A stretch of 64,000 bases of DNA, taken from NCBI GenBank assembly GCA_025677815.1, contig JAIXMP010000034.1:62001-126000 (forward strand), given 5' to 3'. The notes under the pieces were generated by a model. The model had not been told where the DNA came from. It saw only the letters and a program-made list of their open reading frames with translations, and did not search any database. This document shows positions 1 through 64,000 of the stretch, one piece after another. This stretch comes from Phascolomyces articulosus. Taxonomy: Eukaryota; Mucoromycota; Mucoromycetes; Mucorales; Lichtheimiaceae. The position numbers were made by a program, and so were the translations under genes. Positions within the stretch are counted from its first letter, which is position 1; each line of letters begins with the position of its first letter.

Positions 1-19
1 GATTCAATGGTGGAGAGAC

Positions 20-265
20 ATGTTTATAATCCGGCTGTTTTTTGGAGTTTTGGCAGAAGGTGAGTATTCATGTGTATTAAGACTCTCACTTGATGCTAAT
101 AAAATCTGGCCACAAATACGGGTTTTACTATGCGCAACATTCAAGATGGATCTTGAATACGATTGGATTTACAGATTTATCCATATGCGCACTTGTTACT
201 TACCACGAGGAAAAAACGACATGAGTGTATTAAAAAGAACATTTTACGAGGATTATTCCAGTTGA
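20..265 (+). pseudogene. Relic of an unfamiliar fungal hypothetical protein
   Basis: A short open stretch ends in a peptide with MDLEYDWIYRFIHM followed by LPRGKNDMSVLKRTF. From memory this resembles the C-terminal part of large Mucorales-specific hypothetical proteins, which often carry a MDLxYDxIYR segment followed by a LPR stretch. Part of the same DNA (about 100-230) reads in a different frame, which suggests frameshift damage. There is no convincing upstream start or intron structure, and the window edge may cut it. The call is weak; it may simply be a repeat fragment. Confidence 0.25.
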
Positions 266-1217
266 AGGTCAGTGCTTTTTTTTTTTTTACAAAGTCTCAG
301 CGGATCAATCACATATATCTAAATATTGTTACATCATAAAATAGAATCTTGTTGAACGATCGTTGAAAGTATTTAGATCTGAATGGGTGAAAGATGAACA
401 ACACTCGCAAGAAAAAAAATGTATGGGATCAACATCATTATTACCCACAAGTACTTTTGATACAATTTGCAGACGAACAGAAATAAAAAGAGAAATCGAT
501 GGTTCGAGTAGGAAGAAATTACTGTTTTGTCGCTGTGCGTATATAAATATTTGTTGAAGTCATTTTATAATTTGTTTTTAAATATAATAATTATAGTAAT
601 ATATTCCTATCATGTATCATATTTGAAAAAAAAAGTTTCTGTAATTATTCTGTATTAAGCTTTGAGATGAAATGGTAACAAAATCGAATGTAATAATAAA
701 AGAGACGGATAAGAATATAGTTGAGAATCTTTTTATTGTTCAAATTTGCTCATATTTATATGTTTTGTCTATCTAACGTAATGATGTTATTCACTAGATC
801 ATTCTACTACTATGTTTCACTGACTTTAATTAAAAGACGATTGATATTCAATTATTCAAGTGTACGTATACTTGGTTCTAGATATTTCTTTATCTACGTA
901 GCAATAGGTGTATTGTCCTGTTTAGTAAACATTCTTCATGAGATTAGTTTTTTTTTTTTTTGTTTTTTTGAAATAAATATATAATTATTGTTAGGGATGG
1001 TTAATAGTATGTTGAGCATCATTGAATATATAAAAATATATAATATACAATGTAATATCTGAATTAAAAATGATGATAATAATGATAAATGATAATATAT
1101 ATTAATACTTATGGACCTAATAATATGGACCACGAGAAGATTTGATCTTTTTGGAATTTCATCTCCTGAATCTCTTGAACATAATAATATCTACTAAAAA
1201 CCATCATTATGTTATAA
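266..1217. other. Non-coding AT-rich stretch
   Basis: AT-rich sequence with several homopolymer runs. The short open frames here are low-complexity hydrophobic translations without splice structure or recognisable motifs. I see no gene. Confidence 0.5.
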
Positions 1218-1800
1218 TCTATGGGTTGTGGTCGAGTCATCAATTACAAAAAGGAAGATTTCAAGGCTTTATTAAAGAAAGAATATCCAAAAGGTGTGGA
1301 TATTGTCTTTGAAAGTGTGGGTGGTTCTTTCTTTATCACTTGTTTGAATAGGTAAAGCATCCATAAAGAAGAAGGGGATCCACTTTTTTTAAAAAATATA
1401 AATAAATAAATAAAAAAGCATAGAGAAAACTCATGGACATTACCCTATTCCTTTTTTAGGTTGGGCCATCAAAGATCGTTTGATTGTATTCGGTAGCGTC
1501 TCCACTTATTCTGCAGAATCCGGCATGTCGGGTTATAAAGTAGACACATTGAAACTTTGGGTAAATCAAAAAGTGTGATAGGTTTCTTTGTCCCTGATTA
1601 TCTTCATTTATATGGTTCCCAATATGAAAAAACTGGTACAATCGAGTCAACAAAACGAACTAAAAATTCAAATGGATACTATGGGTTTAGATAAAGGTAT
1701 TGTAAGTGTAGTGGATGGTGTGGAGTATTTACATACTGGTCAAAATAATGGTAAAGTGCTTGTTCCTTTGGTTTCTATGATAAAGGGTTCTAAAATCTAA
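1218..1800 (+). pseudogene. Broken quinone oxidoreductase / ZADH2-like (MDR) C-terminal half
   Basis: The fragment starts in the middle of a medium-chain dehydrogenase/reductase. The first piece (1218-1351) reads [16 protein letters not shown] then [13 protein letters not shown], which matches the NADPH-binding half of ZADH2/prostaglandin-reductase-3-type enzymes. A GT...AG gap (1352-1459) precedes DRLIVFGSVSTYSAE, but the phases do not join. The frame then breaks at homopolymer A runs near 1574 (stop at about 1577) and again near 1629, after which LDKGIVSVVDGVEYLHTGQNNGK to 1800 restores the family's C-terminus. The N-terminal half is absent upstream. The family would reduce enones/quinones with NADPH; this copy cannot encode a full enzyme unless the assembly is wrong at several runs. 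Confidence 0.75.
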
Positions 1801-2466
1801 AACACCCACACATACATAAAACACTACACAACTAGTATTATCTACTACATAAATAATAAATTTATATTTTGTAAAAAAAGTATTCATGCTTTTTCTCTCT
1901 CTTTTTTTCAGTGGTATAATAATTCTGTTATAATATACTCAATCAACTTTGTGTGTATGTGTATGTGTTCTTATATATACATGTTCTCGTTTTTTTTGTT
2001 GGATGAATGGTTAGATTTATCTATCCATATTATTAAAATCACTGGGTTTTTACGACTTAAGTTTGCCTTACAAAAAAGGAAATACTTTACTTGCGGTGCG
2101 AATCTGTTAAGTGACACGAAGCGAAACGGAGGGGATCATTTATTCGAGTGAGGCGAGTTATTTATTATAAAATAGAAACTTTTTTTTCATGTAAAACATT
2201 ACACAATGCTACTTCGGCTTAGCAATTAATCATTTCCCATCGCTCATTCTTTTTATCGTCCTTATTTTTCTCTTTATATTTTTATCCTCCATTATCAACA
2301 TCTTTTTCTTATTCTTCATCAAGCAACCTTTTTGTATATCGCGAAACAACATTGAATAAATAGAGAAAACAAGGTAATCAGCATCAAATTATTCTGTTAG
2401 GCAATATTCTTAATTTTTTTTCTCTCTAAAACATGAAAATTTTTAAAAAGAAATATACATTATATT
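1801..2466. other. 5' flank shared with HET copy B
   Basis: No gene. From about 2085 to the start codon at 2467 the sequence is recognisably similar, in inverted orientation, to about 49252-49615 upstream of HET gene B. Shared landmarks include TTGCGG...AATCTGT, GACACGAAG, and the ACATTACACAATGCTACTTC stretch. This is probably the promoter and 5' leader of the HET family. Confidence 0.6.
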
Positions 2467-4272
2467 ATGTACATTACCTATTGCCGTAACCAAAGATCAT
2501 TGGATCCAGTGGATACTACACAATATCGAGGTGATGCCAATGCAGGAAAATATCGACCCACGTACCTCATTCGTGTTTCAGATTGGAAGAAAGTCCCAGG
2601 CAAACAAGTAGAAACTGGTTATTGTGCTCTCTCCTACGTTTGGGAACAATCCGGAGATGTTGTACAAAAAGAAAACGGTGAATATGACTGCATCGACAGC
2701 GGTAGACATTGTATTGTTGAAGGATATGATATGGGCCACAAGAAATGAATTTTCACAAAACTCACGAAACGTTTACTCGGTAGCGAAAAAATAAGGACTC
2801 GGTTATAATGACATTTACAGAAGCAAAAGGAGAAAAAAAATACAAGGTCCAGTTTTCTCCATCCACCAGGAGCAAGACTACTATAAAATATGTGACGTAT
2901 GAAGAGCTTCTTCAACAAATCTGCAAAGATTTCGAAATCGAATATTCGTGGTACGATAAAATATGCATTGATCAATCGGACGATCAAATGAGACTGCAAG
3001 AAATCAAACAAATGCATAAGATCTACGGTAATGCGTGTTATACTGTGGCTATTGTACCTGAAGTCCATATTCATGATCCAAAAGATTTTGATACTCTCAT
3101 ACCAGTGAATATAGCCACAAAAGCAACCGCAAAAGCTTGGGGTGATATATTACTAAAATCACTTTGGTGGAAACGCAGTTGGATATTAGAAGAAACAATG
3201 TCATCAAAACGTATTTTAGTGATTGGGACAGACACTCATTTCTGGCAGCATAGTTTTCATACATGCGATATACCTACGACATATGATGAATTTTCATTAC
3301 GGTTGCTTGATTTTGCTAACCAACAACAAGGAGGAGGAAGTGTCAATCAAGCACTCAATCAAGCTCATTTTCGAACGAGTTCAAAGGAACACGACAAAAT
3401 TTTTTCTTTGGTCAATATTTTCCCTGATATGTTTAAAAATATGGAAATCAACTATAAAATCGATATTAAAACAACCCTCCACCACTTTTATCGGACCATT
3501 GCAACACATGACCTATCCATTCTTTGTTTTGGATCGAACCTTACTAACGATGGTGAGGAAATTCGTGTCAATACAATGAAGAATCATAGTCTACCTTCAT
3601 GGACTGGTGTTTCTGGGGAGCATCTCGATAAACCTGTTGCCACCACAACCACATGGCTTTCAACACCAGCATTCTATCTGTGATGATATGCTTCTTCACA
3701 TTTCAACCAAATATTACAAGACATTATCTGTTGTACCGTATGATTGTGGATGCTTCTCACCGTTATCTCACGATAAACATCAATGGGGCCAACAGATTGA
3801 TAAGTTTAAGAAGCGGCGGGAAGCGAAAGTTTGATCCCCTATAGTTGAAGAGGAGACTGCTTTAATAGATTGGGCAATAAATATGAGAAATGTTTTAGGC
3901 TGTTACGCTACTCATTATTATCAACCACAAGACTCTCCCGTCATGCAAGCAAGGTAACTCTCATTGACTGAAGATTGTGATGAATGCATCATTTTGCCTA
4001 TTTTACTCAAATCCTATGGCTTAGTTGTTAAGAAGGCAAAGGAATCACCATTATTAAGACACCCTGGTGTTCATGTACATGACTATTCCCTTCCTGTTAT
4101 CAAGAAATATGTGGATGCTGCAAACGGCACAAAAGAACGGTACAAGGCCATTGGTATTTATTTTCTTGGGAGTACGTTCAACAAGGATCTTGTTTCGGAT
4201 GATCCAGGTGAAATTTTAAGCTCGGTTTTTGGAGGTGTCTATAATGACGCAAAAGAGTTTATTATTCAATAG
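2467..4272 (+). pseudogene. HET-domain protein, copy A (disrupted)
   Basis: Same protein family as the intact gene at 47512-49251. HET-type motifs are visible: CALSYVWEQ near the start, then WYDKICIDQSDDQ, KIYGNACYTVAIV and WWKRSWILEE. Damage relative to copies B and C: a 51-nt extra block (2734-2784) with an in-frame TGA at 2746-2748, a 2-nt offset just after it, a +1 shift near 3659 (the CTTTCAACAC stretch), TGA at 3832-3834, and TAA at 3955-3957 where copy C has a Pro codon. The final reading frame still ends in KEFIIQ and a stop like the other copies. HET domains are linked in other fungi to heterokaryon incompatibility and programmed cell death; any function here is lost or truncated. 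Confidence 0.85.
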
Positions 4273-5075
4273 AATTTCATATATTATTTAAAAGCAGACA
4301 AATGTAAATATCTTAATAAACATATTATTACCTTCTGTTATACTATCAAAGAAGATAAAGAGATAAATGACAGTGAATAAGTGCAGATTAGATAATTAAA
4401 TAACAAGTAGCAAACACTTGATTTGTTTATAGGTTCGTGGATTGTCTGATTGGGTATATACAAGTAAAAGATTACGCTAATAGTATTTAATACCATATAC
4501 GCTGTTAATACATATAGTATTCTATTTTACATATTCTATTTTTACATTTTATCCTATCATCTCTTATTACATACAACATCATGTATCTAATATTTATATA
4601 TTTGAAAAGTTAACCAACAAATTATAAGAAGTTCTATTACAATCGAATTGAACAGTGCTCATGATTTTGAATATACATTTACTCCTCGTTCAGCAACTGT
4701 ATTGATCCTTCAAATTACTTAATGAACCTTTATATTCACTATTCTCAAATTCTCCTTTTCCTATTTTTTTTTTTATGAATATTTTTTTTTTTTTTTACAT
4801 CATTGAAATCAATTCTAAAGAATAAAAAAATTATCAGTTATCTTTTTTTTCTCTCTTCAAATCATATGTTATCAAACGTAACGCATAGGATTTATACATT
4901 CATCTTGAGTCATGAAATCAGAAATGAATAATGTTGAGTCGGAGCAAAAAAGTGAAAATAATGCAAAAAAAAAAAAAAAATGTGGTCAGAAAATTTTTTT
5001 GTCGGTACCAAAAAAAGCTTTTTTTTGGTAACTTTATTTTGATTTTTCTTTTGCTGTGAATAGCTTATACTTTTC
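4273..5075. other. HET copy A 3' flank, then intergenic
   Basis: From 4273 to about 4645 the sequence matches, in inverted orientation, the 3' flank of HET copy B (about 47125-47511) and part of that of copy C. Similarity stops near 4645. The rest, to 5075, is AT-rich with long A/T tracts and would contain the tRNase Z promoter; no clear TATA element was assigned. Confidence 0.55.
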
Positions 5076-8000
5076 ATGCCACCTGTGGCGTTGCGCTCTA
5101 CTACTACTACTACTACTTTTTGTTTACTTGGCCACTCACTATTACGACCATCCTATTCTAGTACTCGCCATCATTTTCAACATATTATTAGACGTACCAT
5201 GAAAGCATATATTCAAGTTGTAGGACAAAGTTCACCTGAAGGACCCCCTTCCATTATTGTTCATTATGATTCACAACGTTATATGTTTAATTGTCGAGAA
5301 GGAACACAACGATTATGTGTGGAAGAACGTGTACGTATGGCCAAATTGCGGGATATTTATTTAACACGAGTTAATTGGGAAAATATCGGTGGTATGCCAG
5401 GCATGTTGTTGACATTGGCGGATGCCGGTGTGAAAGATTTGACACTTCATGGACCTAAGAATTTGACTCATTTCTTAGTGGGTACTCGTCATTTTATTTA
5501 TCGGTAAGGTTATATAATATGAACCAGAGGATAGGTTGTTGTTTGGGATGTATAATTCATATTGAACAAAAATAGAACTATAAATATCTGGATAATAGTC
5601 AATGATAATGAATATATCTGTGGTTTTTTTTATAAATATAGTACGTCATTAGCATTAGAAACCAACGAATTGAATGATTCAACAACAGTAGAAAATAAAG
5701 GACCATTAAAAGTAACACCTGTAAATATATTACCTGATCAATACAGTCCATCTGGTACAAAACGTCGTTGGGATGATAAAAATGCAGAAAAAGATATGGA
5801 TTATCGAAAATCAGTTTTGCGACACATGTTTCCTGTTGGAAAATCCAATCCTCCTGCACATACCATTGAAGCTCCTTGTACACCACGTACTACCACCGCT
5901 GCTACAATCAATAAGAATCCAGATGAAATTATTATGGAGGAAGAAGAAGAAGATCAACTATTAGATACAAATACAACTAATGGACAACAACATCCGTTAG
6001 CCGATGTAAAACAATCGAATGGTGATAATAAACAACAACAAAAGCAACGATCCATGGAATATTTACGCAATCCATTACCACGTACACGACCTTATCCAGT
6101 AGCCATCTCTTATATTTGTCGAGGCCCAGTATTACCTGGCAAGTTCAATCCAAAGGCAGCAAAAGATTTAGATATTCCAGCTGGTCCTATTTATGGTAAG
6201 TTTGTTGTCATGAAAAAATAAAGGATCATTCAAATCGAGCTATTTTCTATTTTTTTTTATCTATACAAAGCTAATAAATATGTAATTCCTTATTTCATGA
6301 AAAGGTCGATTACAACGAGGTGAAACTGTAACATTAGAGGATGGACGAAAAATTGAACCAAATCAAGTGGTTGGTCCAGCTTCGCCTGGTCACGTAAGTG
6401 TTTTTTTTAAGGAGTAAAAAAAAAACCATGATGGAGCAATGGAAGGACTAAAAGAGGGAAGAGGGCGTAAAAAAAATTATTCTTTTAGTTGTTTATGATT
6501 ATAGATTGTCCAAATCAAACGTATTTGAATAATTTGATTCATTCAGATGCATTTAAACGATATCAACAAACAAAAGAAAAAGGAGATCAACCATGTACAA
6601 TTATTCATTTGATTGGACAAGATGTACTTGATGATAAACGATATCGTGATTGGATGAATTTATTTAGTCCTACTACTGAGGTATATATATAAATATTTGA
6701 TATCGTAGCATTTTTTTTTGTTGCCTTGCTAACTCAATAAATACATATTATGAAAAATAGCATATTATTAGTACTCAAGAGATATGTGCTCAAACCATTT
6801 TATATAAATCACATGCACATGGACAAGTCAAATTATCAAAATTGGATGATCAAATATTTCCAGTGCCACATTATAGTAACACGGCCACTCGTACACTCAA
6901 GGATTGTAAGGAGGAGGAAAAAAGACAGGAGACATCTTATGATGACACACACAACAACCCGTTGTTTTTTTTGCTAATCACCTTACTTTTTTTTTCAAAA
7001 CAGATACGGATTTACCAAAGAAATGTATTCCATTATCCAATATGCTTCAATATAATTTAGAACCTAAACCAGGTGTAGCACCTACAGAACAAGGTCGTTA
7101 TGAATTTGATCATAAACGAACCAGTAAAAAAATTCAACAAAATCAAGAATATATGGAAGCTGTTGAAAAAGCGAAAAAGAATGCATCCACAGTGGATACA
7201 AGTCAAGTGTTCCCAGGTGACAATGTTGAAGTAATTACACTCGGAACGGGTAGTTCTATTCCGTCAAAATACAGAAATGGTAAAAATATTTTATTTATTT
7301 ATATGGATTTTGGTGGTCTGGATATGGGTGTGATACAAATAGAGAAAGCCTGGAACCTTAACACACATTATTACACATAACTATAACTAGTAAGTGCTAC
7401 CTTGGTAAAAACACCAGACAATGGTTCCATCATGTTGGATGCAGGTGAAGGTACATTGGGACAAATGATGAGAAGATTTGGACCAAGATTAAAGGATGAA
7501 TTACAACAATTAAAATGTATTTTTGTATCGCATCTTCATGCTGATCATCATTTGGGTGTGATACAATTATTGACGAAATGGGCGGAGGTAAAAATTCTTT
7601 CTCTTTTTACACTCGGGAACTTCCCGGTCATATTTTCAATGATCATCTAAAAAAGTGTACATTCTTAATTTTAGTTGAATCAAAATGAAAACAAAAAACT
7701 CTATGTCGTTGCACCTTTTATTTTTAATACTTGGTTACATGAATACAGTGGTGTAGAATCCTTTGGTTTTGGTGATAAAGTTGTCATGGTGAGAAATGAA
7801 AGTATTCTTACCAATCGATATCCAACCAATACAGAACTTGAACAGTAAGTTGTTTTATTATTTTATTTTAAACATATTTATTATTTACTTAAAAAAAATC
7901 ATTTATCTATTACAAACAAATATATATAGTTTTGAAGGGTTAAAGAAGGTCATGGGCATTAGTAAAATGAATGCAGTCAATGTCATTCATTGTCGATATG

Positions 8001-8634
8001 CTTATGGTTTAACCATCGATCATCAAACGGGTTGGAAACTAGTGTATGTATATTATCTTTTCCCACATTCATTTGGAAAAAAAAAAACTGATTATCATCT
8101 TGGAGATAATGATATTTGTATTTATATATCTTCTCTTCACACGCTCATTATATATTATATTAAATAGATATTCTGGTGATACCCGTCCTTGCGATAATTT
8201 AGTAGAAGCAGGTCAAAACGCGACATTACTCATTCATGAAGCAACATTAGAAGATGGTATGAAAGCAGAAGCCATTGCCAAACGTCATTCTACCACAGAA
8301 GAAGCAGTTGAAGTGGGTCAAAAGTAAGTTCAAATTCTATTTTATGAAAACAAAAAAAAAAGAAAGATACTTACTCGAAAAAAAAATTCATGCATTATCC
8401 AGTATGAATGCAAAATATACATTATTAAATCATTTTAGTCAACGGTATCCCAAAGTACCCTCCTTATCATCAGAACAGAGTAATGTATGTTTCAGCTTTG
8501 ATTTGATGACGATTCCTATTAAACGGATACCAGTTTTACCCAAATATACGGAGGCGATTAGTTTATTATTTAAGGAGGAAGAAGAACAAGAACAAGAAGT
8601 TGAAGATGGAAAAAAAAATGTAATCCTTAGATAA
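5076..8634 (+). CDS. tRNase Z, long form (ELAC2/Trz1-like)
   Basis: Endonuclease that removes 3' trailers from pre-tRNAs in nucleus and mitochondria. Eleven exons: 5076-5503, 5642-6195, 6305-6393, 6489-6680, 6761-6905, 7004-7279, 7391-7587, 7675-7844, 7930-8043, 8168-8323, 8403-8634. All phases agree and give 850 aa, typical of the long family. The degenerate N-terminal half has FNCREGTQR and a long acidic linker. The C-terminal half carries [14 protein letters not shown], the metal-binding [10 protein letters not shown] motif, [16 protein letters not shown] and NHFSQRYPK. The first ATG precedes an Arg/Ser/Thr-rich, acid-free leader suited to mitochondrial import; a second in-frame ATG at 5199 (MKAYIQVVG) could give the nuclear form. 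The dual-start idea is inference; the family assignment is firm. Confidence 0.96.
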
Positions 8635-8954
8635 AACTTAATTTATATATATATATATATTTATATAATCATCCTATCACCTTAATAAAATTCGTTTGTG
8701 TGTAAGTATTCGTAACTGTTATTGTATTGATCATCTGATCATAATAACACACATAATACTTATTTTGAAACACACACTCCTGCAGCACAGTTATATATGT
8801 ACACACACTAAAAAGCATGGTCCCATAAAAAGATAAAAAAAATTGCTGTTGTTTAGTTGGATTCCTTTTTTTTTTTCTTCTTCCTTTCTCTTTTTTTCTT
8901 TTATCATTTTTTTTCCCTTATCCATCGACACTTTTTTATATTTTATAAAAAAAC

Positions 8955-10050
8955 ATGACTGATATCGCGAAACAAGCTACTGCTGATGTTACAAGTACTT
9001 TGGCAGATAAACCATCTGCTCCTGTTGCTGCGCCCATTAATACGACACGTAAGTTTATTTGAAAAAGGGGGGCACTGTGCTGGGTGTGTGTTTTCGCATA
9101 TGAAAAACAAACCAATTCCATGAAAAATACTCACACCCCATTCAAATAATAAAAAGAAACTGCACCTACCAAGGATCCTCAAGTAGTTCCTCAAGTTTTA
9201 CCTCCTTTGCCTCATGTTACGGCAAATAATGTTCATAAGTTTGACGATGGTAAATATATATGATAAGAGATTGGATTATCAATGATATGGGAAGGGAGGA
9301 TTATATGAGTATGTATACAAAAAAAAAGAAGCCAAGTGTTTGTTGACATATATACACATACATATATATATATATATCTCCATCCACCCATCTATAGACC
9401 CAACACTTTATATCAAAGGATGGATTCTTTCATTGTTATACTGGGAAAAACCTGTTCGTAGTGGCGCGTTTTTCGTGAGCTTGATAAGCGTGTTGATTTT
9501 AACCCAGTACTATTCGTTATTGCAAATGTCTGCTGCTGCATTCACCTTATTGACGGGATTAAACTGGGTTTATGTGAATACCCATAAACAAGGCCAACGC
9601 GTGTTTGGAGGCAAACCCGTGGATGCTTTAACCAATCCTCATCAATCACGTTTAACATCCAAAGATTCATATATTCCAAAACAAAAAGTGTTACGTACAG
9701 GTGAATTGACAGTCGATGTCGTGGAAGCTGTGGTGCAAGAATTAACCAAATTAATCTTGATTCAAGATTCATTACGTTCCGCATGGGCTGTGGGCATTGC
9801 TTATTCTGTATGGACTTTAGCCACTTATATCTCTACCAAATATTTGGTCGGTTTGTTTATTGTCGGTAGCTTTTCTTTACCCAAGTTGTATCAACAAAAT
9901 CAACAAGTCATTGATAAGCAAGTTGCTCATTATACCCAACATGGTAAAGAATTGTTCAAAACATATTCAACTCAAGCATCCGTGAAGGCAAAGGAAGTTT
10001 ATGGTCAAGCTATCACTACGATTACTAAAAAGACTAAAAAGGCAGATTAA
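8955..10050 (+). CDS. Reticulon-like ER membrane protein
   Basis: Three exons (8955-9048, 9157-9249, 9398-10050) join in phase to give 279 aa. A Pro/Ala-rich N-terminal segment is followed by a reticulon homology domain that opens with LYWEKPVRSGAFF, a hallmark of the family, then two long hydrophobic hairpins (around FVSLISVLILTQYYSLL, and AYSVWTLATYIS through LVGLFIVGSFSLP). The C-terminus is basic (KKTKKAD). Reticulons shape ER tubules by wedging hairpins into the bilayer. The gene lies 320 bp downstream of tRNase Z on the same strand and has its own upstream T-rich region. Confidence 0.92.
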
Positions 10051-10306
10051 AAAAATTGTAACGTCAAACATGGGCTATTATTATTTTTTTTTTATCTTTT
10101 TACGTATTATATGTATAACATACATCATCCAATTTGTCTCGGGTTATTTTAATCCTACTTCTTTTTTTTTTTTTTCAAAAAAAAAAAAAAATACAAAAAA
10201 TCACTTTGCTTTTCTATTCTTTTTTTTAAAAAATTGCTTTTCTTCTTTTCCCTTACTCTAACTCTCTCTCTCTATCACAAAGTATTTTCAAAAAGAATAA
10301 AGAAAA
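10051..10306. other. Short intergenic region, T-rich
   Basis: Pyrimidine- and A-tract-rich spacer between the reticulon stop and the next start; probably contains the terminator/poly(A) region of one gene and the promoter of the next. No specific sites assigned. Confidence 0.4.
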
Positions 10307-11122
10307 ATGCCTTTCAAAAGTAAATATATATTATTGTGATGTATTGATAAATGGGGGTTGATTTGGGAATATGGGATACATATATAAAACCACTAATTTA
10401 TATATATATATAAAGTTGCCAGTCATGGAGGTCGTTATTTATATGTAGACCAAAATAATGAAATGATTGCTGATAATGATTACGATTTATCACGAACACC
10501 TCAAGATCTTGCATCCAAAGGAGATACATTTGAAATTGATGATAAAAATCGTCTCACTGTGAATAATAAACCTGTCACCATCACTGCCAAAGTGACGCCA
10601 AAAGGTCGTAATACAAAGTTTGGTTTAATGTTAGAACAAGCTAATTCTGAAGAGGTAAAAAAAAAAAAAATTTTATCTCATTGAAAGAAATGTTATTGTG
10701 ATAGAGAGAGAGAAAAACTTTTTTTTTACACCAATGTCAATAATTCTCTATCACTTTTGAAATGCTAATATAAAAAGAAAAATTTATATATATAGTACGT
10801 CATTCGTACAGCTGATAGAAAAAAGAATCATCGTTACGTATTTGCAGGTATAGAAAAACTTAAAGTACAAGATGAACCAAATGCTATGGCTATGTTTTCA
10901 GTGGTGGAAGAAAATCATCATACCATGAATGAGGATGATACTTTACACCATCATCCAACTCAAAATAGTGATACGCGTGAAATGACACCTGCTCCTCCTC
11001 CTCCACCTACTTCTTCTATAAATGGTGCCATTTTACTTCCACCTCCTCCTTCCTCTTCTTTTTCAAACACTACTACTACTTCTACTACTACAAATTCCAC
11101 CAATCGCTTTTTCATGTTTTAA
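10307..11122 (+). CDS. Small hypothetical protein, possible beta-rich domain
   Basis: Exons 10307-10319, 10416-10654 and 10796-11122 join in phase to give 192 aa. The first coding exon is only 13 nt. Residues about 1-125 are rich in alternating hydrophobic/polar residues (GGRYLYVDQNNEMIA, DTFEIDDKNRLTVNN, YVIRTADRKKNHRYVFAG), suggestive of a beta-trefoil-like or other beta fold. The C-terminal third is low complexity: His/Asn/Asp, then proline runs and Thr/Ser runs, ending in NRFFMF. No signal peptide or membrane segment is visible. I do not recognise the family; conservation of the ordered part would support a real gene. Confidence 0.72.
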
Positions 11123-11359
11123 ATGTAATAAAAAAAATGAAGTTTATTTTTTTTTATCACCCCTATGTATATATAGAAAAAGAAAAATTGATAAACAAAA
11201 AAAAAAAAAAAAGAAAAAAGAGAATTGATTCATTGATTGATTGATATATTATTATTTCAATATTTTATATAAATATAACCGGAAACATTGGTGGGGTGGG
11301 GTGGAAACGAATCCATTAGTATTTGCTTTTTTTGATTTTTTTGATTTGTTGTGAACATC

Positions 11360-11983
11360 ATGACATCGCAAAAACAACAACGTCGTCAAAACGATAATTC
11401 GCATTCTTCCTCTGCTACGTCTACTTCTTCAACATCATCAGAATCCCATCATGACTATATACAAAATGCAACTCCTGTTCCAATTACCAATCCATCTATG
11501 ACTACACCAACAGAACTACTTGAAGAACAAGATTACCAACATCGGAAACGCTATTCTCAAGAGGAACAAAGGATATTGGAAGCATCTTATTCCGTCAATC
11601 CAAAACCTTCTAAAGAAGAAAAACGAAATTTGGCAGCGCGTTGTAATGTCATGCCTCGACAAGTTCAAATATGGTTTCAAAATCGTCGTGCAAAAGAACA
11701 AAATAAGAAAAGACAACAAGAACAACAACATTGTTTGGAGGAGGAGGAGGAGGAAGAAGATCCAAGTAACAATAATGATAATAGATTGAGTAGTGGTTTT
11801 TCTTCTCAAGGATTTCCAAATGAGTCAAGAGGTGAATCAAGTCGTTCACAACAACAACAACATCCATATAGTCTACGTACTCAAACGAGAAGAACGATGG
11901 ATCGAACACCTACTGAAATATTAAGTCATGAGCAACAACATCCTGACTATCATGATAACCGTACGTATAGAATCATATCTTGA
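11360..11983 (+). CDS. Homeodomain transcription factor
   Basis: Starting from the ATG at 11360, one exon encodes about 207 aa. A 60-residue homeodomain lies around residues 58-117: RKRYSQEEQRILEASY for helix 1, KEEKRNLAARCNV for helix 2, and the recognition helix VQIWFQNRRAKEQNKK, with W, F, N and R in the invariant positions. Ser/Thr-rich N-terminal and acidic/Gln-rich C-terminal tails look disordered. The C-terminus is uncertain: a GTACGT donor-like site at about 11960 could splice to an AG near 12042, so the stop at 11983 may not be the natural one. It should act as a nuclear DNA-binding regulator; targets are unknown. Confidence 0.9.
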   Translation: MTSQKQQRRQNDNSHSSSATSTSSTSSESHHDYIQNATPVPITNPSMTTPTELLEEQDYQHRKRYSQEEQRILEASYSVNPKPSKEEKRNLAARCNVMPRQVQIWFQNRRAKEQNKKRQQEQQHCLEEEEEEEDPSNNNDNRLSSGFSSQGFPNESRGESSRSQQQQHPYSLRTQTRRTMDRTPTEILSHEQQHPDYHDNRTYRIIS

Positions 11984-12553
11984 TTTATCTTTTTTTTGGT
12001 CATCTATCCATATAAAAGTATATATCCTATTAACAAATCAGAGGCATTTGTATATTTGCTCGTTGGTTTTGTCTACCGAATAATAATAATAATAATAATA
12101 CTCGAAATAATAACAATAACAAAAATACTAGGAGTTAAAAGAAAACGTAGAAGGTAAATATATATATATGAAATACTTTAAATCTTTTTTTTTCTTTGTC
12201 TTGGTATATAATAATAATGATAAAGATAATAAATAGACAATAATGTATAAGAAGGAGGAAGAAAATGGTGCTTTCTATAATAATAATCTAATAGTAGTAA
12301 AACCAAAAAAAAAAGTCTACAAAAATAATAACAATAATAATAGTATGATACTTTAAGCTTGACGAAGGAGTTCTTGTGGTGAAGATGCAATCTGGCTGAC
12401 AACTATTTTTTTATAAATATATTCGTTTTCATATATCATAATAATAAAAAAAACAATCATTGTTTTTTAAATAAATGAATTGAGTTATTACCTTTTTATA
12501 TTTACATCATATCATCATCATCGAAGACTCTATTTTTTTTAATTTAATTTATT
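11984..12553. other. Convergent intergenic region with TAA-type microsatellites
   Basis: Sits between the homeodomain gene (+) and the acyltransferase (-), so it holds two 3' ends. Contains runs of ATA/TAA repeats (for example about 12081-12125) and no supported gene. Confidence 0.5.
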
Positions 12554-14701
12554 TCACTTGCCTCGATGAATAAAACTTTTCTTTTTTGTTAATGATGGTT
12601 TTTCATCATCATGATGTGAATGAACTTGTTCTTTTACACCAGGGAAAAATATATCTTGATGTTCATGAACAAAGGAGGTAATATCTCTTGATAAGTCATT
12701 TCTCATGACACGTAAAATTTGACCTACTTCAGGATTACGTACGGCCAAAAATAAGGGTTTGATAGATCTATCATTATAACCCCCCCCAAAAAAAAAGAGT
12801 ATACCCATCATTAAAATTAAATGAATTCCATTTGAAAAATGTTTTGTGATAAAAAAAAAAAAAGATAGAAACTTACTTGTAGATATCAATCCCACTATCT
12901 CCTAAACGCATTAATATATAATGTAAAATAGGTTGAATAGCCCATACCATACAAGCACGTATCATTTTGGTTTGAAGAGTTAATTCTGGTTTACGCTTTA
13001 AAAGATAACCAAAATAGATGGCTGCATAAAAACCATAAAGCATAGGAGCTGCAATACCCGCAACAATGATTTTCCAGGTAGCCAAGACATCCTTGCCTGC
13101 TATTTTTACCATGGATCCTGCCAATGCCTCTGTTTTTTATTATACAAGATTTCATCAAATTCCTAATTAGTAATAATCCCCCATTCTAATGTCTAATTAG
13201 CAAATCTTATTTTTCTTTTACCTTTTTGTTTTTGTTTACTGATAAAATCGGTAGCCCAAATAAGTGGAAGATTGGCTACAATGCTAAAGAAAAAAAAAAG
13301 TTAAAAAAAAGTTCATACCCATCTTATTGTATTCCCCATCCAAAAAAAAAGTGAGTCAGACACACTGATCTTTATCAACCCCCCTCCCCACACACACTTA
13401 CGAAGGTGTTCCAAGACCTGCCAAGACAATCAATTTCAATAATCGTCGCATCAACAATAACGAAGCGCGTACAGGGGTAATATTTAATTTATCCACTTGA
13501 TGATCTCGAATTCCCAAAAACGACAAGGTATCATTATATAATTTCACTTTACGTGTCAATGCCACTAATCGAGGATCTTCCTTGAATCGTACCCATCCAG
13601 CAACAAAATGACGATTTAATTCTACGACTTGTTGTAAAGATAATTTCTTTGTATTATAAAGTCGACGTGCTGCTTGGATCACCAATAAAGTATCATAATC
13701 TGGAGCATTGGTAGTTACGGTTTTGAAAGCTTCATCACTTTCATCCAATAATTGAGTGATGGCATCTCGTTTTTCTTTACCCCCTTGTTTGAATTGTTCA
13801 ACCAAATGTGGATCAACAGAGATAGGATTGCCAAAGGATACTACGGCACGCGATCGGAATCGATCCGGATGGAAATAATTTAAACCTACAGGTACAATCT
13901 TGAGTTTGGGAATCAATTCTGGATTCTCGGCCATTGCACCTAAAGCCATGACGGCAAATCCGGCTTTCAGGGGTAACATTTCGGGTCGATCATGACTCCC
14001 TCCTTCAGGAAAGACAGTAATACATTCATGACGATTCAAGTACGCATGGACTTCGTTATAAACAGGTGTTTGATCCACATGAGGTGCAATTTTAAAACTG
14101 TCATAAGTATTTTTCGTCGTATTGGGGATGGCATGCGTAATTTCGATCAATGTGTCAGATATCACATGAGCAACATGGCCTTTATAGTTTCTGCCAAAGA
14201 TAATAAAGTCGCGTGGACCTAATTCTTGTGTGAATTGTGTGTTTTCACCTTTAATATGAAATGGATCATTTGGGTCATACGTGATATGACCTGTCCCTTT
14301 GTGGACAATATCTTGAGGTCGTGTTACTGGGACTATATAGAATAGTTAGAATATCTTTTTATTATTCAATCTAATCTATGTCTTATCCTCTCTTTTCCAA
14401 ACAAAAAAATATATAACGTACTCGCACTCAAAATTTTGCCGACATGACCAATGAGAGGACGATTGTAAGAGACAGAGGCCATCAAAACATAAGAATGACG
14501 AGGATTGCGACTTAATAAAGTGACACCATCAATAAATTGATTGGCATGAGGTCCTACAATAAATATACATGGATCGGACGTAGGCACTAAATGAGCACCA
14601 GTCGTTTGAATTTCTCGAAAAAATAAATGAGAGATAACACGGAATCCAAGTCGAAATGCCGTATAAACGAGTGGTGGGGGTGGTGCAATATAATCTGACA
14701 T
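12554..14701 (-). CDS. Glycerol-3-phosphate / DHAP acyltransferase (SCT1/GPT2-like)
   Basis: Catalyses the first acylation in phospholipid and triglyceride synthesis at the ER. Five exons on the minus strand: 14701-14422, 14332-13402, 13283-13222, 13129-12877, 12767-12554. All phases fit, giving 579 aa. The PlsC-type acyltransferase domain is clear: a GPHANQFIDG block (His...Asp catalytic pair) near residue 50 and FPEGGSHDRPEMLPLKAG near residue 200. Two later hydrophobic stretches (around ASLLLMRRLLKLIVLAG and ATWKIIVAGIAAPMLYG) are membrane segments. This matches the yeast SCT1/GPT2 layout, although those proteins are longer, with extended phosphorylated tails. The gene ends in a basic tail (KKKSFIHRGK). 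Confidence 0.94.
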
Positions 14702-14850
14702 GAGTTAGATTGTTTTCAAAAAAAAAAAACAGAGTTTGAGAATTGATAATGAAAGAAAAGAAAAAAAAGGAAAGACAAAAAAAAAAGGAACGAATAATAG
14801 GTATAATAATAATAAAAGAGTGGAAAAAAAATGTGGAGTAAAATAAATTA

Positions 14851-15479
14851 TATAATTTAAATGATCAGGCAATTATAAAAAAAAATAAAACAGTGCTTCG
14901 AAAGACTTATGAATTATTATCTATAATTTGACATGTGATTCTTTTTTTATAGTTTATATCATTCTCACGCTACTATTTTATTAAAACCTATTCTTTTTGT
15001 TTGAATAGAAAAAAAGGGTCCTTGCAATCAATAATAATAATAATAAACATTGAAAAAGTGACACAATAAAAAAGCCATATTCAATTTGTTGGGGGAGTTA
15101 TATATATACATACATATATACCCAATTGTTATTATGCAGCAGCTGCCTTTTTTCCTTATTGATCTAGATATGCAATCATTTAATTCAATTTATGTATTAT
15201 TTATATAACACCGAAATAGATCACCCATGGAATGACTGAAGTAAAATCTTACACAAAACAATAATAATATCAATAGAATTTCTTATGTGTCCACAGAAAT
15301 CATGTCAATAAAAAGAAAATGTTATAGATATATAAATATTGCATATTTTTTTTTAATTATTGGGATATATATAAATTGTCTATGCATCAAAATCTGTTTT
15401 TTTAAAAAAAGAAACAGTAGTTTAGTTAGTTACATTGTTATTTTAATAGTGAACAACATTAAAAAGAAATATATAGAAA
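14851..15479. repeat. ~640-bp direct repeat, copy 1 (duplicated Ugo1-like 3' end)
   Basis: Nearly identical to 22152-22794 apart from AT-microsatellite length changes and scattered substitutions. Copy 2 holds the last intron, the 23-nt terminal exon and the 3' flank of the Ugo1-like gene. Copy 1 therefore carries an orphan copy of that terminal exon on the minus strand, reading GKKAAAA then stop, where copy 2 reads GEKAAAA then stop. It has no upstream exon 4 and is probably non-functional. Confidence 0.88.
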
Positions 15480-16014
15480 AATCATTCTAAATATGTATAT
15501 TCTCGGTTCATCTTTATGCAAGCGTAGGAATCGAATGTATGTTCAAGCGATGTTTAATTATATTGATAATGAAATTAAAAAAGAAAATTACTACAGATTC
15601 AGAATTGGTCGATTTCAATATTATTTATAAAAAGTTTTCATCACCGATCATTTAGCAGAATCCATGCCCATATTATTCTTTAGAAGTAATGGACACAAGA
15701 GCAGCACAGGCTTATATGCAATTACCATCACTATGAAAATATCCAACATGCACGTGTGCGAGCCATACATACATTCATACATTTGTCAACGTTAAGAATT
15801 TTTATTATTTAGTATGTTTATACATTAATAATGAAATTTAATTGATAATAGACTATTACTATTTTGATTAAAGTGTTTTTTGTGTTGATAGAGGGTATAT
15901 TTAATGAGAAGAAAATTGATAGGTATTTTTTGTGATGATGAGCGTTTTTTTTAATTATACACAGAGAAAAAGAGAAGGAGAGAAGACAAATTGGTGACAA
16001 TAAAGGGCATGGAG
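15480..16014. other. No clear gene; possible coding relic
   Basis: Left end of the DNA bracketed by the ~640-bp repeats. One stretch near 15655-15740 translates to QNPCPYYSLEVMDTRAAQAY, which looks protein-like, but stops lie on both sides and I do not recognise it. Confidence 0.3.
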
Positions 16015-18481
16015 TTATTTTTGCATTAATGCACGCATTACTAGATATTCGAAATCTCTTTCTTGGAGTAGATCCTCACGAAATACAACTTGTTCCAAAG
16101 TACGTTTTGTCTTTGCCAATGTTGATGCGTTTCGTAATTCAATAAGGGCTTCGATTTGTTTTTCCATGATCTTGTTCTCCTCCTTTTCATCGGTATCATT
16201 CTTGTTCGGACTATCAGACAAATATCCTGACTCGAGAAATTGAACATTGGATGTCTTTTTCGCTTCTTGAATAATGTGTACTTTGATACAATTAACCATG
16301 ATACACCTCTAATAAAGCAAATGCGAAAAAAAGTTATTATCAAAACATCTTGATTTGATATATATGAGAGAGAGAGAGAGAAAGAAAAAGATAATATTAT
16401 AAAATATTCCACATACCTTCAAAGATATTATTGTATAAAGATAGAAAGCAAGTGAAGCACCGTTGTCTTCAATTGTTGCTGGAAGCTGTGCCTCGGCCTT
16501 GGTATAATGTATATAATCCTTGCCAATTTTCTTTGTTCCTCGTATAGTTATCTTCAGACCATGCATTTGTGACGTGACGACTTCAACCTCTTCAACCAAA
16601 CTTTTTAATGCAACACGACTTTCCAATGATTTTAATAATGAAATACGAAACTTGTCGCATTTGTTCGAATCTTCTTATACTTTTGCTTTACTAGCAGAGG
16701 CAGGCTTATCTTCTGAAGCGAAAACATCTATTTTACCGTCCATTTTGCGATAAATAAAATCAATGCGCATCTTGTCTGTAATATAATCATGATTCAGCCG
16801 GAGACTATGTACTATTGATGGCTTTATTTCAGCTCTATAAATAACAAACATACATATCATTATCAGCAAACATAAAGATTTTAGAATTTCAAATTGGAAT
16901 CAGCAACATACTGATACTAACCTCATTGATTTAAAGCCACGATCCAACAAAAAAATATTATCAAATGAGAACGAATAAACATTAGTTCTATACCAGTCTT
17001 CACCATGGTTGTCTTGAAGTAGTAAGTCGGAAGATGATAAAATAATCCTATGGTTTATAAAAAATAAAATAATAATATGAGACAAAAAAGTAACATGGTG
17101 ACCACAGGTAATCCAAACAATAACAAAGATAACTACATATGGTGGATGGCAGTACGGATGTATTCGATGAACGGAGTTTCTAATGATGGTTCCAATAAGA
17201 AAAGTTCTCGACGAATATCTTCAAAATCTTTTTTATTATTGGCATCACACAACTTCAATAATATTTCGTGTTCTTTTAGTGTCAAAGCTGATTTCAATTC
17301 CGTGCCTAGCTCTCTCATCAAGGATTTAGCAATCTTATGTACTAATGAGTCCTTTTCAGAACCTTCATAAAGCAATGATAGATCAATGTTTCGTTGAATT
17401 TTGCTAATATATTGAGCAAATATAAAATTAGTTTAATCTATTATTATACTTATTGTCATTATTATCATTATCATTATGCCAAAATACTTACCATTCTTTT
17501 TTCAAGAATTCAATTCGACTTGGCAAGGAATCATCCAGAATCTTCACCTTTTTGTTCAAATTTGATAATAATTCAGCACTTCTTTTCATAGATCGGGTGG
17601 CCCGGTTGCTGCTACTAATACTCGTATTTTGATTGGTATTATTGCCATCTCCCTCAGTACTGTTGTTGCTTCTAGTACCACGACTGCTGCTGCCGTTGCC
17701 GCTACTATTGCTGGTATTGTCATCATTTTCAAGGTCAACGTTGCCATTATTATTATTGTTATTGCTGTAGCTGTTGCCGTAGTTGTTGATGCTACTACTC
17801 GTTTCGTCTCGTGTATAATGGGTCATCTTTGCTAAATCCGCAGCATCCATAGCATTCTAAAACGGTTTCATTCAAACCACCAGTTAAAACATCATTCAGA
17901 AAACAATAGTGTCAAATATAACAATAAACATATCCACATCTACCAACCTCACGTAAATTTTTTCTGACAATTTTTTCTATGGGAATAGTGTTTAATAGCG
18001 TTGCGGCAGTCCGCGAGAAGACTTCGACCCGTTTAGCTTGGCTTGTCGACAATTTTGGCTCGTTTTCTTCCCGATATCGAACCAATTCTTTGGTGTATAC
18101 AGTTTTAATAATTTCTAAAGCTGTATCAGGGGAGCAAATGTCGAATTCGTTACAAATTCCTTCAACCAACTTTACTGTCTGCCATTTCTCAATCCGCGTG
18201 CTTTTCAAGTACTTGGCAATCCATTTTTCTAAAGCGAATTCTATGTGTATAATAAAAAAAATAAACCAACTGTCGCGTTAGTATCATTACAATATTACGT
18301 ATGTTCCAAATGAATCGCTATTCTCCTTGGTACTCATACCATTTTCTTCTAGTAAACTTTTGGACATATTGAGAATTGAATGTAACGAAGCTATGTCAGA
18401 AGATACTGAGAGATGAAATTTCAAAATGCATATGGTCTCTTCTTTCTCTTTCCCTCTCCGACAAGTGACTTTAATTTTCAA
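16015..18481 (-). pseudogene. Unfamiliar multi-exon gene, possible nuclease-like C-terminus
   Basis: Minus-strand exons 18481-18340, 18240-17948, 17856-17492, 17403-17137, 17047-16922, 16834-16417 and 16308-16015 keep phase across every junction, giving about 634 codons, so this was a real spliced gene. One in-frame TAA (16675-16677) interrupts the sixth exon; it follows SKAKV and precedes EDSNKCDKF. The 5' end is unresolved (exon one opens at an AG without an ATG). Region by region: helical N-terminus, an Asn/Ser-rich linker around residues 155-200, a segment with EDWYRTNVYSFSFDNIFL, then RIDFIYRKMDGKIDVFASEDKP. The D...ExK spacing in that last motif recalls PD-(D/E)XK nuclease folds. I do not recognise the family; it resembles Mucorales hypothetical proteins I can only loosely recall. 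Confidence 0.7.
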
Positions 18482-18916
18482 CTACATACTTGATATGCCT
18501 ATTTTTTGTTTACAGTGCCGATACTACTCTTTCTTTTTGTTTTATTATTAATCTATTTATTACCAATGAATGCCATTTTTTTAGGCGACGCAACAAAATG
18601 GATTTAACACTAGTAACATTTGCGTAATTCTTAGACAAGCCGTAAAACCAGGAATACCTGGAAATTTGTTGCCATGGATTCCTTATCTTTTATATTTTCA
18701 TCGACTTCTGGATTAAAGTACAGTATCATAGGTTTTTTTTTTATTATTAATTTATTTTATTATCAATCAGTTTTATTTTTATCATGTAAAGCAACAAATT
18801 GGTTAACATTAGTTCGTCTATTTCCCTAACCCTTTACTTGCAATTTCGTTACTATGGGTACGTCGTCTTTTATACCTTTTCCAACTCAAAGTTTCGAATA
18901 TTACGAATCTTCCTGC
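18482..18916. other. Upstream region with diverged internal duplication
   Basis: Two similar stretches (about 18545-18630 and 18745-18815) both contain TTATTATTAAT...CAACAAA...GG.TTAACA. They appear to be old tandem copies. No gene was supported; the missing first exon of the neighbouring minus-strand gene could lie here. Confidence 0.35.
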
Positions 18917-19686
18917 TTATTACAGCTTTTGTTCCATGATTCTTCCTGCTGGGCTACCTTGTCCGCTCTGTTTTCATCGGCTCAAGGACTCGCTTATTAC
19001 AGCTTTTGTTCCATGATTCTTCCTGCTGGGCTACCTTGTCCGCTCTGTTTTCATCGGCTCAAGGACTCGCTTATTACAGCTTTTGTTCCATGATTCTTCC
19101 TGCTGGGCTATCTTGTCCGCTCTGTTTTCATCGGCTCAAGGACTCGCTTATTACAGCTTTTGTTCCATGATTCTTCCTGCTGGGCTACCTTGTCCGCTCT
19201 GTTTTCATCGGCTCAAGGACTCGCTTATTACAGCTTTTGTTTCATGGTTCTTCCTGCTGGGCTATCTTGTCCGCTCTGTTTTCATCGGCTCAAGGACTCG
19301 CTTATTACAGCTTTTGTTCCATGATTCTTCCTGCTGGGCTACCTTGTCCGCTCTGTTTTCATCGGCTCAAGGACTCGCTTATTACAGCTTTTGTTCCATG
19401 ATTCTTCCTGCTGGGCTATCTTGTCCGCTCTGTTTTCATCGGCTCAAGGACTCGCTTATTACAGCTTTTGTTCCATGATTCTTCCTGCTGGGCTACCTTG
19501 TCCGCTCTGTTTTCATCGGCTCAAGGACTCGCTTATTACAGCTTTTGTTTCATGGTTCTTCCTGCTGGGCTATCTTGTCCGCTCTGTTTTCATCGGCTCA
19601 AGGACTCGCTTATTACAGCTTTTGTTCCATGATTCTTCCTGCTGGGCTATCTTGTCCGCTCTATTTCATCGGCTCACAGTCTTGCC
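18917..19686 (+). repeat. 77-bp tandem repeat array, ten units
   Basis: Ten head-to-tail 77-bp units begin at 18917, 18994, 19071, 19148, 19225, 19302, 19379, 19456, 19533 and 19610. Each starts TTATTACAGCTTTTGTT; the last unit decays after CTATTTCATCGGCTCAC. Three sequence types can be told apart by CCATGATTC or TCATGGTTC, and by GGCTACC or GGCTATC. In order the units are A A B A C A B A C B', so units 3-6 and 7-10 form a 308-bp higher-order repeat. The array is richer in GC than the DNA around it. Confidence 0.95.
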
Positions 19687-20895
19687 TACTTGTTTTTTTT
19701 TTGGCCAATGCTTTGTGTCCATCGAAACAATAATTGATTTATGTTTGAAAGATAGGTAATATGATTTTCTGTATTTATATCGAGGGCATTTAGTGTGATT
19801 ATTTACGGTCTGTTGTCTACTCTTATAGGTCTCATATTTTTATTTGGCATTTCGTCTTTGATCTCGTTTGCTTACGTCGTTCGCCTATTTACATATAATC
19901 CTTTAAAAATCTGGTGATGTCGTGGATAGATGCGGTTTTCCGTTTTATTAAGGTTTCAAATTACCATTTCTGTGTGTAATTAATATAAGAACTATTTTTT
20001 TTTCTTTTGATAATCACGAAGAAAAAGCTGTCGTTACTTACGAGACAAATAAATAAATTATATATAATTTAGATCCGAAGTTAAGCCTTCGTTTAGCTGA
20101 CTAAACTAACTCCATTTAATGATTCGTTATGTTGCAAATAAACTTTATTTAAAAAGATTCGTAAAAAGGGAATAGAGATATTTATTTTAAAAGTTTAAAT
20201 ATATATGCCATTGTCACAACTTACAAAAGCTGCTCCACCTATAACAAACTGCGATTATATTAAAATTTAAAAAAACAAACAGGTAACAACTACTCAATGG
20301 CGATGTGTATGTTATTACTATTACTATATCGAAAAACTTGTATATTAAGAAAATAGGTTCGAAATAGTAACTGTACACATTAACCAAGTATATGTTCGAT
20401 CCTTTATGAGAAAAATGCACATAGATATTGTATGTTGTCTTTTTTCATCCACTGGTAGATTTATGATTGTAGGGCTCCTTCGTAAAGTAATTGTATTAAT
20501 GTGTTAGAATACTCAAACCATGCAAAGTAGAAATGGTATTGATGCCAAAGTATAAACTTTCAGATATGTATACATAAGCCATGTACAAGATACTAGGAAT
20601 ATATATAGCACTCAATTTTTTCATCGTGTATTTGATCCATAAAATTATCAAGTTGGGTCGCAGAGGGTTTTTCGAGGGCATTTGTCACCATGATAACCAT
20701 GAAAAAGAAGTAATCATTGACAAGACATTGCTTTCACCACGTGTCATAAGTATTATCATAGTAAAATAAAAAGAAATTACGAAATGGCGCGTAGTAGTAT
20801 GTCATTACTCGATTATACTAGTTTCTTTTTCAGAATTGAGATCTGTACACTTCCATATCGTGTAATGTAAATTTATGGAGTGCTATGTTAGAATA
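19687..20895. other. No supported gene
   Basis: AT-rich sequence between the tandem array and the Tc1-like relic. A short frame at 20581-20769 has a hydrophobic N-terminus (YIALNFFIVYLIHKII) but no splice context or family resemblance; I do not call it. Confidence 0.4.
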
Positions 20896-21110
20896 CGACA
20901 GTGGATAATGCCAAGATACACCATAGATACGGTGGGGAACTGAGAATACAAGGTGCTTTACGTGTCTTTATATGCATCAACCGTGGATCATATCAAAGAA
21001 CTCTGGTCAAAATTAAAAGCCGATGTCAAGTGCATGTTTCTAACAAAGAAAGATTCTTTGACACTACGCATCACTGGTTCTACCAAGCATGTTACCGCCA
21101 GTGATTGCTA
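20896..21110 (+). pseudogene. Tc1/mariner-type (DDE_3) transposase C-terminal relic
   Basis: Begins with MDNAKIHH, the conserved block containing the second catalytic Asp of Tc1-like transposases. After frame changes it reads KLKADVKCMFLTKKDSL and then TKHVTASDC. These correspond to the family's C-terminal blocks. The spacing is distorted and no single frame covers the domain, so it is an inactive remnant. Confidence 0.7.
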
Positions 21111-21119
21111 AGGATAGAT

Positions 21120-21480
21120 AAAGTACGCGATATCTTCTTTAAAGCTGCCTCCTGGAAGATCAAATGAATAATCTGCCAAATAATAAAACATTGACCGCCA
21201 AGTTAAAATTCCTTGGGTGCCAACATATAGAAAAGCGCATACAGTTGTTTTTTCATAATATATTATAAGCTAAACACCAAAGTAAAATTCACCTAAAGCC
21301 AAATTGGAATTTTGATTATGCCAAAATAAAAACACTGCGTGCTAACATGTAAAAAAAGCTAATGCCAATCTAATTTTCATCATGCTCGAAGTTAAAAACT
21401 GTCCCAACGCCAAATGGAAATCGGTGTTCCGCCAAGTTGAAAAGTAAGGTGCGCGACAACCATTAGTGAAAATCCTGTAT
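21120..21480. repeat. Degenerate array of GCCAA motifs beside the Tc1-like relic
   Basis: Repeated short blocks such as CTGCCAAAT, CCGCCAAGTT, GTGCCAACA, AAGCCAAATT, ATGCCAAAA, AACGCCAAAT and CCGCCAAGTT occur every ~20-60 bp. The same TGCCA-type iteration forms the termini of the TIR element at 50536-53872, so this is likely the subterminal region of a related element. Confidence 0.55.
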
Positions 21481-22151
21481 AATTTATTTTTCCAAGATGC
21501 CCCTCACAAATACTTACAAAGAAACATGCTATACATTGTCTACGCATGCACCATCGTCTACAGTTACCATCATACCATGAAGATCCTCTCTCTCACATCC
21601 TAAATCAGCTCCCAAAATCGAAACCAACCTCACTACGCAGGATCCAACACTTAAGCAGCAAATGGCCAATTGTGTGTAAAATACTTGCAGAACTTGATGC
21701 ATACCAACACCCCGGCAGCAACCTCCATCAATACTACGATGACTCTCCCGGTCAGGCTTTGGTAAAATGGATCACTCCTCCTCCTCCCTCTGAAGCAGAG
21801 TAAGTTTACTATTTATACTCCCTTTATAACTACTTTTCTTCCCTTTTATTTTTTTATTTTATTTTATTTTATTACCTTTCTTTCTTCCCCATTTCCTTTT
21901 TCCCTAGTGTACTCTCATTACTTAGTTAGATACAGTTACTACTTTTCACTTGCTTTCTTTAAACAGACTCACTGTAACCCCTTCATATTTTATATGACAT
22001 ATCCTTTAACTTTTCCCTCTTAACTTTTTCCCTGCTTACGAGTGCAGGGTTTTCATCCACTTTTTTCTCTCAATATCTGTCTCGAACAAAAAAGTCCGAC
22101 AAGGACGATGTGTTCAACAGAGATTTTAAAATAAAAACCAAATTTTAAACG
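21481..22151 (+). mobile_element. LINE-type 3' end relic
   Basis: A frame at 21546-21803 (HILNQLPKSKP then SKWPIVCKILAELD) resembles the C-terminus of the LINE fragment at 61640-62842, which has YILNKFPKNPP. It is followed by T-rich sequence and ends in an A-rich tail (ATTTTAAAATAAAAACC) that abuts repeat copy 2 at 22152. Similarity of the two peptides is by eye only. Confidence 0.55.
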
Positions 22152-22794
22152 TATAATTTAAATGATCAGGCAATTATAAAAATATAAAAAAACAGTGCTT
22201 CAAAAGACTTATGAATTTATTATATATAATTTGACATGTGATTCTTTTTTTATAGTTTATATCATTCTCACGCTACTATTTTATTAAAACTTATTCTTTT
22301 TGTTTGAATAGAAAAAGGGTCCTTGCAATCAATAATAATAATAATAAACATTGAAAAAGTGACACAATAAAAAAGCCATATTCAATTTGTTGGGGGAGTT
22401 ATATATATATATATATATACATATATACCCAATTGTTATTATGCAGCAGCTGCCTTTTCTCCTTATTGATCTAGATATGCAATCATTTAGTTCAATTTAT
22501 GTATTATTTATATAACACCGAAATAGATCACCCATGGAATGACTGAGGTAAAAATCTTAGACAAAACAAGAATAATATCTTATGTGTTCACAGAAATCAT
22601 GTCGATAAAAAGAAAAAAGTTATATATATGTATATATATATATATATATATATAATGTATATTTTTTTTAATTGTTGGGATATATATAAATTGTCTATGC
22701 ATCAAAATCTGTTTTTTTTTTTTTAAAAAAAAACAGTAGATTAGTTAGATTGTTATTCTATAGTTAATAAACATTAAAAAGAAGTATATAGAAA
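22152..22794. repeat. ~640-bp direct repeat, copy 2 (in place at Ugo1-like gene)
   Basis: Partner of 14851-15479. It covers most of the last intron, the 23-nt last exon (22461-22439) and about 290 bp of 3' flank of the Ugo1-like gene. Its right edge stops within a few bases of the intron's 5' splice site (22801). Confidence 0.88.
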
Positions 22795-24629
22795 TTTTTA
22801 CCTTCATCCATTCCATTAATAGCATGGAACACAAATGCCATACCATTCGCAGCCAATTGCATACCAAATCCTTTATACAATCCACGAATACCCCAAGCAC
22901 TATTACTACTAGTAGTAGTATTCCGTTTAGGTTTAGGTGGTAAGAAATCATCTTCACTATCACTACTAGTATCTGATAAAGAAGAAGTACTACGTTTTTG
23001 GACTTGTTTAATTCGTTTTTCCTTGGTTCCTTCCTCCTTCATAATTTTGTATAATGCATCCAATACACCCTTGTAAGGAATGGGTCGAATAGCTACAGTG
23101 GTTTCATAATTTTGTTCTCCTTTGGATGGTACTTGACAATGTAATCGTTTTCGAATGGTTTCCAAAGGTAATGTAATGATAAGACCCAATGTACGAAGGG
23201 TTAATTCGGCAGCACCATATAAGATAGGTGAATCTTGAGCAGAAATACCTAAGGTACGATCAATTACAATTGGAATACTACTGGCAAGTAAAGGACGAAC
23301 GGTATGATATAAAATTGTAGGAACCAAGTTTTGAGATAAATAAATGGCACGAACGCCACCTTCTTCGCGACACATGGTTCGAAAAGCATGAATGATGCCT
23401 TTGTATTTACTGTTGGTGGGAGAGGCGGATTGGACGATTAATCTATATAGAGAGAGATTAAAAATTGAGGATCGACCACTTTTTTTTCATCCTACTTGAT
23501 ACATGTCTCTTTCTTTCTCGAATGAGAATTTTTTTACCTTGTACGAATAATTTCTAATGGACTTAATAACACCCCGACTACAATATGACTCACAACAATT
23601 GTAATCAAGTTAGGACCAATTTTTTCAAGATGCATAAGAGGAATTGTATCGTCGTACAAACCAAACACGTCGTTCAATGTGCTTTCAAATCCAGGTTGTA
23701 AAAATCCCCATAACATTTCATAAATCCAAGTAACGCGTTGTCCTAGATTGTGGGGAGAGTGTTGTCAATAAAAAAAAGTGCATTGGTACAAAACCCCTCC
23801 CCCCCCCCACACCTCTCACCTTTTTGCTCTTTTTTTTTTAATTGATTGATTGATGGTCACTTTTTTTTTCTCTCACCTTTAAATAATGATTTCCATCCTT
23901 CAGTAGGCTGTTTCATAATACGACCTAAAATATCCAAGACACCTCCATTCATAGGAGCCATTTGATATTTAGGTCTAGAAGAATCATCATAAACACTACG
24001 CGTTTCTGTAGGACTCATGCTACGTGAACTACGTTGTCTTTTTGATGGACTACTCCATTGACTACTTGTATCTGTCTGTTGTTGTTGTTGTTGAGGTCGT
24101 GTACCAAAAAATCCTCCTTCTTCGTCAGAAGATGATAATTCATCAAAAGGTCGTGTATTCTAAGCAATATGTATATATGTATATATGTATATTTAAATAG
24201 AACAGTGACAATTGGAGGGGGTTTCAATAATAGAACGAAAGAGAGGGAGAGGGTAGAGATAGGGAAACTTACGTTATTATTGACAGGTTCTTCTTCCAAC
24301 GTTGACAATTCACGAAATCCAATCACTTCGACACTTTCATGAGGAGCATATTGGACTTGTAATAAAGTAGTCCCAACTTCAAAAGGACTGGTACACATGG
24401 TCATGAAATATTTGAATGCAGCAAAGCTCGTAAATTTCGTCGTTGTGCTTTTTAATGGAATTCCTTCATCGTCTACAAAGACTTGAGGGGTATGACCGGG
24501 AATGGTATCACTGGAAGGTAAGGATGTATAGTTGTGTTGGTGATGTAAACCAGGTGTATAATATGGTCGTAAAGGATTATAGGAGACAGGTTGACTACCC
24601 CCATTCGAATGGTAGTCCCTCATTGACAT
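22439..24629 (-). CDS. Ugo1-like mitochondrial carrier-fold protein
   Basis: Outer-membrane mitochondrial fusion factor of the carrier superfamily in fungi. Minus-strand exons: 24629-24273, 24159-23877, 23742-23538, 23442-22802 and a 23-nt terminal exon 22461-22439. Every junction is in phase, giving 502 aa. Two carrier signatures are visible: SPLEIIRTR (third exon) and LPLETIRKR (fourth exon). An unstructured Gln/Ser-rich insert follows residue 120, and a basic/acidic loop (SDTSSDSEDDF) precedes RGLYKGFGMQ. The terminal exon GEKAAAA is inferred from phase, because the last intron (340 nt) is longer than the others. An alternative is that exon 4 reads a few codons past its donor to an early stop. 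Confidence 0.82.
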
Positions 24630-24834
24630 TGTTACAAAATGGTGAAGGAATTATTTATATATATATATAACTATTTATTATTTTTGTTGCAAAAAAAAAG
24701 TAGTAACGAGACGTGTGACCCTAAAAAAAAGTTGTTGTTTGCTTGACAACGAGAGATGTGTGTGTTACATGAAAGATTGTTTTGAAACCCGACTCTTGTA
24801 AGTTTCGTGGCAACTAGATTGATGACTCTGCCAC

Positions 24835-24885
24835 GCTGAGAGAGCGATAAATTTGCACACGTAGTAGTCACTACGCTTACTACGT
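24835..24885. repeat. Inverted repeat, left arm
   Basis: Contains a 27-nt block (CGCTGAGAGAGCG, then ATAAATTTGCACAC) and, just inside it, GTAGTCACTACGCTT. The same two blocks occur inverted at about 31468-31541. It may be the terminal repeat of a degraded element or a duplicated control region. Confidence 0.65.
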
Positions 24886-24948
24886 TAACAATGATTTGAT
24901 TACAGACAGAAGAAAATATTATTATTCTCTTCAATAAACGCTCCATCC

Positions 24949-25039
24949 ATGACTACAACCAATAGATTTCATAGAAAAATCAGTACCTTTCAACCATTTC
25001 TACGTTTGATCACAAAGGGAACTGAAGAAGAAAAAGAAT
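24949..25039 (+). CDS. Possible orphan first exon
   Basis: An ATG opens 30 codons (MTTTNRFHRKISTFQPFLRL, then ITKGTEEEKE) and ends at a good GTAAGT donor. It lies divergent to the Ugo1-like gene, where a promoter would be expected. No downstream exon in phase was found within the repeat-rich sequence that follows. It may be the start of a gene whose body was lost or displaced, or a chance frame. Confidence 0.3.
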
Positions 25040-25891
25040 GTAAGTTATATAAAATACATGCTTTTATTTTGGACAATAATAATATCTTATGCTTTGATGG
25101 CTGATCCACCCAAAACAGCCAACATATTTTAGTTATATAGCTACTCCAATTTATAGCTTTTGCCCATCCATGTTGTTATACATATTCGACGAAACTAAGT
25201 ATTAATAATATATAATGAACAAAAAAAACATACTTTATGCTATGTATATACAACTTGAAAAAGTATAGAAAATTATCTGTAATGCTCTTAGCTAATTGTT
25301 ATAATAAAAAGTATATAAGTAGTAATATATAATTCAATAATGGTTCCCAGAAACTACTACTACACAAGGATATGACATTACATCAGTTACGGCCTATCTC
25401 ATCCTCCAGATGAAAGACTAGGTACAAATGATCCCCCCCCAAAAAAAAAAGAAAAACAGAACATTGAAGAGAGAAAGAGTCGTAATGAATGGTCACTACC
25501 AACTAACTGTAGCAGGTCTCGGATATGGTATTTCCAGATATTACACATCCAACACCGCACAGCCTATAGCGAAATTACCTACTCATTTGCAGAGAAATGC
25601 TTTCCCAACTTTTGGCTCAAGAAGAAGAGAGTCTCCTTAGCATCTCTTACTTTAGGATACCTTACTTAGGCCTTGCCAAATAGTATATATCTTATTGTAC
25701 CGTAACAAAAAACACCCAAATCAAGTAAATTCTTCTCTTGATTAGCTTTGTCAAAATAAAGTTTTTTTTCTGAGATAATTTGCTTTTGGCAGAAGAAACG
25801 GGCGACAGAGAATTTAACTGACTGTCGAATAAAATCTATACCACGTAAAATTCAATTGTATTGTCAACCGTCAACTTGGATTAGTTTTTCA
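25040..25891. other. No firm gene; one protein-like segment
   Basis: A stretch near 25490-25640 reads HYQLTVAGLGYGISRYY and onward to a stop. The GLGYG block recalls the G-box of mitochondrial histidine-kinase-like (PDK) proteins, but the surrounding residues do not match well. I leave it unassigned. Confidence 0.3.
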
Positions 25892-26900
25892 TCATCTGAA
25901 AAGGTCTTTATATTTTTGATCTTTCAAATAGGTAGGGTTATGAGGGTCAAATTTAGTATTGGGCTCTAAATTGCTCTTCTTCATTATTTCAATAATTTCA
26001 TATTCATAATCATTGTAAATCGGAAATCCAACAACATTCGTATCTGGATAATACATATCCAAGATACGACTATTGTCGATACCTAACATTTTCAGATTTT
26101 TGCGTTGTTCTGAAACTGGGTTACCCCCTCGCGTTGGAAAGTTATTAAAACAGAAAGCATGTGTTGCTGAAGGGACTGTAAATGCAAGGGCTGCTGCTTC
26201 TTTCCTTTTTCGTATTATCGCCGAGGGTACTTTGTTACGGGTTTTGTTTTTCATATGTTGGACAGCACGATATTGATCATTCCAAGAATTAATTGGTTGG
26301 ATATCGTTTTGTGTTGACTTGGGAGCATATCTCCATTCAAGGCTTCCAGCGGTTAGTGAATCTGCCTGTATTGTAGTTTTGGTTTGCTTTTGACGAAGTT
26401 AATTATTTTCTATTTCCAATTCCTGAATACGTGATTTACGTAGCCGTAAATAATTCCTTTAGGACTGTATGAAGCCGTTTAGTTAAATTCAGGAGATCTA
26501 TAAGTTTGATTCTCCTGTTTTTGTGTACATGTCGTTAGTTGATTAACTCTTTTCATCATGGCAGTTAAAACTTCTGGCGTTGCTTGATGATGCTCAAAAT
26601 GTGCATTGGAAAACCGTTCCAAAAGCTTGGCTTACTGTTGGTTGGCGATTGGTGTTTATTGTTTGTTGATGTCACATCTGTTATTTGTTGTGTGAGTGGT
26701 ATATCATCAGCCCAGTTGATTGTCATGGTGGCTGACATGGTGCGTGGTAGTACTGTGGTTGATATGGTAGTATTTGGTTTTGTTGCATCAAAGCTTTAAA
26801 TACTACTCTGGTCATCATTATCAATATCCTTGATAGTATTCGGGAGACTCGCTACTATACCTTTAAGGTGGACAAGTGTAAAATGGTTGTTACTGTTTTT
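25892..26900 (-). pseudogene. LINE/retroelement ORF1-type relic
   Basis: The best-preserved part (about 26405-25892) has WRYAPKSTQNDIQPINSWND, then TVPSATHAFCFNNFP, LGIDNSRILDMYYPD and NVVGFPIYNDYEYE. This order resembles, from memory, the N-terminal ORF of Mucorales LINE elements. Further upstream (26900-26405) the same strand shows broken pieces such as HHQATPEVLTAMMKRVNQLT with stops between them. No reverse transcriptase follows. Inactive remnant. Confidence 0.55.
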
Positions 26901-28070
26901 GCAATTAATTTGAGGGGTTTTTTCTTTTGCTCCAGAATTCAATTTGACTTCTTGGTTGCCTCTACGGTTAATTTGATCTTTGAGATGACAGGAGGGATGA
27001 CAGGCTTTGAGAGCGATGCAAGGTGAACTTATCGTTGAGAATTTTTATTGATTTGGGGGTGAGACGGAGAGAACAGGATTGTTGTGATCCGACTACTGGA
27101 TCTATGAAGTAAAAAAAAAAAACCTACAGAAAGTGAGGATATGCAAAATCCAAATACGATTTACTATGTTTTTTGAGTGGTTTGCTTTGAAAAAAGCTAC
27201 AAAAAGTGGGGATCTACAAAAAACGGGGCTGCAAAAAAGCAAGGCGCACTGTACTTTTTTTTTATATCGGGGAGTGGAATTAGGTGAGTGTTAACTCAAT
27301 TTTTTTATGTGTATTATTCGTTAATGTGCTTTTGCGAGGGCGACATTAGGTTTGAAATATATGTTCAATAGAAAATGTTTTAATATTTAACATGACGAAA
27401 AGCCATGTTGTGAAAAGGAAAAGTGTAAAAAAAATAGGCTAAAGTGATCCTAAAAAATACGGTAGATGAAGCTGTAGCTGATTTATGCAGTCTAATATCA
27501 GGAAATAAATATATTTCTGGTAGTATATTACTAGCTGTTGTCGTTGATATGTCCTAACTGAGAAGACAGTTGTTTGGTTGGTCCAATAGATATGAGGCAA
27601 AGGCTTCTGTGTTTGATAAAGTTGCACTCGCAATTTCTTAGAATCCCTTTTTTTAACAGGAACTTTTTGAACTCGGGTTTAAACCGTTCAGTTACTATAT
27701 TGCGTAGTAGTACTTTTGGTAAAAGTCGATTCCATTCTAAGCTTGCTGTAAGAAGTTGTGAGATGAAATGAATAAAGTTTTCTCGATTTTTATAATGTCA
27801 GAATGATAATCTGGTTCTTTTTATGTAACCTGAATGTACATATCTCCTTAAACTGGACTGCTTCAAACAACGCTGACGCTAGTGACGGTGAAACTTTAGG
27901 AGTAGTATATTTTCACATTTGACTTTCTGTGAAGATCAACAAGCTGGTTGCATAATGATACAGGAATGAGGCAAAAATCGTCACATAAACAATATGAAAT
28001 ATAGCCAAACGATGCATTTAGGCGTAACTAGATTAACAGTCCTCGTAAAAAAAAAGTCGAAGAGATAAGC
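26901..28070. other. No supported gene
   Basis: AT-rich DNA. A short run near 27190-27250 repeats CTACAAAAAGTGGGGAT-like blocks three times with decay. Scattered short frames have no recognisable motifs. Confidence 0.4.
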
Positions 28071-28080
28071 TATATAAATA
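28071..28080 (+). promoter_or_regulatory. TATA box of small secreted protein gene
   Basis: TATATAAATA lies 93 bp upstream of the ATG at 28164, a typical fungal distance, in an otherwise repeat-rich area. Confidence 0.6.
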
Positions 28081-28163
28081 GACCTGTTTTCTTTGGTAAT
28101 TTATTTTGCTCATCATCAATTTTATTTATATTTATCTTCTTCGCTATCTCCACACCCATTAAG

Positions 28164-28388
28164 ATGCGTTCAATCACTACTGTTTTTACTATCTTTGCCA
28201 TGGTCACCCTATTTACAATTTCTTCTTCTGCTACCCCGGTTGAATATCAAGAAGGGCAAGGAAGCGCCAAAAAAATAAACCTTTTAGAAACTAGAGGTCC
28301 ACTTCCCAATCTGAATTGTCCTTTCTGTTTGTATAAGGCAGGCAAAAACCATGAAGACCCAAAGGAAAAATGTGCTAGTGTTTGCTAA
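28164..28388 (+). CDS. Small secreted cysteine-containing protein
   Basis: A 74-aa single-exon frame. Residues 1-23 form a clear signal peptide (MRSITTVFTIFAMVTLFTIS, then Ser/Ala before a likely cut after SSA). The mature part is short: a Lys-rich middle (EGQGSAKKINLLETRG), then CPFC, then C and C at the end (C-x2-C...C-x3-C), enough for two disulphides. A TATA box sits at 28071. Size and layout fit the broad class of small secreted fungal proteins, but I recognise no family. No pro-peptide Kex2 site (KR) is evident. Confidence 0.68.
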   Translation: MRSITTVFTIFAMVTLFTISSSATPVEYQEGQGSAKKINLLETRGPLPNLNCPFCLYKAGKNHEDPKEKCASVC

Positions 28389-30700
28389 TTCTTTTCTTTT
28401 CTGTCAAAAGCAGTCATTCATATATTGAGTAATATATTCACTTTATTTATATTATTTCCCTACAATATTCGCTATTGTCGTTTTCTACTTTGCTTTTTTA
28501 TATTATTGTTTCCATCATAAAAAATGTAAATATTAGTACACATATTTTTTGCTCCCTTTTACTACTACCAAAATGAATAATGTACTTTGTTTTTATTGGC
28601 ATGTGTACACCTTCAATATAGCAAGCTATAATAGTTTCCTTTTAATTCTACAAGAGTTGAGGAATTAGTATAAATATATTGTGCTTTTGCCCAATATACG
28701 GCATAAGTCAGTTAAATACGTACCTTGAAAAAAAGGAAAAGAAAAGTTTTGGAATCGTAAAAATCAGTAGATTACCATCTGCTGATCAACAAAAATAGAT
28801 ATTAAGATGATACTTACGTACCAACAGCCGGTTATATTTATAAATATTAGATTTTAAAGCGATGTATGATTCTCTCGTTATTATTATGAAAGGGTATATT
28901 TTACTTAATAATTTCACTTTTATTAAAAAGGAAAATTATTATTCTTAATGTGTTATGTATGGTTTGATATGCCAAGTCGATAGTTTCTTTTGCTACGTGT
29001 CGGAGATGATGAATACATGTTGTCCTATCTTTATTTCATTTGGCGGTTGATTGTTCCCCTGATAATAAATCAGCGCTATGGAGAAATATATGCAGATCCT
29101 TGTTTGTGACCAGCTGAAACAAAAATAGGTCAGTAAACAAGGTACACCACGCCAGGAACCACTTGTAACTTTATTTCCACGAAAGCAACATTGTCTACTT
29201 TTTTTTTGACATTCACTCCATTAACTTTTTTTATTACTACTTAATCATATAATTAACACCCAAAGATACACACATCGGAGCTTTAATTAAATATAAAAAC
29301 ACCAATTTTTTTTTTTGCTATCTCTTTTTCTCTCTTTTTCCTTTTTTTTCTTTGGTCACCCTCACCCACATATTTTAACCGGCGGCCACCGTGTATGCGT
29401 CCGGTAAATACGGGTGAAGGGTACCCCTGCTGGCATAAAACACCCTCGTTGTTGTAATAAATAGAATAGAATAGTTTGATAAATAAATACTTATTTTTTT
29501 TAAATATTATAAACTTTAAAGTTTCCTTTTTTTAAAAAAAAAGATTGTAAAGATCTATTTTGTTGGTGTTGTGATTCGTTTTTTTATTTTTGGAAGGGTT
29601 TTCGAATGCACAGACAATGGCAATAAAACAGTATAGATCGAATATGTGTGTGCATTTATTACATGCTCTTTTTTACAACTTTGATCTGTTGCTTGAACAT
29701 GATCAATGAATTTAAACAATCATTAATAAACTTTTGTTACGAAATAGAGTTTATCTATTTAACAATAAGCGTATGTACAGTATTTGAAACATCTACGTCC
29801 AAGTTGTACTCAAGTCAATGAATAGCAATGTGAAAAAAGAGATTCTTGCTAGGTTTTTGTTTTGAATGGAGCAAAACTTCGGTTCTTTGCTTTTAACACA
29901 ATCGCATCGATTGTGAAATGGATTGTTAATCTTATTCAGTTCTTTTTGAGAAAAAAAAAACGCGACTTGATCTCCATATGGCATTAACATTCTTATCGCT
30001 TTGAATGGTGATCTGTCATATTTTTATTGCTGATCAAAAACTGATACACTATAGAATCGCCGTGTAAATGGAGGAAGTAATAGGCTGATCATACTTTTTT
30101 AGCTTGATTCATCACTATAGGGTGATAAACACCAGAAGGACAGACAATACTCCAATAATAGCGTATGCTGTAGTGGCTATGTCAACTATGATCTTCACCG
30201 GTTTAGAGAATATAATACACAACTTTCACTTTTATCACCGAATTGTTATAAAAAGCGGTTGGAATAAAGTGCTTTATTTATTTATTTATCACTCTCATAT
30301 TTTGAAATAATGTTTGAGCAAGAAGCTTTTGTTTGGATGGCGTAGAATATATCACAGCATCTTTTGGAGTGTCGTGTTCCGAAGCATATATATATGGAAG
30401 GTGTGTATCGCGCCCATTGTAAAAGTCATATACTAACACCAACGCGACAAATACGACTGATGACATATATGTTTCATAAACCAATCAATGAGATCGAAAA
30501 ACGCGTAAAGCCGTATTGTGTATGAATAAAAAAACAACGAGGCAAAGTGGGTTGTATCTACTGCCAACGATCTCAATAACAGAGATAAGGGTGTTTAAAA
30601 CACAAGGACCCAATTAAAATTTACGCGCTCCTGTGTTTGTTATAGCCAAAAAAGCAGCCGACGTAAAGGATCAAATAGTTCCAAGATGCTGTATACTCCA
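28389..30700. other. Repeat-rich, no firm gene
   Basis: Contains relic pieces only. At about 29000-29110, minus strand, a peptide LVTNKDLHIFLHSADLL parallels LVIIKDLHQFIGSID near 55745-55795, minus strand, suggesting copies of one degraded coding repeat. At 29360-29480 a GC-richer block ends in TAATAAATAGAATAGAATAG, like a retroelement 3' tail. Other short frames (29793-29990, 30104-30310) have no support. Confidence 0.4.
29370..29480 (+). repeat. Candidate LINE 3' tail
   Basis: A GC-rich segment (GGCGGCCACCGTG through GGGTACCCCTGCTGGC) followed by simple AATAAATAGAATAGAATAG repeats. This is the form expected of a LINE 3' UTR plus tail. No coding sequence is attached. Confidence 0.35.
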
Positions 30701-31038
30701 GCAAAATTGATCCTGGCTATAAAGCCATCATTAACAGACAGCTCTGCTTCTACAGCTTGTTAAAGAAATCAACTGTAAAACAATTTCCTCACTTTGGTGA
30801 TATTTTTTCAGATCTAGGTCTAGATTGTGATCCTAGTGATCATGCTGTTGGTAATGGCAATTATGCCATTATTAATTATAATAGTGATATAGATGATGAC
30901 GATGATGATGATGGTGGTGGTGGTGATGTTGCAGGCTATGATGAACAGCTGCATTTTATGGGACAAATGATCACTGATGTTGAACATGAAGTTCCTAATG
31001 ATGAAGATGAAGAATATGAATACGAAACAGAATTTTAA
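30678..31038 (+). pseudogene. Acidic C-terminal coding fragment, unknown family
   Basis: An AG at 30677-30678 opens a frame that reads QDAVYSSKIDPGYKAIINRQ, then LLKKSTVKQFPHFGDIFSDL and DPSDHAVGNGNYAIINYNSD, followed by an Asp run, a Gly run and an Asp/Glu-rich end (YEYETEF) at 31038. No ATG starts it and upstream sequence in the same area has stops. It looks like the last exon of a gene, possibly transposon-borne, whose 5' part is missing. Confidence 0.4.
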
Positions 31039-31467
31039 ATATATTTTTAGAGGCAGTTATTCAGAGCCATAATTTAAATATTTCACGAACTAATTAATCA
31101 TCTTTATTATTATTTATGGTACATATTTTACTGGAAGAAGGTTAGACATTTAAAATAGTGATAATTGGTAATTGTAAAGGCTTCAGTACATGCCTGGTAC
31201 TTTCATTTCATATAATTCTTTGGGAAAAAAATAGAAATGCGTTGATGGTAGAGTGATGGTCATATAAAAAAGTGTTATTTTTATTCATCACATTTAATAC
31301 AAAAAATGTATCCCTATATTTATAGCTAATAAAAATTACATTTTGCAAATTTATAATGAATCATAAATTTTAAATGTTATGAAGCAATATAGAGGCATGA
31401 AGGTTTAGTGTTGTTATAAGCAGAAGCATTATTCGACAGCTTTTTTAACCACAGCAAAATTTTTATA
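31039..31467. other. AT-rich intergenic
   Basis: No gene or clear repeat seen. Confidence 0.4.
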
Positions 31468-31545
31468 GACGTAACAAGCGTAGTGACTACTTCAACGCTC
31501 AGAGCGCTACTATGTGTGCAAATTTATCGCTCTCTCAGCGGTTCC
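31468..31545. repeat. Inverted repeat, right arm
   Basis: Carries AAGCGTAGTGACTAC and GTGTGCAAATTTAT followed by CGCTCTCTCAGCG: the inverted form of the blocks at 24835-24885, 6.6 kb away. An additional ~20 bp separates the two blocks here compared with the left arm. Confidence 0.65.
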
Positions 31546-31767
31546 GAGGAGCAAATCCAGCTTACTATGGTGAGTTTTTTCTCTATTTACTTAAAAAAGG
31601 TGAAGAATTTATTATGAATGATAATGAGTGGGAGGGGGTATAGAGTAAATAATAAAAGATTATTATCTGTTGCATTTGAACAAGATAAAGTAAAGAAAAG
31701 AACAAATTTACAAATAGAAACAAAAAGGAAATTATGAACAAAAAAAAAAGTAAGGGAATAATATTTT

Positions 31768-33862
31768 TTAAGGTCTATATATAAAGTGAATATCCTGTAC
31801 ATCCGTAAGATTCTCTCCTTCGTTCCTCATCGAAAATGGATCATTTTTAGAACGATTTGATTTCTCCTGTTCCGTCGTAGGATCAGAACCATTGGTAGAT
31901 ACTTGTTGAAGATGATTCAACTTTATATTTCGATCACGGTATAAACTCCATCCAATATAAAGTAATAAACAAATGGAAACAAATTCGGCCACAATAAAAA
32001 CAATCATGGGTGCTGTTCGTCTTGCCACAGAGATCGAATCCGATGAATAATGAAGTAACAAGGGACCTAAAAATTGACCCAGATTGATGGCAAATACATT
32101 GGAAATAGTATAAAAGATGATTTTGGTATATCCGGAAACATTGCTAGAAATAATCGCTTGTGTGCCTGAAGTAGCGAAATTAGGAGGTGCAAATACGACC
32201 CCCACCATTTTTCCTGCTGGACTTTCCATCGAACATAATAAAATCATCCCTATAAGCGGGATCAAAGAAAATCCGGCAATCGTAAATGCAATATGGTCTC
32301 GTAATCGAGATCTTAATACACGTCTTGCAAAAAATACATAGGTAAGAATATCGTATACACCACGTGGGATATTTAATAAAATAGATTGAACGTGCTATAG
32401 GATTGGTATGTGTGAGAGTTTTGTCAGATGCCTAAAAGTAAAAAAGAGAAGGAAAAAAAACTCACGTCGAATCCAAAATCATCGATGATTTGAGAACTAA
32501 ATTCACCAATGCAACCCATTGGCATACTAACAAGAAATGCAATCAAGACTTGACAATAATATCGAGGTTCTAAAAGTGCTTCTTGAATATGATTCCATTG
32601 AATCTTGGTCTGTCGTGTGAAAGCAGTATCCATCACACGTGCATCGATTTTATCTTGTTGTTCAGGTGTAAATCCAAATCGTTTTGAATATAGATTATCT
32701 GGAAGGTAGAATGCTGTAGTGATGCTTGCTGCAATGGTAATGGTTCCCCAAATGAGACTCACCCTAAATTTAATAATTAAATATATATATCAGATAGATG
32801 TATAAAGACTTTCAAGGCATGATAAAATAAAACTCACCATTTCCAAGCACTTACACCATGGGCATCTAAAAAAAATCAATAAAATTATAGAATCCTATAA
32901 GTACGAATTCTCATATATGTATTACACATGATGCATGAATGATAGTAATAATTTGATACTTTACCACCCACATGACTAAACCCCAAAGTAATTAAACTTC
33001 CAAAAGAAACAGCCGCCGTCATAGCCGTATAACAAAACCCAATATATAAAAGTTGTTGTGACCGACGATAAAGAGTTTTAATTAAAATAAAAGCTGCAGG
33101 AAGTACTGTTGCTTCACATATACCCAATAATAGACGACATGCCAATAAACCGGAAAAGTTTGTACATGCCATCATGCAGGTAAGAACAATACCCCATCCA
33201 ATCATACTTATTCCCATCACTTGAGCGGGTGGAAATTTTTGAACGAATAAACCTGCTGGTATCTACTATATAAAATCATTCCAAGTGTATTTTTTTTTTG
33301 GGTTGTTGTCAATAATAACAAAAATGAAATGTATATATATTTTGTGTAAAGGGAAAAAAAAGATACTTTACCAACATGATCATGGTACCCATGTTAAGTG
33401 CAGGACTTAGCCAATAAAATTGATCCAAAGTCATTTCTGTATTACCAGAAAAACCTAATGGACCTGTATAATTAAGTAATTGTTTATCGATTTGCTAATA
33501 AAAAAAAACAAAACAAGGGATCATAATTGATTTATTAATAAAAAGATGACAGCTTTTTTATGAAGAGGAGAGAGGATCGAAACGATCGTAAAAAAAAAGG
33601 GGGAGGGAAAGGAGTTTTTTTTTTTTACTTGAAGAAACATAATCACTGCCAAGAACGGTAAGACTATAAAATTGATCTTGTAGATAACTTTACGCCCTGA
33701 ACTTTTTTTATGCTTTATTGATGACAACAAAGAAGGTGAAGTATGTTCTACTAGGACGGAATCGTGACAAGAAGAATCACTTGAGGATCGGTCTAATGAC
33801 ATGGTGTCATTGCGAAGTATAACATGTTCATCGTCTTGTTGTTTTTCAAAGTCTGAACGCAT
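31768..33862 (-). CDS. MFS transporter, anion:cation symporter (allantoate permease-like) type
   Basis: Minus-strand exons: 33862-33629, 33494-33372, 33262-32965, 32865-32838 (28 nt), 32763-32466 and 32394-31768. They are in phase and encode 535 aa. The start is the ATG at 33862. An N-terminal cytosolic Ser-rich tail precedes YKINFIVLPFLAVIMFLQ. The MFS signatures RLLLGICEATVLPAAF, IKTLYRRSQQ (loop basic motif) and GWSLYRDRN, and about twelve hydrophobic segments, match the Dal5/Tna1 branch that imports carboxylate-type vitamins or nitrogen compounds. The substrate cannot be read from sequence. The microexon DAHGVSAWKW codes for the conserved loop before the sixth membrane segment. Confidence 0.92.
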
Positions 33863-34447
33863 ATACAAAAAAAATAAAATACGGATGTGAAAAGAGAGAG
33901 AGAGGAAGAGAGAGAAAGACAGAAACGTAAGAAAGAATTCTTGATCTATTAGATTATAGAAATTGTTACTGGAATTTTTTTTTTGCTTTTATATAGCTTA
34001 TAATAAAAATGCCAAGTAAGGCTTCACTCCGATGCTAAACTGTAAAGCCGATATTTCCAACCAAACAAAAAAAAACCTCTTCTTTTTAGTTTAGAAAACC
34101 CAGATCTCTTTTTTCTAATACGTAAAACTACCTCTTTTTTTTACTCTATACTTTTTACTTCAATCTTTCTATAATACGTTAATTATTAGCCTTGGCATTT
34201 TGAAAAAAGAATTATCCAAATAACTCCATTTAAATCATCAAGTAATTCTATATTTATTTTTTTCACACACAAAAAATAAAAAGAGAGAGAGAGAGAGAGA
34301 GGAATGATACAACAAGATTGCATTTGATTATGTTACATTTTAGATACAAGTAAGAGAGTATATGAATATGTATAAGGTGTGTGTGCGTGTGTGTTTTTCT
34401 TTTTAAGATTAGATAAGAATCAAAAAAAAGGAGGAGGAGGAGGATCA
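33863..34447. other. Intergenic between two minus-strand genes
   Basis: Promoter side of the MFS gene and 3' side of the F-box gene. GA-rich (GAGAGA) and GT-rich microsatellites (34375-34392). No gene seen. Confidence 0.5.
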
Positions 34448-36286
34448 TCATTTTACAATAAACTGTTCCAAAGAATGACATTGTATAATACTTGGATAAT
34501 AATAATCCATCTTCTTTTCAAGGAGCAAAGAAGAATGTTGTTTAGGATGATGATGAGCCATGAAAAATCGGGGTAATTCATTCATGGTCAAGAGTTGCAC
34601 GAGTCCAAGTGGATCATCAAAAGCGCCGAGATAATCCGTTAAAGAAACTCCTTCGAATACGATCGATTGCATGACATGATGTGGCATATGCAATCGAAAT
34701 GTTTTATGTAATAATAATAATACATTACAATCCAATAAAGCTAATTGATTGAATCTTGGACATTGTTTTGTTATTGCGTCTAAGGCTGAATCACATATCC
34801 AACTCTTTTTTAATTTCATATCGCGGAGTGGGTGATATTGTTCACTCGTAGGAGCACCGCATTCTAAACTAATTGATTCAGCATGGAATCGTCGGAGAAA
34901 AGGTAATTCTGTGAGGAGTCGATTGAGATTGAGTCGATGCGGAAATGGATGGTGATGGGGTGTATGACCATGAAGGTTTAATTCAATGATTTGTCGTTTT
35001 TCAAATTTTAAGTAGATATTAAATAAATCAATAGGTGCATTTGCAAGTGCTTCTTGAATTTCTGATAGATGTACTGTTTTCTTTGATTGTTGTTGTTGAT
35101 CATGGGGCATCTTTATCCCTGAGGTGTTGTAGTGTTGAGAAAGAATCTTGGAACGTAATTGAGAGATGAAACAAACTAACGCATTTTGTATTGATGTTAA
35201 ATGATTTAATAATAATCCATGTTTCGTCAGGACAACAATAGCATCGTCATCATCATCATCGGAAAAAACGTGGTTATTATTTTTCGGAGATTCCGTTGAA
35301 TAAACGTGGTGATAACCGAGTTTTAACCGATCCAAGTGAGGATATGTTGTTAATAAATAGTGTATCCATCCGCTCGTCATGATAGTATCATATCCATAAT
35401 GTTGGGCTGTTTGGATTGTTAATTGTTGTAAAAGCCCGCGCTTTTTTTCATTATCGTTATAATAATAGCTCGTGCCATTATAGTTTTGATGGAATGTTGA
35501 AAAGTTCATGTGTTCCTGTTGTTGTTGATACTGTTGAAACGACAAAAGATCGTAAACATTAGTTTGTTGTTGTTGCTGTTGTGGAAGATGGCACAAAAAT
35601 TCGACAGATAGAGTCAAGTTCATAAGTGTAGGACAAGCTTGATGAATGTTCTTCAAATGATCTATTCGTAAAGCTCTAAAGATTTTATCCAATGTTAAAG
35701 AACGTAATGTAGAAGGAAGACATGCAAGTAATGACGAAGATTGGTGTAGAGGGGCAGAGTGTTGATAATAAGAATATACGTTTTGATCGTAATATTCATC
35801 GTAATAATCTACATCGCTATAGTCATCAACGTTGGTGTTATTGGCTATTTCGGTCATAAGCAGGGTATTATTATTCTTTAATGGTTGATAACAAAGAGAT
35901 ACATGAGATAAAGAAGATAAAGAAGAAAAGGGTTGTTTTTGTCTTTGAATATGATCATCGATTAATTCAAGATGAAGGGTATTTAGATGAGGACATTGTT
36001 TTAAAAGGTATTGTTGTTGATCGGAAGAAAAAAGACCATCATGCCAATATATTTCTCGTATCCATTGTCCTGGGTTAATTACTTTATCTTGCTGATCAGG
36101 CACAAGTTGTAAAAAAGTATTCCATTGTTTATAGGTGGTGAAATGAATGGATTGATATAAATAACGTCGAAAAAAAGAATACCATTGTCGATTGACATGA
36201 CAACATTGACCATGATCTTTTAATAAAAGTTGATTGGCAATGACCGTAAGAATCTCTACGGGTATATAAGACAAAGGGTTTGTCAT
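34448..36286 (-). CDS. F-box / leucine-rich-repeat-type protein
   Basis: Intronless frame of 612 aa starting at the ATG complementary to 36284-36286. Residues 5-50 form an F-box: YIPVEILTVIANQL, then HGQCCHVNRQWYSFFRRYLY and QSIHF, typical of fungal adaptors for SCF ubiquitin ligases. The remainder has irregular leucine-rich segments (PHLNTLHLELIDD, LPSTLRSLTLDKIF, CPTLMNLTLSVEF, CPRFNQLALLDCNVLLLL) and Gln/Asn-rich inserts. It would bind Skp1 and an unknown target. It shares a 332-bp divergent promoter with PDA1. Confidence 0.88.
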   Translation of the reverse strand: MTNPLSYIPVEILTVIANQLLLKDHGQCCHVNRQWYSFFRRYLYQSIHFTTYKQWNTFLQLVPDQQDKVINPGQWIREIYWHDGLFSSDQQQYLLKQCPHLNTLHLELIDDHIQRQKQPFSSLSSLSHVSLCYQPLKNNNTLLMTEIANNTNVDDYSDVDYYDEYYDQNVYSYYQHSAPLHQSSSLLACLPSTLRSLTLDKIFRALRIDHLKNIHQACPTLMNLTLSVEFLCHLPQQQQQQTNVYDLLSFQQYQQQQEHMNFSTFHQNYNGTSYYYNDNEKKRGLLQQLTIQTAQHYGYDTIMTSGWIHYLLTTYPHLDRLKLGYHHVYSTESPKNNNHVFSDDDDDDAIVVLTKHGLLLNHLTSIQNALVCFISQLRSKILSQHYNTSGIKMPHDQQQQSKKTVHLSEIQEALANAPIDLFNIYLKFEKRQIIELNLHGHTPHHHPFPHRLNLNRLLTELPFLRRFHAESISLECGAPTSEQYHPLRDMKLKKSWICDSALDAITKQCPRFNQLALLDCNVLLLLHKTFRLHMPHHVMQSIVFEGVSLTDYLGAFDDPLGLVQLLTMNELPRFFMAHHHPKQHSSLLLEKKMDYYYPSIIQCHSLEQFIVK

Positions 36287-36618
36287 AATAGTAATAATAA
36301 TAATAAAGGTAATTTACAAAAAAAAAAAAGAGAAAAGAAGAAAGAGAAATAACAAATGGTAGATTTGATATTTGATTATATTTATAATGGATTTAATTCT
36401 ATTTTTTTTTATTGTACAACTCGGCTTACATTGAAAATTTTAGCAAGTTACCCTTTCTCCCTTTATTTCGATGAATTGCATGATTTTCATTCAGAAATAT
36501 ATATTTTTTTTTTGCTTCTCAGATTTCATGCCTTTCGCCCTTTCTTTCCTCCCATAAAAAAAAACCACTTAATTTTTTTTCCCTTATCGTGATTATTATA
36601 AGACGTGATTGTGTTAAA
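36287..36618. promoter_or_regulatory. Bidirectional promoter between F-box gene and PDA1
   Basis: Both start codons face outward from this 332-bp spacer. It contains A/T tracts and pyrimidine-rich stretches on both strands but no unambiguous TATA element. Confidence 0.5.
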
Positions 36619-38283
36619 ATGATCTCCTTTTGTACAACAACAAAAACAACAACAAATTTACTTTGTGGTATTATTTCATCGGCGTCCAAGGTAGTACGAT
36701 CGGATAGGATGAATGATTAAAAAAAACGCGTTTTTTTTATTAATATATAGAAATGGATATATATCTATCTACTTATTTCTATAGCGCGCCTTTTCAACAA
36801 GTGTACCATGGCAATTCACTTCTACACAAAATATAAAAGATAATGTTCATATTACTTTACCAGAAGATTCATTTAGAATGTTTAAACTGGATCAATCACC
36901 TGATTTGAATATTGACATTAGTAAAGAACAACTTTTGGATATGTATACAAAAATGACTACCATGAGACGTATGGAAATGACAGCTGATGGTATGTACAAG
37001 GCTAAAAAAATTCGTGGGTTTTGTCACTTGTGTACAGGTCAAGTAAGTCAAATTCTTTAATTATTATTATTATTAGAATGGTTTTTTTTATCATTCAATG
37101 AATCACATTTTTTTTCTTTGTTCACACTATATTTATTAGGAAGCAGTATCTGTTGGAATGTATGCAGCCATTGAAGAAGATGATAATGTTATTACAGCTT
37201 ATCGTTGTCATGGGTTTACTTATGTCCATGGTGGTACTATTACAAGTATCTTGGAAGAATTAATGGGAAAACGTAATGGTATTTCAAAAGGAAAAGGTGG
37301 TTCAATGCATATGTTTGCAAAATCATTTTTTGGTGGGAATGGTATTGTGGGTGCCCAGGTAAAAAAAAATTATCATGCATTCTCTCTCTCTTTTTTTTTT
37401 TTTGTTTTCTTTCTAAAAAAAAAAAGTCTCAAAATGTATTCACTTTGTTTATTCTATAGGTGCCTTTGGGTACAGGAATTGCATTTACACAAAAGTATCT
37501 TGGTTTACCTGCAGCCACATTTGCATTATATGGTGATGGTGCATCTAATCAAGGTCAAGTGTTTGAGGCTTTTAATATGGCAGCTCTTTGGAAGTTACCT
37601 TGTGTAAGTAATACAGAATCATTATTAAAAAAAAGTAGATGATTCAATATAATAACTGACTCTTCTCCTCTCCCCCATTATTAGGTATTTGTTTGTGAAA
37701 ACAATAAATATGGTATGGGTACTTCTGATAAACGATCTTCTGCATCAACAGAATATTATACCAGAGGTGATTATATTCCTGGTATTCAAGTCGATGGTAT
37801 GAGTGCATTGGCTGTCTATAGAGCTTGTCAATTTGCTAAAGAATATACTGTTTCCGGTAATGGTCCTTTGGTGATGGAAGTAAGTTTTTTTTTCTAAAGC
37901 AGCAATCATATTAAAGACTGAAAACTATACGCACACGCTCACTCTTTATATTTTTTTAGTGTCGAACCTATCGATATGGTGGACATTCCATGTCAGATCC
38001 TGGTACAACTTATCGTACAAGAGAAGAAATTCAACAAGTACGTTCTTCTGCTGACCCTTTGATGGGAATGAAAGAACTTTTAATTCAACATGATGTGGCT
38101 ACAGAAGCTGAATTAAAAGCCATTGATAAAGAAGCACGTAAAATGGTGGATCAAGCGGAAAAAGAAGCAGAAGCATCTTCTGATCCTGATATGAGTGAAT
38201 TTTGGACTGATATTTATGTGGAAGGATCAGAACCAAATGTCATACGTGGTCGAATTCCATCAGAATCTCATCATTATCGTTAA
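36619..38283 (+). CDS. PDA1: Pyruvate dehydrogenase E1 component alpha subunit
   Basis: Thiamine-diphosphate-dependent decarboxylation of pyruvate in the mitochondrial matrix. Exons 36619-36690, 36785-37042, 37140-37358, 37460-37603, 37685-37879 and 37960-38283; all introns are phase 0 and the protein is 403 aa, the usual size. The N-terminus (through RAFSTS) is a mitochondrial presequence. Diagnostic blocks: [25 protein letters not shown], the ThDP motif [31 protein letters not shown], and the regulatory loop [20 protein letters not shown] whose serines are targets of PDH kinase in this family. It works with E1-beta, not in this window. Confidence 0.97.
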
Positions 38284-39325
38284 ATTATTTTTATTATTAT
38301 AAAAGAAAAGAGGATTAGTTTGAAATAAAGTTTAGTTTTTTTTTTCTTTTCGTTGGTATTTATATTTTTTTTCTATTTGAACTATATAAATTATCTATCA
38401 AACAAGTTGTATGGTTAAGATAAAATAGGATAGTGATTATGTAAGAAGATGACGCACTACTATACTATTGTTCTTATTCCTCCCATTGAACAAATTATCG
38501 TACAGAAAAAAAATCGATTATTTATTGTAAAAATAAGGAGAAAGTACGTAGGGTAAAAAAGAAATCTATCAAATTTTAGATTTAATCTCAAAGATAATCA
38601 ATCATTACTTACCAACAAACCTGTTCATCATATCTTGGACGATGATTCATATTGTATTTTTGAGTATTACCTATCATAATATCAAACCATATATGTTATT
38701 ATTCATTATCTTTCTTTTTTTCTTTCGTGTACTATAATAGATTCTATTTACATTTTTGTAACTATGATAATAAAAATAATTTAATTACACTATGTCATAA
38801 CAATAAACAATCAAATTTTTAAAGGTGGAAAAGAAAAAGAGATCTCAAACAACAAATAAAATCGTTTATTATTTGTTTTGATAACAATAAAAAAAAAGAT
38901 AATGAAATTTGTGTTTTTATTGTTATTAAAAAAAAAGAAAACAAATGATATCGATGATACTCTCCCAAACCATTTTTTATAACGTATAAAAGATATATAT
39001 ATAAAATGAATCTCTCTATTATTTTTCTTATTCCATGTATGGATAAATTAGATATCAATTAAGGATGAACAAGTGACAAAAAAATGTTCGTCATTTTGAT
39101 ATAAACTGAAACACAATAATAATATTGGGATATGTAAAATAATAATTTCTGCATATTAAAAAAGTAACGTGTGTAACTATGCATTGTGGCGTTCTTGAAT
39201 AGTAATGTATCTGACAAAGAAAAACAATTTTTACACCATGAAAAAAAGTGTATAAAGAATATGGTATAGTATTTATTGTTGTAGTATTGAACATTAGATA
39301 AGAATGGGAATTGAGGATGGGAGGT
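38284..39325. other. Convergent 3' intergenic region
   Basis: Between PDA1 (+) and the zinc-finger gene (-). AT-rich with A-runs and no supported gene. Confidence 0.5.
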
Positions 39326-39898
39326 TTAGGGTAAGGTAGAGGTGGTGGTTGTAATGGAGGTTGGATGATGATAATGGTGTGGTGAATGATGATGATGAGA
39401 AAGAAGAGGAGGATTATTACTATTACTATTATTATCTAATGCTGCAGATTCTTCCAAGGCAAGTTCTATAAACTTTTTAATACATTTTGGTTTTCCACAA
39501 TGTCGTTTCGCATGTTCTTTTCTCGAAAAGACTCGTTCACATAATACACAAATGAAGAGTCGATCTACACCTGCATTATTATGATGAATATGTTTATTAT
39601 TATTGTTACGATGATGATGATGATGTGATGTTTTTGATACTGTTGTTGTTTTTGAAGATGTATGATATTGTACTTTTGGTGGATGTGAATGAAGAGTATT
39701 AGGTGATGTAGAATAATAATCGTCCAATTTTTCATCGTCATCTTCACTACTACTATGTCCTGTAAAGGAGAGTGTGGGTTGATGTGGATGATCATCATCA
39801 TGAGGAGATGTAGGTGATATCATATCTTCTTCGTCATAGTCTTCATTATACGTCGTCGTCGTCGCTGTTGTTCTCGATAGATGGATTAATTCTGACAT
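39326..39898 (-). CDS. Single C2H2-type zinc-finger protein
   Basis: A 190-aa single-exon frame. One finger lies near residues 115-140: CVLCERVFSRKEHAKRHC (C-x2-C...H-x3-H), followed by GKPKCIKKFIELAL. Around it are an acidic Asp/Ser-rich N-terminus and His/Asn/Thr-rich low-complexity tracts. This is likely a nuclear regulator, though one finger alone rarely gives much specificity. The 3' end is rich in CAC/ACC repeats. The start at 39898 is the first ATG after an A/T-rich upstream region. Confidence 0.75.
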   Translation of the reverse strand: MSELIHLSRTTATTTTYNEDYDEEDMISPTSPHDDDHPHQPTLSFTGHSSSEDDDEKLDDYYSTSPNTLHSHPPKVQYHTSSKTTTVSKTSHHHHHRNNNNKHIHHNNAGVDRLFICVLCERVFSRKEHAKRHCGKPKCIKKFIELALEESAALDNNSNSNNPPLLSHHHHSPHHYHHPTSITTTTSTLP

Positions 39899-42800
39899 TG
39901 TTGCTGTTGTTTTCTTTATATAATGTATATTACTTCTAAAAAGAAAAGAGCATTATTAACCATCTATTCAATGATGATATCATTACTAACACCATGTAAA
40001 AAATGACTACTGCTACTGCTATTCTTTTTTTATATATATGATGTTGTTTATTTACCGAAAATAAGAATAGTGAACATTGAATTGATGAAATTTGTTCTAA
40101 TATTCCTCCTTCTCTCTCGCTCTCTCACTCACGCACACGATTTGATTCAAGTAGACCAAAAAAGGGTTTAAAATGAATCAGAAGGGAAAAGAAAGAAAGA
40201 AAGGTAAATAATAAAAATAATGAGAAAAAATTGGATTGAAAATAAAGAAAAAAAAAGGACTTCATTTATAGTTAAGGCGTTTTAGCTGCATATATAACAG
40301 GAGATAAAAAAAAATAGTTAAATGTGATCGCCAACAAACACACACACATTACACACTTTTAACATTTTACGTCTTCTTTATAGATTTCTTTACCCCGCAA
40401 AAAAAAAATGGTGTGAGATCGATCAACCAATTTTCATACATACATATCATATAAAATCACTCTCATGGAGAAAATGATACTAATGGATTTAAAACGATGC
40501 ATAAATAAATAACATTTGGACGAAAATGTGTTGTAGAAAGTCTATTATTACTATTATTAGAGAGGGAGAATGTTATATAGAAGTTTGTCGAACTTAGACT
40601 TGGCACTCTTTTTTTTTTTTTTTTTTACCGGGAGTCTTTTTTTTTTTTTTTGCATGATGGGCCATTTCATGTAGGGATAAGTGGCTAACGGCCGATAAGT
40701 AGTATTCTCCTATATAGTATATAACATGCACAAACACACCTGTTCTACATATAACAAGAAGCCTATTACTACTTTACAAAGCACACCGGTTACCTGGATT
40801 TTATCTTTTGATATATCAAGTATATATTCCTTTTTTTTTTTTCGCTTGATTGCTGTCTTCTTTTTTGAACTTTCTTTAACAATGTTACACAAGAATAAGA
40901 GATCATGTTATGAGAGAACCATTATGATGTGTTGTTGATTCCAATGATTTATCTTTTTGTTACAATGTTTCGCTTAAACCCGAGGGTATCAAGCAATGTA
41001 AATGTATCTATATATGTTTTCTCTCTCTTTTGGACCCGGGGTGGGGGGTTATACATTTTTTATATTTATTATTTCATCTTTTCCTACTTACTTGTTCTCC
41101 TTTTGCAAAAATCATCATCATGAACATGCTGTTGTCCTTCTTTTTTTTTTTTACATAAAAAAACAGGTAATAATGTATGAAATATATAAAAAATGCAAAC
41201 CATTTGTGTAGGGATCTACAAATTCATCATCATTTAGGAGTATGTAGTAGTTAGTAGTAGTCATTATCATTAAGTAAATATGTAATGCTTAATCAACAGA
41301 CTTTTAAATAAATAAGAAGTATTCTCTTTTTTTTGCATGAAGCATACATGATTTGCCATGGAAAAGAAACTTTATAATAGGATGATGAGTCATACTCATC
41401 TATAAACTAAAATTGCATTTGTAGTACTGCCATATCATTATTCATTTGTTTATTATTTTCATTATCATCAACGTGATCAATAAAAAAGAACTCACCATAA
41501 TCATACGTTATTGTTGTTGAATCAATACAAGTTTGTGAATTTATATATTACGGTATAGAATTCAATAGAAGAATATCAAAGAGTAATTATTATTATTATT
41601 AACCATGAAGAATCAATATACAACATTTTGTATTTATTATAAAGAAGAAATCCACAATCAATCAATCATTCATCATCTTGGTAAGCCAAAAAAAAAAAAA
41701 ATGTACAGAAAAAAATGTTCTTGACAGAAGAACGACAGATAATGAATTACCATTTCAGGATATTATATATCAACATTTAAAATTTTAACAATGAACAAAT
41801 CAGCATCAGATGATTTCCTCATATCGTTTAAAGTATTATTTTACGCCAAATGTGGGGTTATGATTAGCCCGTTTTTTTTTCTTCGTTTCTTTACGCCACA
41901 CACACACACATCATCCGGTGCATCGGATAAATACCCGATATTATTAATGGTGGTGAGTTTTTTCTTATATTTTATAACACTTTTATATTTAAGATGAAAA
42001 ATAAATGACAAAGAATTAAGTTTATATAAAAGAACAGAAAAAAAAAAGATAGTTGGAACCTTTTTTTTTTTTAATAAAGAAGAATTATCGGCGGTTGATC
42101 TTCTTCCTACTTACTTTTTAATGGGTTACGTATTACAGAATATTTGGTTTCTTGTGAAGGAGGGACCATTTAACATGATAACAAAAAAAGTTAACTTTCT
42201 TTCTTTGGATTATCTAATAAATTAAGTGATGGAATGATGCTTTGCCCCCCGTAAATAATAACTTTTCAATATCAAAACGTTTCAGATACATAGAAGAATC
42301 CCCCATACCTGATAATCACATGACTATCTTCAACCATGTTTCTCTCATATGTAACAAACAGAAGCCGAAAATAACATTCAAGTTTTATATTGCTATTATA
42401 TTGATATTACCATGTGATTATAACCTAAAGTTATATGTTTATAGTCTGTATATAATTATTTCATGGGATCCATGTTATATATTTTCATATATTCCTCGCT
42501 ACTACTACTCTTGTTCAATATTATTTTGTTGAATAGGATAATGATTTCATTCAACACACGTATATAACATTTTATACTTGATACATACGGATGAAATCAT
42601 TATAGAGTTTATTTTTATAGCAGATGATTTTATCAAAGAACAATTCTAAAAAAAACCAGTACTACTTGGTGAATGTTGGGAATTTTATATGGGGATAAAG
42701 ATAATTCCATATAATTGTTTGTTAGAAATAGTATCTATGTAAAATGATGTTATACACAAGTTAAGAATGACAGCATACACCAAAGGTGTCATGGTACTTC

Positions 42801-44974
42801 AGTCATTGTATATGTTAAATCAGCAGTTCATTCAGAATGTTTTATTTATTGATGTCAAGCTATATGAGATATATTGTTGCTCAAGATCTGTCTAGAATAA
42901 GGTATGTATTTCTCTTTACTAAACACAGTTGGAATTTTTTTGTACCCAGTTTATATAAACGCTTTGCCAATATAGTATTAACATGGGGATATTGATTGGC
43001 TGTGGGATATACTAGATGGTGAAATAACTGATCTTCCATTCAAAGTATGTGTTATGTATTTTTTTTAAAAAGGGTAAATATAAATATTCAAGATAAGCCG
43101 TCTTTTTTTCCATCCGTTTCCCTTTGTACAGAGGCTCATCTGTGAGTATTATTTAGTAATCTTGACGAAATTAAGTCAATGAGATATAAATACAGAGGTA
43201 TCAAGTGGTAAAATGTTTATTGAATTTAGTATTCTAACCAGCAACGATGATGTTTCTACCTTCACGTAACTTTTGAACTACTTAAATGATGAAGTATACT
43301 CCATAATTGTTTTTGTAACAGATCATACTCTCTATTGTATTTTTTTTGTCTGATTCGATGAACCAAGAATCCTGAATGATTTATTTTCTTTCATCCATTC
43401 GTAATCAGCCATGAAATAATTGATACTATGGTGATTTCCGAGCATAACTTTGTATATAGACAACATGTTTTGTGTTTCATTTATTATTGAACTTTTTTTC
43501 CCACAAATGTTGCAGCATGTTTATATTTTTAAAGATATCTAATAATTTTTAATTTAATTGTTGTAGTAGATTGTATCTATATGTGTTGATGTTACCTCGA
43601 TTTTGATCAATACGGTATCAGTAGATGTACCAGGCTGTACCAGTTTCAATGATCTATTTGATAACTGATATTCTTCCATGAGCTGGTGATAGATAATTAT
43701 TTGGAAGTTTTATATTTTGGGAAAACTAATATTTTAGGATATCTTCTTATAGTGCAATATACTTTGGTTCAATATTTTCATTTGTACTAACTAACGCTGA
43801 TAATTATAGAACTAGTGAATTTGTACTTTTTATTTTTGACATGATGAAACCAGAAACAATGAAATAATAGTACGCATAGAAATTCCATAATACAAAGTTT
43901 GGTATGTACAATATGTGCCTTCAACTCCCTTTTTTTTACATCACGTACATCTTGGAGTTTTGATCTATAGATAATAAAGCTAATTAAACAATAAGAATCT
44001 CTTTACATTGGATGAAGCTTAGTAAGAAGGTATCGATTTTTCTTTTCTTCATAGGCCGAAATAAATTAACGAATTCGTTTTTCTCTGATCAATCGAATAT
44101 TGTAATGTTCCCCTGATGTAGCGAGGCTCATTGTGAGGATGAAAGGTATTTGGAATAGAATACCAAGAGTAAATGACGTGGTACAGCTACTACTATGCAT
44201 TACATGTTAACGTATTTCATGGGTAGGGATGGCGTGGGATGGGTAAATTCCCTTCAGGGTTTCGATCTTATATTATTATTCGAATCAAAATCTCAAAAAG
44301 ACTCATTCAAACAAATGAGTCTCATTGGTATATTACAGGCATAAGAAAAAGAAGTAATTATTGGAAGACAAAGTTAAATGTTCTTTATAAAATAGGTTCA
44401 AAAAATCGATCATTGGAGTATTTTGAAACATGTTGTGTTGTCTATTTATATTATAGTTGATGGTGACTATTTTATTATCAGAGAGAGGATTAGAGAATGA
44501 AGCCTGTCATCTTTTTTTGTCTACTTTTTGTCTACTTGGTATCTTTAAACCTATGTATTCGTTTATCAGCTTTATTCAATGCCAATGATGAATCGCATTA
44601 TCACATTTGACATAAATTATATATATAAAAGTGTAAATTCGAGAAATAAGGTTTAATGTATAAATATAACCATTGACATACATATCTATCTAACGTATAT
44701 ATTCTATTTTTACTACAACAATAACAACTCACACACATGCCACACATCATTCCTGTTTCTGTTATAACAATTACATTTCTTGGGAAATAAAAGAAGAGGA
44801 ACCCTACTTTCCTTTTAATATATACTAGTGATACCTCTGGCCTTCATTGCAAAAAGGGCAAGTCCCCTCTGACCCCCCCCCGCAGATGTTGTCTAAGGCT
44901 GGATAATAGCTTCGGAAACTCAATGCTGTATATGTGTTTTGGGGATTCAATGTTGTACAGGTGTTTTGGGAATA
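39899..44974. other. Gene-poor region
   Basis: About 5 kb without a supported gene. Homopolymer-rich pieces (40607-40651), CA repeats and short frames with no motifs (for example 41791-41997, 42242-42532, 44239-44460). Some places, such as 42840-43050, have exon-like stretches ending at GTATG, but no coherent protein emerged. Possibly decayed transposon or pseudogene sequence. Confidence 0.45.
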
Positions 44975-45030
44975 CAGTGATATACATTTATTGTTAGCGG
45001 GTTACTTCCTTTTTTGTAAGAAAGAAACGT
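44975..45030. repeat. Dispersed ~50-60-bp motif, copy 1
   Basis: Contains TTTATTGTTAGCGGGTTACTT followed by CCTTTTTTGTAAG. Related blocks occur at about 50440-50500 (TTTATTGGCGGAGTATTTCC) and 60345-60410 (TTTATTATCGGAGCTATTTCC). The first and third copies lie on the 3' side of HET genes B and C. Confidence 0.5.
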
Positions 45031-46532
45031 TGTAACCCCCCAGAAAGAACCGCAGTTATTACCATTATTACTACGAAACAACTCTATATATAAATACTGT
45101 TACTGCGACAATATCGGATTATCTTACCTTTTGGTATCTTCCAATTAACAAGAGATACATACAAACCGCAGCAACATATTTATAAATATAATTATCACTT
45201 ATTCAACACATTATATTATTATTGGATATTCATTTATTACCACAGTATCTCGTAGCAACCGCAGTATCTTCACATGTTGTTACTTAGGATAGAAATATTT
45301 AATTATTGGAAAACATATAAATACCCCACAATTTTGTAACTGAAATAAAATCAATCAATTATACTTCTCTTTATCATATACATAAATTTTAAGAGTATTG
45401 ATTCACTCAAGACCGAACTGGCTTGTTTTAATTTTACTGTAGCTTAAAGAAAGCTTAACATTTCAATATAGGACAGACGTAACATTGTCGTAACTAAAAA
45501 TAAGGGTTACTACCATTTCCTTTTTTAATTTATTTTTGTAACACCTTATCGCTGCTATCGTATTTGCATTTTATTATGCCACGTATTTATCATCCATCAT
45601 CTTATTAATTATTCGAACACGTATTCAATTGACAGTCATGAACACGTATCGCATCCTCCATTATTCCACGTATACATATTATTGTCATTAGTTTTATTAT
45701 ATAATTTATTATTATCACAAGTAGTTAGAAAACATATAAATACCCCTGACCATTAAAACAATAAACGACATCTTTCACGTTACTCTTTATTTTATCACTA
45801 CTCTTCTGTTATCTCCATTTCTATTGGCTTGGTATTGATCCGCCATAATTATCACGACAACATTCCTGATCCTTATTCTATTATCATTACCAGTCGGAAG
45901 TAACATACCTGACTTTGACTATTATCATTGAATTCAAGACATTATATCAAGGATTATATCATATAGTAACATACTACACAAGTTACTCTTTTGTAATAAC
46001 AAGAACTGCTAATCCAAGCTTCACTTGTTATACATTTTTTATACTTCAAACGATAATTCAATTATATATCATATATTATTCGTATTATATATTTTACTGT
46101 GGCCTAAAGAATCCACGCTAATATAGCTGTATAATCACATATAAACAGATACTTGCTTAAAACATTAGTATTGATATCTGTTGCTTTAATCGGTGTAATA
46201 TACGTTAATATTACTGGTGCTCACTAAATATCACGAACTGATATATAAAAACTTTAGTTGCTATAAGAATTGTAATTATAAGAAGCAAATCTTATTAGTA
46301 ACATCGTGTTGCTCACCAAAAGCCCTGTTACTCAATATCATTAAATATATGTAACTGATTAACACATTTTGGTGTTTACACTCAATTATCATATCATAAA
46401 TTATTATCTATCTTACAAGCAACACATATTGTGTTCACACTTTCATCACCACTAAATTACCACCAAACCAAATATCAGGGCAACAACGTAACTCGTATCT
46501 CGTAAATACCAGGTTATTTTAATAATATAGAC
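45031..46532. other. Segment beside HET B absent from HET C; repeated TATA modules
   Basis: In HET copy C the dispersed motif is followed almost directly by CGAACAATG; in copy B about 1.5 kb intervenes. That DNA contains TATA-like modules near 45090 (CTATATATAAATACTG), 45310 and 45733 (the latter two share AAAACATATAAATACCCC). No coding sequence. It may be nested LTR-type remnants. Confidence 0.4.
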
Positions 46533-47154
46533 TAGGTCGAACAATGTATACATACTACATAAACAGCAGTAGTAGTAATTATGTCTTATTTTTCTTCCTT
46601 CGTACAGTTATGTGCGACACAATTCAAACATTACTCTTTCAATTGTCTGCCACGTATCCGCTACTCTATAAACTTACTAGTCGCACGGTAATTATGCAGC
46701 ACACGCAGAAAATGGAAAAAAAACTTCATATTTTAAAGAGTAGAGTTACCTTAGCTGTGATTCTAAAATAAGAACATTTATCTTGGAAGAAACCACGCCA
46801 TCATACCAATATTCATATCATAAAAAAGGATGCTAATGTATTCTTTTTATTTGTTCACAGTATACGTTTATGCATGCTAATAATATTAATAGTTCATGAA
46901 GATGTTTGTACCTTTTTACTGTGTCATCTTCCTGATGTTGGTCCTCTTTTTACCAATACTTTATTTTAATTTAGCATAATACTATAGAGTTTTAAAGGAT
47001 TTGCTATATTTATATATATAACGTTACTAATAATTCATCTCCTGTCATTCTCTGATGCTATTTATTATTACGTATAAATCATTTTTCTTTGCCATTATTT
47101 ATCCTATTGCTTTTATGATAGTAATAAAGTTTCTTATAATTTATTGGCTAACTT

Positions 47155-47190
<36 letters not shown>

Positions 47191-47511
47191 GACATACTGT
47201 TGTACATAATACGAGATGATAGGGTAAAATGTAAAAATAGAACATGTAAAATAGAATATTATATGTATTAACAGAGTATGTCATTAAATACTATTAGCGT
47301 AACCTTTTACTTGTATATACTCAGTCAGACAATCCACGAATCTATAAACAAATCAAGTGTTTGCTACTTGTTACTTAATTATCTAATCTGCACTTATTCA
47401 CTTATTCACTGTCATTATCCCTTTGTATTCTTTGATAGTATAGCAGAAGGTAATAATATGTTTATTAAGATATTTACATTTGTTTGCTTTTAAATAAAAA
47501 AGATAAATACT
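46533..47511. repeat. 3' flank of HET copy B shared with copy C
   Basis: Strongly similar in the same orientation to 60413-61637 plus 62843-62986 once a ~400-bp and a ~1.2-kb insertion in the C copy are removed. The part nearest the gene (about 47125-47511) is also shared with copy A. Includes an (AT)n tract at 47160-47187. Confidence 0.8.
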
Positions 47512-49251
47512 CTATTGAATAATAAACTCTTTTGCTTCACTATGGGCATCATCTCCAAAAATCGAGTTTAAAATTTCATCTGGATCATCCGAAATAAGAT
47601 CCTTGTAGAACGTATTCCCAAGATAATAAATACCGATGGCCTTGCACCGTTCTTTTGTGCCGTTTGCAGCATCCTCATATTTCTTGATAACAGGGAGGAA
47701 ATAGTCATGTGAATAACCGCCAAGAAACTTTAATGATGGTAATTCCTCTATCCTACCGATAAGTAAACTATAGGATTTGAGCAAAATAGGCAAAATGATG
47801 CATTCGTCACAATCTTCAGTCAATGAGAGTGGTCTTGCTTTAATGACGGGAGCATCTTGTTGATAATAATGAGTGGCGTGACAGGTTAAAATTCTTTCCA
47901 TTTTTATTGCCCAATCTAATAAAGTATCCTCGTCAAATGTATCGCATAAACCTTTCGCTTCTTGCAGCTTCACAAACTCATCAAACTGTTGATTCCATTG
48001 ATATTTATCGTGAGATAACGGCGAGAAGATTCCAAAATCATACGGTACAACCGATAGTGTCTTGCAATATTTGGTTGATATATGAAGAAGCATATCATCA
48101 CAGATAGAATGCTGGGATTGGAGCCATGTGGCTGTGATGACAACAGGTTTATCGAGATGCAAGCCAGAAACACCAGTCCATGACGGTAGATTATGATTCT
48201 TCATTGTATTGACAACAAGTTCCTTACCATTGACAGAGAGATTTGAACTAAAACAAAGAATGGATAGGTCATGTGTTGCAATGGTCCGATAAAAGTGATT
48301 GAAGGTTGTTTTAATATCGGTTTCATAGTTGATTCTCATATTTTTAAATATATCAGGGAAAATATTGGCCAAAGAAAAAATTTTGTCATGTTCCTTTGAA
48401 CTCGTTCGAAAATGGGCCTGGTTGAGTGCTTGATTGATACTTCCTCCTCCTTGTTGTTGGTTAGCAAAATCAAGCATCCAAATTGAAAATGGATTGTATG
48501 CTGTGGGTATATCGCACGTATGAAAACTATGCTGCCAGAAATGAGTATCTGTCCCAATCACTAATATACGTTTTGATAACATTGTTTCTTCTAATGTCCA
48601 ACTGCGTTTCCACCAAAGTGATTTTTGTGTCATATCAGACCAAGCTTTTGTGCTTGCTTCTATGTCCTCATACAAAGGGGCAATAATATCAAAATCTTTT
48701 GGATCATAAACGTGGACTTCAGGTACAACGGCCACAGTATAACACGCATTGCCGTAGATCTTATGCATTTGTTTGATTTCTCGTAGTTTGATTTCATCAT
48801 CGGATTGATTAATGCATATTTTATCGTACCACAAATATTCGATTTCGAAATCTTTGCATATTTGTCGGAGAAGTTCTTCGTATGTCACATGTTTTATAGT
48901 AGCCATGCTCCTGGTGAGTGGTATAAACTGGATTTCGTACTTTTCTTCTTCTGTAAGTGTCATGGTGGTAAGGTCCCCTTTTTCCATATCATATCCTTCA
49001 ACAATACAATGTCTACCCTTGTCGATGCAGTCATATTCACCGTTTTCTTTTTGTACAGCATCTCCGGATTGTTCCCAAACATAGGACAGAGCACAATAAC
49101 CTGTTTTTACTTGTTTGCCTGGGACTTTCTTCCAATCTGAAACACGAATGAGGTATGTGGGTCGATATTCTCCTGCAGTTGCATCACGACGATATTGTGT
49201 AGTATCCACTGGATCCAACGATCTTTGGTTGCGGCAATAGGTAATGTACAT
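47512..49251 (-). CDS. HET-domain protein, copy B (intact)
   Basis: Intronless frame of 579 aa from the ATG at 49251. HET-domain blocks in order: CALSYVWEQ (residues 53-61), LWYDKICINQSDDEIKLREI (140-159), KIYGNACYTVAVV (164-176) and WWKRSWTLEE (213-222). These match the three conserved blocks of fungal heterokaryon-incompatibility domains (ALSYxWG, DxICINQ...Q...M..IY, RxW..QE). The remaining ~350 residues are an unfamiliar family-specific region (e.g. ICDDMLLHISTKYCKTLSVV, ECIILPILLKSY). No transmembrane segment or NACHT/repeat domain is visible. HET domains trigger cell death after non-self fusion in ascomycetes; that role here is inference. The only full-length copy of the three. Confidence 0.9.
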   Translation of the reverse strand: MYITYCRNQRSLDPVDTTQYRRDATAGEYRPTYLIRVSDWKKVPGKQVKTGYCALSYVWEQSGDAVQKENGEYDCIDKGRHCIVEGYDMEKGDLTTMTLTEEEKYEIQFIPLTRSMATIKHVTYEELLRQICKDFEIEYLWYDKICINQSDDEIKLREIKQMHKIYGNACYTVAVVPEVHVYDPKDFDIIAPLYEDIEASTKAWSDMTQKSLWWKRSWTLEETMLSKRILVIGTDTHFWQHSFHTCDIPTAYNPFSIWMLDFANQQQGGGSINQALNQAHFRTSSKEHDKIFSLANIFPDIFKNMRINYETDIKTTFNHFYRTIATHDLSILCFSSNLSVNGKELVVNTMKNHNLPSWTGVSGLHLDKPVVITATWLQSQHSICDDMLLHISTKYCKTLSVVPYDFGIFSPLSHDKYQWNQQFDEFVKLQEAKGLCDTFDEDTLLDWAIKMERILTCHATHYYQQDAPVIKARPLSLTEDCDECIILPILLKSYSLLIGRIEELPSLKFLGGYSHDYFLPVIKKYEDAANGTKERCKAIGIYYLGNTFYKDLISDDPDEILNSIFGDDAHSEAKEFIIQ

Positions 49252-49615
49252 ATTACTTTTTGAAAATTTTCATGTTTTATGATAGAGGAAAAAAAGTTAA
49301 GAATATTGCCTAAGAGAATAATTTGGTAATGATTACCTTGTTTTCGCTGTTTATTCAATGCTGTTTCGCGATATACAAAAAGTTTGCTTGATGGAGAATA
49401 AGAAAAAGATGTTGATAATGGAGGACAAAAATATAAAGAGAAAAGAAAGGACAATAAAAAGAATGAGTGATGGAAATAATTAATTGCTAAGCCGAAGTAG
49501 CATTGTGTAATGTTTTACATGAAAAAAAATATATATATAATAAATGAAGCCGTCCGCCTCACTTCGTGTCATTTCACAGATTTGCGCCGCAAGGGGGGTA
49601 TCGCCCTTTGATCTC
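49252..49615 (-). promoter_or_regulatory. Shared 5' region of HET copy B
   Basis: Inverted homologue of about 2085-2466 upstream of copy A. Conservation of ~360 bp of non-coding sequence between two distant copies suggests that the promoter moved with the gene or is under constraint. Confidence 0.55.
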
Positions 49616-49890
49616 TGTTGCAATCATGTTCAGAGTAGTATAAGAAGTGTTGTATAAAGCCATATATTTATTTTGTGTGTTCAAAGGTTAATTTTTTGTT
49701 TTGTATGTTCAAGTTTCATTTTGAGTTGTAAACCCAAAGCTTTATATGTTATTATTGCTGGAAAAAATGATGATAACTCGTTTCGTAAGTTGTCATCATT
49801 TCTTTTTCCTTTTCTTATGATGATCTAAGCCTAAACCTTATGTTAGTTTCATAAAATAATTAAAAAAATACGCGCAAATTATTATTTACA

Positions 49891-50072
49891 ATGACTATTA
49901 GAGCAGCTGCAGCGGCACTTGTAATGATCCTTGTAAGTTAAATTTAATGATATGTTTATAAGTGTATCGTTGCAGTGGTTCTTTTAAACCCCTTTTTTAT
50001 TTTTACCAGCTTGTAGGTTTTATCATTAAAAGTTGTAAATCTAACAGGAATGGTAGAAGGGTATTAAAATAA
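49891..50072 (+). CDS. Spliced 34-aa membrane microprotein candidate
   Basis: Exon 1 (49891-49932) ends at a perfect GTAAGT; exon 2 (50010-50072) begins after TTTTACCAG. They join in phase 0 to read MTIRAAAAALVMILLVGFII followed by KSCKSNRNGRRVLK and stop. The first 20 residues are one hydrophobic helix; the rest is strongly basic, the pattern of a single-pass tail. A 77-nt intron of normal size and sequence is the main argument that the frame is real. Too short for family assignment, and it could still be chance. Confidence 0.5.
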
Positions 50073-50535
50073 AATTATCTCTGTTTATTAACACCAATAT
50101 CACTACTAAAAAACACTATAATCAAGGCAATCTCTTTATTTTTGTTGTTATAGTTAATAATCGTTTCGAAGAGTCTGTTTTCTTTTTTTCTTATATGTCA
50201 CATATCTTCATTTATAAAAATTATTTGTTGCATAATTTAATTGAACAAACACTGGAGGATGGAAGTATATCTTTTTTAGAGGGATTGAATTTTTTTTCTA
50301 GTCTTTCCTTTACTTAAAACCATTGTGAAAAAATCATTTTAAGCAAGCTTGTAGTGATACTGGTATTTTAAATCCACTAATCTAAAAGGTTTTTTTACAA
50401 GCAACCACTGCTGGTGCTCTTTGACTCAAATATGAACCTTATAATATAAAAAAAACATTTATTGGCGGAGTATTTCCTTTTTTGTAAGAGGGCAAACATA
50501 AGTCGTAAATACCATAGATAAATCTAACAATTCTA
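50073..50535. other. Spacer with dispersed motif copy 2
   Basis: AT-rich; holds the second copy of the dispersed motif (about 50440-50500) immediately outside the left end of the TIR element. No gene. Confidence 0.4.
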
Positions 50536-50684
50536 ATGATTGGCAGGGTCTTTTTTCCCATCATGGCAGTGTTTTTTATTTTTACATGTTGACAGTTGGG
50601 GGGTGCCTTGATTGGCAGGAGGTGAAAATGACAATGGCTGTGTAATTTTGCGGTGTTGGCAGATTTATAAATTCATTTTGGCAA
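50536..50684 (+). repeat. Left terminal inverted repeat
   Basis: Aligns with the complement of 53698-53872, allowing one ~20-bp length difference. Landmarks from the tip inward: GATTGGCAGGGTCTTTT, CCCATCATGGCAGT, TTTACATGTTGACAGTTGGG, GATTGGCAGGAGGTGAAAAT, GGTGTTGGCAGA. Confidence 0.85.
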
Positions 50685-51317
50685 TTTTATTCTCTTCAAT
50701 CGGCAGCTTCTTTTTACTTTTAAATATTTCATAGTTTATCAAAAAAAAAAACATTCGTGAAAATGAAAAAAAATTGATGAGCAGAAAAAAAAATACAGCT
50801 TTCTCTCCCCATTTTTACAGCGCGGCGCAAACGAAAGAGAATGGCGGATCCATCCTTGGGAGTCTCCGGTGGTGACTTGGTGCGCAGAGTCGACAATACT
50901 CATAGTAAAGGATTGCACAAAAAAAAATTAGCATTAAGGCGATCCCATTCCACTCTAAACCCAAAGATTGGAATGAAATCAATTTCCAACGTAATTTTAG
51001 GCCATGTTTTTTTTGTGCAACCCCTTATTATGAATATTCATACATATACACTATTAAACATTGCTGTCCCATTTCGTGGAACCTTTCATTATACTTCTTG
51101 TTAGATCTTTACATATAATCTCTTGTCCCATTTCGTGCAACACTTTATTATGCTCCTTGCTAGATCTTCATGTGGATACTCGATCCTATGCTGCTATTAT
51201 AGCGTTGCAAGGAATATATCTTTGCTATAGTTTATTCTTCTTCCCGTTTGAATTTGTGAATATAGACTTCTCTTTACTTTATCCATCTAATTTCTTATTA
51301 CATATTTTTTTTTCAAC

Positions 51318-51765
51318 ATGACAAATATTGTTCTTTCGCATAAAGAAATACGTAAAACTGTCAATGTCAGTGAAGGAGATGACCCTTATATTGGTATGTT
51401 TATATTATTGAGGGATATTGCCTTTTAGTCACTCTTCTAACATTTTAATAGAAGAATTTATTAGAATCTTAGATGCAGTGCGGTTGGAAGAAGAATATAA
51501 ACCAGATGACGACCTTCCATGTGTTAAAATGGTGAATGATCTGGTGGAACAGGTGAAACAGCTCCAAAAAGAAGTCGCAACACTGACAAATGACAAAAAA
51601 CGAACATACACTGAATGGAACAAGAATGATCCAGAAATCAAGGCAACAATAAAGAAATGTGCACTCAGTAGGTGCGGGTATGGCGAAACCAAAATTCCAC
51701 CAGCTACAATACATCACTATGCTATAAATTATTTAATAACTGAGGATGGCCAGACAGCTTTTTAG
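51318..51765 (+). CDS. Hypothetical protein inside TIR element
   Basis: Exons 51318-51393 and 51452-51765 join in phase across a GTATGT...AATAG intron to give 129 aa. The protein has an N-terminal acidic segment, an amphipathic coiled-coil-like stretch (MVNDLVEQVKQLQKEVATL) and a C-terminal KKCALSRCGYGETKIPPATI region with two cysteines. No catalytic motif is visible. A further exon-like piece (about 51834-51972, GWNIQIPEKIIYKFTKQHKI) may belong to the same gene, but a stop at 51763-51765 intervenes. Likely an accessory or DNA-binding protein of the element; function unknown. Confidence 0.6.
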
Positions 51766-52089
51766 AGAACATAATTTGAAAACCAAATAAACTTTTTTTT
51801 TCTACATACTGTAATCTATTTTTTTTTCTTTAGGGTTGAAGGGGGGTGGAATATACAAATACCGGAAAAGATAATTTACAAATTTACAAAGCAGCATAAG
51901 ATCCGAAATTATTTTATATCCCGAGATCATATGGTTACACAAAGAGAACAAAATAAACTATTTAAATTGAAGGCAAGTATATTTTCCAAATGTACAAATT
52001 AATATATCTTTTTTTTTAAAAAAAAAAATGCCATGCAAAAAAACAACAACTTGTACAATACATCAATCACTGAAATGTTCGAATCATGT

Positions 52090-52587
52090 GGATAGGATAA
52101 TTCTATGATGGAATTATACATTCCCAGTAAGTTCAATCAAACTTTACCATTTTTGAAAAAACATATTACTTATATAATTCCACTTATATAGATACACAGT
52201 CGGATATTCGACCAGAAGAAGAACTGGATAACCTGGTTTACCTTGGAAATAACCAAATGGAAATGGGTAAGTCCTAAATATATTTTACTATTATTTAAAA
52301 ATGCATGTAACGGGTTAACATTTGGTTTACTGATGTAATAATATATTTTTTCTGTTCATGCCAAACAGTCCATAATCGAGGTACCTAGGAGGGCCAGGTC
52401 AAACACAATCGCAGGGAGTTGGATCGAACATTTTACGATAGCAATAAACAAGCACATCTGATCCACCTCCGCTTCAACGAGGGATTGTCAATCCGCAAGG
52501 CAGCTGAAATGGCTGAGATCCCCAAATCAACTGCCAAGCGGTACATAACGAAATCAAAAGAAGAAAATATAAATAAAGTTTCTTAAA
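52090..52587 (+). pseudogene. Helix-turn-helix protein fragment of the TIR element
   Basis: Exon-like pieces: MMELYIP at about 52108-52131 with a GTAAGT donor; after an AG at 52191-52192, NTQSDIRPEEELDNLVYLGN to 52266; then, after CAAACAG, HNRGT, TAG (52386-52388), EGQVKHNRRELDRTFYDSNK and LSIRKAAEMAEIPKSTAKRY to a stop at 52585-52587. The last block is a helix-turn-helix of the type that opens many transposases. A single in-frame TAG breaks it; CAG would restore Gln. Confidence 0.55.
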
Positions 52588-52799
52588 AAATAATGATTAA
52601 TTCGATTGGTTTGGGTTATGAATAAATGGTGGTGGTATAAATGAGTAGGATCGTAGGAATATTAAGATGAAGGTTGTAGAATAGTTATATGAGTAAGACC
52701 CTATTCATTACTCTTGAATATTTTGTTTTTGATTTCCTCCAGATACAAGATATAACATCTAGTCTTACTATTTTTATTTATTCATTTATTTATGAAAGT

Positions 52800-53230
52800 A
52801 CTCACTTTTTATAGGAGTTGATGAGGATGTGTGCCTGAGTGGGGTACCTGTGTGTTACAATAAATATTTGTATATAAAATCCCTGGATTCATTGTTATCC
52901 TTATCTAAAATGGCATTCTTGTACGCTCATGCATCTTCAATCGTTGTACTCCTCAAAATAAAAGGTACGTTTTATTCATTATTCATACTTTTTCTCTTGC
53001 TAATAACTACTTTTTGTTTATAAAACTTGTTCAAAAATACCCTTCTTTGTGTAAAAATTTGACTCATACCAACCGGCACCTTTTATAATTACAACATAGA
53101 AGGATGAGAGGTATATGAAGAAATCCATCGTCGACAACGGGTCAAGCTACCGGGAGTCCGGGAGATACAAAGCAGCAAGTAATCAACATGTATTTCACTG
53201 GATGAAAGGACCAAGAATACAGTTGCAAAA
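52800..53230 (+). pseudogene. Exon-like coding pieces near right end of TIR element
   Basis: A frame at about 52815-52965 (VDEDVCLSGVPVCYNKYLYI, then LLSLSKMAFLYAHASSIVVL) ends at a GTACGT donor. A second (about 53100-53230) reads KDEKYMKK-like basic residues, then SIVDNGSSYRESGRYKAASN and QHVFHWMKGP, and runs into a 22-base A tract. The two do not join in phase. Possibly remains of a transposase, but no D, D or E/D motif could be placed. Confidence 0.35.
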
Positions 53231-53697
53231 AAAAAAAAAAAAAAAAAATCAGTGTAACAAGGAAAACTGTTTGCCGGAATTTGGCTGAGTGAATGAAAAT
53301 CAGCTATGCTTTGAAATTGCTTGAAGGATGTATATTTCTGCAAGGTCGTATAGACAGCGACATGGTTCGTGAAGTGATATATTATAGATTAGAATCTTTT
53401 TTAATCTGTATAAAATAAAAATCTTTTGTATAATCCGCCTGCATTTTTACCATTTAATTGTATTATTCATTTTGAGTCATCTATATATTTGAACAACAAC
53501 ATTTAACGATAACTTAACACAAATGACAAAATATTCACCTAAGAATAATCAAGGTAACAATTTTTTCGTTTTCATTTCTAGTGATTGAGCCATTATCCAA
53601 CTTGAAAACCATCATTTTTGTTCATAAAAAAAGAACTTTTTAACTCTTATTCAATAATATTTAAAATAAAAAGACCAATGTGATCCTTCCCCCCAGA

Positions 53698-53872
53698 TAG
53701 CCAAGATGAATTTCATAATTCTGCCAACACCCCCAAATTACACTGCCATTGTCATTTTCACCTCCTGCCAATCACAAAAATCACACCATCAATCAAAGGC
53801 ATCCCCCCACTGCCAACATGTAAAAAAAAAAAAATAGAACTGCCATGATGGGGAAAAGACTCCGCCAATCAT
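53698..53872 (-). repeat. Right terminal inverted repeat
   Basis: Complement of 50536-50684. Landmarks: AGCCAAGATGAATTTCAT, TCTGCCAACACC, CACTGCCATTGTC, CCTGCCAATCA, CACTGCCAACATG, AACTGCCATGATGGG, CCGCCAATCAT. Confidence 0.85.
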
Positions 53873-54013
53873 TAGGAAAAATCCTGGAGTAGCTTCTTTT
53901 TTCAATGATGTGCCTCAAAAAAGAAAGTCTGGGAACCGGGTGCGTTTCCTTACCGTATTTGGTATGTCGATTCTGCTGAGCGAACAGGTCAGTTCTTTTT
54001 TTTTCGTTTCAGG

Positions 54014-54024
54014 TATATATAAAG
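54014..54024 (+). promoter_or_regulatory. TATA box of PY-motif membrane protein gene
   Basis: TATATATAAAG lies 57 bp upstream of the ATG at 54081. Confidence 0.55.
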
Positions 54025-54080
54025 GATCAAGATTTGAGGGAGTTTTCATTTTAAAAATAATATCTCTATAATAAAAGGAA

Positions 54081-54625
54081 ATGAATAAAGGACTTCATAT
54101 TTTTATTGTTATCTTTATCTTTGTTTCTACCATTATTGGCTTTTACTGGGCTTTTATTCATAAATCACGAAATCATAAAAACAAAGAACAGCAATTGTTG
54201 GGTACCAATAGCACAACAGCTCAAGCACATAACATAACAATCAATCAACAAGGTATTGTTCATATACAAGATGATATGCTCTTTCTATCTTTATTTTTAC
54301 ACTAATAACACATATATTCTAACGTTATTTTTGTTGATTGTATATAGAACCTTGGAATAATAATGACAATCATGTATGTCCAACGTGTTCACAAGCTATA
54401 CATTATCACCAACATAATCGCCACCCACCACAGCAATTCGGTAACCAACCTTCTCAACCATTTGGTAATCAACCCCCTCCACCATACCAACAATCATCAC
54501 AACAATTCTTTAATATGCCATCCAGTAGCAGTAGTAATGCCATGACAAAGGCAACGGTACCAGAAAGTCAACACCATACAGCAATTCAGTTGAAAAATGA
54601 TTTTCCTCCTCCACCACCCTATTGA
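54081..54625 (+). CDS. Single-pass membrane protein with PPxY motifs
   Basis: Exons 54081-54252 and 54348-54625 join in phase 1 to give 149 aa. Residues 5-26 (LHIFIVIFIFVSTIIGFYWA) form one membrane helix, followed by basic KSRNHKNK, which suggests an N-out/C-in anchor. The tail has CPTCSQAIH (a lone CxxC), Gln/Asn/Pro-rich repeats (QFGNQPSQPFGNQPPPPYQQ) and ends in PPPPPY. Two PPPPY motifs fit ligands of WW-domain ubiquitin ligases such as Rsp5/Nedd4, so it may be an adaptor for membrane-protein ubiquitylation. The role is inferred from the motifs alone. It starts only 209 bp beyond the TIR element. Confidence 0.75.
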
Positions 54626-55130
54626 AACAGAAATATGGGTTCCTCTGTTCTTGTACAAACTGATTACACCGTAAAAAATACTAGCTTTCAAACCAATATG
54701 GTCGTTCATCCTCCTCATTCTCGTGACGATTAACTGTCATTATTAACAAGAACCACATGTTATTATATATATATATATACCCTTATTTTATTCCTCTAAT
54801 TTTTCCTCCTTCTGCTTTTCGTCATATAAATTTTTCCATATCATTGTACTATAATGGTCATCCAAAAAAACATGTAGACTACCAAAGAATCTAGGATGCA
54901 TTATTATTGATAGGCTAATATCGAAAATAAAGCATTTTCTTCCTTTGTATAGTTTCTGTCCCTGACCTTCCTCTTATCTCTTATAAAATACATTTTTATC
55001 AATTGCTGGTTGCAATTTTTATATTGATGATGAGTGGGGAAAAAAGTGTCTATTTCTATAGATATCGTCGCAATCATTTAAAACCATCTACTTTCTAATT
55101 TTACGTACCTTTTAAAATCAATGTTGTGTT
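54626..55130. other. Intergenic, no gene seen
   Basis: AT-rich 3' region of the PY-motif gene with a short AT microsatellite at 54758-54780. Confidence 0.45.
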
Positions 55131-55133
55131 AGA

Positions 55134-55546
55134 ATGAAGGGAATTAAAGTCGCTATGTATCCGTGTGCTTGTATAGGTCTTATTTTGAACTGTTTGGAAC
55201 AAAGCCATAAAATTGTAAGTCATTAAATTATTCACCATGTGTTGTTTAATATCGATACTGCATATAATTCATTGTTGAAACCAATTGATAATTACGAGGA
55301 TCATTGGATAATAACACAATTGTTTATTCAGTTGTAAGTCGATATAATAAGACTCAAGCATTTTTAGATGGTCGTATCGATTGTGAATGTAGTATATTGT
55401 TATTTACAAAGCATATTACAGAAGGTAGATTATTCTTGTATTCTCAATCATGCTACCCTATGGAAACGTCGCGTGTGTTCACTGGAAGTATATATTCCAG
55501 CAATAAACCATTAGTTATTTTAGCTTTTGCAAGGACAAAGAGTTAA
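55134..55546 (+). CDS. Possible small spliced gene, structure unresolved
   Basis: An ATG at 55134 opens MKGIKVAMYPCACIGLILNC followed by LEQSHKI and a GTAAGT donor. A second open stretch (about 55290-55546) reads NNTIVYSVVSRYNKTQAFLD, GRIDCECSILLFTKHITEG and ends ILAFARTKS stop. The two do not join in a matching phase at the AG sites I could see, so either an exon is missed or the gene is broken. The second part is well-behaved protein sequence with several Cys; no family recognised. Confidence 0.35.
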
Positions 55547-57222
55547 TTATACTGTGTAGTGTTAAACTACTAATATAATTTCTTTTCCGTAGTAGTATAC
55601 TAAAGACAGAAGAACAGACATAAATATAAAGGATTTTGTTCGCAGAAGAATGCAAATAATATGGCATTACTACGCTTACGTACTGAATATGGAATGAACA
55701 AACTTTTTTCTTTCGAAATACTCTTGCAAATCCAGATCATTAATCAATACTACCGATAAATTGGTGCAGATCTTTGATTATGACCAGGCGAAAATAAAAA
55801 TAAACTTTGTTGTCATGAACCAGGTACACTCAATCAAGCACCTCTTACAACTTTATTTTCGTGACAGTGACATTATTGCCAACTTCATTTTTGATATTGA
55901 ATTTATTTTTTTTATCATACATGTTCACGATAATGGATATTAATACCAACATCATCTATTAAGCAGCAACTGGTATATGGACAATATACACCTCCAAACT
56001 TAACGACCGCGTTAAGAGCATATATAACAACAAATCATTCATGTATTCACTGTTACACACACATTACTGTTAAACTTATTCTTTAACCTTAATAACCCGC
56101 TCCTTATGACATTTGCGCTCATACCACGACGTGTCCTTGTTGTCATTGTTAACTTTGGATAACACGGTTTGATTCGCGGGAAAATGTTCTAATTTGCATT
56201 GGATTTTCCAGGTGAATGTTCTTGGTAAGACTTTTTTTTATCTATACAACTAAGAATAGATGAACATTTGGTGTGTACAGTAAAATATTACAAACTTATG
56301 CAGTTAGAGTGTGATGATAGGTACAAAAAAAAGAGAATACAGTGATTTTCTTTTTCCCACGACGTTGGTATTGAGAAAATGCGGCATTTTTTTTTTTGGG
56401 AACCCTGTATGTATACTGCATGTTCTCCTTCCCATTTTTCCAACAGTGATATTTGCCAATATAAACAGAGTAAAAACGTTTTATGATCGGATATCTAGAA
56501 TATAACATGATGATAAGTAGCAAAAAACACTTGTTCTGACACAAGAGCTTCTATGTAAATCACGTTTTTTTTTTCCAAAAAAAAAAAAAATAATAGTACC
56601 AAAGGTACTTACCATCTAAGGATGAATTACATGGTACATTTTCATGCCCACGTCGTCAATTAAACCAACATGATGGTATATATTCTTTCCATTACTATTA
56701 TCCGTTCTTCTCTGGACAAACCACACGACTATTTTTTTTTTGGGTAGCACTAAATAACTATGAGAAGGAAAGTCTCTCAACTGGATAATGGATGGGAAAC
56801 GATAATAGCGCTTACCTCCATATGCTATTACTGTCATCACTCTATCATTCACCATAGAAGACAAAAAATGATTGATATAGCAGTTCACAACAAGTTTTTT
56901 TTCTTGATCAAAGGAGTTATTGGCAATATTCACTGCACCACCCATATCATTTGTAACCTAGTCAGCAATAAAAAAAGTAATGTATCAATATAGTTTTGAT
57001 ATGTCCATGTCTACAAACTTCTGTTGATTTCTTGCTTGAAGAAACACAATTGCTATTTAATATAATAATCATCTTATTGATCAATGAATAACAGAGGTTA
57101 CGTCATTATAAATATTATTATAATCATAGTTTGTTCTTATCGTAATACGAAACAATATAGCAATTCAATCAAAATATATCGTAAACAAATTACTTTTTAT
57201 TATAAAAGATCAGATACAACAA
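55547..57222. other. Repeat-rich stretch, no firm gene
   Basis: Contains the minus-strand relic LVIIKDLHQFIGSID (about 55745-55795), which parallels a copy near 29.1 kb. A 109-codon minus-strand frame with a proper ATG (56945-56616, MGGAVNIANNSFDQEKKLVV...) is unrecognised and I do not treat it as established. The rest is AT-rich. Confidence 0.4.
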
Positions 57223-60172
57223 TCATTGCAAATAAACGCATAATGCATGAGGGTGCTGGTGAGTGTTAGCTTGATTCAGGCAATCACTCCATCCTTGCTG
57301 GCCAGTAATTAAACCGCGTCTTCGAGCAGCAGCTTGAAAAGATGGTAAAACTTCTTCATTTACTTCACCTCTGTTTATTGTACACATATCGACAAAAGAT
57401 TTACCACCTGGTACATGGCAGAGCAAAAGCCGAAGATGGTACTTTTCAACCTCTCGAGGGGACACAGCAAACATTCTACCAATGGTACCACCATGACCTC
57501 GTTCTCGAACTTTCCAACTACGTGTACGCTTAACAAATACATACTCTTCAGGGAAATTGATGTAAAGGGTATTTTGATGAGCAGTATTATCTGGGTGTTA
57601 TCTGTTATATTCAAACCATGCTGTTAATGTAGTTTCATGAGCACGGCCTTGAATCACATCTGTGGGATTTTCTCCCTCATGAAAATACACCAATTGTTCA
57701 TCCTGAAGATGGATTGCCAACCGTTCATGTGCAGGAAATTCGCGATGTAAGGAGAACGAAAATAAACGCCAATATCCCTCAGAAGCAGAAACATAGCGAG
57801 CATCAAGGAAGGTGCTGATTTCGTCATATGTCTGTACTTCGTCATCATCAGGGTTCGCGGCAGGCTGTCGATTTTGTACTGCTCTTGCTGATGCTCGATC
57901 ATGGCCTTTGTAGACATATTTATAAACGTATTTGATTGAATGGATGGAGGCGCAGATTTCAACATTAATAAGAGCATCATATTTTGTACAAAGATAAATA
58001 TTGTGTGGGACAACCCATTCGTTATGAATTCTACAGCCTGCTTTCGTTATATAGTCTCCGTTATTTCGACGTCGATAAATTGGATAAGCATTTTCGTTCA
58101 TTTCTATTTCTTGTCTGAGTTGTTTGGAATAACCTTTGGTGCATCTATTATCTTTCATATATGGTGAACGTGGATTTAAGTGACCACAGGGACCGTGGAT
58201 CATATGTTGTTGAACAGTATTACGTGCATCAGAATAATCTTCTGCATTGGGTAATTCAGCAGAAACAGTATTGTCACAATCAGTGGAAGTTACAGGTTTA
58301 TCTTCATTGGCAAGAATAAGCAAAATGTATGCATATGGGAGCCCGCGCTTCTGAAATTCCACCATATGAACATGGGCAAATACCCGGCCTAAAACCATAT
58401 CCTTTATAAGGTCATTCATTAATTGCTTGAGCTTTAGTCTAAAAACACATGTGCTAATGTCTGGACGGTCAGGTGCATGTTGGCCTGGTAAAAGGGATCG
58501 TTGGATTTCTGGCCAGTTTGGATTGCATGCGAAGGTTATAAAAAGGTCGGGTTTGCCAAAACGGCGCACAATACTCATTGCATCTTGATACAATTGTTGC
58601 ATATGTCGAGGAGAGCCAATAAAAGATGATGGCAAAATAACACGTCTTCCAAGAGCTGCCATATTATTATCACCAACATCCATAGCATCAGCTACACTAC
58701 GATACAAATCGGATCGTATACTTTCTTGATTATGGCGGATATAACCTAAACGGTTTGCTTCCAATTTGGCGTACATATCAACAATATATTGTTGAAACAA
58801 TTTTCCAAAGCAATGAAGATCATTTGTATTATTGTTATTATGAACACGGATCATGAGACGATATTTATAAAAGTCCATTGGGGTGATGTTACGATTATTT
58901 GCTCTTGTATTGATGGTCCATCCTTCATCTCCTATTTATCATTTTATTTATTCTATTAATAATACAATATCTCAATCGTCGCCTTTAGATAAATTAACTA
59001 AAAACCTGAACACACCTCGAGGAAAAATAAGAACATATTGAATTGGATCATAAAAACGATGCACCTCACTGATCCGTTCTAACTGATTGGATCTGGTTCT
59101 CAATACAATATCTCGATTTCCAATATTTTCATCATCATGATTACCCACAATAATAATTCCAACTTCCCCAGCAGTAGGTGCATTGTAACGTCGACGATCA
59201 GGGGTATTTTCGGATCTAATAATCATCCTGACATTATCGACGCCATGTTGATGTGCAATTTGTGCCATATTTTGGAAAGATCGAACGAATGGATTTATAT
59301 CATGAATAAGTGCTTGCGATGATTGGAGAATATTATTATCAAGTTGTACATTTGAAACAACTTGTCGATTTGCTGTTTCAGTTGCTGGATCGTGTATATA
59401 AATTTGGGCAAATGCAGCTCTATTATCATCAGCAGGTAATTAAGAACCAATGTGATAGTAAAGATTTCCATGAATACGAAAATTATATGCCCCGCCATTC
59501 GAATTTGCAACAGTCTGATCAATGTTGACACCAAGAGAAGTGAAACTTAATGAGCTGTTGTAAGCACGAATGTATTTACGAAAATGTTGGGAAGCTGGGT
59601 CAGTACTGCGTAATTGTTGAGAAATTGCGGGTGGTGTTGGATTTAATGGAGGAAGTTCGACTGCTCTTTCCTGACAGCAAAGGTTGAAAGAAGGACTCCT
59701 GATAGAACTTTCAGAGATACGTTCTTGGATAAAGAGTTGAGCATGTCAGCTATTACACTCAATATCCATAGAATCAAGAGAGTCGCGTGGTGGAGTGTTA
59801 TTACTTGAAACGCGGGCGATGCTATGATGCTGAACCACAATCATATTTATAATAATAATTAATACTCAAACTCAAATAATAATGTATAGATAAGTTCCCA
59901 ATAAGATATCAAACTAAAATATTGAGCTTACATTTTGCTGTTGGATGTTATTGGGACGGGGACGATAATGGGGCAAGATCGATGAGTATTACGTAAATGA
60001 CCTTCTTGACCACAGCATGCGCAAACACAAACAGGAGGAGTTGCTCCGAGATTAGGTTCCTCATTGTTGATATTTGAAGGATTGTTGGGGCAAGAACTGT
60101 GAGTACTGCGTGAATGACCTTGGGCGCAGCTTGCATAGACAGGAACAGGTACAGAAATATGAGAGTCATCAT
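57223..60172 (-). pseudogene. Helitron Rep/helicase protein, truncated and mutated
   Basis: Rolling-circle transposon protein read on the minus strand. Upstream zinc-knuckle-like repeats (CCGQEGHLRNTHRSCP) lie near 60100-59950. Then come ELPPLNP, FTSLGVNIDQTVANSNGGAY, FRIHGNLYYHIGS, TAA (59440-59442) and LPADD. An intron (59015-58932) restores FPRGDEGWTINT. The 58878-57601 frame holds the Rep domain: PDLFITFACNPNWPEI, VEFQKRGLPYAYIL, PHNIYLCTKYDALINVEICA and KYVYKYVYKG. A TAA at 57598-57600 is followed in frame by INFPEEYVFV and LLCHVPGGKSFVDM, after which homology stops at 57223. The Pif1-type helicase is missing. The HUH motif is PYAY instead of PHAH. Confidence 0.9.
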
Positions 60173-60412
60173 AATACGTTCCTCATTCTGATTCTGTTAA
60201 CGCGTTGCTAATCTGTTCGGATTGAAAGACAACCGCGATGAGTAGTGCGTCGATGGCCAGGTAAACCGCAAGTGTTGCAAATGGGAGTAGAGTTTTAATA
60301 GAGAGTAAACTTATTTTTTTTTTTATAAGTATAAAAACCATAAAAACCTCTGTTATAAAAAAAAACTTTTATTATCGGAGCTATTTCCTTTTTTGGATTT
60401 TAGCAAATATAA
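60173..60412. other. Spacer with dispersed motif copy 3
   Basis: Lies between the Helitron 5' end and the shared HET C flank. Third copy of the ~60-bp motif at about 60345-60410. Confidence 0.45.
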
Positions 60413-60986
60413 CTCGAACAATGTATATTGCATAAACAGCGGTATTGATTGTCTCTTATTCTTCTTCCTTCTTACAGGTATGCGCGACACGATTCTTTCA
60501 ATTGCCTGCCACGTATCGCTATTCTATAAGCTTACTAGTCTCACGGAAATTATGCAGCACATGCAGAAAAAGAAAAAGAAACTTCATATTTTAAAAAGTT
60601 GAGTCAACTTAGCCATGATTCTAAAATAAGAACAATCGTCTTTTTTTTTTTTTGGAAGAAAGGACAGCATTATACCAATATTCATATCTTAAAAAAGGAT
60701 CCTAATGTATTCTTATTGTCTGTTCACAGTATACGATTATGCGTGTTAATAGTAATATTAATAGTAAGTGAAGATGCCCGTGCCTTTACTGTGTCATCCT
60801 CCTGATGATGGTCTTCTTTTTACCAATACTTTATTTTAATATAGCATAATACTATAGAGTTTTAAAGGAATCGCTATGTTTTTATATACACTAACAATTC
60901 GCCTCCTGTCTTTCTCTGATGTTATTTTATTATTATTATCATTATGTACGTATAAATCATTTTTCTTTGCCATTATTTATCCTATT

Positions 60987-61392
60987 TGGGCTTCGGCACC
61001 TTGCATTTTGGTGTTCGCGCCCCACCTTCCCACCGCAGAATTTGGAGGTTCGACTCCCGCACCGAGCAGGTCAAGAGTTTTGATGCCGCTTCCTTGTTGA
61101 TTGTCTCTTGAGTGATACTGTCCTTTTTCTGCGCTGACTCCACTTGATCCCCTATCAAGTTTCTCTTTTCTCCATTACTACTCCTATGGGTGCCAAAAGG
61201 GCGTTAATTTGAAATATAAATCATACCAGCAAATGTCTAGCTTAGTATTATTCATTAATTCATTCATCTTGTATAGCATGCTTTCTCTTATACCATCATA
61301 AATCTAAGTACCGCAAGTAACCGGCCACTTTGCCTATAGGACACAGGCCACTTAGTGCTACATTATAAAAAATGGTTGATTTTCTTTATGTG
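60987..61392 (+). mobile_element. SINE-like insertion with tRNA-type B box
   Basis: About 405 bp present here but absent from the homologous HET B flank. TCCTATT flanks it on both sides (60980-60986 and 61393-61399), as a target duplication. The 5' part is GC-rich and contains GGTTCGACTCCC (61047-61058), a perfect RNA polymerase III B box, preceded by a loosely A-box-like TGGGCTTCGGCACC. This is the layout of a tRNA-derived SINE. It does not fold convincingly into a functional tRNA. Confidence 0.68.
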
Positions 61393-61639
61393 TCCTATTG
61401 CTTTTATGACAGTAATAAAACTTATAATTCGTTGGCTAACTTTTTCAAGTATATATATATATATATTAGATACATGATGTTGTACTTAATAAGAGATGAT
61501 AAGATAAAATGTAAAGGTAGAATATTATATGTATTAACAGCATATATAGCATTATATACTATCAGCGTAACCTTTTACTTGTATATACTCAATCAGACAA
61601 TCCACCAATCTATAAACAAATCAAGTGTTTACTATTTGT

Positions 61640-62842
61640 CCCGACTGGATTCTCTAGACTTTTATCAGCACGCCTTTATTAACAGTTCATTCGTCCTAAG
61701 CTTGAATATGGACTTGCTATTACTTGGTTCACAAAAAAACAAATTAAACTCATACGTAGAAGATGCACAAAACCATTGCCTCCGACTCATTTTTGGTGCA
61801 CATAAAACATTCTCAACAACAGCTATACGTCATATCACACATATACCAACAATGGCTGAACGAATCTCCATCCTTCAAACAAAACTATTATCTCGTGCCT
61901 ATTACCTACCAAACAGCATCTTGCTTTATCAGCTTAGGCCAAAGCCAGTCTTCTCAATAAATAGTCAATGGAACACCCTACATCAATCTAATCTCTGGCA
62001 ACGTCTTCCTCTATCAAGACAGGACGTTGGTCCTCGTACTCTCAAACAAGAAATCAACAACTTCCGAACAGATACTTTTAAAAAATCGCTATCACAACCA
62101 AATAAAAATAGATTTCGGCTTGTCATCCATATATAACTATTGGCTCAATACTTTGGCTTCCAATGTCACCCAAGGACCGTAGCCGCGTAGTTCGTTGGCG
62201 TATCGGTTTCCTACCTGGCAAACCTGTTCAATGTTGGTGTCAACGGGATGGCGCGCTTACAACCATCTCCCATCTTATGGAATGCTTTTGTGTGCACCCA
62301 CTTCTGGATGTACCAATCACGATGACGATAGATCCAATATCCTATATCCTGAATAAATTTCCAAAAAATCCACCACAACAACAAAATCAAAAAGAATACC
62401 GGTCACGAATATGGTCACTTATTTGTTCACTCCTCTTTGACATTGATAACTGCTGCCATCCCCAAGTTTTTCTGCCACCAAGGATCCGGACCCAGATCGC
62501 CAGTTAATTATATGGATCAACACTGTAGAAAAAAAACATTTCACTACGTATAACAACAGCATCCACTAGACAACAGCAGCACCGGCAACAGTAATGCTCA
62601 ACCATATCTGGAAGCAGGATAGGCCTTTACTTTCATCATTTGATCCCCGACCTCTTCTAATATAAACTAAAATAAAAAAAAACTCTACGCCCCCCCTTTG
62701 CCTTTACATTTTTCCTTATTGTCTTTAAGGTTTTTCATATCATCACTCTGCCAACAGGATCGAACTAGAGCGGATATGTCCTATTAAGATGCAGCGTTTA
62801 CTTAGTCATTTCTTTTACTTTTCTTAAATAAAAAAATTTAAT
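61640..62842 (+). mobile_element. 5'-truncated LINE insertion
   Basis: About 1.2 kb inserted into the HET C 3' flank (absent from B). Coding blocks in shifted frames: TGFSRLLSARLY, stop (61680-61682), QFIRPKLEYGLAITWFTKKQ, then DAQNHCLRLIFGAHKTFSTT and IRHITHIPTMAERISILQTK, typical of the region after the reverse transcriptase in LINEs. After a stop at 62134-62136, another frame gives a zinc-knuckle-like CWCQRDG...HLMEC block and YILNKFPKNPP. The element ends with T-rich UTR and an A-rich tail (CTTAAATAAAAAAATTTAAT). The flanking ends share an imperfect CTA(T/C)TT. Inactive. Confidence 0.8.
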
Positions 62843-62983
62843 CTACTTCTTGTTACTTGATTATCTAATTTGCACTTATGCACTGTCATTATCCCTTTGT
62901 ATTCTTTGATAGTATAGCAGAAGGTAATAATGTGTTTATTAAGATATTTACATTTGTTTGCTTTTAAATAAAAAAAAAAAACT

Positions 62984-64000
62984 TTATTGAATAATAAACT
63001 CTTTTGCTTCATTATGAACATCTCCAAAAATCGAGCTTAAAATTTCATCTGGATCATCAGAAATAAATTCTTTGTGGAACGTACCCCCAAGATAATAAAT
63101 ACCAATAGCTTTGTACCGTTCTTTTGTGCCGTTTGCAGCATCCACATATTTCTTGATAACAGGGAGGAAATAGTCATGTGAATAACCAGTAGGATGTTTT
63201 AATGATGGTGATTTCTCTATCCTACCAACAAGTAAACTATAGCATTTGAGCAAAATAGGCAAAATGATGCATTCATCACAATTTTCAGTCAATGAGAGTG
63301 GTCTTGCTTGCATGGCGGGAGCATCTTGTGGTTTATAATAATGAGTGGCGAAATGGCCTGAAATATTTCTCATTTTTATTGCCCAATCTATTAAAGCAGT
63401 ATCCTCTTCAACTGTAATGGATAGACCTTTCGCTTCCCACCGCTCCACAAAATTATCAACCTGTTGGTTCCATTGAAGTTTATCGTGAGATAACGGTGAG
63501 AAGCATCCACAATCATATGGTACAACCGATAGTGTCTTGTAATATTTGGTTGAAATATGAAGAAGCATATCATCACAGAGAGAATGCTGGGGTTGAAGCC
63601 ATGTCGTTGTGGTGGTAACACGCTTATAGTGATGCAAGCCAGAAACACCAGTCCATGACGGCAGATTATGATTCTTCATTGTATTGACACTAATTTCCCA
63701 ACCATTGTAAAAGAGGTTTGAACCAAAACAAAGAATCGATAGGTCATGCGTTGCAATGGTCCGATAAAAACGATTCAAGGTTGTTTTAATATCGATTTTA
63801 TAGTTGATTTCCATACTTTTAAATAAATCAGGAAAAATGTTGGCCAAAGAAAAAATTTTGTCATGTTCCTTTGAACTCGTTCGAAATTGGGCCTGGCGGA
63901 GTGCTTGATTGACACTTCCTCCTCCTTGTTGTTGGTTAGCAAAATCAAGCATCCATATTGAAAAATCATTGTATGATGTAGGTATGTCACACGTATGAAA
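62984..64000 (-). CDS. HET-domain protein, copy C (partial, runs off window)
   Basis: The frame is open from the window end (64000) to the stop at 62984-62986, covering the family region after the HET blocks: from FHTCDIPTSYNDFSIWMLDF, through ICDD-equivalent LCDDMLLHISTKYYKTLSVV, to GDVHNEAKEFIIQ. No stops or frameshifts within 338 codons. The HET domain itself should lie beyond the window. It is more similar to copies A and B than to anything else in the window and shares the CAA CCC CAG junction that is shifted in A. Confidence 0.88.
   Translation of the reverse strand, partial: FHTCDIPTSYNDFSIWMLDFANQQQGGGSVNQALRQAQFRTSSKEHDKIFSLANIFPDLFKSMEINYKIDIKTTLNRFYRTIATHDLSILCFGSNLFYNGWEISVNTMKNHNLPSWTGVSGLHHYKRVTTTTTWLQPQHSLCDDMLLHISTKYYKTLSVVPYDCGCFSPLSHDKLQWNQQVDNFVERWEAKGLSITVEEDTALIDWAIKMRNISGHFATHYYKPQDAPAMQARPLSLTENCDECIILPILLKCYSLLVGRIEKSPSLKHPTGYSHDYFLPVIKKYVDAANGTKERYKAIGIYYLGGTFHKEFISDDPDEILSSIFGDVHNEAKEFIIQ

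Follow-up and report, generated by a model that had tools for sequence, protein, structure and literature searches.

The stretch of DNA analysed here (the window, 64 kb) comprises positions 62001-126000 of contig C39 in the 47.4 Mb assembly of Phascolomyces articulosus (Lichtheimiaceae, Mucorales). It harbors three copies of one HET gene family, referred to as A, B and C:

2466..4271, + strand: relic of the copy A HET gene, in pieces in two frames with stops in the last piece
47512..49251, - strand: intact single-exon HET gene of copy B, 579 aa from ATG
62984..64000, - strand: 3' part of copy C, an open HET-family frame which runs on to C39:126795

The assignment of all three to one family relies on the all-versus-all self-comparison of the window, in which every match reached E <= 7e-73, and on copy B, which carries PF06985 (HMM search, 52.5 bits against a cut-off of 22.5, E=8.7e-14). 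Copies A and B match at 2090-2734 / 49593-48984 (86%) and 2828-4644 / 48952-47117 (85%), copies A and C at 3255-4410 / 64000-62846 (87%), and copies B and C at 47364-48525 / 62846-64000 (88%) as well as in the flank at 46537-47108 / 60414-60986 (80%) and 47095-47371 / 61386-61639 (81%). Thus, the original prediction of a HET family whose homology extends beyond the reading frames was borne out by the same comparison, and likewise its description of the genes as intron-free, since the intact copies are single open frames. Copy A, however, is not intact: its match is split into pieces in two frames, the last of which contains one TGA and one TAA; its largest open piece (299 aa) features the HET domain with 42 bits, above the cut-off of 22.5. 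The open frame of copy B covers 585 codons from stop to stop (47512-49269). The whole frame of copy C is open and encodes 603 aa (C39:124987-126795), its in-window part being without HET match in the Pfam profile search because the N-terminal half falls outside the window.

With copy B as reference, the repeated unit consists of a direct repeat (DR, ~65 bp), the upstream modules U2 and U3, the gene, a downstream module D of ~1 kb and again DR, which results in a length of ~3.1-3.7 kb. The following parts were recognized in the window:

2045..2086, + strand: DR on the 5' side of copy A, by sequence comparison
2090..2453, + strand: common upstream DNA of copy A (U3), by sequence comparison
4284..4644, + strand: common downstream DNA of copy A (D1 and start of D2), by sequence comparison
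46494..47511, - strand: downstream module D of copy B, whose genome matches adjoin family copies
49252..49896, - strand: common upstream DNA of copy B (U3 and U2), by sequence comparison
49897..50421, no strand assigned: insert in the copy B upstream flank, a dispersed repeat by its genome matches
50422..50520, - strand: DR and adjoining sequence on the 5' side of copy B, by sequence comparison
60358..60416, - strand: DR-like sequence on the 3' side of copy C, by sequence comparison
60414..62981, - strand: downstream module D of copy C, broken by two inserts, by sequence comparison
60987..61385, no strand assigned: insert 1 in the copy C downstream module, by sequence comparison
61640..62845, no strand assigned: insert 2 in the same module, a dispersed repeat by its genome matches

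The direct repeat of ~65 bp was found at both ends of several copies, and the earlier statement that the unit lacks visible terminal repeats is hence wrong; the downstream DR of copy B itself is degenerate. The distance from DR to DR amounts to 3.1-3.3 kb in three loci (L002, L008, L010), and two adjoining gene pairs are spaced 3.2 and 3.7 kb. All 23 genome matches of D (975-bp query) adjoin a family copy, while a short AT repeat within it has further matches elsewhere in the genome. A partner gene in D was considered and rejected, as no ORF is common to the seven compared copies and 251 of their 311 pairwise indels break the frame, their lengths not being divisible by three. D evolves like non-coding DNA, with a mean Jukes-Cantor distance of 0.129 (21 pairs of the seven copies), and the copy B unit contains no second frame of at least 150 aa beside the HET gene. 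The upstream part seems to be derived from dispersed repeats, since contigs C2 and C45 carry U2 and a portion of U3, and DR-like sequence is present on C34, C16, C82 and at C13:917k, in each case with no listed HET match near. The upstream-module copies at C2:1172300-1174300 (L021) and C45:1697400-1699400 (L022) have a GAAGCG-rich end and probably represent a dispersed non-coding repeat. Regarding the inserts, the ends of 49897..50421 appear imperfectly inverted to the eye, for which the scan gave no candidate, and target-site or inverted-end candidates above the scan thresholds were found at none of the three. Contigs C21 and C45 contain long copies of insert 2, and numerous further matches are limited to its last ~150 bp, a pattern which resembles 5'-truncated retroelements.

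Besides the HET units, the window features a minisatellite at 18915-19676 (a 77-bp unit repeated 9.9 times with 97% matches) inside a 2-kb stretch with an AT skew of -0.31, and a direct duplication of ~630 bp with 88% identity (14851-15479 and 22152-22794). A 445-aa frame between copies B and C (57598-58935, - strand) matches Helitron_like_N with E=4.3e-58 and possibly belongs to a Helitron, and a 621-aa frame (34448-36313, - strand) shows F-box-like and LRR matches under the Pfam cut-offs. Neither tRNA genes nor Rfam families at gathering score were detected in the window.

The family had been described as three-copy, which is far too low. Comparison of the copy B protein with the genome revealed at least 83 stretches, corresponding to at least 66 family loci on 18 contigs, of which at least 17 are located on C17 and at least 10 on C39. 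Many copies are broken or partial: only 24 of the 66 listed loci are near full length (query start <= 7, query end >= 569) without a stop. The HET profile gave at least 150 matches in the genome, and the union of protein and profile searches comprises at least 188 HET-type loci, counted by a six-frame search in which introns were ignored and hits less than 900 bp apart were merged to one locus. This count is a lower bound because 75 of 369 protein candidates and 150 of 245 profile candidates were scored. Outside the window, contig C67 contains at least 31 HET loci over more than 1.5 Mb (31 of the 150 profile matches listed). As a test of subtelomeric location, 10 contig ends of 240 bases were searched for a TTAGGG array, and none was found.

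The junctions between units bear on how these may have multiplied. At L009 on C39, D of one unit passes through DR into U of the next, and the same holds for a D fragment at L023 on C57; in L006, two copies lie head to tail with an incomplete D between them. Three loci (L016 on C1, L024 on C13 and L001 on C15) start with 28-38 bp of the D end, followed by the upstream part, with no further D ahead of it. Moreover, copy A as well as L008 (C15) and L010 (C39) have 0.8-1.5 kb of additional common DNA outside DR. A second subtype with flanks of its own is represented by four copies on C17 and one at C39:424774, and the extent of the common flank among these sisters ranges from ~0.1 to 3.4 kb. The head-to-tail junctions and the variable common extents together give a picture of tandem and segmental duplication, which, judged from the sequence, would explain the spread better than the mobile character that had been proposed. 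Retroposition of the gene was suspected from the sharp edges of subtype-2 copies ~137 bp upstream and ~44 bp downstream of the frame and was dropped because these copies have common flanks of their own.

That the unit is instead a mobile element, bounded by direct repeats and with HET as its cargo, is an unlikely alternative. The short repeats at both ends would be in line with it, as would the occurrence on several contigs with differing outer flanks and the DR-like matches without a listed HET gene nearby. However, of the features that define a transposable element, the terminal repeats are present, whereas fixed ends and a transposition gene of its own were not found: extents vary, three copies have common DNA outside the repeat, head-to-tail neighbors exist, HET is the sole frame of at least 150 aa in the copy B unit, and D is without an ORF shared by the seven copies.

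Exchange among the copies is probable. Trees from thirds of the gene conflict, and 46.1% of the informative site pairs in non-selected codons are incompatible, compared to 34.5% (sd 2.6) in 100 exchange-free simulations, none of which reached the observed value. The PHI permutation test was positive solely with the selected codons included (0/1000), and yielded 400/1000 without them and 417/1000 for third positions alone. Thus, the exchange is not pinned to particular tracts and is probable rather than proven.

The protein of copy B combines conserved and hypervariable parts:

48586..49098, - strand: HET domain, residues 52-222 (Pfam), with a possibly TIR-like predicted fold
48586..48600, - strand: W218-x-x-x-E222, resembling the WxxxE of TIR NADases
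48172..48186, - strand: PSWTG, residues 356-360, resembling the PSWSW of TOL/PIN-C-type HET proteins
48625..48681, - strand: hypervariable residues 191-209, together with one face of the helix at 198-210 (codon analysis, model)
48115..48237, - strand: hypervariable sites within 339-379 (codon analysis)
47881..47973, - strand: hypervariable sites within 427-457 (codon analysis)
47719..47760, - strand: hypervariable hairpin tip ~498-511 (codon analysis, model)

The best structural matches to the N-terminal part of the predicted model are the TIR-domain NADases AbTir, SARM1 and SPARTA TIR-APAZ (VIA-align). WxxxE is described as a feature of TIR NADases (PMC11374754). W218 is kept in 73 of 73 and E222 in 72 of 73 letters (74-row alignment, one gap), and the motif sits in the predicted helix 217-225, its superposition on the TIR motif not being readable from the range-only alignments. 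On the level of sequence, protein P0001 has no relative of solved structure at E <= 1, and the corresponding search with the family profile gave a single weak match to an unrelated structure. The conserved N-terminal domain may represent a TIR-like cell-death or NAD-consuming module. In PSWTG, W and G are conserved in 74 of 74 sequences, P in 73, S in 69 and T in 72, the resemblance to PSWSW being judged from the motif letters. Neither NACHT nor WD40 follows the HET domain, which is the sole Pfam match in copy B at E <= 1. The C-terminal fold, which was also considered for the lectin fold of het-B-type proteins (HET + HAD + lectin fold), has no structural match, which neither decides against a lectin fold nor proves a new fold.

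Diversifying selection was studied, within this one strain, in 10 of the 17 intact family frames in the main test and in 16 of 17 in a later run; the frame at C17:998209-1000101 (50% identical) was left out throughout. Gapped codon columns were treated as missing data in one likelihood fit and dropped in the mixture, parsimony and larger-set tests. In all 45 pairs of the ten intact close copies, dN/dS by counting lies between 0.38 and 0.65, while pN/pS rises to 3.7 in window 194-213 and 2.2 in window 451-467; residue 452, for instance, reads E L T K A I R R I E across the ten copies. Codon mixtures with omega <= 1 and omega > 1 differ by a 2dlnL of 144.5, compared to a maximum of 10.8 in 20 null simulations, and by 191.3 with a star tree. 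Separate trees for three gene segments resulted in 7.7, 73.9 and 51.6, so that the first third contributes little signal. With 11, 14 and 16 copies, 2dlnL was 166.7, 153.8 and 124.0, and 43, 35 and 28, respectively, of the 48 sites from ten copies recurred. Depending on the data set, ~33-50 codons are under strong diversifying selection. In the predicted model, those in helix 198-210 (198, 201, 202, 205, 208, 209) occupy a single face, and the remaining ones are placed in loops, at the hairpin tip ~498-511 and at 546-550.

Relatives from another genus vary at the same positions. Of 134 relatives, 120 were listed, 99 (>= 480 aa) entered the tree and 74 alignment A1, while A2 comprised 49 and the window piece. 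A set of 14 Circinella and environmental relatives shows a mean entropy of 2.40 at the selected positions, 1.84 at sites of intermediate support and 0.92 at the others. As exposed sites vary in any family, this match supports a common surface without proving it.

Drift of copy number in a decaying duplicated family, with relaxed constraint and no recognition role, would be compatible with the many broken copies and with an overall dN/dS of ~0.5 by counting and 0.85 by likelihood. Nevertheless, relaxation cannot yield an omega well above 1 at fixed sites, and other positions, including WxxxE and PSWTG, are tightly conserved across genera, which makes this reading improbable. A selfish killer or meiotic-driver family, such as the wtf genes of fission yeast, would diversify via conflict and not via defence. 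Clustered, repeat-flanked and fast-evolving copies with signs of exchange, many of them broken, fit such a family, but a second gene was not seen in the unit, and this origin has very little probability. Parsimony changes at 45 selected codons average 3.1, 2.9 and 1.5 at positions one, two and three, compared to 0.31, 0.22 and 0.68 at 489 other codons; as positions one and two are raised far above position three and hypermutation would lift all alike, selection is the better reading, although a mild local rise of the mutation rate could have acted besides it. Diversity-generating retroelements are one type of targeted hypermutation. That such a process created the variable codons is extremely unlikely, as they spread from ~codon 14 to 550 rather than over one short region and third positions are raised only ~twofold, even though some variable sites keep their third base constant (NNC or NNT) and second positions contain A somewhat more often (205 of 450 letters in selected codons, 1864 of 4890 in the others).

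The best explanation, held with moderate confidence, is a species-specific HET family of many copies, in which a repeat-bounded unit was multiplied head to tail and diversified by selection. Unequal crossing-over at the direct repeats would be the simplest way to multiply the unit of DR, repeat-derived upstream DNA, single-exon HET gene including its near flanks, ~1 kb of downstream DNA and DR; segmental duplication may have carried pieces to other contigs, and transposon-like inserts may have driven copies apart. Selection would then diversify the variable sites, which presumably recognize changing non-self or partner molecules. Hence, of the recombining recognition family suggested originally, the recombination has its counterpart in the exchange signal and diversification in the selected codons, whereas recognition itself is inferred. 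Since Mucorales are said to be devoid of heterokaryon formation by somatic fusion (PMC4133162), defence against parasites seems likelier than classical heterokaryon incompatibility. As a tentative extension, which is possible but less than probable, the TIR-like HET repertoire might serve as innate-immune receptors against parasites (viruses, bacteria, other fungi) and not against kin, with the array supplying copies, exchange reshuffling and selection diversifying them. The feature exists and belongs to a known kind; noteworthy is the strong and repeatable signal of diversification in a possibly TIR-like family of a mould. Paralogues with named diversifying codons, a conserved TIR-like motif and relatives in another genus varying at the same sites, in an order reported to form no somatic-fusion heterokaryons (PMC4133162), make the defence hypothesis directly testable.

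Among the open-access papers listed (titles and starts of abstracts), no paper on site selection in Mucorales HET genes was found, which is weak evidence of novelty, and none on the P. articulosus genome. The drivers of HET gene diversification and roles beyond incompatibility are called open in PMC10197012. For Podospora anserina, 132 HET genes are reported (PMC10890737), which are annotated genes, unlike the six-frame counts given here, and Apophysomyces is mentioned as having multiple HET genes (PMC5604411). The HET-bearing NLR genes (NWD/HNWD) of P. anserina, including het-d and het-e, resemble the present family in paralogue exchange and a few positively selected positions, but change is described there in the WD40 repeats (PMC1805685) and falls here on the HET region as well as on the C-terminal part, with NACHT and WD40 matches being absent. 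Like TOL and PIN-C of Neurospora crassa, the present proteins have HET without an NLR part; their PSWTG resembles the PSWSW described there (PMC10890737), and positive selection has been reported for pin-c too (PMC2988816). In contrast, HET is located at 335-533 in PIN-C (PMC2988816) and N-terminally here, where the family has many copies and a partner gene is not known. The TIR NADases AbTir, SARM1 and SPARTA TIR-APAZ appear similar in the predicted N-terminal structure and have a WxxxE motif which W218-x-x-x-E222 resembles, and they differ in the lack of a match at sequence level, NAD activity being putative here. That HET genes are little characterised in early-diverging fungi, as was assumed, is a fair statement, but an expansion with tandem duplication has already been published within the Lichtheimiaceae: in L. 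corymbifera, 52 of the 56 members of one expanded group contain HET, and HET is one of the domains that predominate in tandem duplications (PMC4133162). Host family, PF06985 and lineage-specific expansion are the same as here, with annotated genes there and at least 188 six-frame HET-type loci here, so that the counts are not equivalent. Compared with that account (PMC4133162), the unit boundaries, the exchange and the site-level selection come from the present analysis.
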